Below, in pieces: positions 1 through 64,000 of a stretch of DNA of 64,000 nucleotides. Where the stretch lies: assembly GCF_014217805.1 (NCBI RefSeq), contig NZ_CP055156.1, positions 3,788,585 to 3,852,584 of the forward strand, given 5' to 3'. The first letter of the stretch is position 1, and every line of letters starts with the position of its first letter. Below the pieces are notes generated by a model. It was not told the DNA's origin and did no database searches. It saw nothing but the letters and a program-made list of their open reading frames with translations. Both the position numbers and the translations under genes were made by a program. This DNA is from Adhaeribacter swui. Its GTDB lineage: Bacteria > Bacteroidota > Bacteroidia > Cytophagales > Hymenobacteraceae.

Positions 1-191
1 GTTAACAACCGAAGCAAAAACGTTCGCAATTTTAATCAAAAATTAATAATAATTGCGAAACCTACAGATGAATAAGGATTAATTAAGTTAAAATTGAGTT
101 ATTTTAATATAATTTGTATTATTTTGGTTCATTGATAAATAAACACTATCTTTACATCGCAATTACAGTGTGTTTATTTAAAACAGGTTAC

Positions 192-530
192 ATGATCGAA
201 GTTAAAACTTTTAGCTTTAGCCTTAGGGTTGCAGAAAATGATCTAACCAACCAACAATGCGAAGGTAAATATTATTTAGTATTATCTTGTGAAAGCCCTT
301 TTGATGTGAATAAGTCTTTTTCTGAAGAATTTTTGACTGATTCGGAGTTAGCGCCCTTTTTTAGCAACTTAGATCTGTTAAAATTTGCTGAAGAAATGGC
401 TACTTTCTGGAGAATCCGGTTGCTGGTAAATCCGAAACTGGATTTAACCCGGTTAGAAGAGTTAGCCGACCTTTGGAATAAAATGTATGAACAGCTCAAG
501 CTGGAATTAACCGGGGTAAAAGCGGCTTAA
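192..530 (+). CDS. Hypothetical protein, 112 aa
   Basis: I do not recognise the family. Starting at the ATG at 192 gives a soluble protein of about 112 residues with no signal peptide or membrane segment. The second half is rich in Leu, Glu and Lys and looks helical (around LDLTRLEELADLWNKMYEQL). A longer frame begins at a TTG at 114, but its first 26 residues are low-quality hydrophobic sequence from an AT-rich leader, so the ATG is preferred. It stands alone, facing away from the minus-strand genes that follow. The base composition rises to the coding norm exactly across this frame, which supports a real gene. Function unknown. Confidence 0.6.
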   Translation: MIEVKTFSFSLRVAENDLTNQQCEGKYYLVLSCESPFDVNKSFSEEFLTDSELAPFFSNLDLLKFAEEMATFWRIRLLVNPKLDLTRLEELADLWNKMYEQLKLELTGVKAA

Positions 531-562
531 GGCAGTAGGGTATTCAATTAATTAAATTATAA

Positions 563-587
563 GCAGTTACGTAAAACACGTAACTGC
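563..587. other. Hairpin downstream of the 112-aa gene
   Basis: A perfect 10-bp inverted repeat (GCAGTTACGT / ACGTAACTGC) with a 5-base loop lies 33 bases after the stop codon. No T-run follows, so it is not a classical intrinsic terminator. It may act as a 3' end stabiliser. Confidence 0.45.
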
Positions 588-784
588 AAATTACGCAACC
601 ATCTTTATTTTTTAGCTCTACTCGTAGCTAGTTTTAAATTTTAAAAATTTCTTCTTACAGCCTTTCCTGGTTTTACTCTGGTTCTAATTCCCTTTACGTC
701 GGTATTTAAAAAAACAGCCTTCATTAGTTTTATTCTCTACTATTTTTTAAAAAAAATTGAAAATTACGCTGCTGATTTTCCGGA

Positions 785-1969
785 TTACTTTTTCATAAAT
801 CCGGCGCCGACTAATTGGCTTGTTTGGGCAACTTTGCTGGGTTGGGCTTTTGCTTTTCTCGCCTTTTTTCTACGTCCCCACCAAATCAGGAAGCCGGTAA
901 CAGGTAAACTTCCGGCGAACAAACTGGCAAAAAAAGCAATAATTTTACCGGGGAGGCCGGCAATGGCTCCCACGTGAATATCATAATTCATGCGCATTAT
1001 TTTATCGGCTACGGTAGCGTTGGCAATTTTCCCGTAAACGTGCGTTACTTCTATTTCTTTTAATGTATGCTGGTCGAAGTACCGGTAATTGGTTTTCCAG
1101 TACGTATCAGTATCGGGGTTAAAAGCTACTTCAATAGAAGATTGCTCATTTTCGGGAATGTGTACTTCCATGCTGCCGGTAATTTTCTGAAACTCGGGTT
1201 GCATGTTTAACCAAAGCTGGTCCATGGGCGAAGTAATTTTATGGACTGGGTTTGTAGGTACTTGAGAAAAACTCTCGTAAAACTCAACCATTGGCTTGCC
1301 CCCGGAGGCAGTCCAGTAAACAGAATTGGCTACCCATTTAAAGCCCATAACCAAACCACTTAGGGCAATAAATAAAATTACCCCGGTAATATAAAAGCCG
1401 AGTACGTTGTGCAAATCGTAGTTTCGGCGGCGCCAGGCAGCGTTCCATTTTATGCTAAATCGTTGTTTGCGGGCCTTCTTGTTTTTGGGCCACCACAGAA
1501 TAATGCCGGTAATTAACATTACTACAAAAATAAGGGTGGCAGAAGCCAATATGGGCTGACCAATAGTAGGAGGTAGCCACAAATAATAATGGCCCATAAT
1601 CATAATCCGGAAGAAATCTTCTTCCATGTTTTTTACCTTTAATACCTCGCCCGTATAAGGGTTTAAATAAGCCAGATAATAGTACTCCGGTTCTAAATTG
1701 TAATAAACTACCTGCGCGGCCCGGTCTTTTTGGTATATTACACTGTGGCCTTTTTTGCCCGGCAGTTGCGCATCGGCAATTTGCTTTAGCCGGCTTGGCG
1801 GTAAAGGTTGCAAAGCGGGTTGGTAATCTACGTAGCGGTAGGCTTGGGTTGCGTTTTCAATTTCGCGCTGAAAAGCTAAAATACAACCCGTAATTGCCAG
1901 GAAAAGAACAATTAGCCCGGAAGCAAAGCCAAGCCATAAATGCAGTTTGCCAACAACTTTTCGCAGCAT
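785..1969 (-). CDS. PepSY-associated TM helix domain protein
   Basis: An inner-membrane protein of 394 residues. The N-terminus (KLHLWLGFASGLIVLFLAITGCILAF) is the typical first helix of the PepSY_TM family. Further membrane segments lie near residues 125-160, 190-215 and 350-375, and periplasmic PepSY-like domains lie between them (ending in a basic WWGRRKKARK tail). Family members usually occur beside TonB-dependent siderophore receptors and are thought to help reduce or release iron at the inner membrane. No receptor is adjacent here, so the iron link is family knowledge only. ATG start; transcribed alone on the minus strand. Confidence 0.85.
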   Translation of the reverse strand: MLRKVVGKLHLWLGFASGLIVLFLAITGCILAFQREIENATQAYRYVDYQPALQPLPPSRLKQIADAQLPGKKGHSVIYQKDRAAQVVYYNLEPEYYYLAYLNPYTGEVLKVKNMEEDFFRIMIMGHYYLWLPPTIGQPILASATLIFVVMLITGIILWWPKNKKARKQRFSIKWNAAWRRRNYDLHNVLGFYITGVILFIALSGLVMGFKWVANSVYWTASGGKPMVEFYESFSQVPTNPVHKITSPMDQLWLNMQPEFQKITGSMEVHIPENEQSSIEVAFNPDTDTYWKTNYRYFDQHTLKEIEVTHVYGKIANATVADKIMRMNYDIHVGAIAGLPGKIIAFFASLFAGSLPVTGFLIWWGRRKKARKAKAQPSKVAQTSQLVGAGFMKK

Positions 1970-2809
1970 ATTTTTTTTAAATTTTAAATTTTTATTTAAG
2001 TGCTTACCAGCAATTCTGTTGTTAAGTTAAACTTGCCGCTCTTCTTTTATAGCTACATTTCTGCGTGGAATCCCAGGTATGATTCCGTGCTCCAGACAGC
2101 ATTTACAAGTAAATCCAGCTTAATTAGTAATTAAAAACGACCTGCATCCTTATATGTATTTTCTGGATTTATTAACCAGAATAAAGTAGCAAATACAAAG
2201 AGGCTTATTTTAATTTTGTTTAGACTAAATTTAAATAGCGTTACAAAAGTAGAAGAGTTTACCTAAAATGCAATACTATTTAGAACATATCTAAATAAAA
2301 TTTGATTGTTTTACCATTAGGTGCGTAGCCGTATGTATTGGGTCGCGGTAAAAAAGTGCTTTGGAGACTTGATATTAAATAGAGAGGAGATAAAATTAGA
2401 AGACAGCAGTTTAATCCGGGATGCAAGAGTTGAACTACTCTGGAAATGAAAATTCTAAAAAAATAAAATGGTAAGGTTTGTAAACAGTTCAAAATCAAGA
2501 AGCTGTTCTATAGGGCAGGTTTACTAGAGTAAAATACGCAATGTTTCTGTATTTTTAAATTTGATAATAAAAAGTACGAATGATAGGTTTTTGCCAACCG
2601 TATTTTTGCGGAGCTATCCGGTATTAGTAGGCTGGACACCATCGAGGGCAATTTTTTAATTTTCTTGTAAAATGTGAAACAGCTCCCATATCTGTTAAAG
2701 ATATAAAACAATTATATCTGGAAAGTTTAGGTAAAAAGCTCCCGGCCTTATTTTAGGAGGGCTAGGGGGTGGTTGTTCTTAAAGCTGTTTAAATATGTAA
2801 AACGACTTC
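1970..2809. other. 840-base intergenic region, no supported gene
   Basis: This AT-rich stretch has an AAATTTTTAAATTT-type palindrome at 1976-1995 next to the start codon of the PepSY gene. Two short minus-strand frames (about 2280-2498 and 2508-2711) have no recognisable domain, skewed residue content and no start context, so I do not call them. No promoter, RNA or repeat could be identified with confidence. Confidence 0.5.
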
Positions 2810-3937
2810 TTACTTTGTTTTTTGCGGGTCTAAATAAATCGTTTTCCCGGTCTTGGCCGATTGACGGGCAGCATCTAAAATCTCGACCACAATCATGTTA
2901 TTAGGTAAGGAAGACAAATCATGAACGGGTTTAATTTTACCTCCTACTACTGCCGTTAAGTACCGGAAAGGATCGTCGTAGGGCGCAGGGCGGGCGGGGG
3001 CCTGGTAAGCCTGGGCGGGCTCATCTGGTTTTAAGCGCAACTGCATTTTGGTATTGTCTATTGTAGTAACGGCGCCGGTTTGGCCGTAAACTTCCATATC
3101 TTTCCGGCCGTAAGGCCAGTTCCAGGAGCCTTGGATAATACCTTGCGCACCCGGATAAGTTACCAAAATAGTGGCTTCATCATCTACTTTGGGGTAAATA
3201 TCGGGTTTTAATTGCTGGGTTACCGCCGTAACTGATATCGGCCGTTGTTCCTGCATCAGCCACGTTATTAAATTAGCGCCGTAACAACCAAAATCTATTA
3301 AAGCGCCGCCGCCATTTTGTACCGGGTCGGTGAGCCAGGCCAGAAACTCCGGGCCAACGCCAATTTCTTTCGGTCCCTGATGCCCATCGTGTACTACCAT
3401 TTTGCGAATGCTACCAATTGCTTTATCGGTGTGTACCAAATCATAGGCTTTGTGATTGCTGCCGTACCAGGTAGTTTCGTAATTGGTTAACAGATGAATG
3501 TTGTGCTTTTTAGCTAAAGCTTCCATTTGCCGGGCATGTTCCAAACTAACGGCCAAAGGTTTTTCTACCATTACATGAATACCCCGCGGCGCACAAGCCT
3601 GCACTACCGCTAAGTGGTTAAAGATTGAATTAAAGGCCGTAATCGCTTCAGGTTTGGTTTTATCCAGCATGGTATTTAAATCGGAATAAACCAGGCTTTT
3701 AGGCAAGTTGTACTTTTTTATATACCGGTCAGCTAGTTCGGCATCCGCTTCGGCAATACCTATAATTTGAATGTCGCCGCGCTTGTGGCTGTCGAATACC
3801 CAGCCTACGTGGCCGTGCACTAATCCGGCAATACCAACCCGCAAAGGTTTAGCGTTGTTAACCTGACTAAAAACCGGAATGCTTTGCAAAAGCCAGGAAA
3901 CTAACAGTACTCCGAAGAATGTGCCGATGGAATTCAT
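2810..3937 (-). CDS. Exported Gfo/Idh/MocA family oxidoreductase
   Basis: An NAD(P)-dependent sugar or cyclitol dehydrogenase-like protein of 375 residues. The ATG at 3937 gives a clean signal peptide (MNSIGTFFGVLLVSWLLQSIPVFSQ); a start at 4015 would put 26 extra residues in front of it, so 3937 is preferred. After the signal comes the Rossmann stretch VGIAGLVHGHVGW, then the family hallmark EKP (in VMVEKPLAV), followed by the C-terminal alpha/beta domain (GGGALIDFGCYGANLITWL). Exported members are common in Bacteroidota glycan-use loci, but the substrate cannot be read from the sequence. Monocistronic on the minus strand; the lepB terminator lies upstream. Confidence 0.88.
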   Translation of the reverse strand: MNSIGTFFGVLLVSWLLQSIPVFSQVNNAKPLRVGIAGLVHGHVGWVFDSHKRGDIQIIGIAEADAELADRYIKKYNLPKSLVYSDLNTMLDKTKPEAITAFNSIFNHLAVVQACAPRGIHVMVEKPLAVSLEHARQMEALAKKHNIHLLTNYETTWYGSNHKAYDLVHTDKAIGSIRKMVVHDGHQGPKEIGVGPEFLAWLTDPVQNGGGALIDFGCYGANLITWLMQEQRPISVTAVTQQLKPDIYPKVDDEATILVTYPGAQGIIQGSWNWPYGRKDMEVYGQTGAVTTIDNTKMQLRLKPDEPAQAYQAPARPAPYDDPFRYLTAVVGGKIKPVHDLSSLPNNMIVVEILDAARQSAKTGKTIYLDPQKTK

Positions 3938-4137
3938 AAGTAAGGATTTAAGAGGCCCGTTTACCATACCTGGTAAATCCGGAAATTTAAAAAAACGGGT
4001 GATGCTTAAGGGCAATCACCTGCATTACTGTCCGTCATTTTATGTGCCAGCAAATTATCATAAATTTTAAAAACCTATAAATTTTAAAAATATTATTTTA
4101 AACAATCGTTGGGTTGTACCATAAGCCAAAAAAGAGA

Positions 4138-4169
4138 AATGCCCGCGTTTTATCAATAACACGGGCATT
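4138..4169 (-). terminator. Probable lepB terminator
   Basis: The inverted repeat AATGCCCG / CGGGCATT encloses a loop containing a TTATTGATAAAA stretch. Read on the minus strand it is followed by a T-rich tail (TTTCTCTTTTTT). It lies about 70 bases after the signal peptidase stop codon. Confidence 0.6.
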
Positions 4170-4241
4170 AAAACTTTTGAAACAGGCGAGAGCAAAAAAT
4201 CTTCGGGTTGATAACCGATAAATAATGCTGCTTCGTGTTAA

Positions 4242-5339
4242 TTATTCAATGGGTTTAAATAACCGGTTCCAACGTACCTTTTCCAGGAAACTGGCATTCG
4301 GGTCAACGGACATCCAAACAAATACGGCTTTTCCTACTATGTGGTCCTCGGGCACAAAGCCCCAATAGCGCGAGTCCTCGGAGTTGTGCCGGTTGTCGCC
4401 CATCATAAAATAGTAGTTTTGTTTAAAAGTATATTGCTGCGCTTCTTTTCCTTCTAAAAACAATTTACCGTCCTGTATTTTGGCGTTAGAATTATGTTCG
4501 TAGGCCGTAATAATCCGGGCGTATAAAGGCAGCGTTTGGGGGGTAATAGCTACCGTGCTGTTTTTTTTAGGTATAAACAAGGGACCATAATTATCGCGGT
4601 TCCATTTAAAAATACGGGGTTCCTGCGGAAATACATCATTCTCTACCTCGCCCGCGGGAGCCATTACGAGCTGCACATTTTTAATAAATTCCAGGGTAGC
4701 CAGGTCTTGGGCTATAGATGGGGTAATGTGCACGGCATAGCCATTTGGTACCGCATAAAAATCGGTTATGTCGCGGTCTAGAAAAAACTGTTTGTCGAGT
4801 TCCCGGTCGGTAGCCAGAAAATACTGAAATTGTTCCTGACTTGGATTGCTGGTAGGCTGACCATTAACGTAAATTTGTCCGTTTTTAATCGCAAAAGAAT
4901 CGCCGGCCATACCTACGCACCGTTTAATGTAATGCGTTTTTAAATCAAAAGGATGTTCATCCTCGGGAGGTAAATTAAAAACGATGGGGTCGTTGCGTTT
5001 TATTTCAGAAAAACCCTGTAAGCGAAAAGAAGGCAAGGTAATGGCATCGGAGTAGGAGGGGATCTTGGTGCTGCCAATGGTTTGGTGGGTTAAAGGCAAT
5101 TGCAAAGGCGTAGCCGGCGTTCGGGAGCCATAATGTAATTTACTCACGAATAAATAATCGCCGGTAAGCAAAGATTTTTCCATCGAAGCCGACGGAATGG
5201 CATAAGCCTCGAAGGTGGCCCACCGGATTAAAGTAGCCGCTACTACGGCAAACATAATAGCATCGGCCCATTCCCGCAGTAAACTTTTTTTATTTAGTTG
5301 TTTTTTAGCTGGTTTTTTATTTTGAAAAATGGCTTTCAT
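4242..5339 (-). CDS. lepB: Signal peptidase I
   Basis: The membrane-anchored Ser/Lys endopeptidase that removes signal peptides from Sec-exported proteins. At 365 residues it is longer than the E. coli enzyme, as is usual in Bacteroidota, because of an insertion between the catalytic boxes. A TM anchor lies at about residues 25-45 (WADAIMFAVVAATLIRWATF). Box B, PSASMEKSL, carries the catalytic Ser at about residue 52. The general-base Lys lies in HYIKRCVGMAGD at about residue 139. The C-terminal box is MGDNRHNSEDSRYWGFVP. ATG start; own terminator downstream; spaced away from the YitT gene, so probably its own unit. Confidence 0.96.
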   Translation of the reverse strand: MKAIFQNKKPAKKQLNKKSLLREWADAIMFAVVAATLIRWATFEAYAIPSASMEKSLLTGDYLFVSKLHYGSRTPATPLQLPLTHQTIGSTKIPSYSDAITLPSFRLQGFSEIKRNDPIVFNLPPEDEHPFDLKTHYIKRCVGMAGDSFAIKNGQIYVNGQPTSNPSQEQFQYFLATDRELDKQFFLDRDITDFYAVPNGYAVHITPSIAQDLATLEFIKNVQLVMAPAGEVENDVFPQEPRIFKWNRDNYGPLFIPKKNSTVAITPQTLPLYARIITAYEHNSNAKIQDGKLFLEGKEAQQYTFKQNYYFMMGDNRHNSEDSRYWGFVPEDHIVGKAVFVWMSVDPNASFLEKVRWNRLFKPIE

Positions 5340-5614
5340 AGTTTTTAAGCTCTTTATATCGTATTTGGGTATATAACTGATTATTAGCGTTTAAATTATG
5401 TTGATTAACCCGGTAGAAATAAAAAAAATTAAAAATTTTTTGGCCCGCAATACCATAAAGCATAACGGCCAAGTAATTTAAGCAGATCTGAGAAAGGCGA
5501 GCCGCCGGACGGGGTTCGGCTAATTACCCATGAATAAAAAGAGGTAAGTGCATTGCCAAACGCCAAAAATTTAAAAAATCTTATTTCTTAAAAACTTCCG
5601 TAATAGGAGCGAGG

Positions 5615-6508
5615 CTAATGCAGAGGTTTCTTTTTAACCATACCACCTTCAGTATCGTCGATGCTGTGTTGAATTAGAAAAGCGTTGGGGTCAATGCGCT
5701 TTACTTCTTTGCGCAAGTCCGGAATCTCGAAACGGGTTACAACGGTAAATACAATATCAATGCTTAAGCTACGGTCGCCGCGTTTGCCAAAGCCGCGCTT
5801 GCCCTGGTAAATGGTTACTCCCCGGCCTAGTTTTTCTGTAATACTTTGGCGAATTTCTTCGCTAAATTCCGAAACAATGGTTACTCCGGTATATTGCTCA
5901 ATCCCCGAAAGTAAAAAATCAATCATTTTGGAAGCCGCAAAATAAGTTAAAATCGAATACATCGCCGATTCGATGCTTAACAAGAAAGCGGCCGCAGTAA
6001 AAATGATAATGTTGAGTAATAAGATAAAATCGCTGACTTTGAGTAATGGGTACTTTTTGCTAACAATTAAAGCGGCAATTTCGGTACCGTCCAGCACTGC
6101 GCCGCCACGCATGGCTAAGCCAATGCCCACCCCAATAAAAACGCCACCAAATACCGCGGTTAATAACTTGTCTGGGGTTATATCGGGAAAATCCACTACC
6201 GCCAGACAAATAGCTAAACCCGCAATGGCGCAGGCACTTTTAATAGAAAAGCGCCAGCCCATTTGCCGGTAACCCAAAATAATAAACGGCAGGTTTATAA
6301 ATAAAATTAGAATATACAGCGGAAAGCCCGAGATTTGCGCCAGCAACATGGAAATGCCGGTTACTCCCCCATCAATAAAATGACTGGAAAGTAAAAAGCC
6401 TTTTAACCCCAAACCTGCCGAAAGAATTCCGCCTATAATTAAAATAAGGTTCTTTGCGTTTTCTGGAAAGGCAGATCCTTTAACAGGGCTTGGTGTTACA
6501 TGAGCCAT
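5615..6508 (-). CDS. YitT family membrane protein (DUF161/DUF2179)
   Basis: A membrane protein of 297 residues. Five to six hydrophobic helices span about residues 20-205, including the family signature FLLSSHFIDGGVTGISMLLA. A C-terminal cytoplasmic DUF2179 domain follows (about 215-285, with GVTIYQGKRGFGKRGD and the VVTRFEIPDLRKEVKRID stretch), which resembles small ligand-binding domains. The molecular role is not established; family members are sometimes annotated as transporters. ATG start 41 bases after the end of the MlaD-like gene upstream, so it could be co-transcribed with the lipid transporter. Confidence 0.9.
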   Translation of the reverse strand: MAHVTPSPVKGSAFPENAKNLILIIGGILSAGLGLKGFLLSSHFIDGGVTGISMLLAQISGFPLYILILFINLPFIILGYRQMGWRFSIKSACAIAGLAICLAVVDFPDITPDKLLTAVFGGVFIGVGIGLAMRGGAVLDGTEIAALIVSKKYPLLKVSDFILLLNIIIFTAAAFLLSIESAMYSILTYFAASKMIDFLLSGIEQYTGVTIVSEFSEEIRQSITEKLGRGVTIYQGKRGFGKRGDRSLSIDIVFTVVTRFEIPDLRKEVKRIDPNAFLIQHSIDDTEGGMVKKKPLH

Positions 6509-6549
6509 AGGTGCTGGGCATTCACTCAGATGCCAAATTTTAAAAATTT

Positions 6550-7575
6550 TTAATTGGCCGGGGCGTTTTCTTTTTGATTAGCGGCTTCTTTTTGCTTGGC
6601 TGCCTCTTTGGCATCGCGCACGGCTTTCCGGCGAAAATACCCTTTTAATAAAAAGTTGTTTTGAACCGCCTTTAACGTTTCATCTAAATCATCGCTACTC
6701 GATTCCAGGTTGGTCATGGTGTTGCGAAGTTGCTCGGCAAAAACCGGGTCGTTTAGCAACACGCTTACCGCATTGGAGTCGCTGTTTACTTTATTACTTA
6801 CTTGTTTTAAGTTATTGGTAATGTCGGTGGCAGAGGCTGTAGCATTCTCAATGTTACTAACCGATCTTTCTAAACGTTTAAATACGGCGGTATCCGTTAA
6901 AAATTTGTTGGCTAAACCGTCCTGGGTATTTAGTTTAGTCGTGAAAGTTGCTAATGCGCCCGCTGCCCGTACCGTGGTAGCCGAAGCTTGTTTTAAATTA
7001 TTTACCACTGCCCGGAAGTTATCGGCCAGTGCCGAATCTTTTAAAATAGCTCCCATGGTACCCTGGCCTTGCACCAACCGGGAACTCAAAGTTTTAAAAT
7101 CCTGCGTAATACCTACCAGGTTTTTATTGTTTTGCTGCAGCGTTTCAACTACATCATCGGTGTCTAAAGGATTTTCGGCCAGTACCCGGTCGCCATCTTC
7201 TACCGGGGCGGCTTGCTGGCTGCCCCCAAACAATACAATAATTTTATTCCCAATTAAGCTTTCGGAGCTTATCCGAGCTTTAGAATCTTTGCGGATGTAC
7301 TGGCGCGTTTTTTCTTCGATGCTTAAGGTTATTTCTACCTGCGATTCGCCGTAAAAATTAATAGCTTTAACCGTGCCAATTTTAACCCCCGAAAACCAAA
7401 CATTGTTACCGGGTTTTAAACCGGCTACATCGTCGAAAACGGCTTTAATGTTAATGCTGTTTACAAACCGCTTTTGCTGGCCACCTAAGAGAAAAACTCC
7501 GCTAATAAAAATTACCAAGGCCAGTAATATAAAAATGCCTACAAGAACGGAACGTTTATTTTCTGATACACTCAT
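6550..7575 (-). CDS. mlaD: MlaD family protein (MCE domain), substrate-binding part of lipid transporter
   Basis: A periplasmic, membrane-anchored lipid carrier of an Mla-type system that moves phospholipids between inner and outer membranes. One N-terminal TM helix (VLVGIFILLALVIFISGVFLLGG) is followed by an MCE domain (about residues 35-115; FDDVAGLKPGNNVWFSGVKIGTV). A long helical region with repeated Asn, Leu and Val heptads follows, and the tail is Lys/Ala/Glu rich. The ATG at 7575 (MSVSENKRS) is preferred over an upstream frame extension beginning at 7617. It is third in the MlaE-MlaF-MlaD order. An AT palindrome covers its stop codon. Confidence 0.9.
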   Translation of the reverse strand: MSVSENKRSVLVGIFILLALVIFISGVFLLGGQQKRFVNSINIKAVFDDVAGLKPGNNVWFSGVKIGTVKAINFYGESQVEITLSIEEKTRQYIRKDSKARISSESLIGNKIIVLFGGSQQAAPVEDGDRVLAENPLDTDDVVETLQQNNKNLVGITQDFKTLSSRLVQGQGTMGAILKDSALADNFRAVVNNLKQASATTVRAAGALATFTTKLNTQDGLANKFLTDTAVFKRLERSVSNIENATASATDITNNLKQVSNKVNSDSNAVSVLLNDPVFAEQLRNTMTNLESSSDDLDETLKAVQNNFLLKGYFRRKAVRDAKEAAKQKEAANQKENAPAN

Positions 7576-7677
7576 TTTAAGTAAGTGATAAATATTTAGT
7601 TTAATAGTGATGAGCAAGGCTCCGGAAGAACGCTCCTCTGATTACCCGCTCTTTTTACTTTTTACAGATTAATAAAG

Positions 7678-8451
7678 TTATTCGATAAAATTATAATCAT
7701 AAAATGCTTTTACCCGATCATCGCCCGCCGCAAATACTTCTTCAAAAGATCCTTCGTACTGGAACTGCCCGTCGAGCAACATAACAATGCGGTCTCCAAC
7801 GGAGCGGGCGCAAGTTAAATCGTGGGTAATAATAATCGACGAGGTATTAAATCTTTTCTGTACACCGTTTATCAGTTTATTTATTTCGATACTGGTAATC
7901 GGGTCTAGGCCGGCCGTAGGTTCGTCGTAAAGCATAATCTCGGGTTTCAGAATCAGCGTACGGGCAATACCAATGCGTTTACGCTGGCCACCCGATAGCT
8001 CTGAAGGCATTTGATTAATCGTATGCGAGAGTTCTACGGCTTCCAAAACTATATTCACGATCCGGTCGATTTCGTGCCGGCTTAAGTTTTTCTGATTCCG
8101 AACCAACGGAAACTCCAGGTTTTCGCGAATGGTCATACTATCGTACAAGGCACTATTCTGAAAAGAAAAGCCAATTTTTAAACGAAGCTGGTCTAATTCT
8201 ACCGAGGTAAGATTATTTAAATCGCTACCTAATACATTTATATCACCTGAATCGGCTTTTAACAAGCCGGCAATTATTTTAATTAAAACTGATTTTCCCG
8301 TGCCAGAGCGGCCCAGTACTACCAGGTTTTCGCCCTGGTACAAGTCCAGATCTACTCCTTTCAGCACATCAAAATCATCAAAAGATTTCTTCAGGTTGCG
8401 GATGGAAATGACCCGGTTGTTTTTATCTATATTCGGATTTATTTTTTTCAT
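7678..8451 (-). CDS. mlaF: ABC transporter ATP-binding protein, MlaF-like
   Basis: The cytoplasmic ATPase of the Mla-type lipid transporter, 257 residues. Visible motifs: Walker A GRSGTGKS (about 47-54), Q-loop SFQNSALYDSMT, signature LSGGQRKR (152-159), Walker B IMLYDEP (172-178), and the switch His in IIITHD. The short linker DSMTIRENLEFPL is characteristic of the MlaF/Ttg2A group. It is 20 bases downstream of the MlaE-like permease and about 100 bases upstream of the MlaD-like gene, so the three probably form one operon. Confidence 0.93.
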   Translation of the reverse strand: MKKINPNIDKNNRVISIRNLKKSFDDFDVLKGVDLDLYQGENLVVLGRSGTGKSVLIKIIAGLLKADSGDINVLGSDLNNLTSVELDQLRLKIGFSFQNSALYDSMTIRENLEFPLVRNQKNLSRHEIDRIVNIVLEAVELSHTINQMPSELSGGQRKRIGIARTLILKPEIMLYDEPTAGLDPITSIEINKLINGVQKRFNTSSIIITHDLTCARSVGDRIVMLLDGQFQYEGSFEEVFAAGDDRVKAFYDYNFIE

Positions 8452-8471
8452 AAATAATGATAACGGCCGAA

Positions 8472-9287
8472 TTACATGGTTCTTAAAGCAGTAATTATTT
8501 GCAGCGAAATTAATTCTTCAATAAAAATCAGGAACATGCCGGTTACTACCGAGGAGTTTGCCGCTTTACCAACCCCTTCGGTTCCTTTCGAAGAATTATA
8601 CCCTTTATAGCAACCAACTACCCCAATGGTAAAACCAAACACAAACGATTTTATAATAGAAGAAAAAATATCTAAAAAGGTAATGGCATTAAACACCTGT
8701 ACGAAATAAGTAGTAAAACTGGTTAACTCGTTTTTATGCACATTTACGTAGGCTCCTAACAATGCTACTAAAACCATATACATCATTAAAGTAGGTACCA
8801 TAAACGTAGTAGCCAATACCCGGCTTACCACTAAAAAGCGAAACGGGTTGGTAGCCGATACTTCCATGGCTTCTATTTGTTCCGTTACTTTCATGGAGCC
8901 AAGTTCGGCTCCAATGCTGGAACCTACCCGGCCCGCCGCAATTAAAGCAGTTACCAAAGGCCCCATAGCCCGCACAATGGCCACCGAGATTAACGCCGGT
9001 AACCACGAGGTAGCCCCAAACTCAGCTAAAGAAACCCGCGACTGATTCGTGAAAACAATACCAATAATAAACCCGGTTAAAGAAATAAGCGGTAACGATT
9101 TAACTCCTATCTCAAAACACTGCTTTATAATTTCTTTGCCTTCATAGGGGGGTAAAAATACTTCTTTAAAAAAGCGGGCAATAAAGCTGTAAATAGAGTA
9201 TAGCTCTAAAAACAAACGGTCTATTCGTTTCGAAACAATGTATTTACGTGGCGATTTATAACCAGGGTTGTCGTTGGTATGGGCCAT
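8472..9287 (-). CDS. mlaE: MlaE family lipid ABC transporter permease
   Basis: An inner-membrane permease of 271 residues, first gene of the operon. It contains the MlaE core: the interfacial N-terminal helix, GFIIGIVFTNQSRVSLAEFGA, the conserved coupling stretch APLVTALIAAGRVGSSIGAELGSM-type sequence (here MGPLVTALIAAGRVG, then KVTEQIEAMEVSATNPFRFLVVSRV), and C-terminal helices with the GCYKGYNSSKG loop. Homologues with MlaF and MlaD move phospholipid or other hydrophobic substrates. ATG start; a -7 promoter box lies about 25 bases upstream. A second, divergent MlaE is encoded at 60464-61192. Confidence 0.93.
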   Translation of the reverse strand: MAHTNDNPGYKSPRKYIVSKRIDRLFLELYSIYSFIARFFKEVFLPPYEGKEIIKQCFEIGVKSLPLISLTGFIIGIVFTNQSRVSLAEFGATSWLPALISVAIVRAMGPLVTALIAAGRVGSSIGAELGSMKVTEQIEAMEVSATNPFRFLVVSRVLATTFMVPTLMMYMVLVALLGAYVNVHKNELTSFTTYFVQVFNAITFLDIFSSIIKSFVFGFTIGVVGCYKGYNSSKGTEGVGKAANSSVVTGMFLIFIEELISLQIITALRTM

Positions 9288-9311
9288 AGGTTGTTAATAC
9301 TGGTTTTGGAG

Positions 9312-9319
9312 CAAAAGTA
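9312..9319 (-). promoter_or_regulatory. Candidate -7 box of the mlaEFD operon
   Basis: On the minus strand this reads TACTTTTG, an exact match to the Bacteroidota -7 consensus TAnnTTTG, 25 bases before the mlaE start codon. No clear -33 TTG lies at the usual distance. Confidence 0.4.
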
Positions 9320-10417
9320 GTAGTTATAATTTTAATTAAGTTTAAACGGCAAGCAATTGTTTTAACTAAAAACCAATATCAGTTTTAAATTACTTACCCC
9401 CCCCATATTAAGGAGTTAAATAAACACTACTCAAAAATTAAATAAATGTTAAGGATTCTGCCGGATTAAATAAAAAAAGCAAACCCAAAGCATTTCAATC
9501 ATAATCTGGTAAGTAAATTATAATAATCGAAAACTTTAAAAAAGCAGGAAACAGATAATGTTTTAATGGTTTTAAACCAAGTGCATTACTTAAGTACCAT
9601 GTAATTTCATGTAAGTCAAGGTACATGCCACTTTAAATCCCCGGCTTAAAGTGTTGTTTTTCTCTGGATAGTGCTGCATCTTGCAGTAAAATTAGTATAA
9701 GTCTATTTTATATATTTAACTTTATAAATACTTTTTAATTTAAATTAGCTTGTTAGTGTAACAGGCAAGATTAACTGAAAAAAGTTATAATTGATTTAAA
9801 TAGCTGATTTTTACTGTTTTAGGAATTTGGGTAATTAAATTAATATGCTGATTTTTCTATTTACTTGTGTATTTATTTAAAATGATTATAAATTATTATA
9901 AAATTTTTAAAAAACCGGTTAATAGCTATAAAAAATGTTAGTGGGATTAAATGGAAATTTTAATTAATTAAGATATGATAAAATAGTTACTGTTAAATAA
10001 TTACCCGGATTAATCTAAAATTTGTTTGAATGTACATACAGGGCTTTGTTTTAGATTTAAATAAAATTTTATAATAGTTAATTTGGTATGTAACCTAAAT
10101 TGTAATAATTTTATAAATATCTTTATTTAAAACATAATTAATTAAATACCGTTAAAGCAATAGTCTTAAAAAATCCTGTTAACCTGAATTAAGCTAAATT
10201 TTATGTATAAAAATCTACAAGTAAAGTTATAGAATAGCTAGTTACTGAGACCTCGACCAACTAATCCAAATCTTTAGCATCTCATAATTGCTGAACATGA
10301 GTAGCTTCTGTTTAAAATTCCTGATTTTAATTAGGAGTATACGCTAACGCTTTTTATGAAATATGATGTATCCCATATTAAAATTTATTTTTTTACACCT
10401 GTGCAATTTAAGTTATT
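9320..10417. other. 1.1-kb AT-rich intergenic region
   Basis: No gene is supported between the divergent mlaE and T9SS-protein genes. It holds a run of eight C at 9397-9404, a CATG-rich partial palindrome around 9597-9627, and a hairpin with arms CACTTTAA (9628-9635) and TTAAAGTG (9645-9652) followed by TTGTTTTT. The remainder is very AT-rich with no clear promoter match. Confidence 0.5.
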
Positions 10418-11527
10418 ATGAAAAAAGAATGTACTCCCTATCAAAAGTTCGTAGAATTACCAAATAGGAAGTGGTCTGTTACCCTGCTTCTCGCTTTAAT
10501 AATCCATATTCAGGCTCCAACTGCTGCTATGGCTACTAAAGCGATTAAAATTTTAAAAAATAAAGCGAACCCCGCTTCTTTAAAACACGCCATTTTTGCG
10601 GGCGAGAAAGTAGTAAGCTTTACCTTAATCAATGCTGACACCGATCAGCCCATTCAAACTATCTCCAATGGGGCCACTTTAAACCTGGCAACCTTACAAA
10701 CGAAAAACCTGAATATCCGGGCCAATACTGAGCCTGCAAACGTGGGTAGTGTGGCTTTTGCATTAAGCGGCAAACAAAATTATAATAAAACTGAAACCGG
10801 CGCTCCTTATTCTTTATTTGGCGATACAAATGGCGATTATAAACCATGGGTGCCAGCTACTGGTACTTACAAATTAACCGGTACTCCCTACGCCGGTGCA
10901 TCTGCCACAGGTGGTGCCGGAACTTCTTTAACTATTTCGTTTAGTGTAGTTAACCAAGCTACTACCACCAACCTGGTTAGCAATATAAAATCTTTTACGG
11001 GTAACCCTTATTCACAGGCTAAATTAGCTGTAGGAACTATCTTTTACACCGATCGGGATTACAAAATCACTTCAGTTCCTTCTTCGTTAAGCAACCAGGT
11101 TTTTATTAAAACCCCCAACGATGACAAATATGTTAAAACTTCGCCGGCCGTAACTTTTTCGGTAAGCCAAAGTGTAACGGTTTACGTGGCATATGATCCG
11201 TTGGCTACCCAATTGCCTACCTGGTTGAGCAGCTGGCAAAAACTAACGGACCGGATTGGTATTAACGATCCCCGAATTAGCTATTTAACAGTTTATAGTA
11301 AAACTTTTGCGGCAGGCACTGTTTCTTTAGGCGGCAATTTAGCTTCGCCGGCAGTTGGTTCTAAAAACACCTATATTGTGGTGGTAAAGCCTACTACCAC
11401 CACGAACGTACGTCCTTTTGTTACTGCTGTTAGACCCAGCGATGGAGAAACTGATGTAGCTTTAGATAAATCTATCTCCGTAGATTTAGAATATCCTGGG
11501 GCAATGCCATTAATGGCAGTACCGTAA
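10418..11527 (+). CDS. Secreted Ig-like protein, N-terminal fragment of a frameshifted gene
   Basis: The N-terminal 369 residues of what was probably one protein with the frame at 11551-13431. It has a signal peptide (about residues 15-40, SVTLLLALIIHIQAPTAAMA). Then come beta-rich sections (GEKVVSFTLINADTDQPI and two further modules) and the start of a bacterial Ig-like domain (VRPSDGETDVALDKSISVDLEYPG). The frame ends in MPLMAVP and a stop, in the middle of that Ig domain. Adding one G to the four-G run at 11498-11501 restores reading through EYPGGNAINGSTVNTSTVKLF into the next frame. This points to a one-base deletion or a sequencing error. Confidence 0.75.
   Translation: MKKECTPYQKFVELPNRKWSVTLLLALIIHIQAPTAAMATKAIKILKNKANPASLKHAIFAGEKVVSFTLINADTDQPIQTISNGATLNLATLQTKNLNIRANTEPANVGSVAFALSGKQNYNKTETGAPYSLFGDTNGDYKPWVPATGTYKLTGTPYAGASATGGAGTSLTISFSVVNQATTTNLVSNIKSFTGNPYSQAKLAVGTIFYTDRDYKITSVPSSLSNQVFIKTPNDDKYVKTSPAVTFSVSQSVTVYVAYDPLATQLPTWLSSWQKLTDRIGINDPRISYLTVYSKTFAAGTVSLGGNLASPAVGSKNTYIVVVKPTTTTNVRPFVTAVRPSDGETDVALDKSISVDLEYPGAMPLMAVP
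11498..11501 (+). other. Frameshift site joining two halves of one gene
   Basis: A run of four G where five would keep one frame open. Upstream the frame encodes the first strands of a Big_5-type Ig-like domain. Downstream, in the frame shifted by one, the remaining strands follow (AINGSTVNTSTVKLFMV through YEFQITSNVKDDKGN). The domain is continuous across the site only with one extra base. It could be a real mutation, an assembly or homopolymer error, or less likely programmed frameshifting. Confidence 0.75.
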
Positions 11528-11550
11528 ATACGAGTACGGTCAAATTATTT

Positions 11551-13431
11551 ATGGTTAGTTCTACCGGTACCAAAACCCAGGTAAGCGGTACAGCGGTTAA
11601 CTCAACAGCCGCTGGTGATGCCATTACATTGTCAGCTTCTTTGCGGCCCAGCACTACCTACGAATTCCAGATTACCAGCAACGTGAAGGACGATAAGGGG
11701 AATATGATGATTCCTTTTACTTCACGGTTTAAAACTACCAGCGATACCCCGGTTTCATCCGGTGATTTAAGTGGTGTTTCTTTTACCGAAAAAACTTTAA
11801 TTGATAACACCTTTGGTTCAGATGGATTTACTTCTTTGGTTGTAGGGCCAGATCGTCGCTTGTACGCCACTACTTCCGGCGGAAAAATTGAGCGTTGGGA
11901 TATCCGGAGTGATGGTACCATTACTAACCATAAAACCATTGCTCCTTTTGGAACCAGCCGTCGTCTATTAATCGGGTTGCATTTTGCGCCTAATGCCACG
12001 TCCAGTAATTTATTAGCTTATATCAGCCATTCGTCGCCGGTGTTTACCAATGCACCAGACTGGTCTGGTAAAATATCGCGGATAAATTTAAATAATCCTG
12101 CTTCTCCTCAGATAATTGATTATGTTATTAATTTGCCCCGTTCTTACAAAGACCACGCTACCAACAGTATTAAGTTTGGTCCGGATGGTGCTCTGTATTT
12201 CCCGCAAGGTAGTAACTCTGCAATGGGTGATACGGATGGCGCCTGGGGATATCGTCCGGAAAGATTATTAAACGGCGCTATACTGCGTTTAGATTTAAAT
12301 AAAGCCCAGCAACAAGGTTTACCAATTAATGTGAAAACCCAGGATGGTGGTAATTACAACCCTTATGCTTCTAATGCGCCATTAACAATCTATGCCACCG
12401 GTATTCGGAATGCTTATGATTTGGTATGGCACTCTAACGGCGAGTTGTACGTGCCAACAAATGGTTCGGCTGCGGGTGGTAATGCGCCAGCTTTGTCTTC
12501 GGGCAAAAAATGGTCTAACGGTCAAACTTATACCGGTCCATCCATCCCTGCTCTTAAAAACATCCGCGACACGCAAAGCGATTATTTATTTAGAGTTGTA
12601 AAAGGAGGCTATTATGGCCATCCAAACCCGTTGCGCAACGAATATATTATGTTTGGAGGTAACCCCACCAGTGGTGTTGACCCAGGCGAAGTGGTTTGGT
12701 CTGTAAACGGAGTACAGTACGGTTATAAAGTTGGCACGCCGCATGAACCTAATTACCGGGGGTATATCTATGACTTTGGTTTAAATATTTCGGCCAACGG
12801 TGCTATTGAATACCGGAGCAATGCTTTTGGCGGTAAGTTAAAAGGTAAAATGCTGGTTTGTCGTTTTAGCGGTGGCGACGACTTAATGGTACTAGCAGTA
12901 GATGCAGTAAATAAAAGCAAAATTACTGCTACCGAAGGAATTAAAATTCCGGGATTGCGCCGGCCATTTGCCAATCCGCTGGATGTTATTGAAGACGTGC
13001 AGACCGGTAACTTATACGTATCGGAATATTACGATGGTAATGGCGATGGTAAACCCCGTATTACTTTGTTAAAAGCAGATAAACCAGCTACCAGCACGGC
13101 CAATAGAACCGGTGTTAGCAATAGTGTTTTAACAGAATTAGATGAAACCACTTCCGATGCAGCAACAGGTTTAGTAGTTAATGTTTATCCTAACCCGAAC
13201 CCAGGCGAGAACCTGCACGTAACGGTTCAGAATTTTGCTGCTCAGGAGTCGGTTACCCTTTCTTTAATTGATATGGTGGGTACCGTAGTAAGTACAATTT
13301 CGGTTCAAACCGATGAATTAGGTACTGCCAACACCGAAATCAACTTAAACCAGAAAATGGTACGTGGTATTTATTTCTTAAAAGCAGCCGGCACTTCCGG
13401 AAATACTCAAACCAAATTAGTAATCGAGTAA
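11551..13431 (+). CDS. Sugar dehydrogenase-like (PQQ/sorbosone type) protein with T9SS type A sorting domain, C-terminal part
   Basis: The C-terminal part of the frameshifted gene that begins at 10418. The first 70 residues complete an Ig-like domain. Residues of about 85-515 form a six-bladed propeller-like domain of the glucose/sorbosone dehydrogenase type (FTSLVVGPDRRLYATTSGG, IKFGPDGALYFPQG, YATGIRNAYDLVWHSNGELY, GDDLMVLAVD, NPLDVIEDVQTGNLYVSEY). The last 80 residues are a T9SS type A sorting domain (VNVYPNPNPGENLHV ending in GIYFLKAAG and KLVIE), so the product would cross the outer membrane by T9SS. The first ATG in this frame is internal to the domain, so independent translation from 11551 is unlikely. 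A strong terminator follows. Confidence 0.8.
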   Translation: MVSSTGTKTQVSGTAVNSTAAGDAITLSASLRPSTTYEFQITSNVKDDKGNMMIPFTSRFKTTSDTPVSSGDLSGVSFTEKTLIDNTFGSDGFTSLVVGPDRRLYATTSGGKIERWDIRSDGTITNHKTIAPFGTSRRLLIGLHFAPNATSSNLLAYISHSSPVFTNAPDWSGKISRINLNNPASPQIIDYVINLPRSYKDHATNSIKFGPDGALYFPQGSNSAMGDTDGAWGYRPERLLNGAILRLDLNKAQQQGLPINVKTQDGGNYNPYASNAPLTIYATGIRNAYDLVWHSNGELYVPTNGSAAGGNAPALSSGKKWSNGQTYTGPSIPALKNIRDTQSDYLFRVVKGGYYGHPNPLRNEYIMFGGNPTSGVDPGEVVWSVNGVQYGYKVGTPHEPNYRGYIYDFGLNISANGAIEYRSNAFGGKLKGKMLVCRFSGGDDLMVLAVDAVNKSKITATEGIKIPGLRRPFANPLDVIEDVQTGNLYVSEYYDGNGDGKPRITLLKADKPATSTANRTGVSNSVLTELDETTSDAATGLVVNVYPNPNPGENLHVTVQNFAAQESVTLSLIDMVGTVVSTISVQTDELGTANTEINLNQKMVRGIYFLKAAGTSGNTQTKLVIE

Positions 13432-13450
13432 ATTTTTAATATTTAAAAAA

Positions 13451-13484
13451 AAGAACGGCCACGTAAGTGGCCGTTCTTTTTTTT
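13451..13484 (+). terminator. Strong intrinsic terminator
   Basis: A 12-bp perfect stem (AAGAACGGCCAC / GTGGCCGTTCTT) with a GTAA loop is followed by a T-run ending at 13484, 20 bases after the T9SS-protein stop codon. Confidence 0.92.
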
Positions 13485-13694
13485 ATGGTAAATTTTGAAC
13501 TTGAGAATCACATAGAATTTAAACTTTTAAAAATTTTACTTTCCAGCCACCTTTTAAACCTGTGATCAGCGTTTAACAAAAAAATGTTTTATTTAGAGAA
13601 TGGCTTCCTAAAACCCAGCTATTAATTTGGAGCAGCACGTATTTACTAGGAGCCGCCCGTTTTATGTGATTACAAGTTTATTTGTGTATTTGCC

Positions 13695-14858
13695 TTGTTT
13701 GTTTATTTAACTATCAAATCTTTCTTTAAAAAAATCTTTGCGCTGGTTAGGCAACACCCACATTTTTTAATTTATGGGAGTTTGCCCCTGCAAATAGTAG
13801 TGGTGCAAATTATTGCACTTAATTCGGAGTGGGTAGAAAAGTTTTATACCCATTTTTTTTACAAAGAACTAAGTCAGTTTCTTCGGGCAATTTTTGGCCG
13901 GGTTTCTGTTCCGGTAGGACAAATTTTATTTTACAGCCTTTTAACGGGGCTATTGGTAGGTATTATAAAACATATCCGCCGGTTAGTGTTACGGCAAATA
14001 AGCTGGAGGGAATTTAGCCGCCGAGGCTTGTTGGGCATCTTTACTTTTTTATCGGTATTTTACTTTCTGTTTACCGGTATGTGGGCTTTAAATTACCATC
14101 GGCTGCCCATTGCCGATATTGTGAAAATAAAAGAAGATTCTATTTCTACGCGCGAGTTAGAAGCATTATGCCTACGCCTGATTCAGCTTACCAACCAAAG
14201 CCGGCAACAAGTAACTACCAACCAGCAGCAACCCGTGCGTTTTGCGTTGAGTAACCAACACTTGCTGACCAGCGCTCCCCGGGGTTTTGCAACAGCCGCC
14301 AAAATTTTCCCGGAAATGGCTTACGCGTATCCTGCGGTTAAAGAAGTTTATGTGCCGGAAGTTATGTCGTTTTTTGGTGTAAGTGGCATTTATTTTCCGT
14401 TTACCGGCGAAGCTAACGTAAATATGCATCCCCCGGCTTATTTGTTGCCCAGCACCATTTGCCACGAGATGGCGCACCAAATAGGGTTTGCTTCCGAAGA
14501 CGAAGCTAATTTTGTGGCGTATTTAGCCTGCCGCCTGAATCCTGACCCGGCTTTTCAATACTCCGGCAATTATATGGCCATGAAGTACGCCATGAACCGG
14601 TTAAAAAAAGTAAACCCCCGCGCTTATAAGCAACTGGAGCAACTATATAGTGTTGCCTTAAAAAAAGATATCGCCGAAAACAAACTTTATTGGGAACGTT
14701 TTCAGAACCCAATCGAAGTTTTTAGCCATTGGTTCTACGATTTATTCTTAAAAGCTAACGACCAACGCGAGGGTATTAAAAGCTACTCCAAAGTGGTAGA
14801 ATTGCTCATGGGCGAATTCCGGAAAAACAATTTAAACTACTTGTTACCGGGTAAATAA
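13695..14858 (+). CDS. DUF3810 family membrane protein with HExxH motif
   Basis: A protein of 387 residues with three hydrophobic segments at about 25-45, 73-93 and 112-135, and a large C-terminal domain outside the membrane. The metalloprotease-like motif HEMAH is at about residues 257-261 (PSTICHEMAHQIGF), with a nearby SEDEAN (about 267-272) that could give a third metal ligand as in gluzincins. DUF3810 proteins are widespread in Bacteroidota and Firmicutes; their substrate is unknown. The only start that includes the N-terminus is a TTG: no ATG lies between the upstream stop at 13647 and the third membrane segment. Monocistronic, preceded by a terminator. Confidence 0.85.
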   Translation: MFVYLTIKSFFKKIFALVRQHPHFLIYGSLPLQIVVVQIIALNSEWVEKFYTHFFYKELSQFLRAIFGRVSVPVGQILFYSLLTGLLVGIIKHIRRLVLRQISWREFSRRGLLGIFTFLSVFYFLFTGMWALNYHRLPIADIVKIKEDSISTRELEALCLRLIQLTNQSRQQVTTNQQQPVRFALSNQHLLTSAPRGFATAAKIFPEMAYAYPAVKEVYVPEVMSFFGVSGIYFPFTGEANVNMHPPAYLLPSTICHEMAHQIGFASEDEANFVAYLACRLNPDPAFQYSGNYMAMKYAMNRLKKVNPRAYKQLEQLYSVALKKDIAENKLYWERFQNPIEVFSHWFYDLFLKANDQREGIKSYSKVVELLMGEFRKNNLNYLLPGK

Positions 14859-14872
14859 AAATCAAAAAGTAA

Positions 14873-14893
14873 GGCCATTCACAAACAATGGCC
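14873..14893 (+). terminator. Weak candidate terminator after the DUF3810 gene
   Basis: Hairpin GGCCATT / AATGGCC with a 7-base loop, 14 bases after the stop, followed by a T-rich stretch (GGTATTGTTATTTT) without a pure T-run. Confidence 0.4.
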
Positions 14894-15846
14894 GGTATTG
14901 TTATTTTGGTAGCTTTAAAATCAAAGAAAATGTAATCGGGCTTTCACGAGTGCTGCAGAAAATTATTTCTGGTTTGAAGTAAATTTTTAAAAATTCTAAT
15001 TACTGGCTTGGCAAAAGTATGATCTTTAACAGTCCGCTAGGAATTTGCCAAAAACCCAGCCAGCTAAGAACGGCACCCAACATAAGTTTCATTTATTTAC
15101 CTGGTAAGTTTATGGCTTTAATTACTACATAAAACGCCTTCCGGCTTATTTTAGGAAGTTGCGTTTTCTTTCAAAACCAGGTAATAAATCTAGAGGAAAT
15201 CTGATTTTAAAATTTAAAATTTTAAAAATCTCGGCAACTGTGATTTTACAGTGCCGTGTCCTGTATATCCCTTAAACTCACCATAAAATTTCTGTTTAGG
15301 TTTATTAGCCATTTGCCGCTCAAGCTTTATCTAAAATAGCTTATTCTAAGCTCTTTAAACAGGCTAAAGGCTTGCCGAATTTCTGTAGTGGTAAGGTGTT
15401 AATTGGTTGTTTTATAAAATTAATTCTATTTAAATCTAATAATATTTAAAAATGCAAAGTTGGAAAAATATAAATTTTAAATTAAGAAATTTAGATGTGG
15501 TAAATGTTTCGATTAAAAAATAATGCATTTAAAATTACCTATATGTTGAATATTGATTTAGTATTTTGTTTAATGTTGTTATTATAGAGTAATTGTTTTT
15601 AAAGTTTTAATGGCTTTAAAAAGCGAAATATGGCATTTTTTATACGTGCTGGGTTTTTGTTAATTATTTAAAAATTGTACTTTTTTAATTTTATGGTATT
15701 ATAAATTATTAATATACCTGAATTTTAATTTATAAAACAGAAGAGGTGTTTAAACATTAAAAACTCGTTAATACATTTGTATTGTAAATAAAAGTACAAA
15801 AAACGAGTTGGTTTAAATTTTTGGTTGTTACTGTAATATTTATTTT
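14894..15846. other. 950-base intergenic region
   Basis: No gene is supported. It holds AT palindromes at 14981-14995 and 15204-15229 and a hairpin with arms AAAACGCCTTCC (15131-15142) and GGAAG..GCGTTTT (15154-15167). The last 450 bases before the next gene are very AT-rich. The promoter-like features at its end are listed separately. Confidence 0.5.
15762..15809 (+). promoter_or_regulatory. Candidate promoter with flanking inverted repeat
   Basis: TACATTTG at 15772-15779 matches the -7 consensus TAnnTTTG, 67 bases before the ATG of the 940-residue protein. The arms AACTCGTT (15762-15769) and AACGAGTT (15802-15809) form an 8-bp inverted repeat around it. That could be an operator or a 5' leader hairpin. 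The -33 element is not evident. Confidence 0.35.
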
Positions 15847-18669
15847 ATGATAAAAACTTCTACTCTCCTGGTTTATTTAGTTAGCTTCTTTTGTTTGGTT
15901 TGCCATTTAGATGGTAAAGCCCAAACTTGGTTGGATGTAAATTCAGCAGAACTGGCCGGTGGAAGAGGCGCTAACCTGGCTTTTGCGTTAGCTCAGAATG
16001 GAACACCTTATGTGGCGTATTCTAATCCAATCATGGGTGGTCGTGCCACAGTTAAAAAGTTTGATGGTGCGCATTGGGTTAAAGTAGGGGCCGAAGGTAT
16101 TTCAACTGATTACGCGGGTGAGTTAGCAATTGCCATTGATACAAACAATGTGCCTTATCTGGCTTACACCGATAACGCAGCTAATGGCCAGCTTAGTATA
16201 AAAAAATTTGATGGAACTAATTGGGTAGTAGTGGGTACTGGCTTACAAACCAACAAATACCCTAATGGGTTGCGCCTAGCTATAAGCTCTACTGGCACTC
16301 CTTATGTAGCATACTCCGAAAATAGCCAGGGATGGGTTAAAATGTTAAATGGGACAAACTGGCAAACAATAGGTACCGGCAGCTTTGCTCTACCGCAAAC
16401 CGAAAAGTTAGCTTTTGCTTTAGATGCGCAAAATACGCCCTACATAGCTTATACTGATGCTACTAAAAACGGACAAGCATTTGTGCAGCGTTGGGATGGT
16501 AGCAAGTGGGCCAATATTGGTACTGACGCCATAGCCGCAGGTACGGCCTTAGATCTTTCTATAATAGTTGGTAATAATGGTAAACCTTATATTACCTATC
16601 GCGAATTTAATGGTGCTGCTCTTAATAAATTAGGTACAACCAAAGTAAAACAATTTGATGGCGCCAAATGGGTAGAAGTAAGTACAACCGGAATTTCAGA
16701 TTCATGGATTTATTTCGCCGCTTTAGGGATCGATAATAATAATACTTTATACGTAGCTTATCGCGAAAGCGCCGCCGGTATCGGTAATCCTGGTCAAACG
16801 AAAGTTAAACGTTTACATGGCCCGGAATGGGAAGAAATTGGAACTTCCAACTTTACTTCCGGTCCCGTTAATGATGTATTTTTAAGTATAGCAAATAATG
16901 GTTCGCTTTACGTTGCCTTTGCTGATGTTGTAAAAGCCCGGGCCGCAACCGTATTAAGATTAGACATTCCTACTTTAAAAATTGCATCTAAAGCGCCTAC
17001 TAAATTAGCTTTAGCTGCCAGCAACGATAATGGAGTAAGCGCCAACGATAATATTACCAACGTTGCTCTTCCAACCATAACTGGTATGGCCGATCCTAAA
17101 GCACAAGTTACTATTTTTGCAGATAAAATAGCAGCCGGAACTACCCTGGCCGATAGCAATGGTTACTGGGAATTTACTTTTACTACTGCTTTAGCGGCGG
17201 GTAACCGGACCATCTATGCTACTGCCACCGATCCTGATGGTTTAACTAGTGCCCCCAGCAGCTCCATTTCTGTTACGCTCGATTTTACAGCTCCGGTAGT
17301 AAGTGGCGCAGCCAATCAGGGTATTTACAAAACCGATAAAATTGTTACTTACACTGGCGGAACCGCTACCTTAAACAATGCGCCTTTTACCAGCGGAACC
17401 TTAATTACTGCAGAAGGTACGCACACTTTAATAGCCAGCGATGTGGCTGGTAATACTACCACCGTTCTATTTACCATTGATAAAACAGCGCCAGTAGCAT
17501 CTATCGTAATAAATAATAATGCGGCTACTACTAACAATAATGAAGTAATCTTAACTATTACTGCTCCGGATGCAACCCAGATGCGCTTCTACGATAACGA
17601 CGATAATCTGGTTTGGTCAGCTTGGGAGCCGGTAAGCGCTACAAAAAACTGGACATTACCTACCGGCAATGGCAGTAAATGGATAAAATTACAAGTACGT
17701 GATGCCGCTGGTAACGTATCTGCTTCGGTATCTGATAATATTACCCTGGACCAAACAGCTCCTACCGTAAGCTTTAGCTGCACCGAAGTAAGCCCTACTT
17801 CTAACAATAATATTCCGGTAAAAATTAATTTTTCCGAAGATGTTACCAACTTTACCGCTGCTGCTGTTACGGTAACCAATGCAACTAAAGGAACTTTTGC
17901 CGGAAGTGGCAGATACTATACCTTATATGTAAAACCAGTAGCCTTAACTGGTGGTAACTCCACAATTATTACGGTGAATGTGCCGGCTGGCGTAACTGCC
18001 GATGCGTCTGGAAACAAAAATACAGCGAGTGCTACGTTTTCTTTAACTTATGCTGCTCCGGTTACTGCTCCTAAAGTTGAAAATATTGCGTATAATGTTT
18101 TATCTACTTCATCGGTAACTTTAGGTGGCAATGTTACTTCCAGCGGCGGTAGCGTAGTTTCAGCCCGCGGTGTGGTTTATAGTTCTACATCTACTTCACC
18201 TTCTATTAACAGTTCTAAAGTGTTGTTGGGAACCGGAGAAGGAAACTTTACAACTACCCTTACTACCTTAAAAGCAGGTGTTACTTATTATGCCCGGGCC
18301 TTTGCTACCAACGCTATCGGAACTTCTTATGGAGCTGTACAGAAATTTACCACTACTACTACAACTGCTAAAGCCACTTCTGTAGCAGAGCCTGTGAATA
18401 TTAATGCATCGGCAGCTTTAACAGCTTATCCTAATCCTTTTGGTCAGCAAGCTACTATCGAGTTTACTTATAATACGACTACTACTTATACCATTGCGGT
18501 TTACGATATGAACGGCACACAAGTACAAACTTTGCCAGCTGGCACCGCTCGGGCAGGTGAGAAAGTACAGGTTAGTTTATCCGGCGAAAAACTAATAAAT
18601 GGTATCTACACCGTACGTCTGAGCACCGCTGCCGGGGTACAAAATTTAAAACTTATTTGCGGCAAATAG
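15847..18669 (+). CDS. Large secreted T9SS type A cargo protein with propeller-like repeats and Ig-like domains
   Basis: A protein of 940 residues. A signal peptide ends near residue 25 (CHLDGKAQ). Residues of about 30-375 hold some seven repeats of roughly 50 residues built on NGTPYVAY and KKFDGxxWVxVG, which resembles a beta-propeller. Next come Ig-like modules (about 385-480, PTITGMADPKAQVTIFADK; and 485-735, with repeated DxTAPxxS linkers) and a fibronectin-type-III-like module (about 740-840, SSGGSVVSARGVVYS to YYARAFATNAIGTSYG). The last 80 residues are a T9SS type A sorting domain (LTAYPNPFGQQATIEF ... GIYTVRLST). It is probably a surface or released adhesin-like protein; no catalytic motif is visible. 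A strong bidirectional terminator follows. Confidence 0.85.
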   Translation: MIKTSTLLVYLVSFFCLVCHLDGKAQTWLDVNSAELAGGRGANLAFALAQNGTPYVAYSNPIMGGRATVKKFDGAHWVKVGAEGISTDYAGELAIAIDTNNVPYLAYTDNAANGQLSIKKFDGTNWVVVGTGLQTNKYPNGLRLAISSTGTPYVAYSENSQGWVKMLNGTNWQTIGTGSFALPQTEKLAFALDAQNTPYIAYTDATKNGQAFVQRWDGSKWANIGTDAIAAGTALDLSIIVGNNGKPYITYREFNGAALNKLGTTKVKQFDGAKWVEVSTTGISDSWIYFAALGIDNNNTLYVAYRESAAGIGNPGQTKVKRLHGPEWEEIGTSNFTSGPVNDVFLSIANNGSLYVAFADVVKARAATVLRLDIPTLKIASKAPTKLALAASNDNGVSANDNITNVALPTITGMADPKAQVTIFADKIAAGTTLADSNGYWEFTFTTALAAGNRTIYATATDPDGLTSAPSSSISVTLDFTAPVVSGAANQGIYKTDKIVTYTGGTATLNNAPFTSGTLITAEGTHTLIASDVAGNTTTVLFTIDKTAPVASIVINNNAATTNNNEVILTITAPDATQMRFYDNDDNLVWSAWEPVSATKNWTLPTGNGSKWIKLQVRDAAGNVSASVSDNITLDQTAPTVSFSCTEVSPTSNNNIPVKINFSEDVTNFTAAAVTVTNATKGTFAGSGRYYTLYVKPVALTGGNSTIITVNVPAGVTADASGNKNTASATFSLTYAAPVTAPKVENIAYNVLSTSSVTLGGNVTSSGGSVVSARGVVYSSTSTSPSINSSKVLLGTGEGNFTTTLTTLKAGVTYYARAFATNAIGTSYGAVQKFTTTTTTAKATSVAEPVNINASAALTAYPNPFGQQATIEFTYNTTTTYTIAVYDMNGTQVQTLPAGTARAGEKVQVSLSGEKLINGIYTVRLSTAAGVQNLKLICGK

Positions 18670-18683
18670 GCTATCTGTTTTCA

Positions 18684-18741
18684 ATAATCCTAAAAAAGCC
18701 AAGGCCACTCAAAAGAGTGGCCTTGGCTTTTTTAGGATTAT
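18684..18741. terminator. Bidirectional terminator, 27-bp perfect stem
   Basis: The arms 18684-18710 and 18715-18741 are perfectly complementary over 27 bp with an AAAA loop. The stem contains six A on one side and six T on the other, so a T-run is present in both directions. It sits between convergent genes (stops at 18669 and 18757). Confidence 0.93.
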
Positions 18742-18756
18742 CTAATTTTAAAAATT

Positions 18757-19680
18757 TTAAATGTTGGACGTACCGGAATTCTTTAAATCGGTAGTCCGGC
18801 GGTTTTCTAAATTTACATCAGAATCTAAGTTTTCCACTTCTACATCGGTGCGGCGGATAGTATCCCGGATGGTTTCATCGCGTACTTCCACTTCTTTTTC
18901 TAATGAAATTTCTTCAACTACCCGGGCTTCTTTATTAATCACAGGTACTTCGGCGTGTTCGGTAATTTCAATTTCCCCTTCCTGAAAAGTAGCTAAATCG
19001 GCATCCGTAGTGGGCCGGTTAACGGGCGTACGCTCTACGTGAACATGTTCTTCGCGCAAATTAATGCTTTCTTCTACCGGTTTTTCGATTATGCGGCTGC
19101 GTAAACGGGCTCCACCGGTTTCTACTACCTGCTTGCCAATGTGCAGCTCTTCCTCGATAATTGGGATGGTGCCCGCTTCGTTGGTAGTATTGGCGACTCC
19201 GGTTTGCCGGTTGCGGTACAAATTATCTTCGTTATAAAAGTCGTGGTTGTAATAATCAGTGCTGGCAGTTCCGGCAAAGGCAGCTCCGGTTCCCAAGCCG
19301 GCAAAAGCATTGCGCACGGAATCTTCGTAATCGCGGTTGAGCATATTCTTATGGTACTTAGGCAAAGAATTTAACTGGGCTGCCTCCAGGTTTGGTAATA
19401 AAACATCATCATCTGATTCGTGGAGTTGAGCTAATCCAATTGGGATTAATACATTATTGTCATCCGTATCTATCAGACTGGTATCTTCGAGGTCAACTAC
19501 CATGTAGCGTACCTTTAAAGATTGCGGATCAAAAATCAACTCATCTACTTCGCCAATAGTGTTGCCTTGGCGGTCTTTTACATCCCAACCTCTAATATCC
19601 GGTTGGCCTTCTGCTATTTCGTAATCGCTACCACCTAACTCCTGTAGCTGGTAGTTTTTATCATTATTATCTAAAGCCAT
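18757..19680 (-). CDS. PRC-barrel and DUF2382 (YsnF/AvaK) domain protein
   Basis: A soluble, acidic protein of 307 residues. A PRC-barrel domain occupies about residues 25-95 (IRGWDVKDRQGNTIGEVDELIFD ... VRYMVVDLED). A Gly/Ala/Tyr-rich linker follows (to about 165). The C-terminal DUF2382 domain spans about 170-290 (IPIIEEELHIGKQVVETGGARLRSRI ... EVPVINKEARVVEEISLEKEV). This pairing is typical of general-stress or desiccation-associated proteins; a biochemical role is not established. ATG start directly after an AT palindrome (19681-19703). An OmpA-family gene follows upstream on the same strand, about 80 bases away. Confidence 0.9.
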   Translation of the reverse strand: MALDNNDKNYQLQELGGSDYEIAEGQPDIRGWDVKDRQGNTIGEVDELIFDPQSLKVRYMVVDLEDTSLIDTDDNNVLIPIGLAQLHESDDDVLLPNLEAAQLNSLPKYHKNMLNRDYEDSVRNAFAGLGTGAAFAGTASTDYYNHDFYNEDNLYRNRQTGVANTTNEAGTIPIIEEELHIGKQVVETGGARLRSRIIEKPVEESINLREEHVHVERTPVNRPTTDADLATFQEGEIEITEHAEVPVINKEARVVEEISLEKEVEVRDETIRDTIRRTDVEVENLDSDVNLENRRTTDLKNSGTSNI

Positions 19681-19759
19681 AATTTTAAATTTTTAAATTT
19701 TAAAATAAATTACACTGGGTAGTCTGGGTTCTAGTAACCCAACTAAGGGCTATTGCCTA

Positions 19760-20398
19760 CTAGCCCTGATCGCTGCGGCGAACTACTATTTCTACCCGGC
19801 GATTTTGCTGCCGGCCCGCGGCGCTGGCATTGGAAGCTACGGGTTGCGATTCGCCAACGGGGTGCAACGAAATCCGGTCTTCGGTAATATTGCCGTTTTG
19901 CGTTAACCAGTTTTTAACGGCTTCGGCCCGTTGTTCGGCCAACTGCAGGTTATAACCCGCTGAGCCTTGCGCATCGGTGTGGCCATAAATCCGTACCTGC
20001 CCATTAGCGAACCGTTTGCCCATCGATTCTGAGATTAGTTTTAACTTACTGGCGGCGGTTGGTTTAATAGTATTTTGGTCGGTGTCGAACAAAATGGTTT
20101 CGTCTATAGCGTAAATGGCGTAATCGTTGTTGCCTCTTACCGAAATAGCCGAATCTGAAATTTCTTCGTAAGTAGCCGCGGGAGCGTCAAAATCAATAGA
20201 GTTCCAGGAAAATTCGGCAGTAGTATCCCGGCTCATGGCGGTGGTGTCAGATGTCATTCCGGTATCAGGTGTGGTATTGGTTTGTTCGCGGTTGCAACCC
20301 CGAAGTAAGAAAAAGAGCAACGCCAATGCAATTAAAGCCAACAAAAGCCATAACCATACAGGCCTTTTGTTTTTAGGTTGTACATTTAGTTCAGCCAT
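19760..20398 (-). CDS. OmpA family protein, membrane-anchored
   Basis: A protein of 212 residues. It has a short basic N-terminus, one TM helix (about residues 14-30, VWLWLLLALIALALLFFLL), a Thr/Asp-rich linker, and a C-terminal OmpA peptidoglycan-binding domain (about 100-210: ILFDTDQNTIKPTAASKL, VRIYGHTDAQGSAGYNLQLAEQRAEAVKNWL, RRVEIVV). The key Asp in GHTDAQG and the Arg pair in QNRRVEI are present. It probably tethers the inner membrane to peptidoglycan. ATG start; first gene of a possible two-gene minus-strand unit with the PRC-barrel protein. Confidence 0.92.
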   Translation of the reverse strand: MAELNVQPKNKRPVWLWLLLALIALALLFFLLRGCNREQTNTTPDTGMTSDTTAMSRDTTAEFSWNSIDFDAPAATYEEISDSAISVRGNNDYAIYAIDETILFDTDQNTIKPTAASKLKLISESMGKRFANGQVRIYGHTDAQGSAGYNLQLAEQRAEAVKNWLTQNGNITEDRISLHPVGESQPVASNASAAGRQQNRRVEIVVRRSDQG

Positions 20399-20785
20399 AA
20401 TTGAAGTTTTTTAATAGTTAGCTGGTGTTTTAAGTATAACATATATAATTTATTATAGATGTACTTACGGCTCTTTGTCTGGATTTGTTTTTTAATCCCG
20501 TTGGTTCAACGCTGGCTATATTCCATAATGCAAGAGAACCAACCCAGCAGCAGTTAATATAAAAGCTATGGAAAGCAGATAAGCGATGAGTGGAGGTATA
20601 ACCAGCAGCCGGATGTAAATGAACGATTGATGGTAGTTTTAGCTAAATAGCTTATTAACAAAGAAAAACAGCCGGGTATTTTAAAGGCGAAATAATTTGA
20701 AGCAAAGTATAATTTCGAAATATAAAATGTATAACTTTAAAAAACGCAATTAAAACTTTGCTTTAGAAGGTGCAAGCTATTGATT
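20399..20785. other. Divergent intergenic region before the PUL
   Basis: This 387-base region separates the OmpA-family gene (minus) from the sigma factor (plus). A hydrophobic minus-strand reading occurs at about 20516-20640 but has no start codon. No clear TAnnTTTG box was found for either gene. Confidence 0.45.
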
Positions 20786-21421
20786 ATGCCGGATAATAAA
20801 GTTACAACGTGTCCAGAAACCGAAGAAGTAATTTGGTGGAATAACCTGCGGAAAGGGAGCGAGGTGGCTTACGCGGCTATTTACGAAAACTACGTTTCGG
20901 TATTATATACTTATGGCTGCCGCATAAACCCGGATGAAGAGGTGGTAAAAGATTGCTTGCAGGACTTGTTTCTTACCTTATGGAAGAACCACGCCACGCT
21001 GGGAGCTACCGATAGTATTAAGTTTTATTTGTTCCGGGCCCTGCGTCGGGAAATTGCGCGCAAGGCTCCAAAATTAAAAATTTTAAAAAATGATGAGGCA
21101 GCAACCGCCGAATCTTCGTTTGAAGACCGCCTGATTACCGACGAAGAAAGTTTGCATCATACCAAGGCCCTGGAAATAGCTTTAAAACAATTATCTGAGC
21201 GCCAGCGCGAAGCCATTTACCTGAAATACTACCAAAACATGAGTTTCGAAGAAATTGCACTTATGATGGATATTTCGGCCCGGGCGGTATATAAATTAAT
21301 TTACCGCGCCATTGATGTGCTTCAGAAATCTTATCCGCAAACCAAAGTGCAGTATAGCGGGCACCCCGAAATGCAATTAACGTATCTCGCCCTTATGCTT
21401 CACTTCAGCGATCTGCTATAA
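20786..21421 (+). CDS. ECF-type RNA polymerase sigma-70 factor
   Basis: A FecI-like sigma factor of about 211 residues that would direct transcription of the glycan locus that follows. Region 2 is at about residues 25-85 (AYAAIYENYVSVLYTYGCRI, VVKDCLQDLFLTLWKN). Region 4 with its helix-turn-helix is at about 135-190 (LSERQREAIYLKYYQNMSFEEIALMMDISARAVYKLIYRAI). Its partner is the FecR-like anti-sigma factor at 22174. The ATG at 20786 is preferred to a TTG six bases earlier. An AT palindrome at 21069-21091 lies within the gene and encodes LKILKN in the loop between regions 2 and 4. Confidence 0.94.
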   Translation: MPDNKVTTCPETEEVIWWNNLRKGSEVAYAAIYENYVSVLYTYGCRINPDEEVVKDCLQDLFLTLWKNHATLGATDSIKFYLFRALRREIARKAPKLKILKNDEAATAESSFEDRLITDEESLHHTKALEIALKQLSERQREAIYLKYYQNMSFEEIALMMDISARAVYKLIYRAIDVLQKSYPQTKVQYSGHPEMQLTYLALMLHFSDLL

Positions 21422-21657
21422 CTTGTATTTTCTCACTTTATCAAAGAATAAGCAGTTACGCTTTTTAATAGAAGCATTCTGCGGCTTAAAATAGCATCAT
21501 CACCGTCCAAGCAGTTTATCTGCTGCAATACTCCGGCAAATACAAAAAATTTAAAAACCTAACAGCTTTATCGTTTCATTTTAAAAAAATTACTGAATAA
21601 TAAGCTGTTAAGAATATGGCAGCAACTCTTTGTATGGTTTTTAATTGCTAACCGCAT

Positions 21658-21768
21658 TTACCGGCGCCTTCTGGGGCGGGTATTGCCATTATTCCGGATA
21701 CTTTTCATTATATAGTAGTAAACGCCGGCGGCTATTGCAAGGTAGGCAAGCCATTCGTACCATTCCAT
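21658..21768 (-). CDS. Small single-TM protein, 36 aa
   Basis: This frame lies antisense in the gap between the sigma factor and fecR. It opens with ATG and reads MEWYEWLAYLAIAAGVYYY, then an IMKSIRNNGNTR stretch and a PRRRR tail before a TAA. The layout is that of a real small membrane protein: a short acidic/aromatic N-terminus, one helix of about 17 residues, and a strongly basic cytoplasmic tail. The local GC content rises over exactly this frame. Function unknown; it may be conserved in relatives, which I could not test. It is on the strand opposite to the locus. Confidence 0.5.
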   Translation of the reverse strand: MEWYEWLAYLAIAAGVYYYIMKSIRNNGNTRPRRRR

Positions 21769-21905
21769 AATTATACGGGTTTTTAAAGGTGAATATTAGC
21801 TGAGTAAATTAGTTAAAATCCTGGCTACAAAAACTTTTTTGGATAAAGTAACATTTATTTATGATACCTCCTCTTTACGGATTACTACTAAAAAAAACCT
21901 GAATT

Positions 21906-22043
21906 TTAAGTTTTTTTTAAAATAGCTGCAACAAAAGCGGGCAGAAAAATAAGTGCGCCGAAACGGGGAAACAGCAAACTGGTATGTTGAATAATTAACA
22001 AGCAAAGTGGTTTCAGGAATAAAGAATTTAAAAAAATAAGCAT
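21906..22043 (-). CDS. Possible 45-aa hydrophobic ORF (weak)
   Basis: An ATG-started frame of 45 residues beginning MLIFLNSLFLKPLCLLII and ending ILKKT. It would have one or two membrane segments. The nucleotide composition is less gene-like than that of the 36-residue frame nearby, and AT-rich stretches encode Leu, Ile and Phe by default. Listed as a low-confidence candidate only. Confidence 0.2.
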   Translation of the reverse strand: MLIFLNSLFLKPLCLLIIQHTSLLFPRFGALIFLPAFVAAILKKT

Positions 22044-22138
22044 AATTTCATAGACAAAATAAAAACTTTTTTAAGGTTTGGGTCACTTTTCCGGTAAAGG
22101 GCCTTTATATACCCAGAAGGCTAAAGCAGAATAGAAGC

Positions 22139-22146
22139 TAGATTTG
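22139..22146 (+). promoter_or_regulatory. Candidate -7 box of fecR-like gene
   Basis: TAGATTTG matches TAnnTTTG and lies 27 bases before the anti-sigma gene start. No -33 TTG is seen at the expected distance. Confidence 0.4.
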
Positions 22147-22173
22147 CTGCTATCACCTTAAATTCTTTACCGC

Positions 22174-23226
22174 ATGAAGTATAATTACGCTACGTTACAG
22201 GATTTTTTGTTGGACGCTCACTTTTTGGATTGGGTGTATACCAACGATCCGGAGTTAGAAAAATACTGGGAAGACTGGCAGGCCGCAAACCCCAACAAGC
22301 AGCTTTTATTGAAACAAGCGCATCAAATGGCCTTGGAATTAAAAAATCCGGGCAAATCATTAAATCCCAGCGATAAAGATCAACTTTGGCAAAAACTAAC
22401 TGTTTTAAGAAAGGAAGACACAGCACCCCCTGAAACGGAGCCGGCGGCTCCGAAACAACTATTTGGGTTTACCTGGTTGTTAGACCGGCGCATAGCGGCC
22501 AGTTTAGCGGCCATATTGGTTACCGCTTTTTTATGGTTTTGGTTAATTAATCAACCGGTTGCACTGGTGCAACATGCTACCACTTACGGTCAAATAAAAA
22601 CCCTAATCTTACCGGATGGATCGCAGGTAACTTTAAATGGCAATTCCGCCATTAGCTTTCCGGCGCAGTGGAACAACAATAATCGGGAGGTTGCTTTACA
22701 AGGCGAAGCGTATTTCAAAGTAATGCATACCCCCGAACATCAGAAATTTAAAGTTAATCTTACCGATCAGTTACAAATAGAGGTGCTCGGTACCAGTTTT
22801 ACGGCTACCACGCGCCCCACTAAAACCCGGGTAGTGCTTACCGAAGGAAAAGTAAAACTAGCCTTAGCCACGCCCCAAACAAAAGAACACGCGCCGGGCA
22901 CTTCCGAAACTACATTAAAACCCGGCGATTTAGTAGAGGTGGTACCGCGTTCGGAAGTTTTTGTTAAAACGCAGATAGCTAATCCGGAAATTTTTGGCGC
23001 TTTTCAGCAGCAAAAAATGGTTTTTGAAGATACACCTCTTTCTGAGGTTGCCCGCACATTACAAGATAATTATGGCTATCAGGTAAAATTTGCCCAACCC
23101 GGTTTTGCCGATAAAAAATTTACCGGAACCATTCCGGCTAACCGGCTCGACTTACTTTTTAAGGCTTTTGAGAGGCTGTTTCATTTAAAAGTTACCCGGC
23201 AGGGTAAGAAAATCTTAATTCGATAA
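22174..23226 (+). CDS. FecR family anti-sigma factor
   Basis: An inner-membrane regulator of 350 residues that would hold the ECF sigma factor inactive until the STN domain of the SusC-like receptor signals substrate binding. The cytoplasmic N-terminal part has the DUF4880-like WxxWxxxNPxN pattern (YWEDWQAANPNKQLLL). One TM helix is at about residues 108-127 (IAASLAAILVTAFLWFWLI). The periplasmic FecR domain follows (about 140-240: TLILPDGSQVTLNGNSAISFP, REVALQGEAYFKVMH, LGTSFTATT, VVLTEGKVKL). The C-terminal DUF4974 domain ends in LKVTRQGKKILIR. It is 79 bases upstream of susC and probably co-transcribed with it. Confidence 0.95.
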   Translation: MKYNYATLQDFLLDAHFLDWVYTNDPELEKYWEDWQAANPNKQLLLKQAHQMALELKNPGKSLNPSDKDQLWQKLTVLRKEDTAPPETEPAAPKQLFGFTWLLDRRIAASLAAILVTAFLWFWLINQPVALVQHATTYGQIKTLILPDGSQVTLNGNSAISFPAQWNNNNREVALQGEAYFKVMHTPEHQKFKVNLTDQLQIEVLGTSFTATTRPTKTRVVLTEGKVKLALATPQTKEHAPGTSETTLKPGDLVEVVPRSEVFVKTQIANPEIFGAFQQQKMVFEDTPLSEVARTLQDNYGYQVKFAQPGFADKKFTGTIPANRLDLLFKAFERLFHLKVTRQGKKILIR

Positions 23227-23305
23227 TCCGGAAATGCCCAAGCCTTTGCATGTTCTTTTGTTCTAAGTAAAAAATTTAAAAATTTCACCTAAAAATCTGG
23301 GATTT

Positions 23306-26300
23306 ATGTTAAAACCATTACAGAAATTAACCTTAATAGGTCCTTTGTTTCTGTGGACAGGTTTAAGTTTACCCGCGGAAGCCCAACTGTATACTGCATC
23401 AGCCAAAGCTTTGCCGGTTAAAACGTACGCTGCCAAACAGAAAAACGAGAAGGCCTTAAAAAGTATCCTGCATGAGTTGGAAACCCAATATAATGTTGGG
23501 TTTTTGTACGACAGCGAGCTGCTGGCCGACAAAATTTTTGACCTGAATACCCTGTCGCAATCGGCTAACGTAGAAGTTACTTTAAAACAGTTGCTGGCAC
23601 CACTGCAACTAAGCTTCGAAAAAGCCAACGATAGCTATTATTTTATTTTACCCGCTGCCCCTGCGGTAACTTACTTTACGGCAAGTAGAACCAATGCAGC
23701 GGATGCTTCGCAGAAGAAGAACGTAGCTTTACAAATTACCGGTAGAATTACCGACGAAAAAAATGCGGGAGTGCCCGGTGCCACCGTTTTGCTAAAAGGT
23801 ACTACCAACGGCACCACCACCAATGCCGAAGGTAATTTTAACCTGACTATACAGGACGATCAGAAAAATGATACTCTGGTTGTTTCTTTTATTGGCTACT
23901 TAACCAAAGAAGTACCTATTAATGGCCTGGCTACTATAAACGTACAACTAGCGCCCGATAATAAAGCCCTCGACGAAGTACTGGTAGTGGGTTATGGTAC
24001 CCAAACCAAAGAATCCGTTACAGGAGCGGTATCGGGGGTTACGTCAAAAGATTTAGAACGGGTACATGCTTCTACGGTAAGTGCGGCCTTAGCCGGTAAA
24101 ATCCCGGGGGTTTCTTTCCGGATGCCTGATGGCCGGCCCGGAGCCAGCGCTAATATCCAAATCCGGAACATGGGTAACCCTTTGTACGTGATTGACGGGG
24201 TGCAGCAGGATGCGGGTCAGTTTAATAATATTTCGCCGAACGATATCGAAAGCATCACGGTATTAAAAGATGCTTCGGCGGCGATTTACGGTTCCCGGGC
24301 GGCCAACGGGGTAGTAATTGTAACTACTAAACGCGGTAAAACCGGCAGTGGCAATACCATTAACGTAGATGCCTATACTGGCTGGCAAAACTGGGCGCGG
24401 TTCCCCGAAACCGTAAATGCCTATGAGTGGATGTCGGGTTTAGCCGATGCGCAAATGAACCAGCGCGGTAGCACTGATCCGAACTTATCGCCCGCGGAAT
24501 TAGAAAAATGGCGGGCTGGTACGGAACCTGGTTACCGCAGCTTTGATTGGTACGACTTTATCGTAAAACCTAATGCGCCGTTAACTTCTATTAACGTTAA
24601 TGCAACCGGTGGCTCCGAGCGAATTAACTATTACTTGTCTTTTACCCGGTTAGATCAAAATTCGGTTTTAGGGCGAGAGTTTACCTTTAAGCGTACCAAC
24701 ATTCAATCGAACATTGATGCCAAAATAACCAACCGCTTAAAAGTAGGGGTACAAATTAACGGCCGCATCGAAACCCGCGACAACCCTGGTGTACCCGGCG
24801 GCGATGATTACTGGGCACCGCGTTTTGCTCTTTTCCGGAACCGGCCTACCGAGCGGCCTTACGCCAACGATAATCCGAACTACGTAAACGACATTGGCCA
24901 TAACGATACCAACTGGGGAATTTTAAATAAAAAGATTTCTGGTTACTGGACCGAAGACTGGCGGGTATTGCAAACCAATTTTAACGGCGAATACGAATTA
25001 CCCATTAAAGGTTTAAAAGTATTGGGCAAATACTCGTATTATTTAGCCGACCGCGTAATGAACGGGCACGAATATACCTACGATGCCTACACCTACAATG
25101 CGCAAACCAACGAATACGTAAGAACCGGTGGCAGCACCAACCCGTGGCGCGAACGCGGCACGCACAAAGTAATTGCGACTACCTTACAAGGCCAGTTAAG
25201 CTACAATAACTCGTTCGGGAAACACAATGTAGGCGCCACCTTTGTAGCCGAAAGAATTGGCCGCAATGAGTTAGATGTATGGGTGCACGCGGTACCCAAA
25301 ACCAATGCCTTGCCGATTATACAATTTGCCGACGTAGATACATACGACGATCGGGATTGGGATGAAGCCCGGATTGGCTACGTGGGCCGCGTAAATTACA
25401 ACTTCGCCGACCGCTATTATTTAGAAGTAGGCGGCCGCCGCGATGCTTCCTGGAAATTTGCCCCGGAGCAACGGTGGGGTAATTTTGGTTCCATATCGGC
25501 GGGTTGGCGCATTACCGAAGAAGAATTTTTTAAAAATTTAAATCTTACCGCCTTATCTGATTTAAAATTCCGGGGTTCTTACGGGGTACTCGGCGACGAT
25601 GATATTCAAAACGGATTTGGCGCTTTTGATTACATCGTGGGTTACAACTATCCGGACGGGGTAACTATCTTCGACGGGAATATTGTAGCGGGAGCCAGGC
25701 AAAACCGGGCGGTGCCTACCAATCAAATATCTTGGTTTACCAGTAAAATCACCGACATAGGCTTAGATTATGCTTTGTTTAATGGCCGCTTAGCGGGTTC
25801 CTTAGATTATTTCTACCGCAAACGTTCCGGTTTGTTCCAGAGCCGTTACGATGTGCTGGTGCCAAGCGAGTTGGGTTATACCTTACCTGCCGAAAACTTG
25901 CGGAGCGACGCCCAAATGGGAGGGGAGTTCTCGGTGAGCTATACCGGCAAAGTAAACGAAATTGATTTTAGCGTGGGCGGTAACGTGTCGTACTCCCGCA
26001 ACCGAAACTTAGAATCGTATAAACCCATGTTCGGCAATTCCTGGGATCGGTACCGCAACTCTTCCGAAGACAGGTGGAACGGCACTTACTGGGGTTACGA
26101 AATACAAGGCCAGTTTCAGTCGCAGGAAGAAATTAATGCGTACCCAGTTAATATTGATGGCCAAGGTAATAAAACCTTACTGCCCGGCGACTTGATTTAC
26201 AAAGATGTAAACAACGATGGAAAAATCGATGGCATGGACGAACGCCCCATTGGCTACCCCCGCGATAAAAACCCGATTGTAAACGTAGGTTTAAACTTAT

Positions 26301-26782
26301 CTTTAGCTTACAAAGGCTTTGATGTTAAAGCTGATTTTTCGGGAGGTACCATGTATTCCTACAACCAAGGTTGGGAAATGCGCTGGCCTTACCAAAATAC
26401 CGGTAACCTGCTGCGCCAGTTTTACGACGACAGATGGCACCGCCAGGATATGTATAACCTGGATAGCCCCTGGATTCCTGGCCGGTACCCGGCGCTACGT
26501 TTCAACGACGGCGGACATAGCAACTACAACCGCAATTCCGATTTTTGGTTAACCAACGTGCGCTACCTGCGGGCCCGTACCTTAGAGGTAGGCTATACCA
26601 TTCCGCAAGCTTTACTCGATAAAGTAAAAATTAAAAGAGCCCGGATTTACGTGAATGCCTATAACCTGTTCTCCATCGATAATGTGAGCAAATTAGGTGT
26701 GGAGCCGGAAATCATGGATGAAAATGGTTTGCAGTATCCGCAAAATCGCTTTGTAAACCTCGGGGTAAATCTTTCTTTCTAA
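23306..26782 (+). CDS. susC: SusC/RagA family TonB-linked outer membrane receptor with STN domain
   Basis: A TonB-dependent glycan importer of 1158 residues. Order of domains: signal peptide (to about residue 27), STN/secretin signalling domain (about 45-115, ILHELETQYNVGFLYDSELL), carboxypeptidase-regulatory-like domain (about 143-215, ITGRITDEKNAGVPGATVLLKGT), TonB box region DEVLVVGYGTQ, plug (about 225-345, with PLYVIDGVQQDAG and DASAAIYGSRAANGVVIVTTKRGK), and a beta-barrel ending in RFVNLGVNLSF. The STN domain pairs with the adjacent FecR/sigma genes and implies surface signalling. The SusD partner follows after 12 bases. Confidence 0.96.
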   Translation: MLKPLQKLTLIGPLFLWTGLSLPAEAQLYTASAKALPVKTYAAKQKNEKALKSILHELETQYNVGFLYDSELLADKIFDLNTLSQSANVEVTLKQLLAPLQLSFEKANDSYYFILPAAPAVTYFTASRTNAADASQKKNVALQITGRITDEKNAGVPGATVLLKGTTNGTTTNAEGNFNLTIQDDQKNDTLVVSFIGYLTKEVPINGLATINVQLAPDNKALDEVLVVGYGTQTKESVTGAVSGVTSKDLERVHASTVSAALAGKIPGVSFRMPDGRPGASANIQIRNMGNPLYVIDGVQQDAGQFNNISPNDIESITVLKDASAAIYGSRAANGVVIVTTKRGKTGSGNTINVDAYTGWQNWARFPETVNAYEWMSGLADAQMNQRGSTDPNLSPAELEKWRAGTEPGYRSFDWYDFIVKPNAPLTSINVNATGGSERINYYLSFTRLDQNSVLGREFTFKRTNIQSNIDAKITNRLKVGVQINGRIETRDNPGVPGGDDYWAPRFALFRNRPTERPYANDNPNYVNDIGHNDTNWGILNKKISGYWTEDWRVLQTNFNGEYELPIKGLKVLGKYSYYLADRVMNGHEYTYDAYTYNAQTNEYVRTGGSTNPWRERGTHKVIATTLQGQLSYNNSFGKHNVGATFVAERIGRNELDVWVHAVPKTNALPIIQFADVDTYDDRDWDEARIGYVGRVNYNFADRYYLEVGGRRDASWKFAPEQRWGNFGSISAGWRITEEEFFKNLNLTALSDLKFRGSYGVLGDDDIQNGFGAFDYIVGYNYPDGVTIFDGNIVAGARQNRAVPTNQISWFTSKITDIGLDYALFNGRLAGSLDYFYRKRSGLFQSRYDVLVPSELGYTLPAENLRSDAQMGGEFSVSYTGKVNEIDFSVGGNVSYSRNRNLESYKPMFGNSWDRYRNSSEDRWNGTYWGYEIQGQFQSQEEINAYPVNIDGQGNKTLLPGDLIYKDVNNDGKIDGMDERPIGYPRDKNPIVNVGLNLSLAYKGFDVKADFSGGTMYSYNQGWEMRWPYQNTGNLLRQFYDDRWHRQDMYNLDSPWIPGRYPALRFNDGGHSNYNRNSDFWLTNVRYLRARTLEVGYTIPQALLDKVKIKRARIYVNAYNLFSIDNVSKLGVEPEIMDENGLQYPQNRFVNLGVNLSF

Positions 26783-26794
26783 TCCGTTACATCA

Positions 26795-28681
26795 ATGAAA
26801 AAGAAAAAATATATCAGTTTTGTACTTGCCGGTTTGTTAACGCTGAGTTACGGTTGTAACGACGACTCCTTCCTGGACCGGGAACCTACCAATATTTTAC
26901 TCGACGAGCAAGTCTGGAAAGATGAAAGTTTAGTGCTTTCAGTCTTGGCCAACTTGTATGGTCGCTTTCCGGATTTCCAAACCATAGAAAGTTGGGCAAC
27001 ATTCACCGACTTCGACGAAGCTTTTGCTTCGGCTTTTGGGGAGTATGGCCGTCACCGTAATACCGAATACGGTTATGGAAGTTGGGGATTCTGGGATTAT
27101 GGGTATATCCGGGAAATAAATTTATTTATTCAAAAATGTGAAGCCACTACTGCTTTAAGCGAAACCACCAAAGCCCGGTTTTTAGCCGAAGCACGTTTTA
27201 TCCGGGCCGGGGTTTACTTTGAAGCCGTTAAGCGGATGGGCGGGGTGCCGTTAATTCTGGAACCCTTAACTTACGACTACAGTGGCGATGCATCAGGGCT
27301 TCGTTACCCGAGAGCGAAAGAATACGAAATTTATGATTTTGTTATTAGCGAGCTTGAAGCTATAAAATCTACTTTGCCGGCCGAAGTAAATACAAAATCC
27401 CGGGCCACGAAAGGCGCTGCTTTAGCTATGAAAGCCCGGGCGGCCTTGTACGCTGGTTCAATCGCGAAGTACGGCGCTACTACTCCAAACGTGTCTTTGC
27501 CAAATGGCGAAGTAGGAATCCCGGCTGATAAGGCAAACGGCTATTATCAAACTGCTTTAACATCGGCCCAGGAAGTAATGACCCTGGGATACTCTTTATA
27601 TAATAAGAAGCCCGATTTAGGTGAAAATTTTGCCAGCTTGTTCTACGATAAAGCCAATAACCCAGAAGCTATTTTTGTAGAAGATTTTAAATTGAAGAGC
27701 GGAAAAGTGCAGTCCTGGACTTTAGATAATCAGCCTCGGTTTCAATCTGAAGAACAGCAGGGCGGCCGGTTAAATCCGTCGTTAAATCTGGTGCAATCTT
27801 TCGAGAAACTGGATAACACTTTTGCCCCTTTCCCTATTTCCGACGAAAACGGGAACTTAATTCATTACAGCAACCCTACTGAATTATTTGCTGGGCGCGA
27901 TGCCCGTTTATACGGCACCGTTATTTTACCAGGTACGCAGTTTAAAGCAAAAGATGTAGATATTTGGGCCGGTTACCTGCGCAAAGATGGCAGCATTGTA
28001 ACTTCCGGTAATTTAGGCGGCCAGGCCGATGTGGATGGCGATGGCCAGAACGAACAAGTGGTAGGTTTTAGCGGCCCCATCGATAATTTGGAATTTAGCG
28101 CTCAAACCGGCTTTTACGTGCGCAAGTACATGGACCCTCAGGTAGGATCGGGGCAAATTGGTACACGGAGCGAGGTTTGGTGGATCCGGTATCGTTACGC
28201 CGAAGTATTGCTGAATGCCGCCGAAGCGGCTTTTGAATTAGAACAACCTGCCCTGGCTGCCGATTACCTGAACCAGGTACGTACCCGCGCTGGCTTAACT
28301 ACGCCATTAACTACCGATGAAGTCACTTTCGACCGCATTGTACACGAACGTAAGGTAGAATTAGCTTTTGAAGGCCATCAGCTTTTTGATATGAAACGTT
28401 GGCGGTTAGCGCACCAGGTTTGGAACGGTTCCCGGATTAGTGTGCAGGATTTAACCAGCAATCTGGGCAAAGCCAATAAAGTAAGTACCATGGTGTATGG
28501 CTTATGGCCTTATAAATACTACGATCCGGCAAAACCAGGTACTTTCGACTGGGTTTTTAAAATTGTGCTGCCCAGCCAGGTTACCAATGCCGATCGTTTC
28601 CGGTTAGGTAATTACTATTCCCAGATCGGCGACGATATTGTGAATAACAATCCAAAAATTATCAGAAATCCGAATCAATAA
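26795..28681 (+). CDS. susD: RagB/SusD family surface glycan-binding lipoprotein
   Basis: The lid of the SusC transporter, 628 residues. A lipoprotein signal has its lipobox Cys at about residue 21 (LTLSYGCNDDSFLDREPTN). TPR-like helical repeats carry the SusD patterns (KARFLAEARFIRAGVYFEAVKRMGGVPLI, AALAMKARAALYAGSIAKYG). The C-terminal signature includes RYAEVLLNAAEAAFEL, YLNQVRTRAGL and ERKVELAFEGHQLFDMKRWRLA. It is exported to the cell surface and captures the oligosaccharide. Spacing of 12 bases from susC and 25 bases to the DUF3823 gene supports one operon. Confidence 0.96.
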   Translation: MKKKKYISFVLAGLLTLSYGCNDDSFLDREPTNILLDEQVWKDESLVLSVLANLYGRFPDFQTIESWATFTDFDEAFASAFGEYGRHRNTEYGYGSWGFWDYGYIREINLFIQKCEATTALSETTKARFLAEARFIRAGVYFEAVKRMGGVPLILEPLTYDYSGDASGLRYPRAKEYEIYDFVISELEAIKSTLPAEVNTKSRATKGAALAMKARAALYAGSIAKYGATTPNVSLPNGEVGIPADKANGYYQTALTSAQEVMTLGYSLYNKKPDLGENFASLFYDKANNPEAIFVEDFKLKSGKVQSWTLDNQPRFQSEEQQGGRLNPSLNLVQSFEKLDNTFAPFPISDENGNLIHYSNPTELFAGRDARLYGTVILPGTQFKAKDVDIWAGYLRKDGSIVTSGNLGGQADVDGDGQNEQVVGFSGPIDNLEFSAQTGFYVRKYMDPQVGSGQIGTRSEVWWIRYRYAEVLLNAAEAAFELEQPALAADYLNQVRTRAGLTTPLTTDEVTFDRIVHERKVELAFEGHQLFDMKRWRLAHQVWNGSRISVQDLTSNLGKANKVSTMVYGLWPYKYYDPAKPGTFDWVFKIVLPSQVTNADRFRLGNYYSQIGDDIVNNNPKIIRNPNQ

Positions 28682-28706
28682 GTTTTCACTTATCACATAA
28701 AGTATC

Positions 28707-29414
28707 ATGAAATTTAAAATTCATTTATGCCTGATGTTGCTGCTGGGCTTGGGTTTAGTCTCCTGCGAATTCGATAACTACGATGAGCCGAAATCCATGC
28801 TAGAGGGCCGTTTGGTTTATAACGGCGAACCCATTAACGTAAGCTACAACGATGTGTCTTTTCAGTTGTGGGAGCCGGGTTGGCAGAAAAAAACACCCAT
28901 TAACGTGGCCGTAGACCAGGATGGGTCGTACTCCACGGTTTTATTTAACAATACTTACAAATTAATTATTCAGCCGTTTCAAGGACCTTTTAAATCCAAA
29001 ACAAACGATGTTACCAAGTCCGATACCATTCTGGTAGAAGTAAAAGGGAGCCAAACCTTTGATATTGAAGTGCTACCTTACTACATGATCCGGAGTGCCC
29101 AGCTTACCGGCAGCGGTAATAAAGCTTCGGCTACATTTAAAGTAGAGCAAATTATTACGGGTTTAGATGCTAAAAGCGTGGAGTTCGTCGGGTTTTATAC
29201 CAATAAAACTTTCTTCGTGGACCGGAGCAGCAGTAACAATATTGCCTCGGCTACGCTTAACGGTGCCGACATTACTGATATGAACAACATTAGTTTAAGC
29301 GTAGATATTCCGGCTATCAATCCGGCGCAAAATTATGTGTACGGTCGGGTAGGGGTAAAAATTGCCGGCGTCGAAGACATGATTTTCTCGCCGGTTCAGA
29401 AAATAAACCTGTAG
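28707..29414 (+). CDS. DUF3823 domain lipoprotein
   Basis: A lipoprotein of 235 residues with lipobox LGLVSCEFDNYDEP (Cys near 21). An N-terminal beta-sandwich DUF3823 domain follows (about 30-120: LEGRLVYNGEPINVSYNDVSFQLWEPGW, DQDGSYSTVLFNNTYKLII). A second beta-rich domain is at about 125-232. Proteins of this family stand directly after SusD in many PULs and probably act as auxiliary surface glycan-binding proteins, like SusE; direct evidence is limited. It is the last gene before a terminator, so sigma-dependent transcription of the uptake genes may end here. Confidence 0.9.
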   Translation: MKFKIHLCLMLLLGLGLVSCEFDNYDEPKSMLEGRLVYNGEPINVSYNDVSFQLWEPGWQKKTPINVAVDQDGSYSTVLFNNTYKLIIQPFQGPFKSKTNDVTKSDTILVEVKGSQTFDIEVLPYYMIRSAQLTGSGNKASATFKVEQIITGLDAKSVEFVGFYTNKTFFVDRSSSNNIASATLNGADITDMNNISLSVDIPAINPAQNYVYGRVGVKIAGVEDMIFSPVQKINL

Positions 29415-29424
29415 TATAAAAATT

Positions 29425-29465
29425 AAAAAGGTGCCCGGATTTGATTTTAGCCGGGTACCTTTTTT
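29425..29465 (+). terminator. Terminator of the susCD-DUF3823 operon
   Basis: The stem AAAAAGGTGCCCGG / CCGGGTACCTTTTT (one G-T wobble) with a 12-base loop is followed by more T, starting 11 bases after the DUF3823 stop. Confidence 0.88.
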
Positions 29466-29698
29466 AGTTTTGCAGCTATCAAAATTAAAATTTTTAAAAA
29501 ATTGCTTTTCTGGTTACCAGATTACCGGCAATAATGAATATGGCCTGGTAAGCAAAATCCGGAACAAAAGTTTTTTACCATTATACAATAAGCCGTTTCG
29601 AAAATAAAGCCATTAACTTAACGGCTCCTTAGCTAATGCCCGGCCAGCGATAAACCAGATAAAAGTAGTTGGCCGGTAAATTAATTATTCATTACACT

Positions 29699-31555
29699 AT
29701 GATTAAAAAAAACGTTTTTCTTGCAGTAGTTTTCCTTTTTCAGTTTGGGTTTACCAAGGCGCAACAAACCAACTGGCAACCAGCAGGCAATAAAATTCGG
29801 ACCGAATGGGCCAGTAAAGTTAATCCGGCTAACCCGTTACCCGAGTACCCCCGCCCGCAAATGGTTCGCGAAAATTGGCATAACCTCAACGGATTATGGG
29901 ATTACGCGTTGCAACCCAAAAGCCAGGAAGCCACCAAGCCTGCTACTTTTAACGGTAAAATTTTGGTGCCCTTTGCCATTGAGTCGGCATTATCCGGAGT
30001 AGGTAAAACCGTGGGGAAAGACAGTGTATTGTGGTACCGGAAAACCATTACGGTTCCAAGTAAAATCAGAAAACAAAATGTGTTGCTGCATTTTGGCGCC
30101 GTAGATTGGTTAACCGAAGTATTTGTAAATGGCAAATCGGTGGGTACGCACCAGGGTGGCTACGATCCTTTTTTCTTTGATATTACCGCAGCTTTAAAAT
30201 CTGGTAATCAGCAGGAAATTGCTGTACGCGTTTGGGACCCCACCGACGGTGGTCCGCAGCCGCGCGGCAAACAAGTTAAAAAGCCCGAAGGCATTTGGTA
30301 TACACCGGTAACGGGCATTTGGCAAACGGTGTGGCTCGAAGGGGTACCTAAAACCTACATTACCGCAACCAAACAAACGCCCGATATTGATAAACAAGCC
30401 CTGCTGGTAAGCGCCCAGGTGCAAAATGCGCAAGCCGGCGATAAAATTAAAATTTCGGCTTGGGATGGTAAAAAGAAAGTAGCTGAGGAGGAAGTTGCCA
30501 GTGGCGCCGAGGCCACCTTAAACGTAGCCAATGCCAAGTTATGGACCCCGGAAACCCCATTTTTGTATGATTTGCGGGTAGCAATAGTACGTAAAGGCAA
30601 AACCGTAGACGAGGTAAAAAGTTACTTTGCCATGCGTAAAATCAGCATGGCAACTGATGCTAACGGTACTCAGCGCATGTTGTTAAACAATAAATTCGTG
30701 TTTCAGTATGGTCCCCTGGACCAAGGTTGGTGGCCCGATGGTTTATACACGGCTCCCACCGACGAAGCTTTGGTGTATGACATTCAGAAGACCAAAGAAA
30801 TGGGCTTTAACATGATCCGGAAACACGTAAAAGTAGAACCGGCTCGTTGGTATAACTACTGCGATAAAATGGGCGTGCTGGTATGGCAAGATATGCCGAG
30901 CGGCGATTTGGGAGCCCGTTGGGTAACGCAACCGGGTATTGAAATGCTGAACGCCGACATGACCCGTACGCCGGAATCGGAGAAAATCTACCGCCAGGAG
31001 TGGACCGAAATTATGCAAGACTTGCACAACTTCCCGAGTATCGTAGTGTGGGTACCGTTTAACGAAGCCTGGGGCCAATTTAAAACCGTAGAAATTACCA
31101 ACTGGACCATGCAGAAAGACCCATCCCGGCTGATTAACAGTGCCAGTGGTGGTAATTTCCATCCGGTAGGGCATATTATCGACTTGCATAATTATCCAGC
31201 ACCGGCTATGCCGCGGGCGGATTTGTTTGGTGCTAAACAAGTTATTGTTTTGGGTGAGTTTGGCGGTTTAGGATTACCGCTAACCGGACACACCTGGCAG
31301 CAAAAAGATAACTGGGGTTACCAAAGTTTCAAAAACGCCGAAGAATTATTTGCCCGCTACTCCAAGTTTATGGATACCATGACGGAGCTAATTAAAGTTG
31401 GTTTATCAGCGGCCGTTTACACCCAAACCACCGATGTAGAAGTAGAAACCAATGGCCTGATGACTTACGACCGCAAAGTAATAAAAGTGCCCATGACCCA
31501 GTTAAAACAAGTACATACTAAATTGTACGATTCCGGATTAGTTAATTTAAAGTAA
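29699..31555 (+). CDS. Glycoside hydrolase family 2 protein
   Basis: A secreted exo-glycosidase of 618 residues. The ATG at 29699 gives a signal peptide (MIKKNVFLAVVFLFQFGFTKAQ); a TTG ten codons upstream is rejected. Order: GH2 sugar-binding jelly-roll (about 50-215, VLWYRKTITVP, LHFGAVDWLTEVFVNGKSVGTHQGGY), Ig-like domain (about 220-320), and TIM-barrel (about 325-610). The expected acid/base Glu is in VWVPFNEAWGQ and the nucleophile Glu in VLGEFGG. The family covers beta-galactosidase, glucuronidase, mannosidase and arabinopyranosidase activities; the exact one cannot be read. Its position in the PUL suggests removal of terminal sugars. Flanked by terminators, so likely its own transcript. 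Confidence 0.92.
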   Translation: MIKKNVFLAVVFLFQFGFTKAQQTNWQPAGNKIRTEWASKVNPANPLPEYPRPQMVRENWHNLNGLWDYALQPKSQEATKPATFNGKILVPFAIESALSGVGKTVGKDSVLWYRKTITVPSKIRKQNVLLHFGAVDWLTEVFVNGKSVGTHQGGYDPFFFDITAALKSGNQQEIAVRVWDPTDGGPQPRGKQVKKPEGIWYTPVTGIWQTVWLEGVPKTYITATKQTPDIDKQALLVSAQVQNAQAGDKIKISAWDGKKKVAEEEVASGAEATLNVANAKLWTPETPFLYDLRVAIVRKGKTVDEVKSYFAMRKISMATDANGTQRMLLNNKFVFQYGPLDQGWWPDGLYTAPTDEALVYDIQKTKEMGFNMIRKHVKVEPARWYNYCDKMGVLVWQDMPSGDLGARWVTQPGIEMLNADMTRTPESEKIYRQEWTEIMQDLHNFPSIVVWVPFNEAWGQFKTVEITNWTMQKDPSRLINSASGGNFHPVGHIIDLHNYPAPAMPRADLFGAKQVIVLGEFGGLGLPLTGHTWQQKDNWGYQSFKNAEELFARYSKFMDTMTELIKVGLSAAVYTQTTDVEVETNGLMTYDRKVIKVPMTQLKQVHTKLYDSGLVNLK

Positions 31556-31563
31556 ATAATCCA

Positions 31564-31599
31564 TTAAAGCCTCTTCTCCCGTGTGAGAAGAGGCTTTAA
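31564..31599 (+). terminator. Terminator after GH2 gene
   Basis: A 15-bp stem (TTAAAGCCTCTTCTC / GAGAAGAGGCTTTAA) with a 6-base loop begins 8 bases after the stop and is followed by TTTT. Confidence 0.88.
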
Positions 31600-31677
31600 T
31601 TTTAAAAAAGATTAATATAGTTGATGCCGGTATGCTGCCGTTTTGTCTAAATTTAGTTAAGTGGGTGTTTTACATAT

Positions 31678-31702
31678 TTAAAATTTTAAATTTTAAAAAT
31701 TT
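31678..31702. repeat. AT palindrome family, representative copy
   Basis: A compound of overlapping AAATTTTAAA / TTTTAAAATTT palindromes. Related copies occur in most intergenic regions of the window, for example 632-650, 6535-6554, 13524-13538, 14981-14995, 15204-15229, 19681-19703, 36894-36908, 43905-43919, 53976-53991, 55567-55584, 60361-60383 and 62101-62120. Copies inside coding regions are discussed in the findings. Confidence 0.7.
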
Positions 31703-31800
31703 CCTCCATCTACTATGCAACAAATAGCGTTAGCCAGGTGCAAAGAACGACGCTAAACTGTTCGAGCGTTCAGCGAGTTTTTGGCGTCTTGACTTTTTTG

Positions 31801-31828
31801 GTTCTTTTTGTGTCAAGACAAAAAGAAC
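31801..31828. repeat. GTTCTTTTTGT hairpin, putative dispersed repeat
   Basis: An 11-bp perfect inverted repeat (GTTCTTTTTGT / ACAAAAAGAAC) with a 6-base loop lies in a segment that reads like a dispersed Bacteroidota intergenic repeat (CTTGACTTTTTTGG before it, AAGACTTGGGC after it). No second copy is in this window. Confidence 0.4.
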
Positions 31829-32242
31829 AAGACTTGGGCAATGAAACAACTTCAATCAACAATCAAAGCGAGAACAGTAGCTATGCGAACAAGAATCTAT
31901 TACTCCAATAGCAAGTCACGGCAGTAACTTCCGCGCCATAGTACCCAATAGTTGTTAATTTGAAAATCTCGAAAGTAAATCTGGATCATAAGGTGGGGAA
32001 GTAAATTTGAAGCTTCGTATGATAATGCAAACCAGAACGGAATTTTGCAAAACCTGCAAGGCAAACCATTAACTTATTTAGTCAAGATATTGATATTGTA
32101 CCAGTACCTTAATTTTTTAAACTTTCTTACCGTAGCACACATCAATTCAACTACTCCCGTTTAAAGTGAAAGTAATTCTAACAAGAGAAATCAAATACAA
32201 CTTTCCCCAAGACAAACTTATTACCAGCGTAAATTAGCTCGA

Positions 32243-34720
32243 ATGAAAAAATTAGTTGCCTGTATTTTTATTTTTTTTAAATTTCTTGATTTACAAGCCC
32301 AACAAATGCGGCCCCCGGCGGTACCATTAGTTACCATCGATCCGTATACCAGCGTATGGTCGTTTGCGGATAAGTTAAACGAAGAACCTACCAAACACTG
32401 GACCGGCCGAAACCAACCTTTAAACGGATTAATAAGAGTAGATGGCAAAACTTACCAGTTTTTAGGCGCCGAAGCTCCCGTTTACCAAACCATCGTACCT
32501 ACGGCAGTAAGCGAAGCCTATCCGGTGCAATACACTTTTGAAAAGCCCGCCAGCGATTGGATGAAGCCTGGTTTTAGTGCCACAGCCTGGAAAGCCGGCA
32601 AAGGTTCGCTGGGTTCCGATAACATGAACCCGAAACCAACTACCTCCTGGAATACCGAAGAAGTTTGGCTGCGTCGTGAAATTAACTTGCCCGAGGTAAA
32701 TCCGGAGCAGTTAATCTTAACCATGTTTCACGACGATAACGTGGAATTGTATATTAACGGCCTGCCCGCCTACCAATGCGAATGCTTTACAAATAAATAC
32801 CAGCAATATCCTTTAAGCAAAGAAGTAAAAGCTTCTTTAAAAAAAGGTAAAAACCTGCTAGCCGCCCACGTAAAAAATACCGCTGGCCCCTCCTTAATTG
32901 ATTTTGGCTTCTTGAAAGAACTACCCGCCACGGTAGTTGTAGATAAAGCCCGGCAAAAAGCGGTGCAGGTAAATGCTACTCAGAGCGTTTACGATTTTAC
33001 CGCCGGCCCCGTAGACTTAAAAGTAACTTTTACCTCGCCTTTACTCCTGAACAAACTCGATATTTTAGCGCGACCCGCTTCTTATATTACCTGGCAGGCC
33101 AAAGCCAACGATGGTAAAACCCACGAGGTAAAAGTGTATTTTGATGCCGCCGCCGACTTAGCCGTAGACCAACCTGACCAAAAAGTTGCCTGGAAAAAAA
33201 CAATCACCAATAATTTAAACGTATTGCGCGTAGGTACCTCGGAGCAAAAAGTGCTGGGTAAAAAAGGCGATGACGTGCGCATTGATTGGGGATATTTGTA
33301 CGTAGCCGCTCCGCAATCCGCCCAAACCGGTACTACCATTACCACCGGAGCAGCCGCCCGGGCCGCTTTTACCAAAACCGGGGCTTTAACCACAACCCTG
33401 GACACCAACCTGCCCCGGGCTGCCAGCGATAAAACGGTTGCTTTAGTGGTAGTACAAAATTTAGGTAAAGTAGGTGCAACGCCGGTTAGCAACCACGTTA
33501 CGTTAGGTTACGATGATATTTACTCGGTAGAGTTTTTTGGTAAAAAGTTACCGGCCTGGTGGCGCCGCGATGGTAACGCTACTGCCGAAACCATGCTGGC
33601 CGCTGCCGAAAAAGAGTACAGTTCTTTAATTAATCAATGTGCTGCTTTTGATAAACGCCTGTACGCCGATGCCCTAAAAGCTGGCGGCGAGGCTTACGCC
33701 AAGCTTTGTGCCTTAAGTTACCGCCAGGCCATTGCGGCGCATAAACTGGTGGCTAATACCGATGGTACACCTTTATTTTTCTCGAAAGAAAACTTTAGTA
33801 ATGGCTCTATTGGTACCGTAGATATTACTTATCCGTCGGCCCCGTTGTTTTTGTTGTACAACCCGGTATTGGTGCAAGGCATGATGGAGCCTATTTTTTA
33901 CTATTCCGAGAGTGGTAAATGGAACAAGCCTTTTGCCGCCCACGACGTAGGAACTTACCCTTTAGCCAACGGCCAAACCTACGGCGAAGATATGCCCGTG
34001 GAAGAATCCGGTAACATGCTGATTTTAACCGCGGCCATTGCCAAAGCCGAAAAGAACGCGAACTACGCCAAAAAACATTGGAAAGTATTAACCACCTGGG
34101 CCGAATATTTAAAAAAAGAAGGCTTTGACCCTGCCAATCAATTGTGCACCGACGATTTTGCCGGCCATATAGCCCGCAATGCCAACTTATCTATAAAAGC
34201 CATTTTGGGCCTGGCCAGTTACGGCCAATTAGCCGGGCAGTTAGGTGATACCAAAACCGCCGAAGCTTACCAAAACTTGGCCAAAGAAATGGCGCAAAAA
34301 TGGATGCAGCTCGCCAATGCCGGCGATCATTACAGCCTGGTTTTTGAAAAACCCAATACTTGGAGCCAGAAGTATAACTTGGTTTGGGATGAGTTATTGG
34401 ATTTAAACATTTTCCCGGACGAAGTGGAGGAACGCGAAATTAAATACTACCTCACCAAGCAACAATCCTACGGCTTACCCCTCGATAGCCGCAAAACCTA
34501 CACCAAAAGCGACTGGATAATCTGGACGGCTACCATGGCCAACAATCCCGAAGATTTTCAAAAATTAGTTCAACCCGTTTTTAAATACGTAAACGAAACC
34601 ACCACCCGCATGCCCATCAGCGACTGGCACGAAACTACCGATGGAAAATCGGTGGGCTTCCGGGCGCGTTCCGTGGTAGGGGGTTATTATATTAAAATGC
34701 TCGATCAGAAATTAAAATAA
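32243..34720 (+). CDS. Glutaminase-A-like protein (DUF5127/DUF4965/DUF1793)
   Basis: A secreted protein of 825 residues with a signal peptide ending near residue 20 (FKFLDLQAQQ). The start MRPPAVPLVTIDPYTSVWSFADKL is typical of the family related to fungal glutaminase GtaA. Order: N-terminal beta-rich DUF5127 (to about 460; an inserted galactose-binding-like segment at about 100-205 with WLRREINLPE and LILTMFHDDNVELYINGLPAYQC), then DUF4965 (about 460-635, YADALKAGGEAYAKLCALSYRQAIAAHKL), then a helical DUF1793 (about 640-820, ENANYAKKHWKVLTTWAEYLKKEG). Members are frequent in PULs, where glutaminase activity makes little sense; the alpha-helical toroid suggests a carbohydrate-active role, which is inference. 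Own terminator. Confidence 0.88.
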   Translation: MKKLVACIFIFFKFLDLQAQQMRPPAVPLVTIDPYTSVWSFADKLNEEPTKHWTGRNQPLNGLIRVDGKTYQFLGAEAPVYQTIVPTAVSEAYPVQYTFEKPASDWMKPGFSATAWKAGKGSLGSDNMNPKPTTSWNTEEVWLRREINLPEVNPEQLILTMFHDDNVELYINGLPAYQCECFTNKYQQYPLSKEVKASLKKGKNLLAAHVKNTAGPSLIDFGFLKELPATVVVDKARQKAVQVNATQSVYDFTAGPVDLKVTFTSPLLLNKLDILARPASYITWQAKANDGKTHEVKVYFDAAADLAVDQPDQKVAWKKTITNNLNVLRVGTSEQKVLGKKGDDVRIDWGYLYVAAPQSAQTGTTITTGAAARAAFTKTGALTTTLDTNLPRAASDKTVALVVVQNLGKVGATPVSNHVTLGYDDIYSVEFFGKKLPAWWRRDGNATAETMLAAAEKEYSSLINQCAAFDKRLYADALKAGGEAYAKLCALSYRQAIAAHKLVANTDGTPLFFSKENFSNGSIGTVDITYPSAPLFLLYNPVLVQGMMEPIFYYSESGKWNKPFAAHDVGTYPLANGQTYGEDMPVEESGNMLILTAAIAKAEKNANYAKKHWKVLTTWAEYLKKEGFDPANQLCTDDFAGHIARNANLSIKAILGLASYGQLAGQLGDTKTAEAYQNLAKEMAQKWMQLANAGDHYSLVFEKPNTWSQKYNLVWDELLDLNIFPDEVEEREIKYYLTKQQSYGLPLDSRKTYTKSDWIIWTATMANNPEDFQKLVQPVFKYVNETTTRMPISDWHETTDGKSVGFRARSVVGGYYIKMLDQKLK

Positions 34721-34741
34721 ACGCGCTTTTTAAATTTTAAG

Positions 34742-34783
34742 ATAAACCCGCTGCATCATAATAGATCCGGCGGGTTTATTTTT
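34742..34783 (+). terminator. Terminator after glutaminase-like gene
   Basis: Stem ATAAACCCGC / GCGGGTTTAT with an intervening 18-base loop, followed by TTTTTA, starting 22 bases after the stop codon. Confidence 0.8.
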
Positions 34784-35050
34784 ACCCGGATGCAACTAGA
34801 ACAATATCCTGAATTAGTGGCGAGCTGGAAGGAGCTTTTCTTTCTTTTTTGGCAGATTTGGGTAGGCTATCCCAACTTCTTACGCCTTAATTTTTAAAAT
34901 TATGCAGTATTGTTATGGGGAGTTTTTATCTAAAAACAGAACTAAGGTATTCATTATGAGCTATCCACAAAAGCGATAAATCTTTTTCTGGATTTTTTAA
35001 AAAAATATCTTCAATTTAAAGGTTTACCTGCTAAAAAATATAACACATCT

Positions 35051-36766
35051 ATGTCTAAATACAGAAGTAGCGATTGGTTTGGCAAAACCGATAAAATGGG
35101 ATTTATATACCGGAGCTGGATGAAAAACCAGGGTTATCCGGAAGATATGTTTGATGGTAGACCGGTTATTGGTATTTGTAATACCTGGTCGGAGTTAACG
35201 CCCTGTAATGCGCATTTACGCGATATTGCCGAAGTGGTAAAACGCGGCGTGTACGAAGCCGGCGGTTTCCCGCTGGAATTCCCGATTATGTCGCTGGGCG
35301 AAACTTTGCTTAAACCAACCGCAATGCTGTTCCGCAACTTAGCCAGCATGGATGCTGAAGAATCGATCCGGGGCAACCCAATAGACGGGGTGGTGCTTTT
35401 AACCGGTTGCGATAAAACCACGCCTTCTACAGTAATGGGTGCGGCCAGCGTAAATTTGCCTACCATTGTGGTGCCCGGCGGACCGATGCTGAATGGTAAA
35501 TTCCAAGGCCAGGATATTGGCTCGGGTACTTCCGTTTGGAAATTTGCCGCCGACGTGAAAACCGGTAAAATGCTGCAGGAAGATTATATGTTCGCCGAAA
35601 GCTGCATGTCACGGAGTGCCGGTCACTGCATGACCATGGGTACGGCATCCACCATGGCGTGTATGGTAGAATCATTAGGCTTAACCTTGCCGGGAGCCGC
35701 TGCTATTCCGGCTGTAGATTCCCGGAAGAAAGTACTGGCGCACTTATCCGGCCGCCGGATTGTAGAAATGGTAAAAGAAGATTTGCGGATTTCGAAAGTG
35801 TTAACCCGCGAAGCTTTTGAAAATGCAATTAAAGTAAACGCAGCCGTAGGTGGTTCTACCAATTTAATTATTCACTTAACCGCTATTGCCGGCCGTATTG
35901 GCGTGGAGCTAAACCTGGAAGATTACGATGATTTAGGCAGTAAAATTCCGTTGCTGTTAAACTTAATGCCTTCCGGAAAGTACCTGATGGAAGACTTTTT
36001 CTACGCGGGCGGTTTGCCGGTAATTATAAACGAACTGCGGGATCACCTGCACATGAATACCACTACCGTAACCGGTAAAGGCCACGCCGAAAACATAAAA
36101 GGCAAGATAAACTGCTATAATACCGAGGTAATTGCGCCCATTTCTAACCCATTGATTAAAGAAGGCGGTATTGCGGTATTAAAAGGTAATCTGGCCGAGA
36201 ATGGCGCGGTAATTAAACCTTCGGCGGCAACACCAGAATTAATGGTGCATCGTGGCCGCGCCGTGGTATTCGAAACCATTGAAGATTACCATGCTTTGGT
36301 AGACGATCCGGATCTAGACATCGACGAAACCTGTGTTATGGTTTTAAAAAATGTGGGTCCAGTGGGTTACCCAGGCATGCCCGAAGTGGGTAATATGACT
36401 TTACCGAAAAAGATTTTGGAAAAAGGCGTGGTGGATATGGTGCGTATTTCGGATGGCCGCATGAGTGGTACTGCTTATGGCACCGTAGTATTGCACGTTT
36501 CGCCGGAAGCTGCCATTGGCGGTACCTTAGCCGTAGTGCAAAACGGCGACTTTATTGAATTAGATGTGCCAAATCGCCGCTTGCACCTGGATGTACCAGA
36601 AGAAGAAATCGCCCGCCGGAAGCAAAAGTGGCAACAACCTGCCCCGGTTGCCGACCGCGGTTACGTAAATATGTACATCAAACACGTGCAGCAAGCCGAC
36701 AAAGGCGCCGACCTGGACTTCTTAGTAGGCGGCTCCGGCGATAAAGTAAGCCGCGATTCACATTAA
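35051..36766 (+). CDS. IlvD/Edd family sugar-acid dehydratase, L-arabinonate dehydratase type
   Basis: A cytoplasmic Fe-S dehydratase of 571 residues. The start SSDWFGKTDKMGFIYRSWMKNQG and the box GICNTWSELTPCNAH are those of the sugar-acid branch (L-arabinonate and D-xylonate dehydratases) and not of dihydroxy-acid dehydratase. Expected cluster ligands are Cys52, Cys120 (TGCDKTTPS) and Cys193 (AGHCMTMGTAS). The Mg/substrate region NAAVGGSTNLIIHL and the C-terminal SDGRMSGTAYGTVVLHVSPEAA are intact. It would convert an aldonate to a 2-keto-3-deoxy acid. GH43 and GH127 neighbours and the GntP symporter favour L-arabinonate. A degenerate octamer array starts 5 bases after the stop. Confidence 0.9.
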   Translation: MSKYRSSDWFGKTDKMGFIYRSWMKNQGYPEDMFDGRPVIGICNTWSELTPCNAHLRDIAEVVKRGVYEAGGFPLEFPIMSLGETLLKPTAMLFRNLASMDAEESIRGNPIDGVVLLTGCDKTTPSTVMGAASVNLPTIVVPGGPMLNGKFQGQDIGSGTSVWKFAADVKTGKMLQEDYMFAESCMSRSAGHCMTMGTASTMACMVESLGLTLPGAAAIPAVDSRKKVLAHLSGRRIVEMVKEDLRISKVLTREAFENAIKVNAAVGGSTNLIIHLTAIAGRIGVELNLEDYDDLGSKIPLLLNLMPSGKYLMEDFFYAGGLPVIINELRDHLHMNTTTVTGKGHAENIKGKINCYNTEVIAPISNPLIKEGGIAVLKGNLAENGAVIKPSAATPELMVHRGRAVVFETIEDYHALVDDPDLDIDETCVMVLKNVGPVGYPGMPEVGNMTLPKKILEKGVVDMVRISDGRMSGTAYGTVVLHVSPEAAIGGTLAVVQNGDFIELDVPNRRLHLDVPEEEIARRKQKWQQPAPVADRGYVNMYIKHVQQADKGADLDFLVGGSGDKVSRDSH

Positions 36767-36770
36767 TTTA

Positions 36771-36840
36771 GTTGAAAGGTTGGAAAGTTAGCAGGTTGAA
36801 AAGTTGTAAGGTTGAGTGTGGGTAGGGTTTAAGGTTGGAA
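36771..36840 (+). repeat. Degenerate octamer array, sense orientation (3' of dehydratase)
   Basis: Tandem 8-base units of form GTTNNAAR: GTTGAAAG, GTTGGAAA, GTTAGCAG, GTTGAAAA, GTTGTAAG, and further degenerate units to about 36840. It is complementary to the array at 36959-37030; for example GGTTGGAAAGTTA (36778-36790) pairs exactly with 36959-36971. Confidence 0.75.
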
Positions 36841-36958
36841 AATAAAAAGCTAAAACACCTTACACTAACAATCTGAATTATTTCAGCGCTGGGATTTTTA
36901 AAATTTTAGGGGAGCAGGGTATCAGGCAACGCGCTATTTTAATTGAAAAATAATTATT

Positions 36959-37030
36959 TAACTTTCCAACCTTAAAACTTTCTAACCTTTCAACCTTCTA
37001 ACTTTAAAACTTTCCAACCCTCCAACCCAT
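36959..37030 (-). repeat. Degenerate octamer array, antisense orientation (5' of gntP)
   Basis: Read on the minus strand this is nine consecutive 8-base units beginning with GTT (GTTGGAGG, GTTGGAAA, GTTTTAAA, GTTAGAAG, GTTGAAAG, GTTAGAAA, GTTTTAAG, GTTGGAAA, GTTAAA..). It stops 4 bases before the gntP start codon, so the gntP leader is made of it. Confidence 0.8.
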
Positions 37031-37034
37031 CCCA

Positions 37035-38354
37035 ATGACGATACTCGTTGTTCTCCTCTGCATTATCTCGCTTATTTTATTAATTACCTGGGGCAAAGTA
37101 AATGCTTTCCTCGCATTTCTGATCGTTTCTATTTTCACCGGTCTGGGCTTAGGTATTCCGCTATCGGCCATTAATACCTCGGTGCAAAAAGGCATTGGCG
37201 ATACGCTGGGTTCGTTGGTGATTGTGGTGGTTTTGGGGGCCATGTTGGGTAAATTGGTGGCCGAAAGCGGCGCGGCGCAACGCATTGCCAACGCCATGAT
37301 GTCGGCTTTCGGCGAAAAATACATTCACTGGGCCTTAATGATTACGGGCTTGGTAGTGGGTATTCCGCTGTTTTACAACGTGGGCTTTGTGCTCATGATT
37401 CCCTTGATTTTTTCGGTGGCCTATACCTATAAATTACCTTCGGTGTACATTGGGGTGCCCATGCTTTCGGCTTTGTCGGTAACGCACGGTTTTTTGCCGC
37501 CGCACCCATCGCCGGCCGCTTTGGTTACGCAGTTTAACGCCGATATGGGCTGGACCTTGGTATACGGTTTAATTGTTTCTATTCCGGCTATTATTGTAGC
37601 GGGGCCTGTTTTTGCCAAAACTTTAAAAAACATGGTTTCTAAACCACTCGAAGGTTTTGTGGTGCAAAATATTCCCGCGGAAAAGTTGCCAGGCGTTACC
37701 AACAGCTTATTATCCTCGCTGTTTCCGGTGTTCATGCTCATGTTTACCACCTTGTTTTTGGTTTTTGTACCTAAAGATGGCCTCATGAGCCAAACACTAA
37801 AATTCGTAGGCGAACCCAATATTGTGATGTTGCTGGCAGTAATTCTGGCTACAGTAACTTTGGGCTTAAATCAGGGGCGCAGCATGGCATCCATTATGGG
37901 CGTTTACGGCGATGCCGTAAAAGATGTGGCCATGATTTTATTGATCGTAAGCGGTGCCGGAATTTTAAAACAGGTATTGCTGGACAGCGGCGTTAGCGCC
38001 GAAATTGCTTCGGTGTTGCAAGGCTGGACTTTACACCCCTTGATTCTGGGTTGGCTGATCGCAGCCATTATCCGGGTATGTTTGGGTTCGGCTACGGTGG
38101 CCGGTTTAACTACCGCTGGTATTATTTCGCCGCTCATGAAGCAAATTCCCGTTGATCCTAATTTAATGGTTCTGGCTATTGGGGCTGGTAGTCTTATGTT
38201 TTCGCACGTAAACGATGCCGGTTTCTGGCTTTTTAAAGAATATTTTAATTTATCCATTAAGCAAACCATTCGTTCCTGGTCGATGATGGAAACTTTGGTT
38301 TCTATTGTGGGCATTATCGGCGTAATGGTCATTGATTTTATTATCCGGGCTTAA
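37035..38354 (+). CDS. gntP: GntP family gluconate/aldonate:H+ symporter
   Basis: An inner-membrane permease of 439 residues with about twelve hydrophobic segments. Family marks include GKVNAFLAFLIVSIFTGLGLGI near the N-terminus, ALMITGLVVGIPLFYNVGFVLMIPL, SVTHGFLPPHPSPAALV, LRLSLGSATVA-type sequence (here IRVCLGSATVAGLTTAGI) and SHVNDAGFWLFKEYFNLS. GntP carriers take up gluconate or related sugar acids with protons. The gene follows the dehydratase by 268 bases; together they suggest that an aldonate made outside the cytoplasm, or shared in the environment, is imported and dehydrated. ATG start, abutting the antisense repeat array. Confidence 0.94.
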   Translation: MTILVVLLCIISLILLITWGKVNAFLAFLIVSIFTGLGLGIPLSAINTSVQKGIGDTLGSLVIVVVLGAMLGKLVAESGAAQRIANAMMSAFGEKYIHWALMITGLVVGIPLFYNVGFVLMIPLIFSVAYTYKLPSVYIGVPMLSALSVTHGFLPPHPSPAALVTQFNADMGWTLVYGLIVSIPAIIVAGPVFAKTLKNMVSKPLEGFVVQNIPAEKLPGVTNSLLSSLFPVFMLMFTTLFLVFVPKDGLMSQTLKFVGEPNIVMLLAVILATVTLGLNQGRSMASIMGVYGDAVKDVAMILLIVSGAGILKQVLLDSGVSAEIASVLQGWTLHPLILGWLIAAIIRVCLGSATVAGLTTAGIISPLMKQIPVDPNLMVLAIGAGSLMFSHVNDAGFWLFKEYFNLSIKQTIRSWSMMETLVSIVGIIGVMVIDFIIRA

Positions 38355-38463
38355 TAGGAAAGCTAGCAATAAGCCGTTTTTAAAAAAACAAATACGCTAT
38401 AACCTATAAGCTGGTGTTGTGGATTATTAATAACAAACCAGCCCGAAACAAGATTAAACTTAA

Positions 38464-38832
38464 ATGAATTATACCGCCAAAACCATTCGCACCTTTATTG
38501 GCGCCAAAGATTATAATAGATCCCGGGCATTTTACCGCGACCTGGACTTTGAGGAAGTGGTAATTGGAGATAAGATGTGCCTTTTCCGGGTAAATGAGAA
38601 TTTAGGTTTTTATTTGCAGGATTATGATGTAGCAGATTGGATTGACAATTCCATGGTGTTTTTGGAGGTAGATGATATCGAAAAATGCGCTGAAAGTTTG
38701 CTCCATAAGAATTTACAAAGCAAATACCCGGAAGTAAAATTTACAGAGATCAAGCAATTTGACTGGGGCAGAGAATTGTTTATGACCGATCCAGCGGGAG
38801 TGCTGTGGCACTTTGGTGAATTTAAGAAGTGA
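38464..38832 (+). CDS. VOC family (glyoxalase/bleomycin-resistance-like) protein
   Basis: A cytoplasmic protein of 122 residues with a single VOC fold. The first beta-alpha unit is FIGAKDYNRSRAFYRDLDFEEV, and the C-terminal strand is ELFMTDPAGVLWHFGEF, which carries the usual Glu/His metal positions only in part. Metal-binding cannot be confirmed by eye. Relatives range from glyoxalase I-like enzymes to antibiotic-binding proteins. It sits inside the PUL between gntP and a GH43 gene, which may be chance or may indicate a role in sugar-derived aldehyde handling. ATG start, 109 bases after gntP. Confidence 0.82.
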   Translation: MNYTAKTIRTFIGAKDYNRSRAFYRDLDFEEVVIGDKMCLFRVNENLGFYLQDYDVADWIDNSMVFLEVDDIEKCAESLLHKNLQSKYPEVKFTEIKQFDWGRELFMTDPAGVLWHFGEFKK

Positions 38833-38891
38833 AAAGAATCAACACAACGGTTGTAAACTTATGCTTAAGTTCCCGGCATTTTGTTCTCCAA

Positions 38892-38899
38892 TATTTTTG
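38892..38899 (+). promoter_or_regulatory. Weak candidate -7 box before GH43 gene
   Basis: TATTTTTG fits TAnnTTTG, 47 bases before the chosen GH43 start codon. No matching -33 element was found, and AT-richness makes chance matches likely. Confidence 0.25.
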
Positions 38900-38946
38900 C
38901 TGAGATCAGGTTAAAATTTAAAAAAAATCAGAGTACACCATATATT

Positions 38947-39954
38947 ATGTTAAAAAAAACTTTTCTTATCTGTGGCGCTACGGCTTTACTTACTTTGCCC
39001 GCATTAGCGCAGCAAACCGTTAAAACGCCTTTAACCAAAAAAACGTCCGGTAATCCTATATTTCCGGGCTGGTACGCCGATCCGGAAGGCATTATTTTTA
39101 AAAATAAATACTGGGTATATCCCACTTATTCGGCTCCTTACGAGCAGCAGGTACACCTCGATGCTTTTTCGTCGCCGGATTTAGTAAACTGGACCAAACA
39201 CAGTCGCATTATTGATACGGCTTCGGTTAAATGGGTGAAAAAGGCCATGTGGGCGCCGGCCATTGTGGAAAAAGGAAATAAATATTACTTGTTTTTTGGC
39301 GGCAACGACATTCACGACGATAATAAAGAAGTAGGTGGCATTGGGGTAGCGGTGGCTGATAATCCGACCGGCCCTTTTAAAGATTTATTGGGTAAGCCTT
39401 TAATCGGTAAAATCCATAATAAAGCCCAACCGATCGACCAATTCGTGTTTAAAGATAAAGACAACCAGTACTACATGATTTACGGAGGCTGGGGACGTTG
39501 CAACATTGCCAAGTTAAAAGACGATTTCACTGGTTTTACCCCGTTTTCGGATGGAGTTACTTTTAAAGAAATCACGCCGAAAGGTTACGTAGAAGGTCCT
39601 TTCATGTTTATCCGAAACGGGAAATATTACTTTATGTGGTCGGAAGGTGGCTGGACTGGCCCGGATTACCGGGTAGCTTATGCGGTAAGCGATTCACCAT
39701 TTGGTCCATTCCAACGGATTGGTACCGTGTTGCAGCAAGACCCGAAAGTTGCTACGGGTGCTGGTCACCACTCCGTTATTCAGGTACCCGGCAAAGACGA
39801 ATGGTATATTGTGTATCACCGTCGGCCCTTGGATGAAACCGATGGCAACCACCGCGTAACCTGCATCGACCGCATGTATTTTGACGAGAAAGGCATGATT
39901 AAGCCGGTTAAGATTACCAACGAAGGAGTGGCCAGCCGGCCGTTAAAGAAGTAA
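38947..39954 (+). CDS. Secreted glycoside hydrolase family 43 protein
   Basis: A five-bladed beta-propeller glycosidase of 335 residues with a signal peptide MLKKTFLICGATALLTLPALAQ. The ATG at 38947 is chosen because the longer frame from a TTG at 38881 would bury that signal. Expected GH43 residues: catalytic base Asp in GWYADPEG (about D45), pKa-modulating Asp in QPIDQFVF, and acid Glu in GYVEGPFMF. GH43 enzymes act on alpha-L-arabinofuranosides or beta-xylosides. It has no accessory domain. A terminator follows at 40006, so it may be transcribed apart from the second GH43. Confidence 0.92.
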   Translation: MLKKTFLICGATALLTLPALAQQTVKTPLTKKTSGNPIFPGWYADPEGIIFKNKYWVYPTYSAPYEQQVHLDAFSSPDLVNWTKHSRIIDTASVKWVKKAMWAPAIVEKGNKYYLFFGGNDIHDDNKEVGGIGVAVADNPTGPFKDLLGKPLIGKIHNKAQPIDQFVFKDKDNQYYMIYGGWGRCNIAKLKDDFTGFTPFSDGVTFKEITPKGYVEGPFMFIRNGKYYFMWSEGGWTGPDYRVAYAVSDSPFGPFQRIGTVLQQDPKVATGAGHHSVIQVPGKDEWYIVYHRRPLDETDGNHRVTCIDRMYFDEKGMIKPVKITNEGVASRPLKK

Positions 39955-40005
39955 AATAAACCAAGCTGCAGGGTGGCCATAAGCGCTACTTTATTTTGCG
40001 GCATT

Positions 40006-40049
40006 ATCTGCCAACTTGTATTTATTTCAGGTTGGCAGATTTTATTTTT
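40006..40049 (+). terminator. Terminator after first GH43 gene
   Basis: A 10-bp perfect stem (ATCTGCCAAC / GTTGGCAGAT) with a 15-base loop, then TTTATTTTT, about 50 bases after the stop. Confidence 0.85.
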
Positions 40050-40111
40050 CGGTTATATTTAATTGGAGGCTTAGTATTCCCATTTACTAAAAAGCGAAAA
40101 TTTTAAAAATT

Positions 40112-41725
40112 ATGAAAAAAATTGGACTCGTACTCCTGAGTTGGGTAGTTTTTTCCTGTAATAGTAACAAGTCTTCCGAAGCAGATTCCGGCCAAACCGC
40201 CAGTTCAAATCAGACGACTAAAACGGCTTCGGTTACGTACAACAACCCGGTTTTGCCCGGCGATTACGCCGATCCTTCGGTGGTGCGGGTAGGCGACGAT
40301 TACTGGGCCACAGCTACTTCGTCGGAGTGGGCGCCTTTGTACCCGATTCTGCATTCTAAAAACCTCGTGGATTGGGAAACCGTGGGGCATGTTTTTCCGG
40401 AAAAAGCGCCTGCTTGGGCCGACGCGCATTTCTGGGCACCGGAAATTACTTACGATAACGGCAAGTACTACATTTACTATACAGCCAAGAAAAAAGGCGG
40501 TAATTTGTGCATCGGCGTAGCAAGTAGTACCAAAGCCACCGGCCCTTATACCGACCACGGCCCCTTGGTTTGCCAGGAAGTAGGCTCCATCGATGCCTTC
40601 CCGATCCGCGACGAAAAAGGCGATTTGTATATGGTTTGGAAAGAAGACGGGAACAGCCAAAAGTTGCCCACGCCTATATGGGGCCAGCGTTTAAACGAAG
40701 AACGTACCGCTTTAATCGGCGAACGGTTTGAATTATTCCGCAATGACCCGAAAACCTGGGAAGGTGGCTTGGTAGAAGGTCCCTTTATTTTAAAACGCAA
40801 CGGGTACTACTATACTTTTTACTCCGGCGATGCTTGCTGCGGCCGGGGTTGTACTTACGGGGTAGGAGTGGCCCGCTCTAAAACTTTGCGCGGACCTTGG
40901 GAAAAATACGCATCCAATCCTATCTTAAAACAAAGTGACACCTGGAAATGCGCCGGCCACGGCTCCATTGTTTCGGATGCGCAAGGCCGGGATTTTTACT
41001 TGTATCACGCGTACCAGAAAGATGATTTTGTATACCCCGGCCGCCAAGGTTTGCTGGATGAAATAACCTGGGGCAAAGATGGCTGGCCGCAGTTTGCTAA
41101 AAACGCACCCACTGCTACTGCTGCGGCACCCTTTAACCAGAATGCGCCGGACATTTATAGTTTAATTGAGGAGTTTAACCAGAAAACTTTAGCCGAAAGC
41201 TGGCAATGGCCGGTAAACCAAAAATCAAATTATCAAATTAAACCCGAATCAAATGGGCAGTTGGTAATGAAAGCTTCCCCGGCTGAATTAGGAACGGTGC
41301 TGGCGCAACGCACCTTAACCGGCGATTACACCACCACCACATTGCTCGATAAAAGTAGCCTCTCAAATGGCGCAACCGCCGGCTTGGCCGCCATTGGCGA
41401 CAACAGTAACGCCGTTGGGGTAAGTGTGAGCAAAGGCGATCTGGTATTATGGTCCGTAAAAGATAATAAAGTAACGACGCTGGAAAAAGTAAAAGCCCCC
41501 ACGGAAAACACCGTGCAGTTAAAATTAACAGCTCGTAAAGGCAATAAACTGGAGTTTGCCTGGAGTACCAACGGCACGGCCTGGAACCAACTCAACAAAG
41601 GCCAAGCCATTGACGCCGCTTATCTACCACCCTGGGATCGGGGCGTGCGCACCGGGCTATTTGCCAAAGGCCCGGTAAATACCACAGCGACTTTTGATTG
41701 GTTTAAAGTTGAAAATTTAGATTAA
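40112..41725 (+). CDS. GH43 family lipoprotein with C-terminal beta-sandwich
   Basis: A lipoprotein of 537 residues. The lipobox is WVVFSCNSNKSS (Cys at about residue 16). The GH43 propeller occupies about 45-335, with expected base Asp in LPGDYADPSVV, modulating Asp in GSIDAFPIRD and acid Glu in GGLVEGPFIL, and with WKCAGHGSIV near its end. A C-terminal beta-sandwich (about 355-535, YSLIEEFNQKTLAESWQWPVN ... WFKVENL) resembles the beta-xylosidase C-terminal/concanavalin-like domains that shape the active site of xylosidases and arabinofuranosidases. It is probably surface-exposed. An AT palindrome touches the ATG. GH127 follows after 114 bases. Confidence 0.92.
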   Translation: MKKIGLVLLSWVVFSCNSNKSSEADSGQTASSNQTTKTASVTYNNPVLPGDYADPSVVRVGDDYWATATSSEWAPLYPILHSKNLVDWETVGHVFPEKAPAWADAHFWAPEITYDNGKYYIYYTAKKKGGNLCIGVASSTKATGPYTDHGPLVCQEVGSIDAFPIRDEKGDLYMVWKEDGNSQKLPTPIWGQRLNEERTALIGERFELFRNDPKTWEGGLVEGPFILKRNGYYYTFYSGDACCGRGCTYGVGVARSKTLRGPWEKYASNPILKQSDTWKCAGHGSIVSDAQGRDFYLYHAYQKDDFVYPGRQGLLDEITWGKDGWPQFAKNAPTATAAAPFNQNAPDIYSLIEEFNQKTLAESWQWPVNQKSNYQIKPESNGQLVMKASPAELGTVLAQRTLTGDYTTTTLLDKSSLSNGATAGLAAIGDNSNAVGVSVSKGDLVLWSVKDNKVTTLEKVKAPTENTVQLKLTARKGNKLEFAWSTNGTAWNQLNKGQAIDAAYLPPWDRGVRTGLFAKGPVNTTATFDWFKVENLD

Positions 41726-41839
41726 ACGACAAGCCGGTTAATTACTTGCCACCTTTCCTGCTTTTTAACCTTAAGGCATTGAACACCTACCGGAAGTTTA
41801 ATACTTTTTAATAGCTAATTTTTAAATTTTTGATTTTTT

Positions 41840-43894
41840 ATGAACGCTAAAGTGCTTGCTTCTTCCCTGGCTTTCCTGCTCTTTACTTCTTTTAAACCCG
41901 TAAACACTAATTTCGGCGAAAATACACCGGCGTTTGCCCCCACCTATGTGGCTCCGGTTTATACCGCCTTACCCCTGGGCGAAATTAAACCCAAAGGTTG
42001 GTTGCATAACCAGTTGCAAATCATGCGCAACGGTACTACGGGGCATTTAGACGAAGTTTACCCCAAAATCAAAAACGATAATGGCTGGCTCGGCGGCAAA
42101 GGGGACGCTTGGGAAGAAACACCGTATTGGCTCGATGGCGCCGTGCCACTGGCTTACCTACTCGAAGATAAAACGTTACAAACCAAAGTACTCCGGTACA
42201 TTAACTGGACCCTCGAGAATCAACGACCCTCCGGATATTTTGGCCCGATTACCAAAGAAGAGCGGGAAAAAGGCGTGAAAGTAACCGTGGAAAATTGTTC
42301 GCAAGGCGAGGATTGGTGGCCCAAAATGGTGATGTTAAAAGTAATGCGGCAATACTACACGGCCACGCAAGACCCGCGGGTAATTCCATTTTTTACTAAA
42401 TATTTTGATTATCAGCTTAAAACCTTAAAACAATGCCCCATTGGTAAATGGACCGACTGGGCGGAATCGCGGGGTACCGATAATGTAATGCTGGTACAGT
42501 GGCTCTACGGCATTACTAAAGATCAAAGCTTACTGGAATTAGCTAACCTGATTGATTCGCAATCTTTTACCTGGAGTACCTGGCTGGGTAATCGCGATTG
42601 GGTAATTGGGGCGGCTACCCAGCAAAACGATGCCCACTGGATGCGCCGGCACGGGGTAAACGTAGCCATGGCCATAAAAGCGCCGGCCATAAATTACCAA
42701 CGCACGCAGGATAAAGAATACTTAAGTGCCCTGGACACGGGTTTTAAGGACTTGATGACTTTACACGGTTTGCCTATGGGCATTTTCTCCAGCGACGAAG
42801 ATTTGCACGGCAACGATCCTACCCAAGGTACCGAATTATGCACCATCGTGGAAGCCATGTATTCCCTGGAAGAAATAATTGGCATTACGGGCGATTTGCG
42901 TTATGCCGATGCCCTGGAACGTATGACTTTTAACGCCTTACCTACCCAAACCACCGATGATTACAATGCCAAGCAATATTTCCAGATTGCGAATCAGGTG
43001 CAGGTGAAGCGGGGCGTTTTTAATTTTTCGTTGCCCTTTGAGCGCGAAATGAACAACGTGTACGGCATGCGCAGTGGATATACGTGCTGTTTAGCCAACA
43101 TGCACCAGGGCTGGACTAAATTTACTCAACACTTGTGGTACGGCACCCCGGAGCAGGGCGTAATTGCCATGGCTTACAGCCCCAATCAATTAACCACCAA
43201 AGTAGGAAAAAGCAATACCGAAGTAACCATTAACGAGATCACCAATTATCCTTTTGAAGACCAAGTGAATTTTGAAATTTTTACCAAAAACGAAGTAAGT
43301 TTTCCGCTACAATTACGGGTGCCTGCTTGGTGCCAGGCCCCGGTTTTAAAGATCAACGGCCAAACCGTAGAGGTGCAGCCAGATAAAAATATAATAACCC
43401 TAGACCGAACCTGGAAAAATAAAGATAAAGTAACCCTGCAGCTTCCAATGGAAGTTTCTACCAGCAACTGGGGCCGCAATTCCCGTACCATCGAACGCGG
43501 GCCTTTGGTTTATGCTTTAAAACTGGAAGAAAAATGGGAAAAAGGTATCGATCAAAAAGAAGGCGCTTACTGGAATGTATTTCCGAAATCGGCTTGGAAC
43601 TATGGTTTGCTACAGACCATCGTAAAAGAGCCGGTAAAGAACTTGCAGGTAAAAAATGTAAAACCTGTTACCGATAAATTTGTGTGGAACCTGGCAAACG
43701 CACCAATCCAGATTACCGCCATTGCCAAGAAAATTCCGGATTGGAAAATTGTAAACGATGTTGCTCCCCAACCAGTAACCGACCGTACCGGAATTTATCG
43801 CGGAAGGGTAACACCCACCGTCGAAAAAATAACCTTGGTGCCTTACGGTTGCACGAAAGTCCGGATTGTGGCTTTTCCGGTGGTTCCTAATTAA
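41840..43894 (+). CDS. GH127 beta-L-arabinofuranosidase-like protein
   Basis: An exported protein of 684 residues (N-terminal hydrophobic segment AKVLASSLAFLLFTSF). An (alpha/alpha)6 barrel of the DUF1680/GH127 family is followed by beta-sandwich domains. The zinc-thiolate site seen in Bifidobacterium HypBA1 (Glu338, Cys340, Cys417, Cys418) has counterparts at Glu332 and Cys334 (in GTELCTIVE) and Cys416-Cys417 (in SGYTCCLANM), so the catalytic Cys is conserved. Known members release beta-L-arabinofuranose, for example from extensin-type chains or pectic side chains. This is the strongest clue that the locus targets an arabinose-containing glycan. Last gene of the PUL. Confidence 0.93.
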   Translation: MNAKVLASSLAFLLFTSFKPVNTNFGENTPAFAPTYVAPVYTALPLGEIKPKGWLHNQLQIMRNGTTGHLDEVYPKIKNDNGWLGGKGDAWEETPYWLDGAVPLAYLLEDKTLQTKVLRYINWTLENQRPSGYFGPITKEEREKGVKVTVENCSQGEDWWPKMVMLKVMRQYYTATQDPRVIPFFTKYFDYQLKTLKQCPIGKWTDWAESRGTDNVMLVQWLYGITKDQSLLELANLIDSQSFTWSTWLGNRDWVIGAATQQNDAHWMRRHGVNVAMAIKAPAINYQRTQDKEYLSALDTGFKDLMTLHGLPMGIFSSDEDLHGNDPTQGTELCTIVEAMYSLEEIIGITGDLRYADALERMTFNALPTQTTDDYNAKQYFQIANQVQVKRGVFNFSLPFEREMNNVYGMRSGYTCCLANMHQGWTKFTQHLWYGTPEQGVIAMAYSPNQLTTKVGKSNTEVTINEITNYPFEDQVNFEIFTKNEVSFPLQLRVPAWCQAPVLKINGQTVEVQPDKNIITLDRTWKNKDKVTLQLPMEVSTSNWGRNSRTIERGPLVYALKLEEKWEKGIDQKEGAYWNVFPKSAWNYGLLQTIVKEPVKNLQVKNVKPVTDKFVWNLANAPIQITAIAKKIPDWKIVNDVAPQPVTDRTGIYRGRVTPTVEKITLVPYGCTKVRIVAFPVVPN

Positions 43895-43960
43895 TCAAAA
43901 TCGGAATTTTTAAAATTTATCTTTTCCTAAATGTAGTTTGGTAAGTAATCTTAAAAATCC

Positions 43961-44025
43961 ATTCTGTAATCAGGAGAAACTTAATTCGCTACAAAGCAAA
44001 ACAAGTGTCTCCTGATCAATAGAAT
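43961..44025. terminator. Bidirectional hairpin between convergent genes
   Basis: The arms ATCAGGAGAAACTT (43969-43982) and AAGTGTCTCCTGAT (44003-44016) pair over 14 bp with one mismatch. Outer ATTCT/AGAAT arms extend it. It lies between the GH127 stop (43894) and the DUF4112 stop (44054). No long T-run is present, so termination may be weak or factor-assisted. Confidence 0.55.
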
Positions 44026-44053
44026 GTAAAATACCGAAATATTCTACGCCTAC

Positions 44054-44557
44054 TTAATAACTGCTTAGGGCCTGCTGCAAGTATTGCCACAAATATGATC
44101 CTAAAACCCAGATACCGTAAAAGATAAATCCAAGAATTACGAGTAATAGTAAGAGTACTGTTATTACAATACCCGTACCACTACCTTTGTACTTTCCTTC
44201 TGCATAATGGCGGCGCAGCAGCCGTACATTGCGATCGTTGGCTTTGTAAGCAAAATCAAAAATATTCCCGAGCACCGGAATGCTACCAATTAAGGCATCC
44301 AGCATAATATTTAGGCACATCAAAATAACTACTTTCCGGCTTACCCCGTATCGAGCCATAGTAAATACCAGAATGCCCGAAACGGCGTAGGTAGAGAGTG
44401 TACCGGCCAGAGGAATAAATCCCAGAATGGGGTCTAAGCCAAATTTAAAATTAGTACCGGGCAACCGGAACTGGCTATCCATTAAACGCGAAACAGATTC
44501 TACCCATCGTAAGCGTTCGTCAGGGAGCGGCAGAAGTGGTGATTGGGGCTTTTCCAA
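44054..44557 (-). CDS. DUF4112 domain membrane protein
   Basis: A protein of 167 residues with the DUF4112 core: RLMDSQFRLPGTNFKFGLDPILGFIPLAGTLSTYAVSGILV, then MCLNIMLDALIGSIPVLGNIFDFAYKANDRNVRLL. A hydrophobic helix (about 128-160) ends the protein. Two to three membrane segments in total. Function unknown. The start is a TTG at 44557; the frame upstream closes at a stop within 27 bases and has no ATG, and the first internal Met (residue 26) would cut the conserved RWVESVSRLMDSQF segment. It is divergent from the LpxR-like gene 109 bases away. Confidence 0.85.
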   Translation of the reverse strand: MEKPQSPLLPLPDERLRWVESVSRLMDSQFRLPGTNFKFGLDPILGFIPLAGTLSTYAVSGILVFTMARYGVSRKVVILMCLNIMLDALIGSIPVLGNIFDFAYKANDRNVRLLRRHYAEGKYKGSGTGIVITVLLLLLVILGFIFYGIWVLGSYLWQYLQQALSSY

Positions 44558-44666
44558 AATCTTTAACTTTTTAGTGGGTTGTTATGCGTTTAGTAACGTT
44601 TTTTGCAGCACCGTGGCTGAAGAGCAATTTAAATCCTGGGTACGAGAGTTCAGTTAACAATACTTT

Positions 44667-45725
44667 ATGCAGCATTTTTTTAAAATTTTACGATTCTGGC
44701 AATTGTTAAATCTTGTTTCTAAGAAGGTTAGCTTAAAATTTAATTATTTTCTTTTTCTTTTCTCCTTTTTTCTTTGTTCGGTAACCTGGGCTCAAACTGG
44801 TGCCGCTGCCGATTCTGCTAATGTAAACCCGGATAAGTTGTTTTATTTTATTTTTGATAACGACGCTACCTTTAAAGTAGATTATTATTATACGCAAGGC
44901 ATTGGGGTGATGCATTACAATCCGGTTTTCCGGAAGTCGCCCATCAATAAAATTTTAATTTTTTCGAAAAATAAAGCAGCCGAACAGTTTTACGGGTTAA
45001 ATTATAAATACGATAGTTTTACTCCTACGAACATCCGCGATCCGGAGCTCCGGATAGGCGACCGGCCCTATGCTTCTTACATGTTTGTGAGCCAGATTGC
45101 CGGCACTACCAATAAAGTAAAGCAACAACGAATCACTAGCTCCCTGGATGTAGGATTTATTGGGCCCGCTACCGGCGCCGGAAAATTTCAAAGAAAAATT
45201 CACGAGTACCTGCACCACGGCATACCGCAGGGTTGGAAATACCAGATAAAAACCGACCTGGTTTTAAATTATAATTTTTTATTTCAACAAGGATTAATCC
45301 GGACTTCATCTTTTGAACTGCTTGGCGAAGGTGGGGGCAGCCTGGGAACCTTATACACCAACGCGAACGCGGGAGCATTAATCCGGTTCGGGTGGATGAA
45401 CAATTATTTTTCGGATTTAGGCATTAGCAATCAAACCAGCCGACAGCAAGCCAATTTACGAAAATGGCAATTGTACGCTTTTGGCCGCACTCAGGGGAGA
45501 TTAGTGGGTTATAATGCTACCATGCAAGGCGGCCTGTTAAATAGCCGCAACATTTATATTGTACCAGCCCAAGATATTTCACGGACGATTTTAGAAAGCC
45601 AAACCGGGTTAGTTTTAATAGTAAAAGGTTTGCGCCTGGAATCGGCGGTTAGTTTTATTTCGCCGGAGTTTAAAGGCAGTCGCCGCCACAAATGGATGCA
45701 TTTTAACGTGGGCTTTGCGTTTTAA
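44667..45725 (+). CDS. LpxR family lipid A 3'-O-deacylase-like outer membrane protein (DUF2219)
   Basis: An outer-membrane beta-barrel of 352 residues. The signal peptide is preceded by a long basic N-terminus and ends near TWAQ (residue 43). Family marks are FIFDNDATFKVDYYYTQGIGV (the N-D and T-Q-G positions match the LpxR active-site strand), RIGDRPYASYMFVSQ, and QRKIHEYLHHGIPQGW containing the expected catalytic His. It ends in a phenylalanine strand (FNVGFAF) as barrels do. In Salmonella LpxR removes the 3'-acyloxyacyl group of lipid A. Activity here is inferred by family. Monocistronic. Confidence 0.87.
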   Translation: MQHFFKILRFWQLLNLVSKKVSLKFNYFLFLFSFFLCSVTWAQTGAAADSANVNPDKLFYFIFDNDATFKVDYYYTQGIGVMHYNPVFRKSPINKILIFSKNKAAEQFYGLNYKYDSFTPTNIRDPELRIGDRPYASYMFVSQIAGTTNKVKQQRITSSLDVGFIGPATGAGKFQRKIHEYLHHGIPQGWKYQIKTDLVLNYNFLFQQGLIRTSSFELLGEGGGSLGTLYTNANAGALIRFGWMNNYFSDLGISNQTSRQQANLRKWQLYAFGRTQGRLVGYNATMQGGLLNSRNIYIVPAQDISRTILESQTGLVLIVKGLRLESAVSFISPEFKGSRRHKWMHFNVGFAF

Positions 45726-45855
45726 ACAACAATCAAAATTTTAAGATTTTAAAAATTCTGACTTTCCTCACTTTGAAAGCATTGTATTTTATAGGCTTAA
45801 AAGGTGCGGGTTATGCGGAAAGTTTGCGTTAGCGGTCTCTCCGCATCTTCGGACA

Positions 45856-45911
45856 GCCAATCTCTGATTGGCGTAACTTGGCAATCAGATAAACGCCAAT
45901 CAGAGATTGGC
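45856..45911. repeat. Nested palindrome GCCAATC/GATTGGC
   Basis: Arms 45856-45874 and 45893-45911 are an exact 19-bp inverted repeat with an 18-base spacer. Each arm is itself a palindrome, GCCAATC-TCT-GATTGGC and GCCAATC-AGA-GATTGGC, and the spacer has a partial third copy (TTGGCAATCAGAT). It can fold as one long hairpin or as two small ones. Possibly a REP- or MITE-like element. Confidence 0.75.
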
Positions 45912-46013
45912 CGCACCAAAATACTTAGAGCGTTGCGCTGACTCTAAAAACAAGATTGCACAGCGCTAAACCTAAACACAACTTTCAGAAAACCGAAAAT
46001 TTAAAAAAATCAT

Positions 46014-46042
46014 CTGCACCGAGCAACGAACAACGAAACAAC
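46014..46042 (-). repeat. Short heptamer array 3' of dienelactone hydrolase gene
   Basis: On the minus strand, units GTTGTTTC, GTTGTTC, GTTGCTC run directly on from the dienelactone hydrolase stop codon region. Same GTT-initial, sense orientation as the other 3' arrays in the window. Confidence 0.55.
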
Positions 46043-46903
46043 TTAAGCCTTAAGCTTAAACTTGCCCATAAAATATTTCACGGCTTGTTGGTGGGTTTCG
46101 GTGGCAAATTGTTTGTTATAGTCGGGGTTGCTGGGGTTAGCAAAGGCGTGCGGCGCATCGTAAATTTTGTAGGTTAGTTTTTTACCCGCCTGTTTCATGT
46201 TCGCGTCAAACTGTTTTACTACTTCTTCCGAAATCATTTTTTCGGTAGCGAAAAAGCCAAGCACATCGCTGTTTAAGGTTTTTAAACGGTTTACGTCTTT
46301 TTCGGGCATTCCGTAGAACATGACGCAGCCCACGTTTTGTTTACCCGTAATAATAGCCGATTGCAAAGACCACATGCCGCCAAAGCACCAGCCAACAGAA
46401 GCAATTTTAGCCTGCGGACCAGCATAAGTCTGCGCTCCTTTAATTATGTTTTCGAGCCGGGCAGGTTTTACCGCTTGCACGTATTTCATGGCATTTTCGC
46501 GGTTAGCGGCTACTTTACCATCGTATAAATCCACCGCAATTACGTTTACTTCTTGCTTTAAGTCGTTGTAATAACTTTCAGCTTCTTTCTTAATATGGTC
46601 GTTTAAACCCCACCACTCTTGGTACACGAACAAGTAATTGTTGGTTTTTTTAATAGCTTTTAACTCGTACCCGTTGCCGGCTTGGCCGTCAGGCGTTTTA
46701 AAAGTAATCATTTGGCCTACTTCACTTTGGTGCTTGTAAGGCAGCGGATTGGCATGATCCAGCACAAATTTTTTATCGGTGCTTACCAGCATCGCAAAGG
46801 TTTGTGAAACCTCGCTGGGTTTGGTGCAGCAACTCGCATGCTGGGCCCAAGCAGCCGGGATAAGGGAAATTAAAAGGAACAAGACTGTGTAGAGTTTTTT
46901 CAT
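46043..46903 (-). CDS. Dienelactone hydrolase family protein, exported
   Basis: An alpha/beta-hydrolase of 286 residues with a signal peptide (LFLLISLIPAAWAQ). Core motifs: VYQEWWGLNDHIK near residue 95, nucleophile Cys173 in SVGWCFGGMWSLQ, and catalytic His252 in YDAPHAFANPSNP. The acid residue is probably in the FFATEKMI stretch near 221 (an Asp is usual; here a Glu is seen). The family hydrolyses dienelactones, but most exported Bacteroidota members have no known substrate. Two Cys (CC) sit just after the signal peptide. ATG start with a -7 box 34 bases upstream. Confidence 0.9.
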   Translation of the reverse strand: MKKLYTVLFLLISLIPAAWAQHASCCTKPSEVSQTFAMLVSTDKKFVLDHANPLPYKHQSEVGQMITFKTPDGQAGNGYELKAIKKTNNYLFVYQEWWGLNDHIKKEAESYYNDLKQEVNVIAVDLYDGKVAANRENAMKYVQAVKPARLENIIKGAQTYAGPQAKIASVGWCFGGMWSLQSAIITGKQNVGCVMFYGMPEKDVNRLKTLNSDVLGFFATEKMISEEVVKQFDANMKQAGKKLTYKIYDAPHAFANPSNPDYNKQFATETHQQAVKYFMGKFKLKA

Positions 46904-46936
46904 AGTAAGCTATTTTTTAAAAATTTTAAAATCTGA

Positions 46937-46944
46937 CAAAGCTA
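46937..46944 (-). promoter_or_regulatory. Candidate -7 box of dienelactone hydrolase gene
   Basis: On the minus strand it reads TAGCTTTG, an exact TAnnTTTG match, 33 bases before the start codon. The -33 element is not evident. Confidence 0.4.
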
Positions 46945-47085
46945 TTTAACAGGATGAACAGGTTCGGAAATTCTCCTAAAGTCTTTCCCGTCCATACTGG
47001 CAATCTCACCAAAGTACCGCTGAAAAAAAACGCAAAAGGTGCTTCTAAGGAATAAATTTAAAAATGCTTAACTGCTTTTCCAGCT

Positions 47086-47122
47086 AATGTCCTATGTCTA
47101 AAACTCAACATCTAATATCCAA
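47086..47122 (-). repeat. Heptamer array 3' of PorP/SprF gene
   Basis: On the minus strand, beginning right after the PorP stop codon: GATATTA, GATGTTG, AGTTTTA, GACATAG, GACATTA. Period 7, with a different unit from the GTTNNAR arrays but the same position and purine-rich sense. Confidence 0.6.
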
Positions 47123-48124
47123 TTACTGCATCCATTGCGGGCAAATTACCCGGCCTTTGTTAAAGAGTTTCAGGCCCAATACAATTTCGTGCGAGCCGGT
47201 ATTGGTAACACTTAGTTCGGAGTTATTGTAGTCGTAAGAATAGCCAATATCCATGAGGTAACTAATGTTTAAACCAATTAACCCGGCAAAGGAATCCTGG
47301 TTGCGGTACGATACGCCAGCCCAAACCCGGTCGGCGTAAATAGCCCGCAAGTTTGCATCCACCGAAAACGGACTAGGGCCGGCCATTTTCATCATTACCG
47401 AAGGCACTAGGGCCAGATCGTTGCCAAAGCGGAATTTATAACCAGCCGTGGCGTAATAATGCCGTTGAATAACGCCGGGCGTTTTCTGGTTCGGCGAATT
47501 ATTCAAGTCCGTACGCCCTCTTGCTAGTTGCGCCCCCGATATACCCACGAAAAAATCTTGGGAGTAAATCCAGGTACCCAGGTTTAAGTCCAGGTAAGTT
47601 TTATTTACAAAATCGCCGGTAATGGCCGGGTCGGCGGGATTAATAAACGTAGCTTCAGAAGTATTTAAACTATTCCGGATCATACCGGCCGAAAGCCCCA
47701 CCGACACATTAATGGAATGCGTTACCGGTAAATGAAAAGCGTAACTACCCGTTAAATTGGTGCGCCGCAAAACCCCGGTTTTATCTACGTGGGCCATAAT
47801 ACCTACGCCGTGGTGCGGACGGGGTTTGTAAAAGCGGTTGCGGTTAACGGTATGCGTTTTGTTATTGTAGCGGTTTTTTACGCTGCCGGCCTCTTTGTTG
47901 AGTGGGGTATGGGCACTTACGTAATACGTAACCGGTGCCCCATCTAACCCTACCCATTGGTATCGGGTACCCATCTTTACATCGGTATAATCTTCGATGC
48001 CCGAAAGCGCCGGGTTAAATAAATACTGATTCAGCATGTACTGGCTAAACTGCGGACGCTGCTGCGCCTGTACCTCACTGAACCAACCAACCAATAGAGC
48101 AGCAACTAATAAAATTCTTTTCAT
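47123..48124 (-). CDS. PorP/SprF family type IX secretion system membrane protein
   Basis: An outer-membrane protein of 333 residues with a signal peptide (LLVAALLVGWFSEVQAQ). PorP/SprF marks: QRPQFSQYMLNQYLFNPALSGIEDYTDVKMGTRYQWVGLDGAP at the N-terminus, then beta-barrel strands (GVGIMAHVDKTGVL, SYAFHLPVTHSINVSVGLSAGM) and the C-terminal GYSYDYNNSELSVTNTGSHEIVLGLKL. Members form a barrel that handles one specific T9SS type B substrate, normally encoded next door. That partner is the 1219-residue protein, whose stop codon is 9 bases upstream, so the two are one operon. Confidence 0.95.
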   Translation of the reverse strand: MKRILLVAALLVGWFSEVQAQQRPQFSQYMLNQYLFNPALSGIEDYTDVKMGTRYQWVGLDGAPVTYYVSAHTPLNKEAGSVKNRYNNKTHTVNRNRFYKPRPHHGVGIMAHVDKTGVLRRTNLTGSYAFHLPVTHSINVSVGLSAGMIRNSLNTSEATFINPADPAITGDFVNKTYLDLNLGTWIYSQDFFVGISGAQLARGRTDLNNSPNQKTPGVIQRHYYATAGYKFRFGNDLALVPSVMMKMAGPSPFSVDANLRAIYADRVWAGVSYRNQDSFAGLIGLNISYLMDIGYSYDYNNSELSVTNTGSHEIVLGLKLFNKGRVICPQWMQ

Positions 48125-48133
48125 AAAATAATT

Positions 48134-51100
48134 TTAACGGATCAGAGTAACATTCCCCGAAATTGGTTTTGAATTATTATCCAGTCGAATAATGTAATAA
48201 TAGGTAGCCAGCGGTAAATCCTTGCCGTTGTAGGTGCCATCCCACGGTTTGGGGTAGCCCGGTGCAGACGTAAATACTTTGGTGCCATAGCGGTTAAAAA
48301 TTTCCACGGTGGCTTGCGGGTAATTTTCTATCCGTTGGATTTCCCAGGTTTCGTTAATGCCGTCGCGGTTCGGGCTAAAAGTGTTTACTATAATTACCCT
48401 CGGTATAACCGTAATGGTTACTTCGTCGGTAGCGGCACAGCCTTCTTCGGAGTAAGCGGTAACTTTATACGTGGTGGTTTTAGTGGGTCTTGCTACCGGA
48501 CGTTGCACCGTTGGGTCGTTTAAGCCGGCAGCTGGTTCCCATTGCCACCGTACGCCACCCCGCGCAACCAGTTCCATGGTGTTGCCTTCAATAATGGTGG
48601 TATCGCGGCCGGCATCTACGGTAAAAGAACTTACATTTACCGTTACTGCAGTGCGGGTAGGGCTCACGCATTGGTTTTGATTAACCGCTTGCACGTAAAA
48701 AGTAGTGGTTTGCCGTAAGGGCGAGGTAACAAAAGTAGCGCCTTCAAAAAGAATATTACCCCCGGTGGCAGTTTCGAACCACTGGTAAGTACCGCCCGGA
48801 CCGGTTGCTACTAACGTAGCCGTGCTGTCGAGGCAGGTAGATACGCTGGCGGCTTCCACGATTGGCGCGGTGGGCAATTTGTTTACGTCTATCCGCACAA
48901 CTTCCGAAACGCTGGAGCAATTATCCGAAATTACCGTTCTTCGGAACCAGGTGGTACGGTTAAGTACCGGCGGCGTATAATTCTGCGTGTTATTGGTGCC
49001 GGCTGCTGGGGCAAAAGCCGCAGTGGCGCTGGTTATACTGCTTTCCCATAAATAAGTATAGGTACCATTGCCACCGGACGGCGCCGAGCCGTTAATGGTT
49101 TGCGGTACGGTATTTTCGCACACGGCCGTTTCGGGGCCACTAATGGTGTTGGCGGTAATACCGGGAAATACCGAAATTTGTACCGTATTACTGTAGTTCG
49201 GGTCGCAGCCACCCGATAAAACGCCGCGCCGGAACCAGGTAGTTACGGTAATGGCTGCGGGGTTATAGTTGGCGGTGTTGTTGGTGCCGGCTGCTGGCGC
49301 AAAGCCATCGTTTGGCCCACTAGTGCTGCTTTCCCAGATAAACCGCAACGGCTGGGTACCGCCTTGCGGCGTAGAACCCGTTAATGGCGCCGGACGAGTG
49401 CCGCCGCACAGCGATTGATCATTTAAAATAGTATTGTTCGTTACCGGTTGGGTAACGGTAACCTGAACTACATTAGAAGAATCGATGCAGCCGCCCGAAA
49501 TAACGTAGCGCCGGAACCAGGTAGTTTGGCTTAATATGCCCGGCTCGTAATTTTCTTCGTTGTTAATGTTGGTAGCCGGCGTAAAACCAGCCGTAGCGCT
49601 AACGGTGCTGCTGCGCCACTGAATGGTACCACTGGTTAATGGGCTACCGGTTAACGGCAGTACCGGTTCGTTGGCGCATACCTGCTGTTCGCCGGTAATG
49701 GTGCCGCCCGCTACCCGCGGAGTTACCGTAATAGCTATTACGTTACTGGTATCGTTGGCGCAGGAAGCCGAAGCAACTAAGCGCCGGAACCAGGTATTAG
49801 CCTGTAATACGGGTGGGGTATAATCGCGGCCGTTGTTTACGCCTGGTGCGATGTTGTAAGTGCCATTTGGCCCCTCCTGGCTAAACTGCCAGGTATAGCG
49901 GTAGCCCGTAGAATTATCGCCGCCGGTTGGTTGCGTGCCGGATAACAAGGCTGGCGCCGAACCCTGGCAAACTTCCTGATCCTGGGTAATGGTGTTATTA
50001 GCAATAGCCGGGAAAACGGTTACGGCAAAAGGAGTACGAGCGCCTACACTTTCGCAGCCATTCGGGCTTAGGGTGGTCACGTAAAAAGTGGTGCTGGCTG
50101 TTAGGGGTCCGGTATTAAAGCTGGTGGTAGTATCAATCGGAGTGCCGCCGGTAGCTCCCGTGTAAAACAAAAAGGTATTACCTGCCGGGCCGGTAGGAGT
50201 TATAGTAGTGCTTTCGTCGGAACAAATGGCTACCCCGGTAACGGCAATAACCGGCGCCCGTGGAATTTCGTTAACCGTAATGGTTACTTCGCCGGCTCCT
50301 TGCTGGGCTACATCTGCCGAGTTCCCGCATTCGTTGGCAAAACTTACCGAAACTTTATACTCCCCCACGTTAGGGAAACGGATCTCCGGATATTTGGAGT
50401 TAGCGGAAGTGCCATTAACAAACGTAGCACCGCTGGTTCCGGTTATAACCCATCGGAAAGAACCTGGTACTTCTGTTCCTAAGTTGGTATCATAAAAAAC
50501 ATTCTGGTCCGAAAACTTAACTGTAGTGGGGCCGCAAAAAGGGCCATCAGCATTTAATTGCACTTCGGGGTAGGCAATTAATACACTTTGCGAGGTAGTA
50601 TCGCTGCCGCATTGGTTCGTAACAATTTGCTGAATTTGAAACCGCCCCATCATATTAAACTGGAAAACGGGCGATACCGAGGTATCGGTAGTGTTGTTGA
50701 TGTAAGTAACCCCGCCCGCCGGTTGGCCTTGGTTGTTCAGCACCGACCACTTATAGGTTAAATTACCCCCCCGCGCACTATCTACGGGCGTTACAATAAC
50801 GGGCACACACTGGTTCGGGTCTAAACGTTTTTTACCATCGGGCGGCGAAACGGAGAAACCAGCCGTAGGATCCTGACTGACCTGGTATAATAAGGTAATG
50901 GTAGTATTACAGGTAGGGCCAACGGCGGTTATACTAATGGGATAAGTACCAATGGTGTCGAATGGAATATCGTTCCGAATAAAGGCATCCGGATTAAATA
51001 AGGTTGGATCATAGTTTATAGGATCGCCATCGGGAGTCCAGCGTACTAAATAACCCGTAATTCCGGCTGCACTCGCTGCATCTGCCGTGATGTTATTAAA

Positions 51101-51793
51101 TAATTTGGCCCGAACGCTAATCGAGGAATCTTTGGGGATACAAACTTCAAAGTTAGCGCTATCGGTAACCATGGTAGGCGTAAAGTTTGGCCCACCTTCA
51201 ATGGTGATGGTTTGCGGCGCGGAAGTTTGGGAGCGGCAACCTTGAAAAGCGGTAACTACAGAAACGTTAAACGTTTTGGTGTTCGTGCCAAAATAAGTAA
51301 AAGCATGCTCAACTTGGTAGCCGCGGCCAACGGTGCCATCGCCAAAATCCCAGAGATACTCGTAATCTGAATTGTTGGGGCCAACTATCTGAAACGTAAT
51401 GGCATCACCGGAACATTGTACTCCGGTAGGCGAAAAAGTAAAATCGGGTCTCACCAGGTTTGGCCCAATTTCAACGGTAGTGCCCGGATTGGTAGTATTG
51501 GAAGGACAGGCCGGGGGAGTTGATCTGCTGTTTACTTCTACGGCGTATGTGCCAACGGTGGTTGCGTTAAAAGTCTGGTTGGTGGCGCCCGGTATTAAAG
51601 TGCCATTTCGAAACCACTGATATCTTAAATCCGGATTTACAAGTCCCTCGTTAGCAGTTAAAAGTACCGGTGAGCCGTTGCAAATATAAGCAGTACCAGA
51701 AGGGGTGATATTGGCAGGACACTGCGCATAAGAAGAAACCGAGAAAAGTACAAAAACAAGAAATAAGTATAGGTAACGTATAGGTTGCTGCAT
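48134..51793 (-). CDS. Giant Ig/PKD-domain adhesin with T9SS type B sorting domain
   Basis: A protein of 1219 residues with signal peptide MQQPIRYLYLFLVFVLFSVSSYAQ. Order: Ig-like (about 28-110), PKD (about 115-200, YLWDFGDGTVGRGYQVEHAFTYFG), further PKD-like modules (to about 510), an Ig-like module (513-596), four repeats of about 95 residues (601-977) each with a TTWFRR-like core, another Ig-like module (974-1054), a PKD-like domain (1056-1130, VDAGRDTTIIEG) and the gliding-motility-associated type B sorting domain (about 1132-1219, NTFSPNRDGINETWEI ... YYYIIRLDN). It is exported by T9SS and is probably a surface adhesin. PorP/SprF follows directly. Confidence 0.95.
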   Translation of the reverse strand: MQQPIRYLYLFLVFVLFSVSSYAQCPANITPSGTAYICNGSPVLLTANEGLVNPDLRYQWFRNGTLIPGATNQTFNATTVGTYAVEVNSRSTPPACPSNTTNPGTTVEIGPNLVRPDFTFSPTGVQCSGDAITFQIVGPNNSDYEYLWDFGDGTVGRGYQVEHAFTYFGTNTKTFNVSVVTAFQGCRSQTSAPQTITIEGGPNFTPTMVTDSANFEVCIPKDSSISVRAKLFNNITADAASAAGITGYLVRWTPDGDPINYDPTLFNPDAFIRNDIPFDTIGTYPISITAVGPTCNTTITLLYQVSQDPTAGFSVSPPDGKKRLDPNQCVPVIVTPVDSARGGNLTYKWSVLNNQGQPAGGVTYINNTTDTSVSPVFQFNMMGRFQIQQIVTNQCGSDTTSQSVLIAYPEVQLNADGPFCGPTTVKFSDQNVFYDTNLGTEVPGSFRWVITGTSGATFVNGTSANSKYPEIRFPNVGEYKVSVSFANECGNSADVAQQGAGEVTITVNEIPRAPVIAVTGVAICSDESTTITPTGPAGNTFLFYTGATGGTPIDTTTSFNTGPLTASTTFYVTTLSPNGCESVGARTPFAVTVFPAIANNTITQDQEVCQGSAPALLSGTQPTGGDNSTGYRYTWQFSQEGPNGTYNIAPGVNNGRDYTPPVLQANTWFRRLVASASCANDTSNVIAITVTPRVAGGTITGEQQVCANEPVLPLTGSPLTSGTIQWRSSTVSATAGFTPATNINNEENYEPGILSQTTWFRRYVISGGCIDSSNVVQVTVTQPVTNNTILNDQSLCGGTRPAPLTGSTPQGGTQPLRFIWESSTSGPNDGFAPAAGTNNTANYNPAAITVTTWFRRGVLSGGCDPNYSNTVQISVFPGITANTISGPETAVCENTVPQTINGSAPSGGNGTYTYLWESSITSATAAFAPAAGTNNTQNYTPPVLNRTTWFRRTVISDNCSSVSEVVRIDVNKLPTAPIVEAASVSTCLDSTATLVATGPGGTYQWFETATGGNILFEGATFVTSPLRQTTTFYVQAVNQNQCVSPTRTAVTVNVSSFTVDAGRDTTIIEGNTMELVARGGVRWQWEPAAGLNDPTVQRPVARPTKTTTYKVTAYSEEGCAATDEVTITVIPRVIIVNTFSPNRDGINETWEIQRIENYPQATVEIFNRYGTKVFTSAPGYPKPWDGTYNGKDLPLATYYYIIRLDNNSKPISGNVTLIR
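48863..49993 (-). repeat. Four tandem 90-97-residue protein repeats inside the adhesin
   Basis: Units at residues about 601-697, 698-787, 788-882 and 883-977. Each starts near NTI..xQ.xC, has a WxSS or WQFS strand, an APGTNNxxNYxPP-type loop and a WFRRxVxSGxC core. The two central units share near-identical strings such as AFAPAAGTNNT and FAPAAGTNNT. This indicates tandem duplication. Confidence 0.8.
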
Positions 51794-51903
51794 TGAGGTG
51801 AAGTTATAAATCGCCTTAATCTACTAGTAATTTGATAAAATTATACAAAACAACAAGAATTTTCGGAATTGCAATATTAAAATTTTTATAACGTTAAATA
51901 TAA

Positions 51904-53229
51904 TTACAGGTTGTTTTTATAATTTGTTAATGCCGTTTTATACGTGGTTATAGCCCGTTTTCGGGCTAATTCGTGATTAACGAGCGGCTTACTGTAATTA
52001 GAACTTTCCCATTCTGGCACCCATTGTTGCACGTATAACTTTTCCCGGTCAAATTTCTGAAATTGGGCGCTGGGATTAAATACCCGGAAATACGGAGCCG
52101 CATCGCAACCCGAACCAGCGGCCCATTGCCAACCCCCGTTATTAGCGGCCAGATCGTAATCCAGTAATTTGCCGGCAAAATACGCTTCGCCCCAGCGCCA
52201 ATCAATGAGTAAATGTTTGCACAAAAAGCTGGCAACCACCATACGTACACGATTATGCATAAACCCGGTGGCATTTAATTCGCGCATACCGGCATCTACT
52301 AAGGGGTAGCCCGTGGTACCGGCGCACCACTGCGCAAATTCTTCTTCGTTGTTGCGCCAGGGGATATGGTCGTAAGCGGGTTTAAAGGCGCGCTCAGCTA
52401 CGTGCGGAAACTGGTACAAAATCATGTGGTAAAATTCCCGCCAGATGAGCTCGTTCAGCCAGGTAGCATTTAATTGCTGGGCTGATTTTACGGTTTGCCG
52501 GATGCTGATGGTACCAAACCGCAAATGCAAACCTAATCGGGAAGTTCCGGCCAGCGCCGGGTAGTCGCGGGTTTGATCGTAAGTTTTTACAAGTTCTTCC
52601 GGAACAATTTGGCCGGGAAAAGAGGTTTTGGATGACTCAAACCCAAGTTCGGATAAAGTGGGCAAGGGCAAAACTCCCGGAGAAGCTAAATTTTTAAAAT
52701 ATTTTTCGGTGGGGTACGACTGAAGATAAAATTCATTTAAGGTAAGTAGCCACCGCTTTTTATAGGGAGTAAATACCGTGTAAGGCTTTCCGTCGGGTTT
52801 TGTTACTTCATTCTTTTCAAAAATAACCTGGTCTTTGTACGTGTAAAAGGGAATACCTTGATGAGCCAGTAATTCTTTAATAGCGGCGTCGCGTTGCTGG
52901 GCATAAGGTTCGTAATCGTGGTTGGTGTAAACGGCCGCAAATTTTAAATTTTTTAAAATTTGCGCGAACACTTCAAGAGGTTTGCCGTGTTGCACCAGCA
53001 AACCCGAACCCATTTGCTGTAAGCGGTTTTGTAATGCGGTTATTGTTTGGTGAATAAATTGCACCCGGGCATCAACTGGTGTGGGCAATTTATCCAGTAT
53101 ATCCCGGTCGAAAATAAACAAAGGCAAAACCGGATTGTCGCTTTTGAGAGCGTAATACAAGCCGGCATTATCTTCCAGGCGCAAGTCGCGCCGGAACCAA
53201 AACAAAGTAAGGGGCTGAGAAAACAGCAT
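51904..53229 (-). CDS. phrB: Deoxyribodipyrimidine photolyase (class I)
   Basis: A light-driven DNA repair enzyme of 441 residues. The antenna-binding domain starts LTLFWFRRDLRLEDNAGLYYALK. The FAD/DNA-binding domain carries WLNELIWREFYHMILYQFP, VDAGMRELNATGFMHNRVRMVVASFL and the WRWGEAYFAGKLLDYDLAANNGGWQWAAGSGCDAAPYFRVFNP signature (given here in part form), including the Trp residues of the electron-transfer chain. The ATG at 53229 gives the usual N-terminus; a longer frame from 53295 would overlap the upstream SDR gene. It is 11 bases downstream of that gene, so they are one operon. Confidence 0.95.
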   Translation of the reverse strand: MLFSQPLTLFWFRRDLRLEDNAGLYYALKSDNPVLPLFIFDRDILDKLPTPVDARVQFIHQTITALQNRLQQMGSGLLVQHGKPLEVFAQILKNLKFAAVYTNHDYEPYAQQRDAAIKELLAHQGIPFYTYKDQVIFEKNEVTKPDGKPYTVFTPYKKRWLLTLNEFYLQSYPTEKYFKNLASPGVLPLPTLSELGFESSKTSFPGQIVPEELVKTYDQTRDYPALAGTSRLGLHLRFGTISIRQTVKSAQQLNATWLNELIWREFYHMILYQFPHVAERAFKPAYDHIPWRNNEEEFAQWCAGTTGYPLVDAGMRELNATGFMHNRVRMVVASFLCKHLLIDWRWGEAYFAGKLLDYDLAANNGGWQWAAGSGCDAAPYFRVFNPSAQFQKFDREKLYVQQWVPEWESSNYSKPLVNHELARKRAITTYKTALTNYKNNL

Positions 53230-53240
53230 CGGAAATTTAT

Positions 53241-53954
53241 TTAGCGGAGCGCAGATAATCCCCCATCCTGGGCAATAATTTGGCCAGTTAACCAACCTGC
53301 TTCCTCCGAAATTAAAAATTTAGTTAAAGCAGCTATTTCGGATGGCGTACCTGTCCGGCCTAAAGGGTGTCTTTTGTTAGCCGCTTCGCGTTTTTCGGGA
53401 GTGGCCAGTAAGTTGCCGGCCAGCGGCGTATCCGTGAGCGATGGCGCAATTACATTTACCCGGATTTTTAATGAGGCCCATTCTGCCGCCAAAGCTTTAG
53501 CTAAACCTTCAACGCCGGCTTTGGCCGAAGCGGTAGAAGCGTGAAAGCTCATGCCAGTTTGGGCGGCTACCGAACTAAACAAAACCACCGCGGCTGCGCC
53601 GGATCTTTTTAAATGGGGCAAAAAAGCTTGCAACGCCGTAACCGCTCCCAATACATTTACCTCCCATTCTTCCCGGAAATCGGCGGGTGTAAGCCGGTGA
53701 AAAGGTTTTAAATTTATGGTGCCGGGTAAGTACACCAAACCGTGAAAAACTTCTGGTAATTGGTATAATAATTCCGGGGTAGGAACCTGGCGAATATCCC
53801 AAGTGATAAAATTAACGTTAGGTAAAGGCAAAAAATTAGGTTGTTGCCGACTTAACGTATAAACATGGAAGTTTTTATCCTGACTTAATAATTGTACCAG
53901 CGCCGCGCCGATGCCCGAACTGCCGCCAATAATTAATATGTTTTTATCTGCCAT
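53241..53954 (-). CDS. SDR family oxidoreductase lacking the usual Tyr
   Basis: A Rossmann-fold protein of 237 residues. The dinucleotide-binding motif GGSSGIGAALVQ is present. The catalytic segment reads SVAAQTGMSFHASTASAKAGV, where the residue four before the catalytic Lys is Thr, not Tyr. The rest fits the family: VLGAVTALQAFLPHLK, RVNVIAPSLTDTPLAG and LTGQIIAQDGGLSAL. A subgroup with HAS-x-A-x-AK at this place is associated with photolyase operons in several Bacteroidota, from memory and not checked. Gene order SDR then photolyase supports a role in photoprotection or pigment/flavin chemistry; this is inference. Confidence 0.88.
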   Translation of the reverse strand: MADKNILIIGGSSGIGAALVQLLSQDKNFHVYTLSRQQPNFLPLPNVNFITWDIRQVPTPELLYQLPEVFHGLVYLPGTINLKPFHRLTPADFREEWEVNVLGAVTALQAFLPHLKRSGAAAVVLFSSVAAQTGMSFHASTASAKAGVEGLAKALAAEWASLKIRVNVIAPSLTDTPLAGNLLATPEKREAANKRHPLGRTGTPSEIAALTKFLISEEAGWLTGQIIAQDGGLSALR

Positions 53955-54211
53955 GCTTAGGGATATATATTCGAGAATTTTTAAAAATTTTCGTTTTTGT
54001 AGATGATGCTAAGAGCAAAAGCTTGCTCGCTCAATAGTACAATGCTTATGAAACTGCCAACGCAATAGATTGTTTGGAAAGCCAAACTTTTTTACCAGAA
54101 TTTTACCAGTTACCGGAGCCAGATTATTTAGGATAGTAGTAAAGTTGTAGGGAGGTAAAATATTTAAATAAATTGCAGTTCAAATTACCGGAATATTAAA
54201 GCCATTTATTT

Positions 54212-55510
54212 ATGAAATATTTACTTCTTACCGGCGCGCTCGGTTTGCTTTTTACTAATTCTTTACAGGCGCAAAACAAAACGATTAATGCAGCGGAGGT
54301 GAGCCGCATCGTAAAAACTTTATCCGCCGACGACATGCAAGGGCGGAAGGCTTTTACCCCCGGTAATGACAAAGCCGCGGATTTTATTCAGGCAGAATTT
54401 AAAAAAGCTGGACTACAAAATTTTCCTGGTCTTACTTCTTTCGAGCAAAAATTTAACGTGTACCAGGTAACCACCGAACAAAGCGCTGTTGTTCTGGATG
54501 GGCAGCCGCTCGCCCATGAAGCTTTTTTTATTCAGACCTGCGCCGAAAATTTAAATTGGAACCAGAACAATCCCGCTTTAGCCAACATCTCGCGGATTGA
54601 AGCCCAGGATAACCTAAGCCAGAAATTTCAGGAAGCTTTAGCCGGAAAAAAGAGCGGCCTGGTGCTAATAGATCCGGCGCACGCCGAAATGTTTAAACGC
54701 TACCAAAACTACCTGGGCAATAACAACATGCACTTAAACCTGGATAGCACCACCATAGTATTTGCCTTAACAACCAATAAAAATCCAAAAAACGTACAGG
54801 TAACGGCCCAAAACAAAATTACGCCCAAAAGCCTCCGCAATGTGGTAGGTTATTTACCCGGCAAATCCCGGCCAAAAGAATTTGTTATTTTCTCGGCCCA
54901 CTACGATCATATCGGTATTTTGCCAGCAGTTAACGGCGACTCCATCGCCAACGGGGCCGATGATGATGCTTCCGGCACCACGGCGGTAATTGCTTTAGCC
55001 CGATATTTTAAAAAATTAAATAATGCCCGCAGTTTGCTATTTGTAACTTTTACCGCCGAAGAAATTGGGGGCTACGGTGCCCAGTACTTTACCAAGCAGC
55101 TAAACCCGGAGCAAATTACCGCCATGTTTAACATCGAAATGATTGGCAAAGAATCGCAGTTCGGGAAAAATGCCGGGTTTATTACGGGCTTCGATAAATC
55201 AGATTTTGGCGCTATTGTGCAAAAAAACTTAGCGGGCAGCAAGTTTGCTTTTCACCCAGACCCCTACATTAAAGAAAATTTATTTTATCGATCCGATAAT
55301 GCCGCTTTGGCGCGGTTAGGCGTGCCGGCGCATACTTTATCCACGGATAAAATTGATACCGATAAATTATACCACACCGTGGATGATGAGTTTGCCAGCC
55401 TGAACATAAGCAACATGACCAGTATTATTGAAGCCATTGCCCAGGGAGCACGCAGCATTATAGCCGGTAAAGATACGCCCACCCGCATTCAGCCACAGGA
55501 CGTGAAATAA
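54212..55510 (+). CDS. M28 family zinc aminopeptidase, exported
   Basis: A protein of 432 residues with signal peptide MKYLLLTGALGLLFTNSLQAQ. The N-terminal part includes a PA-like region (about 75-200). The zinc peptidase domain spans about 205-425. Metal-ligand motifs are visible: FSAHYDHIG (His), NGADDDASGTTAVI (bridging Asp), FTAEEIGGYGAQYF (catalytic Glu-Glu), NIEMIGK region (third ligand position), and a His near HTVDDE at the end. It would release amino acids from peptides in the periplasm or outside. Monocistronic; no clear promoter. Confidence 0.93.
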   Translation: MKYLLLTGALGLLFTNSLQAQNKTINAAEVSRIVKTLSADDMQGRKAFTPGNDKAADFIQAEFKKAGLQNFPGLTSFEQKFNVYQVTTEQSAVVLDGQPLAHEAFFIQTCAENLNWNQNNPALANISRIEAQDNLSQKFQEALAGKKSGLVLIDPAHAEMFKRYQNYLGNNNMHLNLDSTTIVFALTTNKNPKNVQVTAQNKITPKSLRNVVGYLPGKSRPKEFVIFSAHYDHIGILPAVNGDSIANGADDDASGTTAVIALARYFKKLNNARSLLFVTFTAEEIGGYGAQYFTKQLNPEQITAMFNIEMIGKESQFGKNAGFITGFDKSDFGAIVQKNLAGSKFAFHPDPYIKENLFYRSDNAALARLGVPAHTLSTDKIDTDKLYHTVDDEFASLNISNMTSIIEAIAQGARSIIAGKDTPTRIQPQDVK

Positions 55511-55888
55511 AAACAGGAATTGGCTGGTACATACTGATATTGGGGAGGAATCGCTTTGCCAGAAAGAAAATTTTTAAAATTTTTCTGATCTGGGGTAATG
55601 ATATTTATCTAATAAACACATATTGAATGAGGTTCTAGCGAATCCCGGAAACCAGCCTTATGTAAAGTGCAAACAAAAACAGCGGCTTGATTTATAAGTA
55701 TTGTTACCAACCTGGTAGTACAAATTACGCGTAGGTTGTCCGTAGATTTTTATGATTGAGTATATTTAACCCCGACATTAAAATTTTTTAATGTCTGTGT
55801 TAACTTTTTGTTAAACTTTTACGTATCGCCAAGATTAATAGCTGGAAAGGCTAAGGAAGTATTTTTTTATTTATTACCTTTTTAAATT
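55511..55888. other. 378-base intergenic region
   Basis: It contains an AT palindrome at 55567-55584, 57 bases after the peptidase stop. No terminator with a T-run, promoter match or small ORF could be supported. Confidence 0.5.
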
Positions 55889-56320
55889 ATGAATGATTGT
55901 GAGCCAAAAGGCGAATTAGTTTTATTGTGCAGTAATGGCTATTTTGTAGAGAAAATACTGTACAGTAATATTCAATTCGACCAAAAGGAAATTCTGCACA
56001 AATCCCTTATTTCCTTAGCTAATGTCCAATCTTTTGATGCAGTGTTGCAGTTGGTAAGCGAAATAAGAACCAATGGCAGCACTACCGATTGGCCTATTCA
56101 AATTGTTTTGGGCGAGCATCCGTACAACTTTACTTTTGCGGGAACCAGCCTGCACGAGCACGTGGTGCTCACGGCTTCGGTAGAAGGAGCTGATTTAAAG
56201 TTAATACCGGTAGCATCTAAAATTTCAAAAAACAAATTTTCCCACTTGTTTGCTCCCGGTACCTTGGCGTCGGAAGATATTTTGTTAATGGAAGAAATTA
56301 ACCGGATGAAGTCTAACTAA
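55889..56320 (+). CDS. Hypothetical protein, 143 aa
   Basis: I do not recognise it. It is a soluble, mixed alpha/beta protein without signal peptide or TM helix. It starts MNDCEPKGELVLLCSNGYFVEKILYSN. The middle (residues 60-105: TDWPIQIVLGEHPYNFTFAGTSLHEHVVLTASVEG) alternates strand-like patches, reminiscent of a small sensor or PAS-like domain, although no motif proves it. The last 20 residues are helical and charged. It has its own terminator and is convergent with the TPR gene. Codon use is like its neighbours, so there is no sign of recent transfer. Confidence 0.75.
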   Translation: MNDCEPKGELVLLCSNGYFVEKILYSNIQFDQKEILHKSLISLANVQSFDAVLQLVSEIRTNGSTTDWPIQIVLGEHPYNFTFAGTSLHEHVVLTASVEGADLKLIPVASKISKNKFSHLFAPGTLASEDILLMEEINRMKSN

Positions 56321-56384
56321 TTTAACGATAGCGTATTCCTATGATTTAGGTTTGTTTCCGTTTTATTCAAAATATAAAATTTTA

Positions 56385-56425
56385 AAAAAAGCAGGGCAGC
56401 TTTATTTAAGCGGGCCTGCTTTTTT
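56385..56425. terminator. Bidirectional terminator
   Basis: The arms AAAAAAGCAGG (56385-56395) and CCTGCTTTTTT (56415-56425) pair over 11 bp. T-runs are present in both directions between the convergent hypothetical and TPR genes. Confidence 0.88.
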
Positions 56426-56491
56426 AATTTACCGCTGGTTCATCGGCGTATTTTTAAAGTTCTTCAACGGAATCATCTGCTCTCGTTATCC

Positions 56492-56833
56492 TTATTCATC
56501 ATCGTCGTAATCCAGCCCCATTAAATTGTTGTAGGCTTGTTGCAGTTCCGAGAAAGCGTGCCGGTTACCTTGTTGCCGGCTAACTACCAGGCCTTGCTGG
56601 TAAATTTTTTCGGCTTCTTCTTTTTGGCCTAACCCTTCGTAGAGTTTACCGGCATGGTAATAAGTAGCCACATAATCCGGATGATCTTTTAACAAAATTT
56701 GGTAATATTCCAGCGCTTTTTCGGGGTTAATCTTTACATATTCAGTGGCAATAGCGTATATGGTAAATGCGTCGTTGGGATCTTCGCGGTAAAACTCGAA
56801 AAGTTGGTCTAATCTGGTGCGGTTCCTTTCCAT
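56492..56833 (-). CDS. Small tetratricopeptide repeat protein
   Basis: A protein of 113 residues holding two to three TPR units (about 15-100: DAFTIYAIATEYVKINPEKALEYYQILLKDHPDYVATYYHAGKLYEGLGQKEEAEKIYQQGL) and an acidic tail. No export signal. It is probably a cytoplasmic scaffold for an unknown partner. The start codon ATG at 56833 is 59 bases from the divergent etfB gene; the two share a promoter region with face-to-face -7 boxes. Confidence 0.9.
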   Translation of the reverse strand: MERNRTRLDQLFEFYREDPNDAFTIYAIATEYVKINPEKALEYYQILLKDHPDYVATYYHAGKLYEGLGQKEEAEKIYQQGLVVSRQQGNRHAFSELQQAYNNLMGLDYDDDE

Positions 56834-56848
56834 TCTGGCTTATTTTTA

Positions 56849-56856
56849 TAACTTTG
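56849..56856 (+). promoter_or_regulatory. Candidate -7 box for the etfBA operon
   Basis: TAACTTTG is an exact TAnnTTTG match 35 bases before the etfB ATG. The -33 TTG is not evident. Confidence 0.5.
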
Positions 56857-56858
56857 CG

Positions 56859-56866
56859 CAAATTTA
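56859..56866 (-). promoter_or_regulatory. Candidate -7 box for the TPR gene
   Basis: On the minus strand it reads TAAATTTG, an exact TAnnTTTG match 25 bases before the TPR gene start. It lies 2 bases from the etfB -7 box on the other strand, so the two polymerase sites overlap. Confidence 0.45.
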
Positions 56867-56891
56867 ATTTTTCTACGTAAACAATTCGCCG

Positions 56892-57629
56892 ATGAAAATT
56901 TTAGTTTGTATAAGTAACGTTCCCGATACCACTACTAAAATATCTTTTTCATCTGATAATAAAGAACTTAACACGGCTGGCGTACAATTCGTAATAAATC
57001 CTTACGACGAATACGCGCTTACCCGGGCCCTTGAACTAAAAGAAAGTTTGGGTGGCACCGTTACTGTATTAAACGTAGGTTTAGCCGATACGGAAGCAAA
57101 TATCCGGAAAGCTTTAGCCATAGGCGCCGATGATGCCATCCGGGTAAACCTGAAACCAACGGATTCTTTTTTGGTAGCGCAGCAAATTGCGGAAGTCGCC
57201 AAAAACGAAGCTTACGATTTAATTTTAATGGGAAAAGAATCGGTGGATTACAACGGAGCCCAGGTGCACGGCATGGTAGCAGAACTGCTGGGTTGGCCGG
57301 CCATTGTACCGGCTATAAAATTAGACGTGGCCGGAAATACGGCTACTTTGGAACGGGAAATTGAAGGCGGTAAAGAAATAGTAAAAGTAAATTTACCCAT
57401 TGTGGTAAGTTGCCAGCAACCCATGAGCGAGCCCCGCATCCCAAACATGCGCGGTATCATGACGGCCCGGACCAAACCTTTAAAAGTAGTGGAGCCGGTT
57501 AGCGGCGAAGCAAAAACCCAAACCGAAGCTTATGCCTTGCCGGAAAAAAAATCAGGCGTAAAACTCATTGATCCGGCCAACGCTGGTGAGCTGATAACGT
57601 TGTTAAGAAACGAAGCTAAAATAATTTAA
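56892..57629 (+). CDS. etfB: Electron transfer flavoprotein subunit beta
   Basis: The AMP-binding subunit (245 residues) of the ETF heterodimer that passes electrons from acyl-CoA and other flavin dehydrogenases to the quinone pool. Typical features: N-terminus MKILVCISNVPDTTTKI, FVINPYDEYALTRALELKE, GADDAIRVNL, ILMGKESVDYNGAQVHGMVAELLGWP and the signature near VVSCQQPMSEPRIPNMRGIMTARTKPLKV. ATG start. The alpha subunit follows after 2 bases, and the bifunctional nuclease gene comes next. Confidence 0.97.
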   Translation: MKILVCISNVPDTTTKISFSSDNKELNTAGVQFVINPYDEYALTRALELKESLGGTVTVLNVGLADTEANIRKALAIGADDAIRVNLKPTDSFLVAQQIAEVAKNEAYDLILMGKESVDYNGAQVHGMVAELLGWPAIVPAIKLDVAGNTATLEREIEGGKEIVKVNLPIVVSCQQPMSEPRIPNMRGIMTARTKPLKVVEPVSGEAKTQTEAYALPEKKSGVKLIDPANAGELITLLRNEAKII

Positions 57630-57631
57630 AT

Positions 57632-58606
57632 ATGTCGGTTTTAGTATTTGTAGAATGTGCCGATGGTAAAGTAAAAAAATCTGCTTTAGAAGCAGCTTTT
57701 TACGGCCACCAGGTAGCTACCCAACTGGGTACATCGGCAGTTGCGGTTGCCATAGGAGAGGTTGCTGCCGACGAATTAAAAAATTTAGGGCAATACGGTA
57801 TTACCAAAGTTTTACACGATACCGAAACCCGCCTAAAAGATTACGTAAGCCAGGCTTACGTTAAGGTAGTAGCCGCGGCCGTTGAAAAAGAAAATGCTAC
57901 GGTAATTGTTTTATCTAACACCAATATTGGCTCCGGAATTGGCGCCCGTTTAGCGGCCCGGTTGCAAGCCAGTTTTGCTACCAATGTAGTTGCTTTACCC
58001 GAACTTGCGGGCAACTCGCTTAAAGTTAAAAAAAGTGTATTTTCCGGCAAAGCCTTTGCCGACGAAGTACTTACGGCGCCCACAAAAATTATAGCGGTAA
58101 AAAAGAATGCTATCGAGGTAAATACCGTAGGTACCCATGAAGCTGAAGTGGAAAGTTTTACTGCTTCGCTTACCGATGCTGATTTTACCGGCGCTCCCAG
58201 GGAAACCATCCGGGCTACCGGCGATGTACTACTCACCGAAGCCGATGTGGTTGTATCGGGAGGGCGGGGCATGCGCGGGCCCGAAAACTGGCATTTAATC
58301 GAAGATTTAGCTAAAGCTTTAGGAGCGGCTACCGCCTGTTCTAAACCGGTGGCCGATGTAGGTTGGCGCCCGCACCACGAGCACGTAGGACAAACCGGCA
58401 TTACCATTAGCCCAAATTTATATATTGCCGTAGGTATATCGGGGGCTATTCAGCACCTGGCCGGGGTAAACTCTTCTAAAGTAATTGTCGTTATCAATAA
58501 AGATCCGGAGGCGCCGTTTTTTAAAGCTGCCGATTACGGAATTGTAGGCGATATTTTTGAAGTAGTACCCAAGCTTATTGAAGCAGCTAAAGCTCTGGAA
58601 AAATAA
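57632..58606 (+). CDS. etfA: Electron transfer flavoprotein subunit alpha
   Basis: The FAD-binding subunit of 324 residues. The N-terminal domain begins MSVLVFVECADGKVKKSALEA. The C-terminal FAD domain shows SGGRGMRGPENWHLIEDLAKALGAATACSKPVADVGW, HEHVGQTGITISPNLYIAVGISGAIQHLAG and VVINKDPEAPFFKAADYGIVGD (each cited in part). All FAD-contact segments are intact. It starts 2 bases after etfB, which implies translational coupling. Confidence 0.97.
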   Translation: MSVLVFVECADGKVKKSALEAAFYGHQVATQLGTSAVAVAIGEVAADELKNLGQYGITKVLHDTETRLKDYVSQAYVKVVAAAVEKENATVIVLSNTNIGSGIGARLAARLQASFATNVVALPELAGNSLKVKKSVFSGKAFADEVLTAPTKIIAVKKNAIEVNTVGTHEAEVESFTASLTDADFTGAPRETIRATGDVLLTEADVVVSGGRGMRGPENWHLIEDLAKALGAATACSKPVADVGWRPHHEHVGQTGITISPNLYIAVGISGAIQHLAGVNSSKVIVVINKDPEAPFFKAADYGIVGDIFEVVPKLIEAAKALEK

Positions 58607-58638
58607 ACAGGAGAAAATATTACACGAGACGATAAACT

Positions 58639-59241
58639 GTGAAAAAAATTCAGTTAGAAATATTAGGATTATCATCCAGCCAGTCACAATCCGGTTCCTT
58701 TGCGCTGGTTTTGGGAGAGAAAGATGGAAACCGGCGTTTGCCAATTATTATTGGTATGTTCGAGGCACAATCAATTGCCATTCAAATCGAGAAAATTAAC
58801 CCCAATCGCCCCTTAACGCACGATTTATTTAAATCTTTTGCGCAGCAGGTGCGCATTATGGTAAAAGAGGTTTTAATTTCGGATTTAAAAGAAGGCGTTT
58901 TTTATTCTAAAATTATTTGTTCCGATGGCCTTCGCGAGTTTGAACTGGATTCCCGACCTTCTGATGCCATTGCCATTGGCTTACGTTTTGGCGTAAATAT
59001 TTATACCGTTGAAAGCGTTTTATCCGAAGCCGGTATTATCCTCAGCGACCTGGAAGAAGAAGAGGAAGAAGATGATAACGAAATAACCAGCTCCAGCAAA
59101 GCCGAGCCGGTTTACGAAAGCAAGGAAAACATAAAAGAAATGAGCGTGGAAGAATTAAATAAAATCCTGATTGAAGCGCTCGATAAAGAAGATTACGAAC
59201 GCGCCGCTAAAATCCGCGACGAGTTAAATAAAAGAAGCTAA
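58639..59241 (+). CDS. Bifunctional nuclease family protein with UVR motif
   Basis: A protein of 200 residues. A BFN (DUF151) domain occupies about 1-140: LGLSSSQSQSGSFALVLGEKDGNRRLPIIIGMFEAQSIAIQ, then FELDSRPSDAIAIGLRFGVNIY. A Glu/Asp-rich linker (about 138-165) leads to a C-terminal UvrB/UvrC-type motif (SVEELNKILIEALDKEDYERAAKIRDEL). Plant BFN proteins have RNase/DNase activity; bacterial roles are unclear. The start is GTG (58639), giving the standard N-terminus. It is 32 bases after etfA, so probably the same operon. A heptamer array begins right after the stop. Confidence 0.93.
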   Translation: MKKIQLEILGLSSSQSQSGSFALVLGEKDGNRRLPIIIGMFEAQSIAIQIEKINPNRPLTHDLFKSFAQQVRIMVKEVLISDLKEGVFYSKIICSDGLREFELDSRPSDAIAIGLRFGVNIYTVESVLSEAGIILSDLEEEEEEDDNEITSSSKAEPVYESKENIKEMSVEELNKILIEALDKEDYERAAKIRDELNKRS

Positions 59242-59246
59242 GAAAG

Positions 59247-59283
59247 TTATAGGTTAAAGGTTCTAAGTTGTAGGTTTTAAGTT
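59247..59283 (+). repeat. Heptamer array, sense orientation (3' of BFN gene)
   Basis: Consecutive 7-base units GTTATAG, GTTAAAG, GTTCTAA, GTTGTAG, GTTTTAA, GTT. The 19-base segment AAGTTGTAGGTTTTAAGTT (59265-59283) is exactly complementary to 59439-59457, with a terminator between them. Confidence 0.85.
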
Positions 59284-59332
59284 CAGCAATTCAGGGGCTT
59301 ATTTTGTGTAGACCTAAATTTAAAAATTTTAA

Positions 59333-59380
59333 AAAAAAGAAGCCTCCCGGATATACGTACATCCGGGAGGCTTCTTTTTT
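59333..59380. terminator. Bidirectional terminator, 20-bp perfect stem
   Basis: Arms 59333-59352 and 59361-59380 pair perfectly with an 8-base loop (ATACGTAC), and T-runs occur in both directions. It separates the BFN gene from the convergent MlaF-like gene and is nested inside the pair of heptamer arrays. Confidence 0.95.
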
Positions 59381-59415
59381 TGGGTTAAAAGTGGCTATTG
59401 TGGTTCCAACAATTT

Positions 59416-59464
59416 TAAACCTATAACCTACAACCTACAACTTAAAACCTACAACTTACCACCT
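59416..59464 (-). repeat. Heptamer array, sense orientation for MlaF-like gene
   Basis: On the minus strand, from the stop codon: GTGGTAA, GTTGTAG, GTTTTAA, GTTGTAG, GTTGTAG, GTTATAG, GTTTAAA. Perfect 7-base phase. It forms the partner arm of the array at 59247-59283. Confidence 0.85.
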
Positions 59465-59467
59465 AAA

Positions 59468-60247
59468 TTAAATGCTTTGAATATCGCCGAGTTCTTCGTC
59501 TACTTTTTTGGCGGCCCGCATTAAAGTGCTGGCAAAGATAAATTCGTTCAGCTCTTTAATTTTGGTGTTCATGATATCGTCTTTGGTGCCTTCCCATACT
59601 TTGTTGCCTTTGTGCATGTAAATAATATGATCACCGATTTCCATTACGGAGTTCATGTCGTGGGTTACCACAATGGTGGTAATGTCGTACTCCTTCGTAA
59701 TTTCGTAAATCAACTCGTCTATTTTAATGGAGGTGAGTGGGTCCAGGCCGGAGTTGGGTTCGTCGCAGAAGAGGTATTTGGAGTTGGGCGCAATGGCGCG
59801 GGCAATACCCACGCGTTTTTTCATCCCGCCGCTTATTTCGGAAGGCATTTTTTTACCGGCATTCTCCAGACCCACCCGCTTTAAACAAAAATTTACCCGT
59901 TCGCGCCGTTCTTCGCGGCTCATGTTGCTGTGCATCCGCAACGGAAATTCTACGTTTTCTTCCACGGTCATGGAGTCGAACAAGGCACCCCCCTGAAACA
60001 ACATGCCTATTTTCCGGCGGATTTCCTGGCGTAAATCTAATTTGTTATTGGTGAACACTTTGCCATCGTACGTAATACTGCCAATATCGGGCTTAATTAA
60101 ACCCACAATACATTGCAACAACACGCTTTTACCGGTACCACTGGCGCCTAACAATAAGCTGGTTTTACCGGATTCAAATACGCCGCTAATGCCGTTTAGT
60201 ACTTTGGTACCGTTGAAAGATTTATGAATATTATGTACTTCAATCAT
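59468..60247 (-). CDS. ABC transporter ATP-binding protein, second MlaF-like
   Basis: An ATPase of 259 residues from the ATG at 60247 (MIEVHNIHKSFNGTKVL). An ATG seven codons upstream (60268) lies within a repeat array, so it is not preferred. Walker A GASGTGKS, DSMTVEENVEFPL (the MlaF-type Q-loop region), signature ISGGMKKR (an SGGM variant of SGGQ), Walker B YLFCDEPNSGLDP and switch His in VVTHDMNSV are all visible. It pairs with the permease at 60464-61192. No MlaD gene is adjacent, unlike at the 6550-9287 operon. Confidence 0.92.
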   Translation of the reverse strand: MIEVHNIHKSFNGTKVLNGISGVFESGKTSLLLGASGTGKSVLLQCIVGLIKPDIGSITYDGKVFTNNKLDLRQEIRRKIGMLFQGGALFDSMTVEENVEFPLRMHSNMSREERRERVNFCLKRVGLENAGKKMPSEISGGMKKRVGIARAIAPNSKYLFCDEPNSGLDPLTSIKIDELIYEITKEYDITTIVVTHDMNSVMEIGDHIIYMHKGNKVWEGTKDDIMNTKIKELNEFIFASTLMRAAKKVDEELGDIQSI

Positions 60248-60253
60248 GTTTTT

Positions 60254-60281
60254 TAGTCCATAGTCCATGGTCTACAGACCA
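60254..60281 (-). repeat. Heptamer array 5' of second MlaF-like gene
   Basis: On the minus strand: TGGTCTG, TAGACCA, TGGACTA, TGGACTA. Period 7, with a different unit. It ends 6 bases before the start codon. Confidence 0.6.
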
Positions 60282-60382
60282 CAGAAGTAACTATATAATT
60301 TAGTGTAGTTTATTTGTATTAGTTAAAATCGTTGCTTGGTAAAGGTGAATAATGATAGTAAATTTTTAAAATTTTAAATTTT

Positions 60383-60472
60383 CAACCACCAACTTTCAAC
60401 CTTTAAACCTTACAACTTTAAAACTTTCCAACCTTCCAACTTTTTAACCCGCAACCTGCAAACTTACAACAA
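60383..60472 (-). repeat. Mixed 7/8-mer array 3' of second MlaE-like gene
   Basis: On the minus strand it starts at the end of the permease gene: the stop codon is inside a GTTGTAA unit. It continues GTTTGCAG, GTTGCGG, GTTAAAAA, GTTGGAAG, GTTGGAAA, GTTTTAAA, GTTGTAAG, GTTTAAAG, GTTGAAA, GTTGGTG. Units of 7 and 8 bases are mixed. An AT palindrome (60361-60383) follows it. Confidence 0.8.
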
Positions 60473-61192
60473 CAGTTTAGCCAGCACAAAGTCGGCAATA
60501 AGTACGGCAATAATGCTTTTAGTAACGGCATTGGTACTGGAGGCCCCTACTTCTAAGGCGCCGCCTTTGGTAAAGTAACCTTCGTAAGAAGAAATAGCCG
60601 AAATTAAAAAAGCAAAAACCACCGATTTAATTAAAGAAAATACAATGTTATACGGCACAAAGGCATCCCGGATACCTTCGATGTATTCGGTGGCGGTTAA
60701 TGCGCCGGTAAATGTACCTGCTACGTAACCACCCCCGATAGATAAAGTCATGGCTACAATTACCAGCATCGGAAACATAATCAGGGATGCAACAATTTTG
60801 GGCAGAACCAAATACGAGGCCGAATTTATACCCATTACTTCCAGGGCATCTACCTGGTCGGTAATTTTCATGGTGCCTAAACCGCCCGCTATATTGGAGC
60901 CCACTTTACCCGCCAGCACAATAGACGTAATGGTAGGGGCCAGTTCCAGGATAGTCATTTCGCGTACCATAAAGCCAATGGTAGAACGCGGAATTAAAGC
61001 ATTGGTGAGGTTATAGGATACCTGCACGCAGGTTACCGCGCCAATAAACGTAGACACTATCGCCACAATAAAAATAGAGTTAATCCCGATCAGAATGGCT
61101 TCGTCGATGGTGCGGTTAAACAAAATCCGGAAGCTTTCGCCCCGGGAAAAAAGACTTCCTATAAAAATTAAAAAGTTACCAAAGGTTCTCAT
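60464..61192 (-). CDS. MlaE family permease, second copy
   Basis: A permease of 242 residues with five to six membrane segments. MlaE marks include IVSTFIGAVTCVQVSYNLTN, ELAPTITSIVLAGKVGSNIAGGLGTMKITDQVDALEVMGINS (cited in part), and the C-terminal ISSYEGYFTKGGALEVGASSTNAVTKS. It has low similarity to the MlaE at 8472-9287, so the two are old paralogues and not a recent duplication. It is the first gene of a two-gene minus-strand unit with the ATPase. The gap of 216 bases between them is filled by repeat arrays. Confidence 0.92.
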   Translation of the reverse strand: MRTFGNFLIFIGSLFSRGESFRILFNRTIDEAILIGINSIFIVAIVSTFIGAVTCVQVSYNLTNALIPRSTIGFMVREMTILELAPTITSIVLAGKVGSNIAGGLGTMKITDQVDALEVMGINSASYLVLPKIVASLIMFPMLVIVAMTLSIGGGYVAGTFTGALTATEYIEGIRDAFVPYNIVFSLIKSVVFAFLISAISSYEGYFTKGGALEVGASSTNAVTKSIIAVLIADFVLAKLLL

Positions 61193-61286
61193 ATAAAGGT
61201 TTTAAGTACAAGCAGCGGGCTAAAAATGCTAAACCGGTCTACAATTGACTATATTACGAGGAAATTCATAAAACTATCGTAAACCT

Positions 61287-62000
61287 ATGCAAAAATATAT
61301 ATTAGTTACTGGCGGCACGAAAGGGATTGGGCGGGCAATTATCGAAAGGTTCGCGGCCGAAGGCTTTCATATAATTACCTGTTCGCGTAAAGAAAGTGAG
61401 CTACGCAAACTAAAGTTAGACCTGCAACAAAAATATACGTTTAGTAAGGTCTTTTACCGCGCCGCTGATTTAAGCGATGCCCTGGACCTGCAAAGTTTTT
61501 TAGATTACGTGCATTCTTTAAAAGTTCGGATTGATGTAATTGTAAATAATGCCGGCATCTTTTTGCCCGGCACCATTCATAACGAGCCGGATACGGTTTT
61601 GCGGCACATGATGGAAACTAACCTGTATAGCGCCTATTTTGTTACAAAATCTTTTGTGGGCGAAATGATTAAACGGCGTAGCGGGCATATTTTTAATATG
61701 TGCTCCACGGCCAGCATTACGCCTTATACCAACGGCGGCTCGTATTGTATTTCTAAATACGCCTTGTACGGCATGACGAAAGTACTGCGCGAAGAACTAA
61801 AAGAACACCATGTAAGAGTAACGGCGGTGCTGCCCGGTGCTACCTTAACTGCCAGCTGGGAAGGTGTAGATTTGCCACCGTCGCGGTTTATCCGGCCCGA
61901 AGATGTAGCCAATGCCGTATTTGGAGCATATCAGTTATCCGATTCGGCGGTAGTGGAAGAACTTTTAATTCGCCCGCAGCTGGGCGATATCGAATCATAA
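61287..62000 (+). CDS. SDR family oxidoreductase
   Basis: A classical short-chain dehydrogenase of 237 residues with intact motifs: NAD(P)-binding TGGTKGIGRAI, structural NNAGIF, Ser in MCSTASITPYTNG, and the catalytic pair in YCISKYALYGMTK. The LPGATLTASWEGVDLPPSRFIRPEDVA stretch follows. The basic residues after the glycine motif (CSRKESELRKL) suggest NADP preference. The substrate is unknown. It is divergent from the second Mla pair and 237 bases upstream of gldA; no obvious functional link. Confidence 0.93.
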   Translation: MQKYILVTGGTKGIGRAIIERFAAEGFHIITCSRKESELRKLKLDLQQKYTFSKVFYRAADLSDALDLQSFLDYVHSLKVRIDVIVNNAGIFLPGTIHNEPDTVLRHMMETNLYSAYFVTKSFVGEMIKRRSGHIFNMCSTASITPYTNGGSYCISKYALYGMTKVLREELKEHHVRVTAVLPGATLTASWEGVDLPPSRFIRPEDVANAVFGAYQLSDSAVVEELLIRPQLGDIES

Positions 62001-62237
62001 AGCAAAGCAGTGTTCTTTAATCAGGTAATTGAGGTATTAGTTGCCTGGGGTTGAAGGGCAAACAGGTTCGCTGCGTATTTTGGAAGGCTGCCGGAATTAG
62101 AAATTTTTAAAAAATTTAATCAGGAGCCATTATTCCGCTATATATTTCGGGCAGTTTCCGCGTTTAAGTACGGGATTAAATAATTCGTTTACTACCAAAC
62201 CCCAGTAAACAAACAGCTAATTACAAACAACGCCAAT

Positions 62238-63149
62238 ATGTCGGTTGAGGTAAAAGGTTTAACAAAAATTTTTGGCACGCAGCGGGCCGTAGATGATATT
62301 TCGTTTGCGGTGCAACCTGGTCAGGTTTTAGGGTTTCTGGGGCCGAATGGCGCCGGTAAATCTACCACCATGAAAATTGCTACCTGCTATTTGCCCCCGA
62401 GTGCGGGCACCATTACCATTAACGGCTACGATGTGCAGGAGTCCCCGATTGACGTGCGGCGCAATGTGGGTTACTTACCGGAGCACAACCCCTTGTACCT
62501 GGATATGTATGTAACCGAGTACCTCACATTTATTGGGCAGCTCTATGGCTTAGCGGGTAAAAATTTAAAAAATAGGGTAGAAGAGATGATTACGCTGTGC
62601 GGCTTAACGGTAGAACGCCGCAAAAAAATCGGTTCTTTGTCGAAAGGCTACCGGCAACGGGTAGGATTAGCCCAGGCGCTTATTCATAATCCGCAGGTAT
62701 TAATCCTGGATGAGCCAACCACCGGACTCGACCCGAACCAGTTGAGTGAAATCCGTAGTTTGATTAAGCAAATCGGGCAAGAAAAAACCGTGTTGTTTTC
62801 CACGCACATTATGCAGGAAGTTTCGGCTATCTGCGACCGGGTTGTAATTATTAACAACGGCAAAATTGTAGCCGATAGCGATGTAGCTTCTTTAAACAGC
62901 TTAGGGCAACAGGAAATAGCCACGCTGGTAGAATTTGAAAGCCCGGTAGAGGTAAGTTTGTTGCAAGGCGTGCCGGGCGTGCAGGAAGTACAACACGTAA
63001 AAGAGTATACCTACCGGATTATTTCCACTAAAAACATGGACATCCGGTCGGCGGTGTTTAGTTTGGCCGCCACGCACAGTTGGAGTTTGGTAGGTTTGCG
63101 CCAGGAAGAGCGTTCGCTCGAAAAGATTTTTCAATCATTAACTAAATAA
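62238..63149 (+). CDS. gldA: Gliding motility ABC transporter ATP-binding protein GldA
   Basis: An ATPase of 303 residues. Walker A is GPNGAGKST, the Q-loop region is VGYLPEHNPLYLDMYVTEYL, the signature is LSKGYRQRVGLAQAL, Walker B is VLILDEPTTGLDP, and the switch His is in LFSTHIMQEV. The PEHNPLY string and C-terminal extension (about 215-303, ending LRQEERSLEKIFQSLTK) match GldA of gliding Bacteroidota. GldA with GldF and GldG forms an ABC transporter associated with gliding; GldF is encoded just downstream. ATG start. An internal AT palindrome near 62562 encodes KNLKN. Confidence 0.93.
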   Translation: MSVEVKGLTKIFGTQRAVDDISFAVQPGQVLGFLGPNGAGKSTTMKIATCYLPPSAGTITINGYDVQESPIDVRRNVGYLPEHNPLYLDMYVTEYLTFIGQLYGLAGKNLKNRVEEMITLCGLTVERRKKIGSLSKGYRQRVGLAQALIHNPQVLILDEPTTGLDPNQLSEIRSLIKQIGQEKTVLFSTHIMQEVSAICDRVVIINNGKIVADSDVASLNSLGQQEIATLVEFESPVEVSLLQGVPGVQEVQHVKEYTYRIISTKNMDIRSAVFSLAATHSWSLVGLRQEERSLEKIFQSLTK

Positions 63150-63165
63150 ATAATTTTTAAAAAAA

Positions 63166-63195
63166 TGATGAATTAGAAATTAAAAATTAGAAATG
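63166..63195 (+). repeat. Heptamer array 3' of gldA
   Basis: Units of AATTAGA type (AATTAGA, AATTAAA, AATTAGA, AATG). The segments TGAATTAGAAATTA (63169-63182) and GAAATG (63190-63195) together match the reverse complement of 63297-63316, except that one extra 7-base unit (63183-63189) is present here. Confidence 0.8.
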
Positions 63196-63242
63196 ATAAA
63201 TCATGTTTGTCATATGCTGGTTAGTGGAGAGTAGCTCTATAA

Positions 63243-63266
63243 GTCGTTTGTGAAGACACAAACGAC
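63243..63266. terminator. Hairpin between gldA and gldF
   Basis: A 10-bp perfect stem (GTCGTTTGTG / CACAAACGAC) with an AAGA loop. No T-run follows, so it may be a processing or stability element instead of a terminator. It is nested between two complementary heptamer arrays. Confidence 0.55.
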
Positions 63267-63296
63267 GGCATTGAAAATCAGGAATCTTTAACGAGC

Positions 63297-63330
63297 CATT
63301 TCTAATTTCTAATTCATAATTTCTAATTAA
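63297..63330 (-). repeat. Heptamer array 5' of gldF, antisense orientation
   Basis: On the minus strand it reads AATTAGA, AATTATG, AATTAGA, AATTAGA, AATG. It ends 7 bases before the gldF start codon and pairs with the array at 63166-63195. Confidence 0.8.
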
Positions 63331-63337
63331 AAGAACT

Positions 63338-64000
63338 ATGTTCGCCATTCTGCGGAAAGAAATAAATTCGTTTTTAAATTCCATGATAGCCTACATTGTG
63401 ATCGGGGTTTTCCTGCTCACCACGGGTTTATTTATGTGGGTTTTTCCGGATAGCAGCGTTTTAGATTACGGGTACGCCGATATGTTAACCTTGTTTAACA
63501 TTGCGCCCTGGGTATTTCTTTTTTTAATTCCGGCCATTACCATGCGCACCTTCGCCGAAGAAAGAAAATCCGGCACCATTGAATTGCTCCTCACCAAGCC
63601 CATCACCGACCTGGAATTAATTACCGGTAAATTTTTGGCTTGCTTGTGTCTGGCCGTTCTGGCTTTGCTGCCCACCTTAATTTATTATTATTCGGTGTAT
63701 ACGCTGGGCAGTCCGGCCGGTAACCTCGACTCGGCGGCGGTAGCGGGTTCGTATTTGGGCATGGTGTTTTTGGCGGGCATTTTTACCGCCATTGGTATAT
63801 TTGCCTCGGCCCTCACCGAAAACCAGATTGTAGCGTTTATCATTGCGGTGTTTTTTTGTTTTCTGCTGTACTCCGGCTTCGATTCGCTGGCTGCTATTGA
63901 CGTGTGGGGTACGGCTTCGTATGTCATCAGTCAGTTAGGCGTTTCTTTTCATTACAGTGCTTTGAGTAAAGGTTTAATTGATTCCCGGGACGTGTTATAC
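63338..64000 (+). CDS. gldF: Gliding motility ABC transporter permease GldF (3' truncated by window end)
   Basis: An open frame from ATG 63338 to the last base, 221 codons without a stop. It starts MFAILRKEINSFLNSMIAY, then IVIGVFLLTTGLFMWVFP (TM1). It continues with the ABC-2 permease pattern: APWVFLFLIPAITMRTFAEERKSGTIELLLTKPITDLELITGKF (cited in part), LALLPTLIYYYSVYTLG and further helices to FFCFLLYSGFDSLAA. The EERKSGTIELLLTKP motif is characteristic of GldF-like ABC-2 subunits. It would form the gliding-associated transporter with GldA. The remainder lies beyond the window, where gldG is expected. Confidence 0.92.
   Translation, partial: MFAILRKEINSFLNSMIAYIVIGVFLLTTGLFMWVFPDSSVLDYGYADMLTLFNIAPWVFLFLIPAITMRTFAEERKSGTIELLLTKPITDLELITGKFLACLCLAVLALLPTLIYYYSVYTLGSPAGNLDSAAVAGSYLGMVFLAGIFTAIGIFASALTENQIVAFIIAVFFCFLLYSGFDSLAAIDVWGTASYVISQLGVSFHYSALSKGLIDSRDVLY

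Follow-up and report, generated by a model that had tools for sequence, protein, structure and literature searches.

What rule, if any, places short tandem repeats of differing sequence at gene borders in Adhaeribacter swui, and what kind of process could have produced it? Ten such arrays were noted in the window, the whole stretch of 64,000 nucleotides analysed here. The rule is geometric: arrays begin a few bases from a gene edge and read inward from it. The arrays were followed through blind samples of the same genome, its congeners and other phyla.

Results

Ten arrays at gene borders in the window

Each array was represented by its best lag-7 or lag-8 segment score and compared with 500 dinucleotide shuffles of its own stretch (Table 1). 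Eight arrays gave 0/500 and 36771-36840 gave 2/500, so that the sequence-only reading of phased, intergenic arrays stands at nine of its ten loci. The tenth, 47086-47122, is not significant alone (104/500); the orthologous spacer in G006 closes with a similar run (by reading). The same reading held that the coding strand carries the GTT/purine-rich sense after a stop codon and its complement before a start. By reading, this fits all ten arrays, seven of them 3′ of a stop and three 5′ of a start by gene calls; the start-side cases at gntP and gldF hold as described, and a third, before the MlaF-like ATPase, had been left unnamed.

Table 1 Arrays in the window, with neighbouring genes named from Pfam. 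The last two columns give the best segment score and its outcome against shuffles
Array type	Position	Strand	Placement	Score	Shuffles
GTTNNAAR octamer	36771..36840	+	Left arm of inward pair; 4 bp past IlvD/Edd dehydratase stop	lag 8, 14	2/500
GTTNNAAR octamer	36959..37030	-	Right arm, partner of 36771..36840; directly 5′ of GntP permease start	lag 8, 25	0/500
Short heptamer, GTTGTTC-like on minus strand	46014..46042	-	Stop side (3′) of dienelactone-hydrolase-family gene	lag 7, 11	0/500
Weak GATATTA/GATGTT-type	47086..47122	-	Stop side (3′) of PorP/SprF gene		104/500
GTTNNAR heptamer	59247..59283	+	Left arm; 3′ of bifunctional-nuclease-domain gene stop	lag 7, 14	0/500
GTTNNAR heptamer	59416..59464	-	Right arm, partner of 59247..59283; 3′ of MlaF-like ATPase gene stop	lag 7, 24	0/500
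TAGTCCA heptamer	60254..60281	+	Start side (5′) of MlaF-like gene; left edge of MlaF/MlaE spacer	lag 7, 10	0/500
GTTNNAAR octamer	60383..60472	-	Stop side (3′) of MlaE; right edge of MlaF/MlaE spacer	lag 8, 26	0/500
AATTAGA/AATTAAA heptamer	63166..63195	+	Left arm; 3′ of ABC ATPase gene stop	lag 7, 13	0/500
AATTAGA-type	63297..63330	-	Right arm, partner of 63166..63195; 5′ of ABC-2 permease (GldF-like) start	lag 7, 16	0/500

The spacer 36771-37030 folds as a whole with z -3.06. At 59242-59467 the two arms have a 20-nt exact string in common and bracket a terminator-like hairpin; the G006 ortholog contains the hairpin and no arrays. The MlaF/MlaE spacer holds a mixed-type pair, with TAGTCCA heptamers on the left, where the orthologs in G006, G005 and G003 have similar runs (by reading), and GTTNNAAR octamers on the right. 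The spacer 63166-63330 carries AATTAGA-type arrays at both edges in 6/7 congeners (by reading), the exception being G004. No Rfam family matched in the window at gathering scores. An array cutting into the MlaF C-terminus was ruled out, since G006 has an identical terminus and G003 a nearly identical one. Multi-frame stop insurance was ruled out by reading, as GTTRCAR runs contain no stop codon in any of the frames.

Periods of 7 and 8 in the genome and its congeners

The sequence-only reading had proposed autocorrelation at lags 7 and 8 against shuffled spacers. Run on a blind sample of part of the own genome (193 spacers, 46 kb, from 15 stretches of 20 kb) with 20 shuffles, this gave a clear excess at lag 7 (z 16.1) and lag 8 (z 10.9), as well as at lags 14 (z 9.5), 16 (z 5.6) and 3 (z 6.3). 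Segments scoring at least 12 numbered 30 at lag 7 (0.5 expected) and 28 at lag 8 (0.8 expected), with 8 at lag 9 (0.6 expected), 3 at lag 6 (0.1 expected) and none at lags 4, 5, 10, 11 or 12 in these spacers. Among congeners, such segments at lags 7 and 8 numbered 20 and 13 in G006, 14 and 5 in G003, and 9 and 4 in G005, each with fewer than 1 expected. G004 showed no excess at lags 7 and 8 (z 1.1 and -1.6; 2 and 3 segments against 1.7 and 0.8 expected) and is nearly free of arrays, with 3/231 spacers at a low threshold. Lags 4-6 also gave high z in relatives: at lag 4, 6.5 in G003, 8.1 in G006 and 7.3 in G005, which exceeds that genome's own lag 7 (z 5.1), and 7.0-9.1 over lags 4-6 in G004. 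These values run counter to a clean story of periods 7 and 8; it is the counts of segments scoring at least 12 that single out these lags in G006, G003 and G005.

Units of 7 and of 8 nt are both present, and types read inward include GTTNNAAR, GTTRCAR, TAGTCNA, AATTAGA, GTANCAR and others. GTTNNAAR has fixed core positions and free N positions in 437 units from arrays chosen for their fit to the unit; these contain no fixed run of at least 3 G, and the other types were judged by direct reading. Conservation of period, position and polarity, as first proposed, is borne out; in the samples analysed the proposal survived both of its own refuting conditions, a lack of excess at periods 7 and 8 and a random polarity. 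The companion statement that sequence is not conserved was too strong, since individual unit types are found again and again across loci and GTTNNAAR occurs in other phyla.

Edge position and inward polarity

After AT-only runs (12/50 blind own arrays) were left out, 31/38 blind own arrays with G+C of at least 0.10 were no more than 12 bp away from a gene edge; random placement gave 9.5 on average and at most 16. For arrays within 40 bp of an edge, the median distance was 4 bp at stops and 7 bp at starts. When strand was scored relative to the flanking gene edge, as had also been proposed, polarity was non-random: a 4-mer model trained on arrays of G005 called 30 of the 32 blind own arrays within 20 bp of an edge inward. 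Replacing the model by a simple excess of G over C gave 27 inward, 3 not inward and 2 ties for the same 32. The TAGTC and TAGAYRY types contain C, and their polarity is unchanged (by reading). Rows from G004 were left out of the polarity and orientation counts. The 60 sources scanned held 7 tRNA/tmRNA genes, too few to separate a DNA-level from a translation-level polarity.

Edge arrays were present in 171 spacers, at both edges in 65 (targeted loci included, L194 left out as it overlaps L032) and detected at one edge only in 106. Polarity was kept in 93/106 one-edge spacers, so that the inward rule does not depend on a hairpin. In six of the 13 misses the segment spans the whole spacer, both arms having been merged into it (by reading). 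Co-directional one-edge spacers (n=78) had the array on the start side in 41 and on the stop side in 37. A terminator (Term-seq) interpretation is therefore only partly apt, and a terminator-only reading was ruled out by these counts and by the separate hairpin between the arms at 59242-59467. Divergent spacers made up 2/74 array spacers against 132/690 spacers in the blind samples (Fisher p=1.7e-5).

Inverted pairs within one spacer

Where a spacer holds two arrays, they make an inverted (mirror-image) pair, usually of similar type. This extends the sequence-only reading: the rule is one of inward-facing inverted pairs whose arms, within one spacer, tend to be of like type. Such matching was equalled in 0/2000 permutations (n=30) and 0/300 (n=65). 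Across a gene there was no excess of matches (187/300, n=10), and the spacer thus seems to be the unit; on this small sample, a gene-cassette reading, with arrays as the ends of mobile genes, was rejected. Mixed-type pairs also occur, and L056 and L057 have nested mirrored types (by reading).

Similarity extends to the sequence within a type. In GTTNNAAR pairs the longest exact strings were 15.5 for own arms against 13.2 for foreign arms (14/3000, n=22); a first, smaller within-type test was not significant (378/2000, n=6; 312/2000, n=15). Matches of at least 12 nt were in register in 17/33 own and 81/288 foreign comparisons, an excess that weakens at stricter cut-offs (9/18 against 39/127; 5/11 against 13/39). 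Spacer-long hairpins with z<-2 were predicted for 52/62 paired spacers, the folding set leaving out 3/65 spacers longer than 420 bp; 6/106 one-edge spacers shorter than 100 bp were also left out. A low folding energy is a trivial consequence of inverted pairing, but own arms fold better than swapped ones (mean -4.2 kcal/mol, lower in 38/60, p=0.005). The outer units were the cleaner in 34 arrays of 79 and the inner ones in 12.

The middles between arms were compared for 61 of the 65 spacers (4 were shorter than 30 bp), and 37/1830 pairs matched. L051 and L054 have a GC-rich body of up to 149 bp in common, with parts in L057 and L203. Beyond this body and the gntP ortholog, matches consist of arrays, AT-rich runs and short palindromes, so most pairs have no shared element body.

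Change between species and occurrence in other phyla

Array presence is sporadic among congeners, and arm types at one spacer change jointly between species. At one orthologous spacer both edges carry GTANCAR in G000, G006 and G002, GATRTTR in G003 and TAGAYRY in G005. The gntP array of G006 contains a 16-bp (two-unit) repeat that is absent from G000, and in G002 the ortholog of the L044 spacer has a CAGTTAG/CTAACTG pair (all by reading).

A cross-phylum scan found GTTNNAAR in other phyla as well, where 48/57 edge-near arrays obey the inward rule. Inverted partners among 115 were inward in 26 and outward in 0. The arrays are mostly intergenic, with 14/128 inside ORFs (in the own genus, spacers only were scanned). 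The cross-phylum pairs of other types, only 9, were better inverted in 6, better direct in 2 and tied in 1.

Discussion

Relation to known repeats

REP/BIME elements are inverted and extragenic and occur in spacers that are transcribed through rather than in divergent ones, REPs being single palindromes of about 35 nt; cyanobacterial STRR are heptamer tandem arrays between genes. The arrays here resemble REP/BIME in all three respects but differ in having arms made of tandem 7-8 nt arrays, with palindromes between the arms in some spacers. Degenerate GGGAATC heptamers were described in Xanthomonas in 2015 by Rehm et al. The sections of that report drawn on here (PMC4692102) describe GGGAATC and GGGGA(C/T)T heptamers of Xanthomonas and Nostoc as mostly intergenic and closer to the ORF on their 5′ side, irrespective of its orientation (in Xanthomonas, 28 against 160 nt on average). 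They report convergent inverted pairs (70 in Xcc and 75 in Xac, few in Nostoc), few Xanthomonas repeats between divergent genes, and a conserved place with varying length. The supposition that no such element had been described is thus contradicted, since polarity, intergenic place, convergent pairing and divergent scarcity are common to both. As presented there (PMC4692102), the GGGAATC-type heptamers are G-rich, form quadruplexes in vitro and were studied as one word per species, unlike the units here, which are AT-rich, 7 or 8 nt long, of many types per genome, free of such G-tracts in GTTNNAAR and subject to concerted type change at one site. The arrays are an AT-rich, multi-type, non-quadruplex variant of intergenic heptamer repeats already described in Xanthomonas.

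TAACTGA direct repeats also speak against novelty; in the parts of MacGregor 2015 (PMC4679880) used here, they are intergenic, mostly of one orientation and just 5′ of starts. In F. litoralis 12/14 sets are so placed and one is reversed 3′ of a stop, which fits the inward rule; the rule is not plain in Microcystis, where a small sample of 22 intergenic sets had 6 forward to a start, 8 reverse and 8 between stops (PMC4679880). TAACTGA is a single word, and those parts do not state inverted pairing as a rule; the unit is absent from the ten window arrays by reading, and the CAGTTAG/CTAACTG pair of G002 is related. Among repeats of 5-11 nt, heptamers form the most frequent class in most genomes, with polymerase slippage proposed (Mrazek et al. 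2007, as cited in PMC4679880), and in that citation polarity and pairing are not mentioned.

How the arrays may arise

A common process behind arrays of differing unit, as the sequence-only reading supposed, is likely, given the period, position and polarity shared by blind own-genome samples and relatives. Our preferred reading, at a probability of about 0.4, is that these are slippage arrays whose arms are homogenised by template switching at hairpins and that are tolerated where the spacer is transcribed through. Replication slippage would lengthen and shorten the arrays; both arms of a spacer would swap sequence through the hairpin, which would keep their types matched; and arrays would persist only in spacers transcribed through and without an essential promoter, where the hairpin may act as an mRNA boundary much like REP pairs. 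Computation gave the period, edge position, polarity, arm similarity, joint type change, in-register sharing, folding and near-absence from divergent spacers; slippage, arm exchange by template switching and persistence in transcribed spacers are what we infer. Slippage alone predicts neither the fixed core and free N positions, nor one degenerate unit in different phyla, nor polarity, and the cleaner outer units run counter to simple growth at the inner end. Inward-only polarity would need an added strand-asymmetric step of growth or erosion, outside the slippage and template-switching scheme.

The strongest alternative, possible though we doubt it, is that the arrays are selected RNA elements, functional parts of UTRs in which a C-poor run after the stop, a G-poor run before the start or the joint hairpin sets mRNA ends, stability or translation initiation. 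Tight spacing to stops and starts, strong folding, cleaner outer units and a position conserved while sequence changes would all suit such a role, as would the scarcity of arrays in divergent spacers, in which both arms are never part of one transcript. Against it, the C-containing types keep their polarity, a single arm was detected in most array spacers, G004 lives almost without arrays, the G006 ortholog of 59242-59467 lacks them and the window has no Rfam match at gathering scores. That the arrays bind a nucleoid or RNA-binding protein which recognises a word of 7-8 nt at the borders of genes is improbable: the fixed core with free N positions (in arrays chosen for fit) and the S1, Csp or Csr binding proposed for TAACTGA (MacGregor 2015, PMC4679880, in the parts used here) are consistent with this, but a single protein does not explain many words under one rule, even at one orthologous spacer.

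We give slightly less credence still to strand-specific writing at DNA ends, in which a telomerase-like or terminal-transferase-like enzyme would add C-poor 7-8 nt repeats to 3′ ends facing away from genes, and rejoining would yield inward pairs of one type. The single polarity of every unit type, the likeness of arms, the nested mirrored types of L056 and L057 and one unit common to many phyla point that way. The bacterial, telomerase-like DRT10 reverse transcriptase offers a precedent in short tandem-repeat DNA; the best-studied system makes precise 9-nt repeats as a cDNA product with anti-phage function (PMC12632851). However, array-rich G005 and G022 gave no RVT_1 (PF00078) match, which a divergent reverse transcriptase could escape; Ku was found in 1/17 genomes (G022) and 0/8 of the own genus; a terminator-like hairpin persists between both arrays at 59242-59467; and the cleaner units are the outer ones. 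Least likely are miniature mobile elements with heptamer arrays as terminal inverted repeats: inverted ends, both ends switching type at one site, sporadic presence and the GC-rich body of L051 and L054 fit them, but the few matching middles are mostly arrays, AT-rich runs and short palindromes, and most array spacers have a single detected arm.

Meaning for intergenic DNA

There is also a broader idea, to which we give a low probability: one strand-specific process across many phyla may write or keep short repeats one way, away from gene ends, whatever the word. On that view the making or erosion of intergenic DNA would in general yield the inward rule, with the Xanthomonas, Beggiatoaceae, cyanobacterial and Bacteroidota arrays as local dialects. 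If the rule is general, differently named intergenic heptamer arrays would be one phenomenon with one asymmetry, which quadruplex formation could not cause, since the arrays here lack G-tracts. Joint type change at both spacer edges offers a way to catch the process at work when strains are compared. Many operon spacers are edged by these arrays, which could influence how mRNA is processed and lead annotation and assembly astray. Inward paired arrays are a little-known kind of repeat, and their one-way rule is seen in other bacterial groups too.

Arrays of the window read inward from gene edges

The ten arrays of the window were read directly, and their self-match at lags 7 and 8 was scored against 500 dinucleotide shuffles each. 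No shuffle reached the observed score for eight arrays and two did so for a ninth; the remaining array is listed with its score in the table below. By our own gene calls, made with a simple purpose-made codon-model caller, seven arrays are downstream of a stop and the other three upstream of a start. The sequence-only reading had claimed a GTT sense after stops and its complement before starts, and by reading this orientation agrees in 10/10. It is equivalent to a single inward rule, in which the array is read from the gene edge into the spacer. Pfam assigned the genes flanking the window arrays to an IlvD/Edd dehydratase and a GntP permease, and further array neighbours to the dienelactone hydrolase family, PorP/SprF, a bifunctional nuclease domain, an ABC ATPase with MlaE, and an ABC ATPase with an ABC-2 permease. 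The label "MlaF-like" was given to an ABC ATPase from the adjoining MlaE, while Pfam says ABC ATPase. AT-only TTTTAAA/AATTTTTAAAATTTT runs of period 7-9 are common in spacers, show no clear polarity and were treated as a separate class.

Positions of arrays, paired spacers and neighbouring elements
Stretch	Position	Feature	Observation
G000:C3 (own genome, 6.2 Mb)	3788585-3852584	window	
window	47086-47122	array	lag-7/8 self-match score reached by 104/500 shuffles
window	59242-59467	two arms flanking a terminator-like hairpin	arrays absent from the G006 ortholog, which also has a hairpin
window	59340-59385	terminator-like hairpin CCTCCCGGATATACGTACATCCGGGAGG plus T run	hairpin at this position in the G006 ortholog too, with another stem sequence
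window	63150-63337	AATTAGA-type pair	
window	63233-63280	dispersed palindrome GTCGTTTGTGAAGACACAAACGAC then GGCATTG, between the arms of a pair	REP-like in appearance; also near L033 12525, elsewhere in own genome, and in G003 and G006
window	1975, 15206, 19681, 31677, 60359	AT-only runs	other sites also present
L049	7859-7980	pair with differing type among species	
L034	6930, 13952	dispersed palindromes	among the sites given for both the CCTCTGGCCGG and TCCCCCTTTGGAGGGGG families
L034	15843-16334	~380-bp gene flanked on both sides by inward GTTRCAR arrays	as if a pair middle could hold a gene
L065 (G005)	14592, 17205	pairs of TGAATGAG/TGAATGAA words	period 4 and 8; inward polarity (by reading)
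G006:C1	2677729, 4154061, 5830043, 5849056	four equal-scoring 458-aa reverse transcriptase hits	perhaps group II intron copies

Periods of 7 and 8 exceed shuffled spacers in A. swui and most sampled congeners

Nineteen stretches of 20 kb were sampled from the own genome, 15 of them blind at round coordinates and four (L032-L035) near known arrays. The 193 blind spacers, 46 kb in all, were scored for self-match against 20 shuffles, and the excess of periods 7 and 8 expected from the sequence-only reading was present, with z of 16.1 at lag 7 and 10.9 at lag 8. Lags 14 (z 9.5) and 16 (z 5.6) were also above shuffles, as was lag 3 (z 6.3). Segments scoring at least 12 in these spacers numbered 30 vs 0.5 expected at lag 7, 28 vs 0.8 at lag 8, 8 vs 0.6 at lag 9 and 3 vs 0.1 at lag 6, with none at lags 4, 5, 10, 11 and 12. 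Blind samples of congeners gave lag-7/lag-8 z of 11.9/6.1 (G006), 5.7/3.9 (G003) and 5.1/3.7 (G005), and no such excess in the sample of G004 (1.1/-1.6), which is nearly array-free, with a low-threshold edge array in 3/231 spacers. The z values at lags 4-6 were also high in these relatives, G004 included, and lag 4 in G005 (7.3) exceeded lag 7; by segment counts, even so, lags 7 and 8 stand out in G006, G003 and G005, unlike in G004.

Position and polarity are constrained across unit types

Of the blind own arrays whose G+C was 0.10 or more, 31/38 lay within 12 bp of a gene edge, while random placement (1000 draws) put a mean of 9.5 and a maximum of 16 there. The smaller blind set from G005 had 8/12 (random 3.8, maximum 8). 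In a larger set that included targeted loci, arrays no more than 40 bp from an edge had a median distance of 4 bp to stops and 7 bp to starts. Polarity is non-random, as had been proposed: a 4-mer model trained on G005 arrays read as inward 30/32 of the blind own arrays that lie no farther than 20 bp from an edge, and in one of the two exceptions both arms, the two arrays of one spacer, had been merged. Arrays with no detected partner were inward in 93/106, and by reading six of the 13 misses are merged pairs. Words that are not poor in C, such as TAGTCNA, also follow the rule by reading. Divergent spacers carried edge arrays in 2/132 vs 72/558 of other spacers in the blind samples (Fisher p=1.7e-5), and co-directional one-edge spacers used the start (41) and stop (37) edges nearly equally.

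The unit was described from 437 GTTNNAAR units in 79 arrays chosen for their fit to GTTNNAAR, so that the 91-97% conservation of its fixed positions is partly due to array choice. The N positions hold G, A or T, C being rare there (0 and 4%), and a purine, A or G, fills position 8. Of the 79 arrays, 34 were cleaner in their gene-side half than in their inner half, 12 were dirtier there, and in the others the two halves were equal.

Arms of a spacer match each other and can change type together

Arrays stood at both edges of 65 spacers (G000 25, G005 24, G006 11, G003 5; targeted loci included). Arms of the first 30 pairs resembled their own partner more than foreign arms (0/2000 permutations), mostly because both arms are of similar type, and a first test within types found no significant excess (378/2000, n=6; 312/2000, n=15). 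For 22 GTTNNAAR pairs the mean longest exact match was 15.5 to the own arm vs 13.2 to foreign arms (14/3000), and exact matches of 27-28 nt occur in L044, L054 and L231. Matches of at least 12 nt were in register, meaning within 8 bp as measured from the gene edges, in 17/33 own vs 81/288 foreign comparisons (binomial p=0.004), with 9/18 vs 39/127 at 15 nt and 5/11 vs 13/39 at 18 nt. Some spacers, such as L056 and L057, hold nested double types in mirrored order (by reading). The opposite edge of one-edge spacers fell in the top 5% of similarity in 23/100 cases in inverted sense and 9/100 in direct sense. Across a gene, array type did not match beyond permutation (187/300, n=10).

Among orthologous spacers, the pair at 63150-63337 is of AATTAGA type in G006, G005, G003, G002, G001 and G007, with differing middles (by reading); in G004 the spacer is 11 bp by gene call, or 17 bp by extrapolated alignment, and arrayless, and the ATPase C-terminus is unchanged. 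The pair in L049 is GTANCAR in G000, G006 and G002, GATRTTR in G003 and TAGAYRY in G005, and its place and polarity are constant in these five genomes despite the change of type (flank identity 84-91% in G003, G005 and G006, 73-78% in G002). The G002 ortholog of the L044 spacer has a CAGTTAG/CTAACTG pair, the word of MacGregor. The middle of the gntP pair is kept in G006 (83% over 136 bp), where the right array has a 16-bp repeat absent from G000, plus other indels and substitutions.

Sixty-one of the 65 middles (median 106 bp) were compared, and no body common to the whole set was found. Matches joined 37/1830 pairs, mostly via arrays, AT-rich runs or short palindromes; one was the gntP ortholog itself. 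L051 and L054 share a GC-rich body, up to 149 bp long and 80% identical, parts of which also occur in L057 and L203. Besides the REP-like palindrome of the table, a dispersed palindromic family, GCGAGCG...CCTCTGGCCGG, of up to 149 bp lies between arms in L203, L051, L054 and L057, and another, TCCCCCTTTGGAGGGGG, is likewise found between array arms. Paired spacers folded with z < -2 in 52/62 (20 shuffles each), as expected of any inverted pair, and the gntP spacer forms a single long hairpin (z -3.06). Folding energy was lower with the own right arm than with arms swapped in from spacers matched for genome and period in 38/60 (mean -4.2 kcal/mol, p=0.005).

The inward rule extends to other phyla

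An exact search of species-representative genomes for four GTTNNAAR units returned at least 115 stretches, and titles for 80 were listed. These included Bacteroidota (Pontibacter, Mucilaginibacter, Algoriphagus), Verrucomicrobia, Lentisphaera, Chloroflexi and Planctomycetota; many of the cross-phylum matches listed are metagenome bins, several from one bin, and are thus not independent. Among the matches listed, arrays within 30 bp of an ORF edge were inward in 31/36 at the 80 titled loci and in 17/21 at the other 35, used as a hold-out, and at any distance in 51/68 and 23/28, respectively; 12/92 arrays of the titled loci were inside ORFs and 12 were without a flank. An inverted partner 20-300 bp away was inward in 26 cases and outward in none (115 arrays, among the matches listed), and direct copies were downstream in 11 and upstream in 8 (first 84 arrays listed). 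The GTTRCAR pattern, when reversed as a control, gave 43 and 28 hits in G114, a member of the same phylum, which therefore seems to carry RACRTTG-like arrays of its own.

Possible origin and relation to described repeats

Length change in unit steps supports putative slippage, and a probable coupling of arms is supported by similarity of type, register and joint type switching. Of the known processes that would couple the arms of one spacer, hairpin-mediated template switching is the simplest candidate. The avoidance of divergent spacers is compatible either with promoter purging or with a requirement that both arms be transcribed through. Inward polarity is explained by none of slippage, arm coupling and divergent-spacer avoidance. 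RT end-writing is unlikely as a general cause, because no RVT_1 hit was obtained in array-rich G005 and G022; Ku was found in none of 8 genomes of this genus and is present in G022.

Heptamer repeats of Xanthomonas and Nostoc are the subject of a study by Rehm (PMC4692102). That account gives an identical placement rule and under-representation in divergent spacers, convergent pairs in Xanthomonas and only a few in Nostoc, conservation of place, and, in one Xanthomonas, transcription of most repeats. TAACTGA arrays, according to MacGregor 2015 (PMC4679880), are mostly forward and just before starts, with a small Microcystis sample mixed. No closer account of inward pairing, in Bacteroidota or in general, was found in the open-licence papers searched. 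Given these precedents, the arrays are a variant of a known, poorly understood kind. The present analysis adds that the inward rule requires no G-tracts, that many words within a single genome follow it, as does one word in different phyla, and that the two arms of one spacer can switch type jointly.
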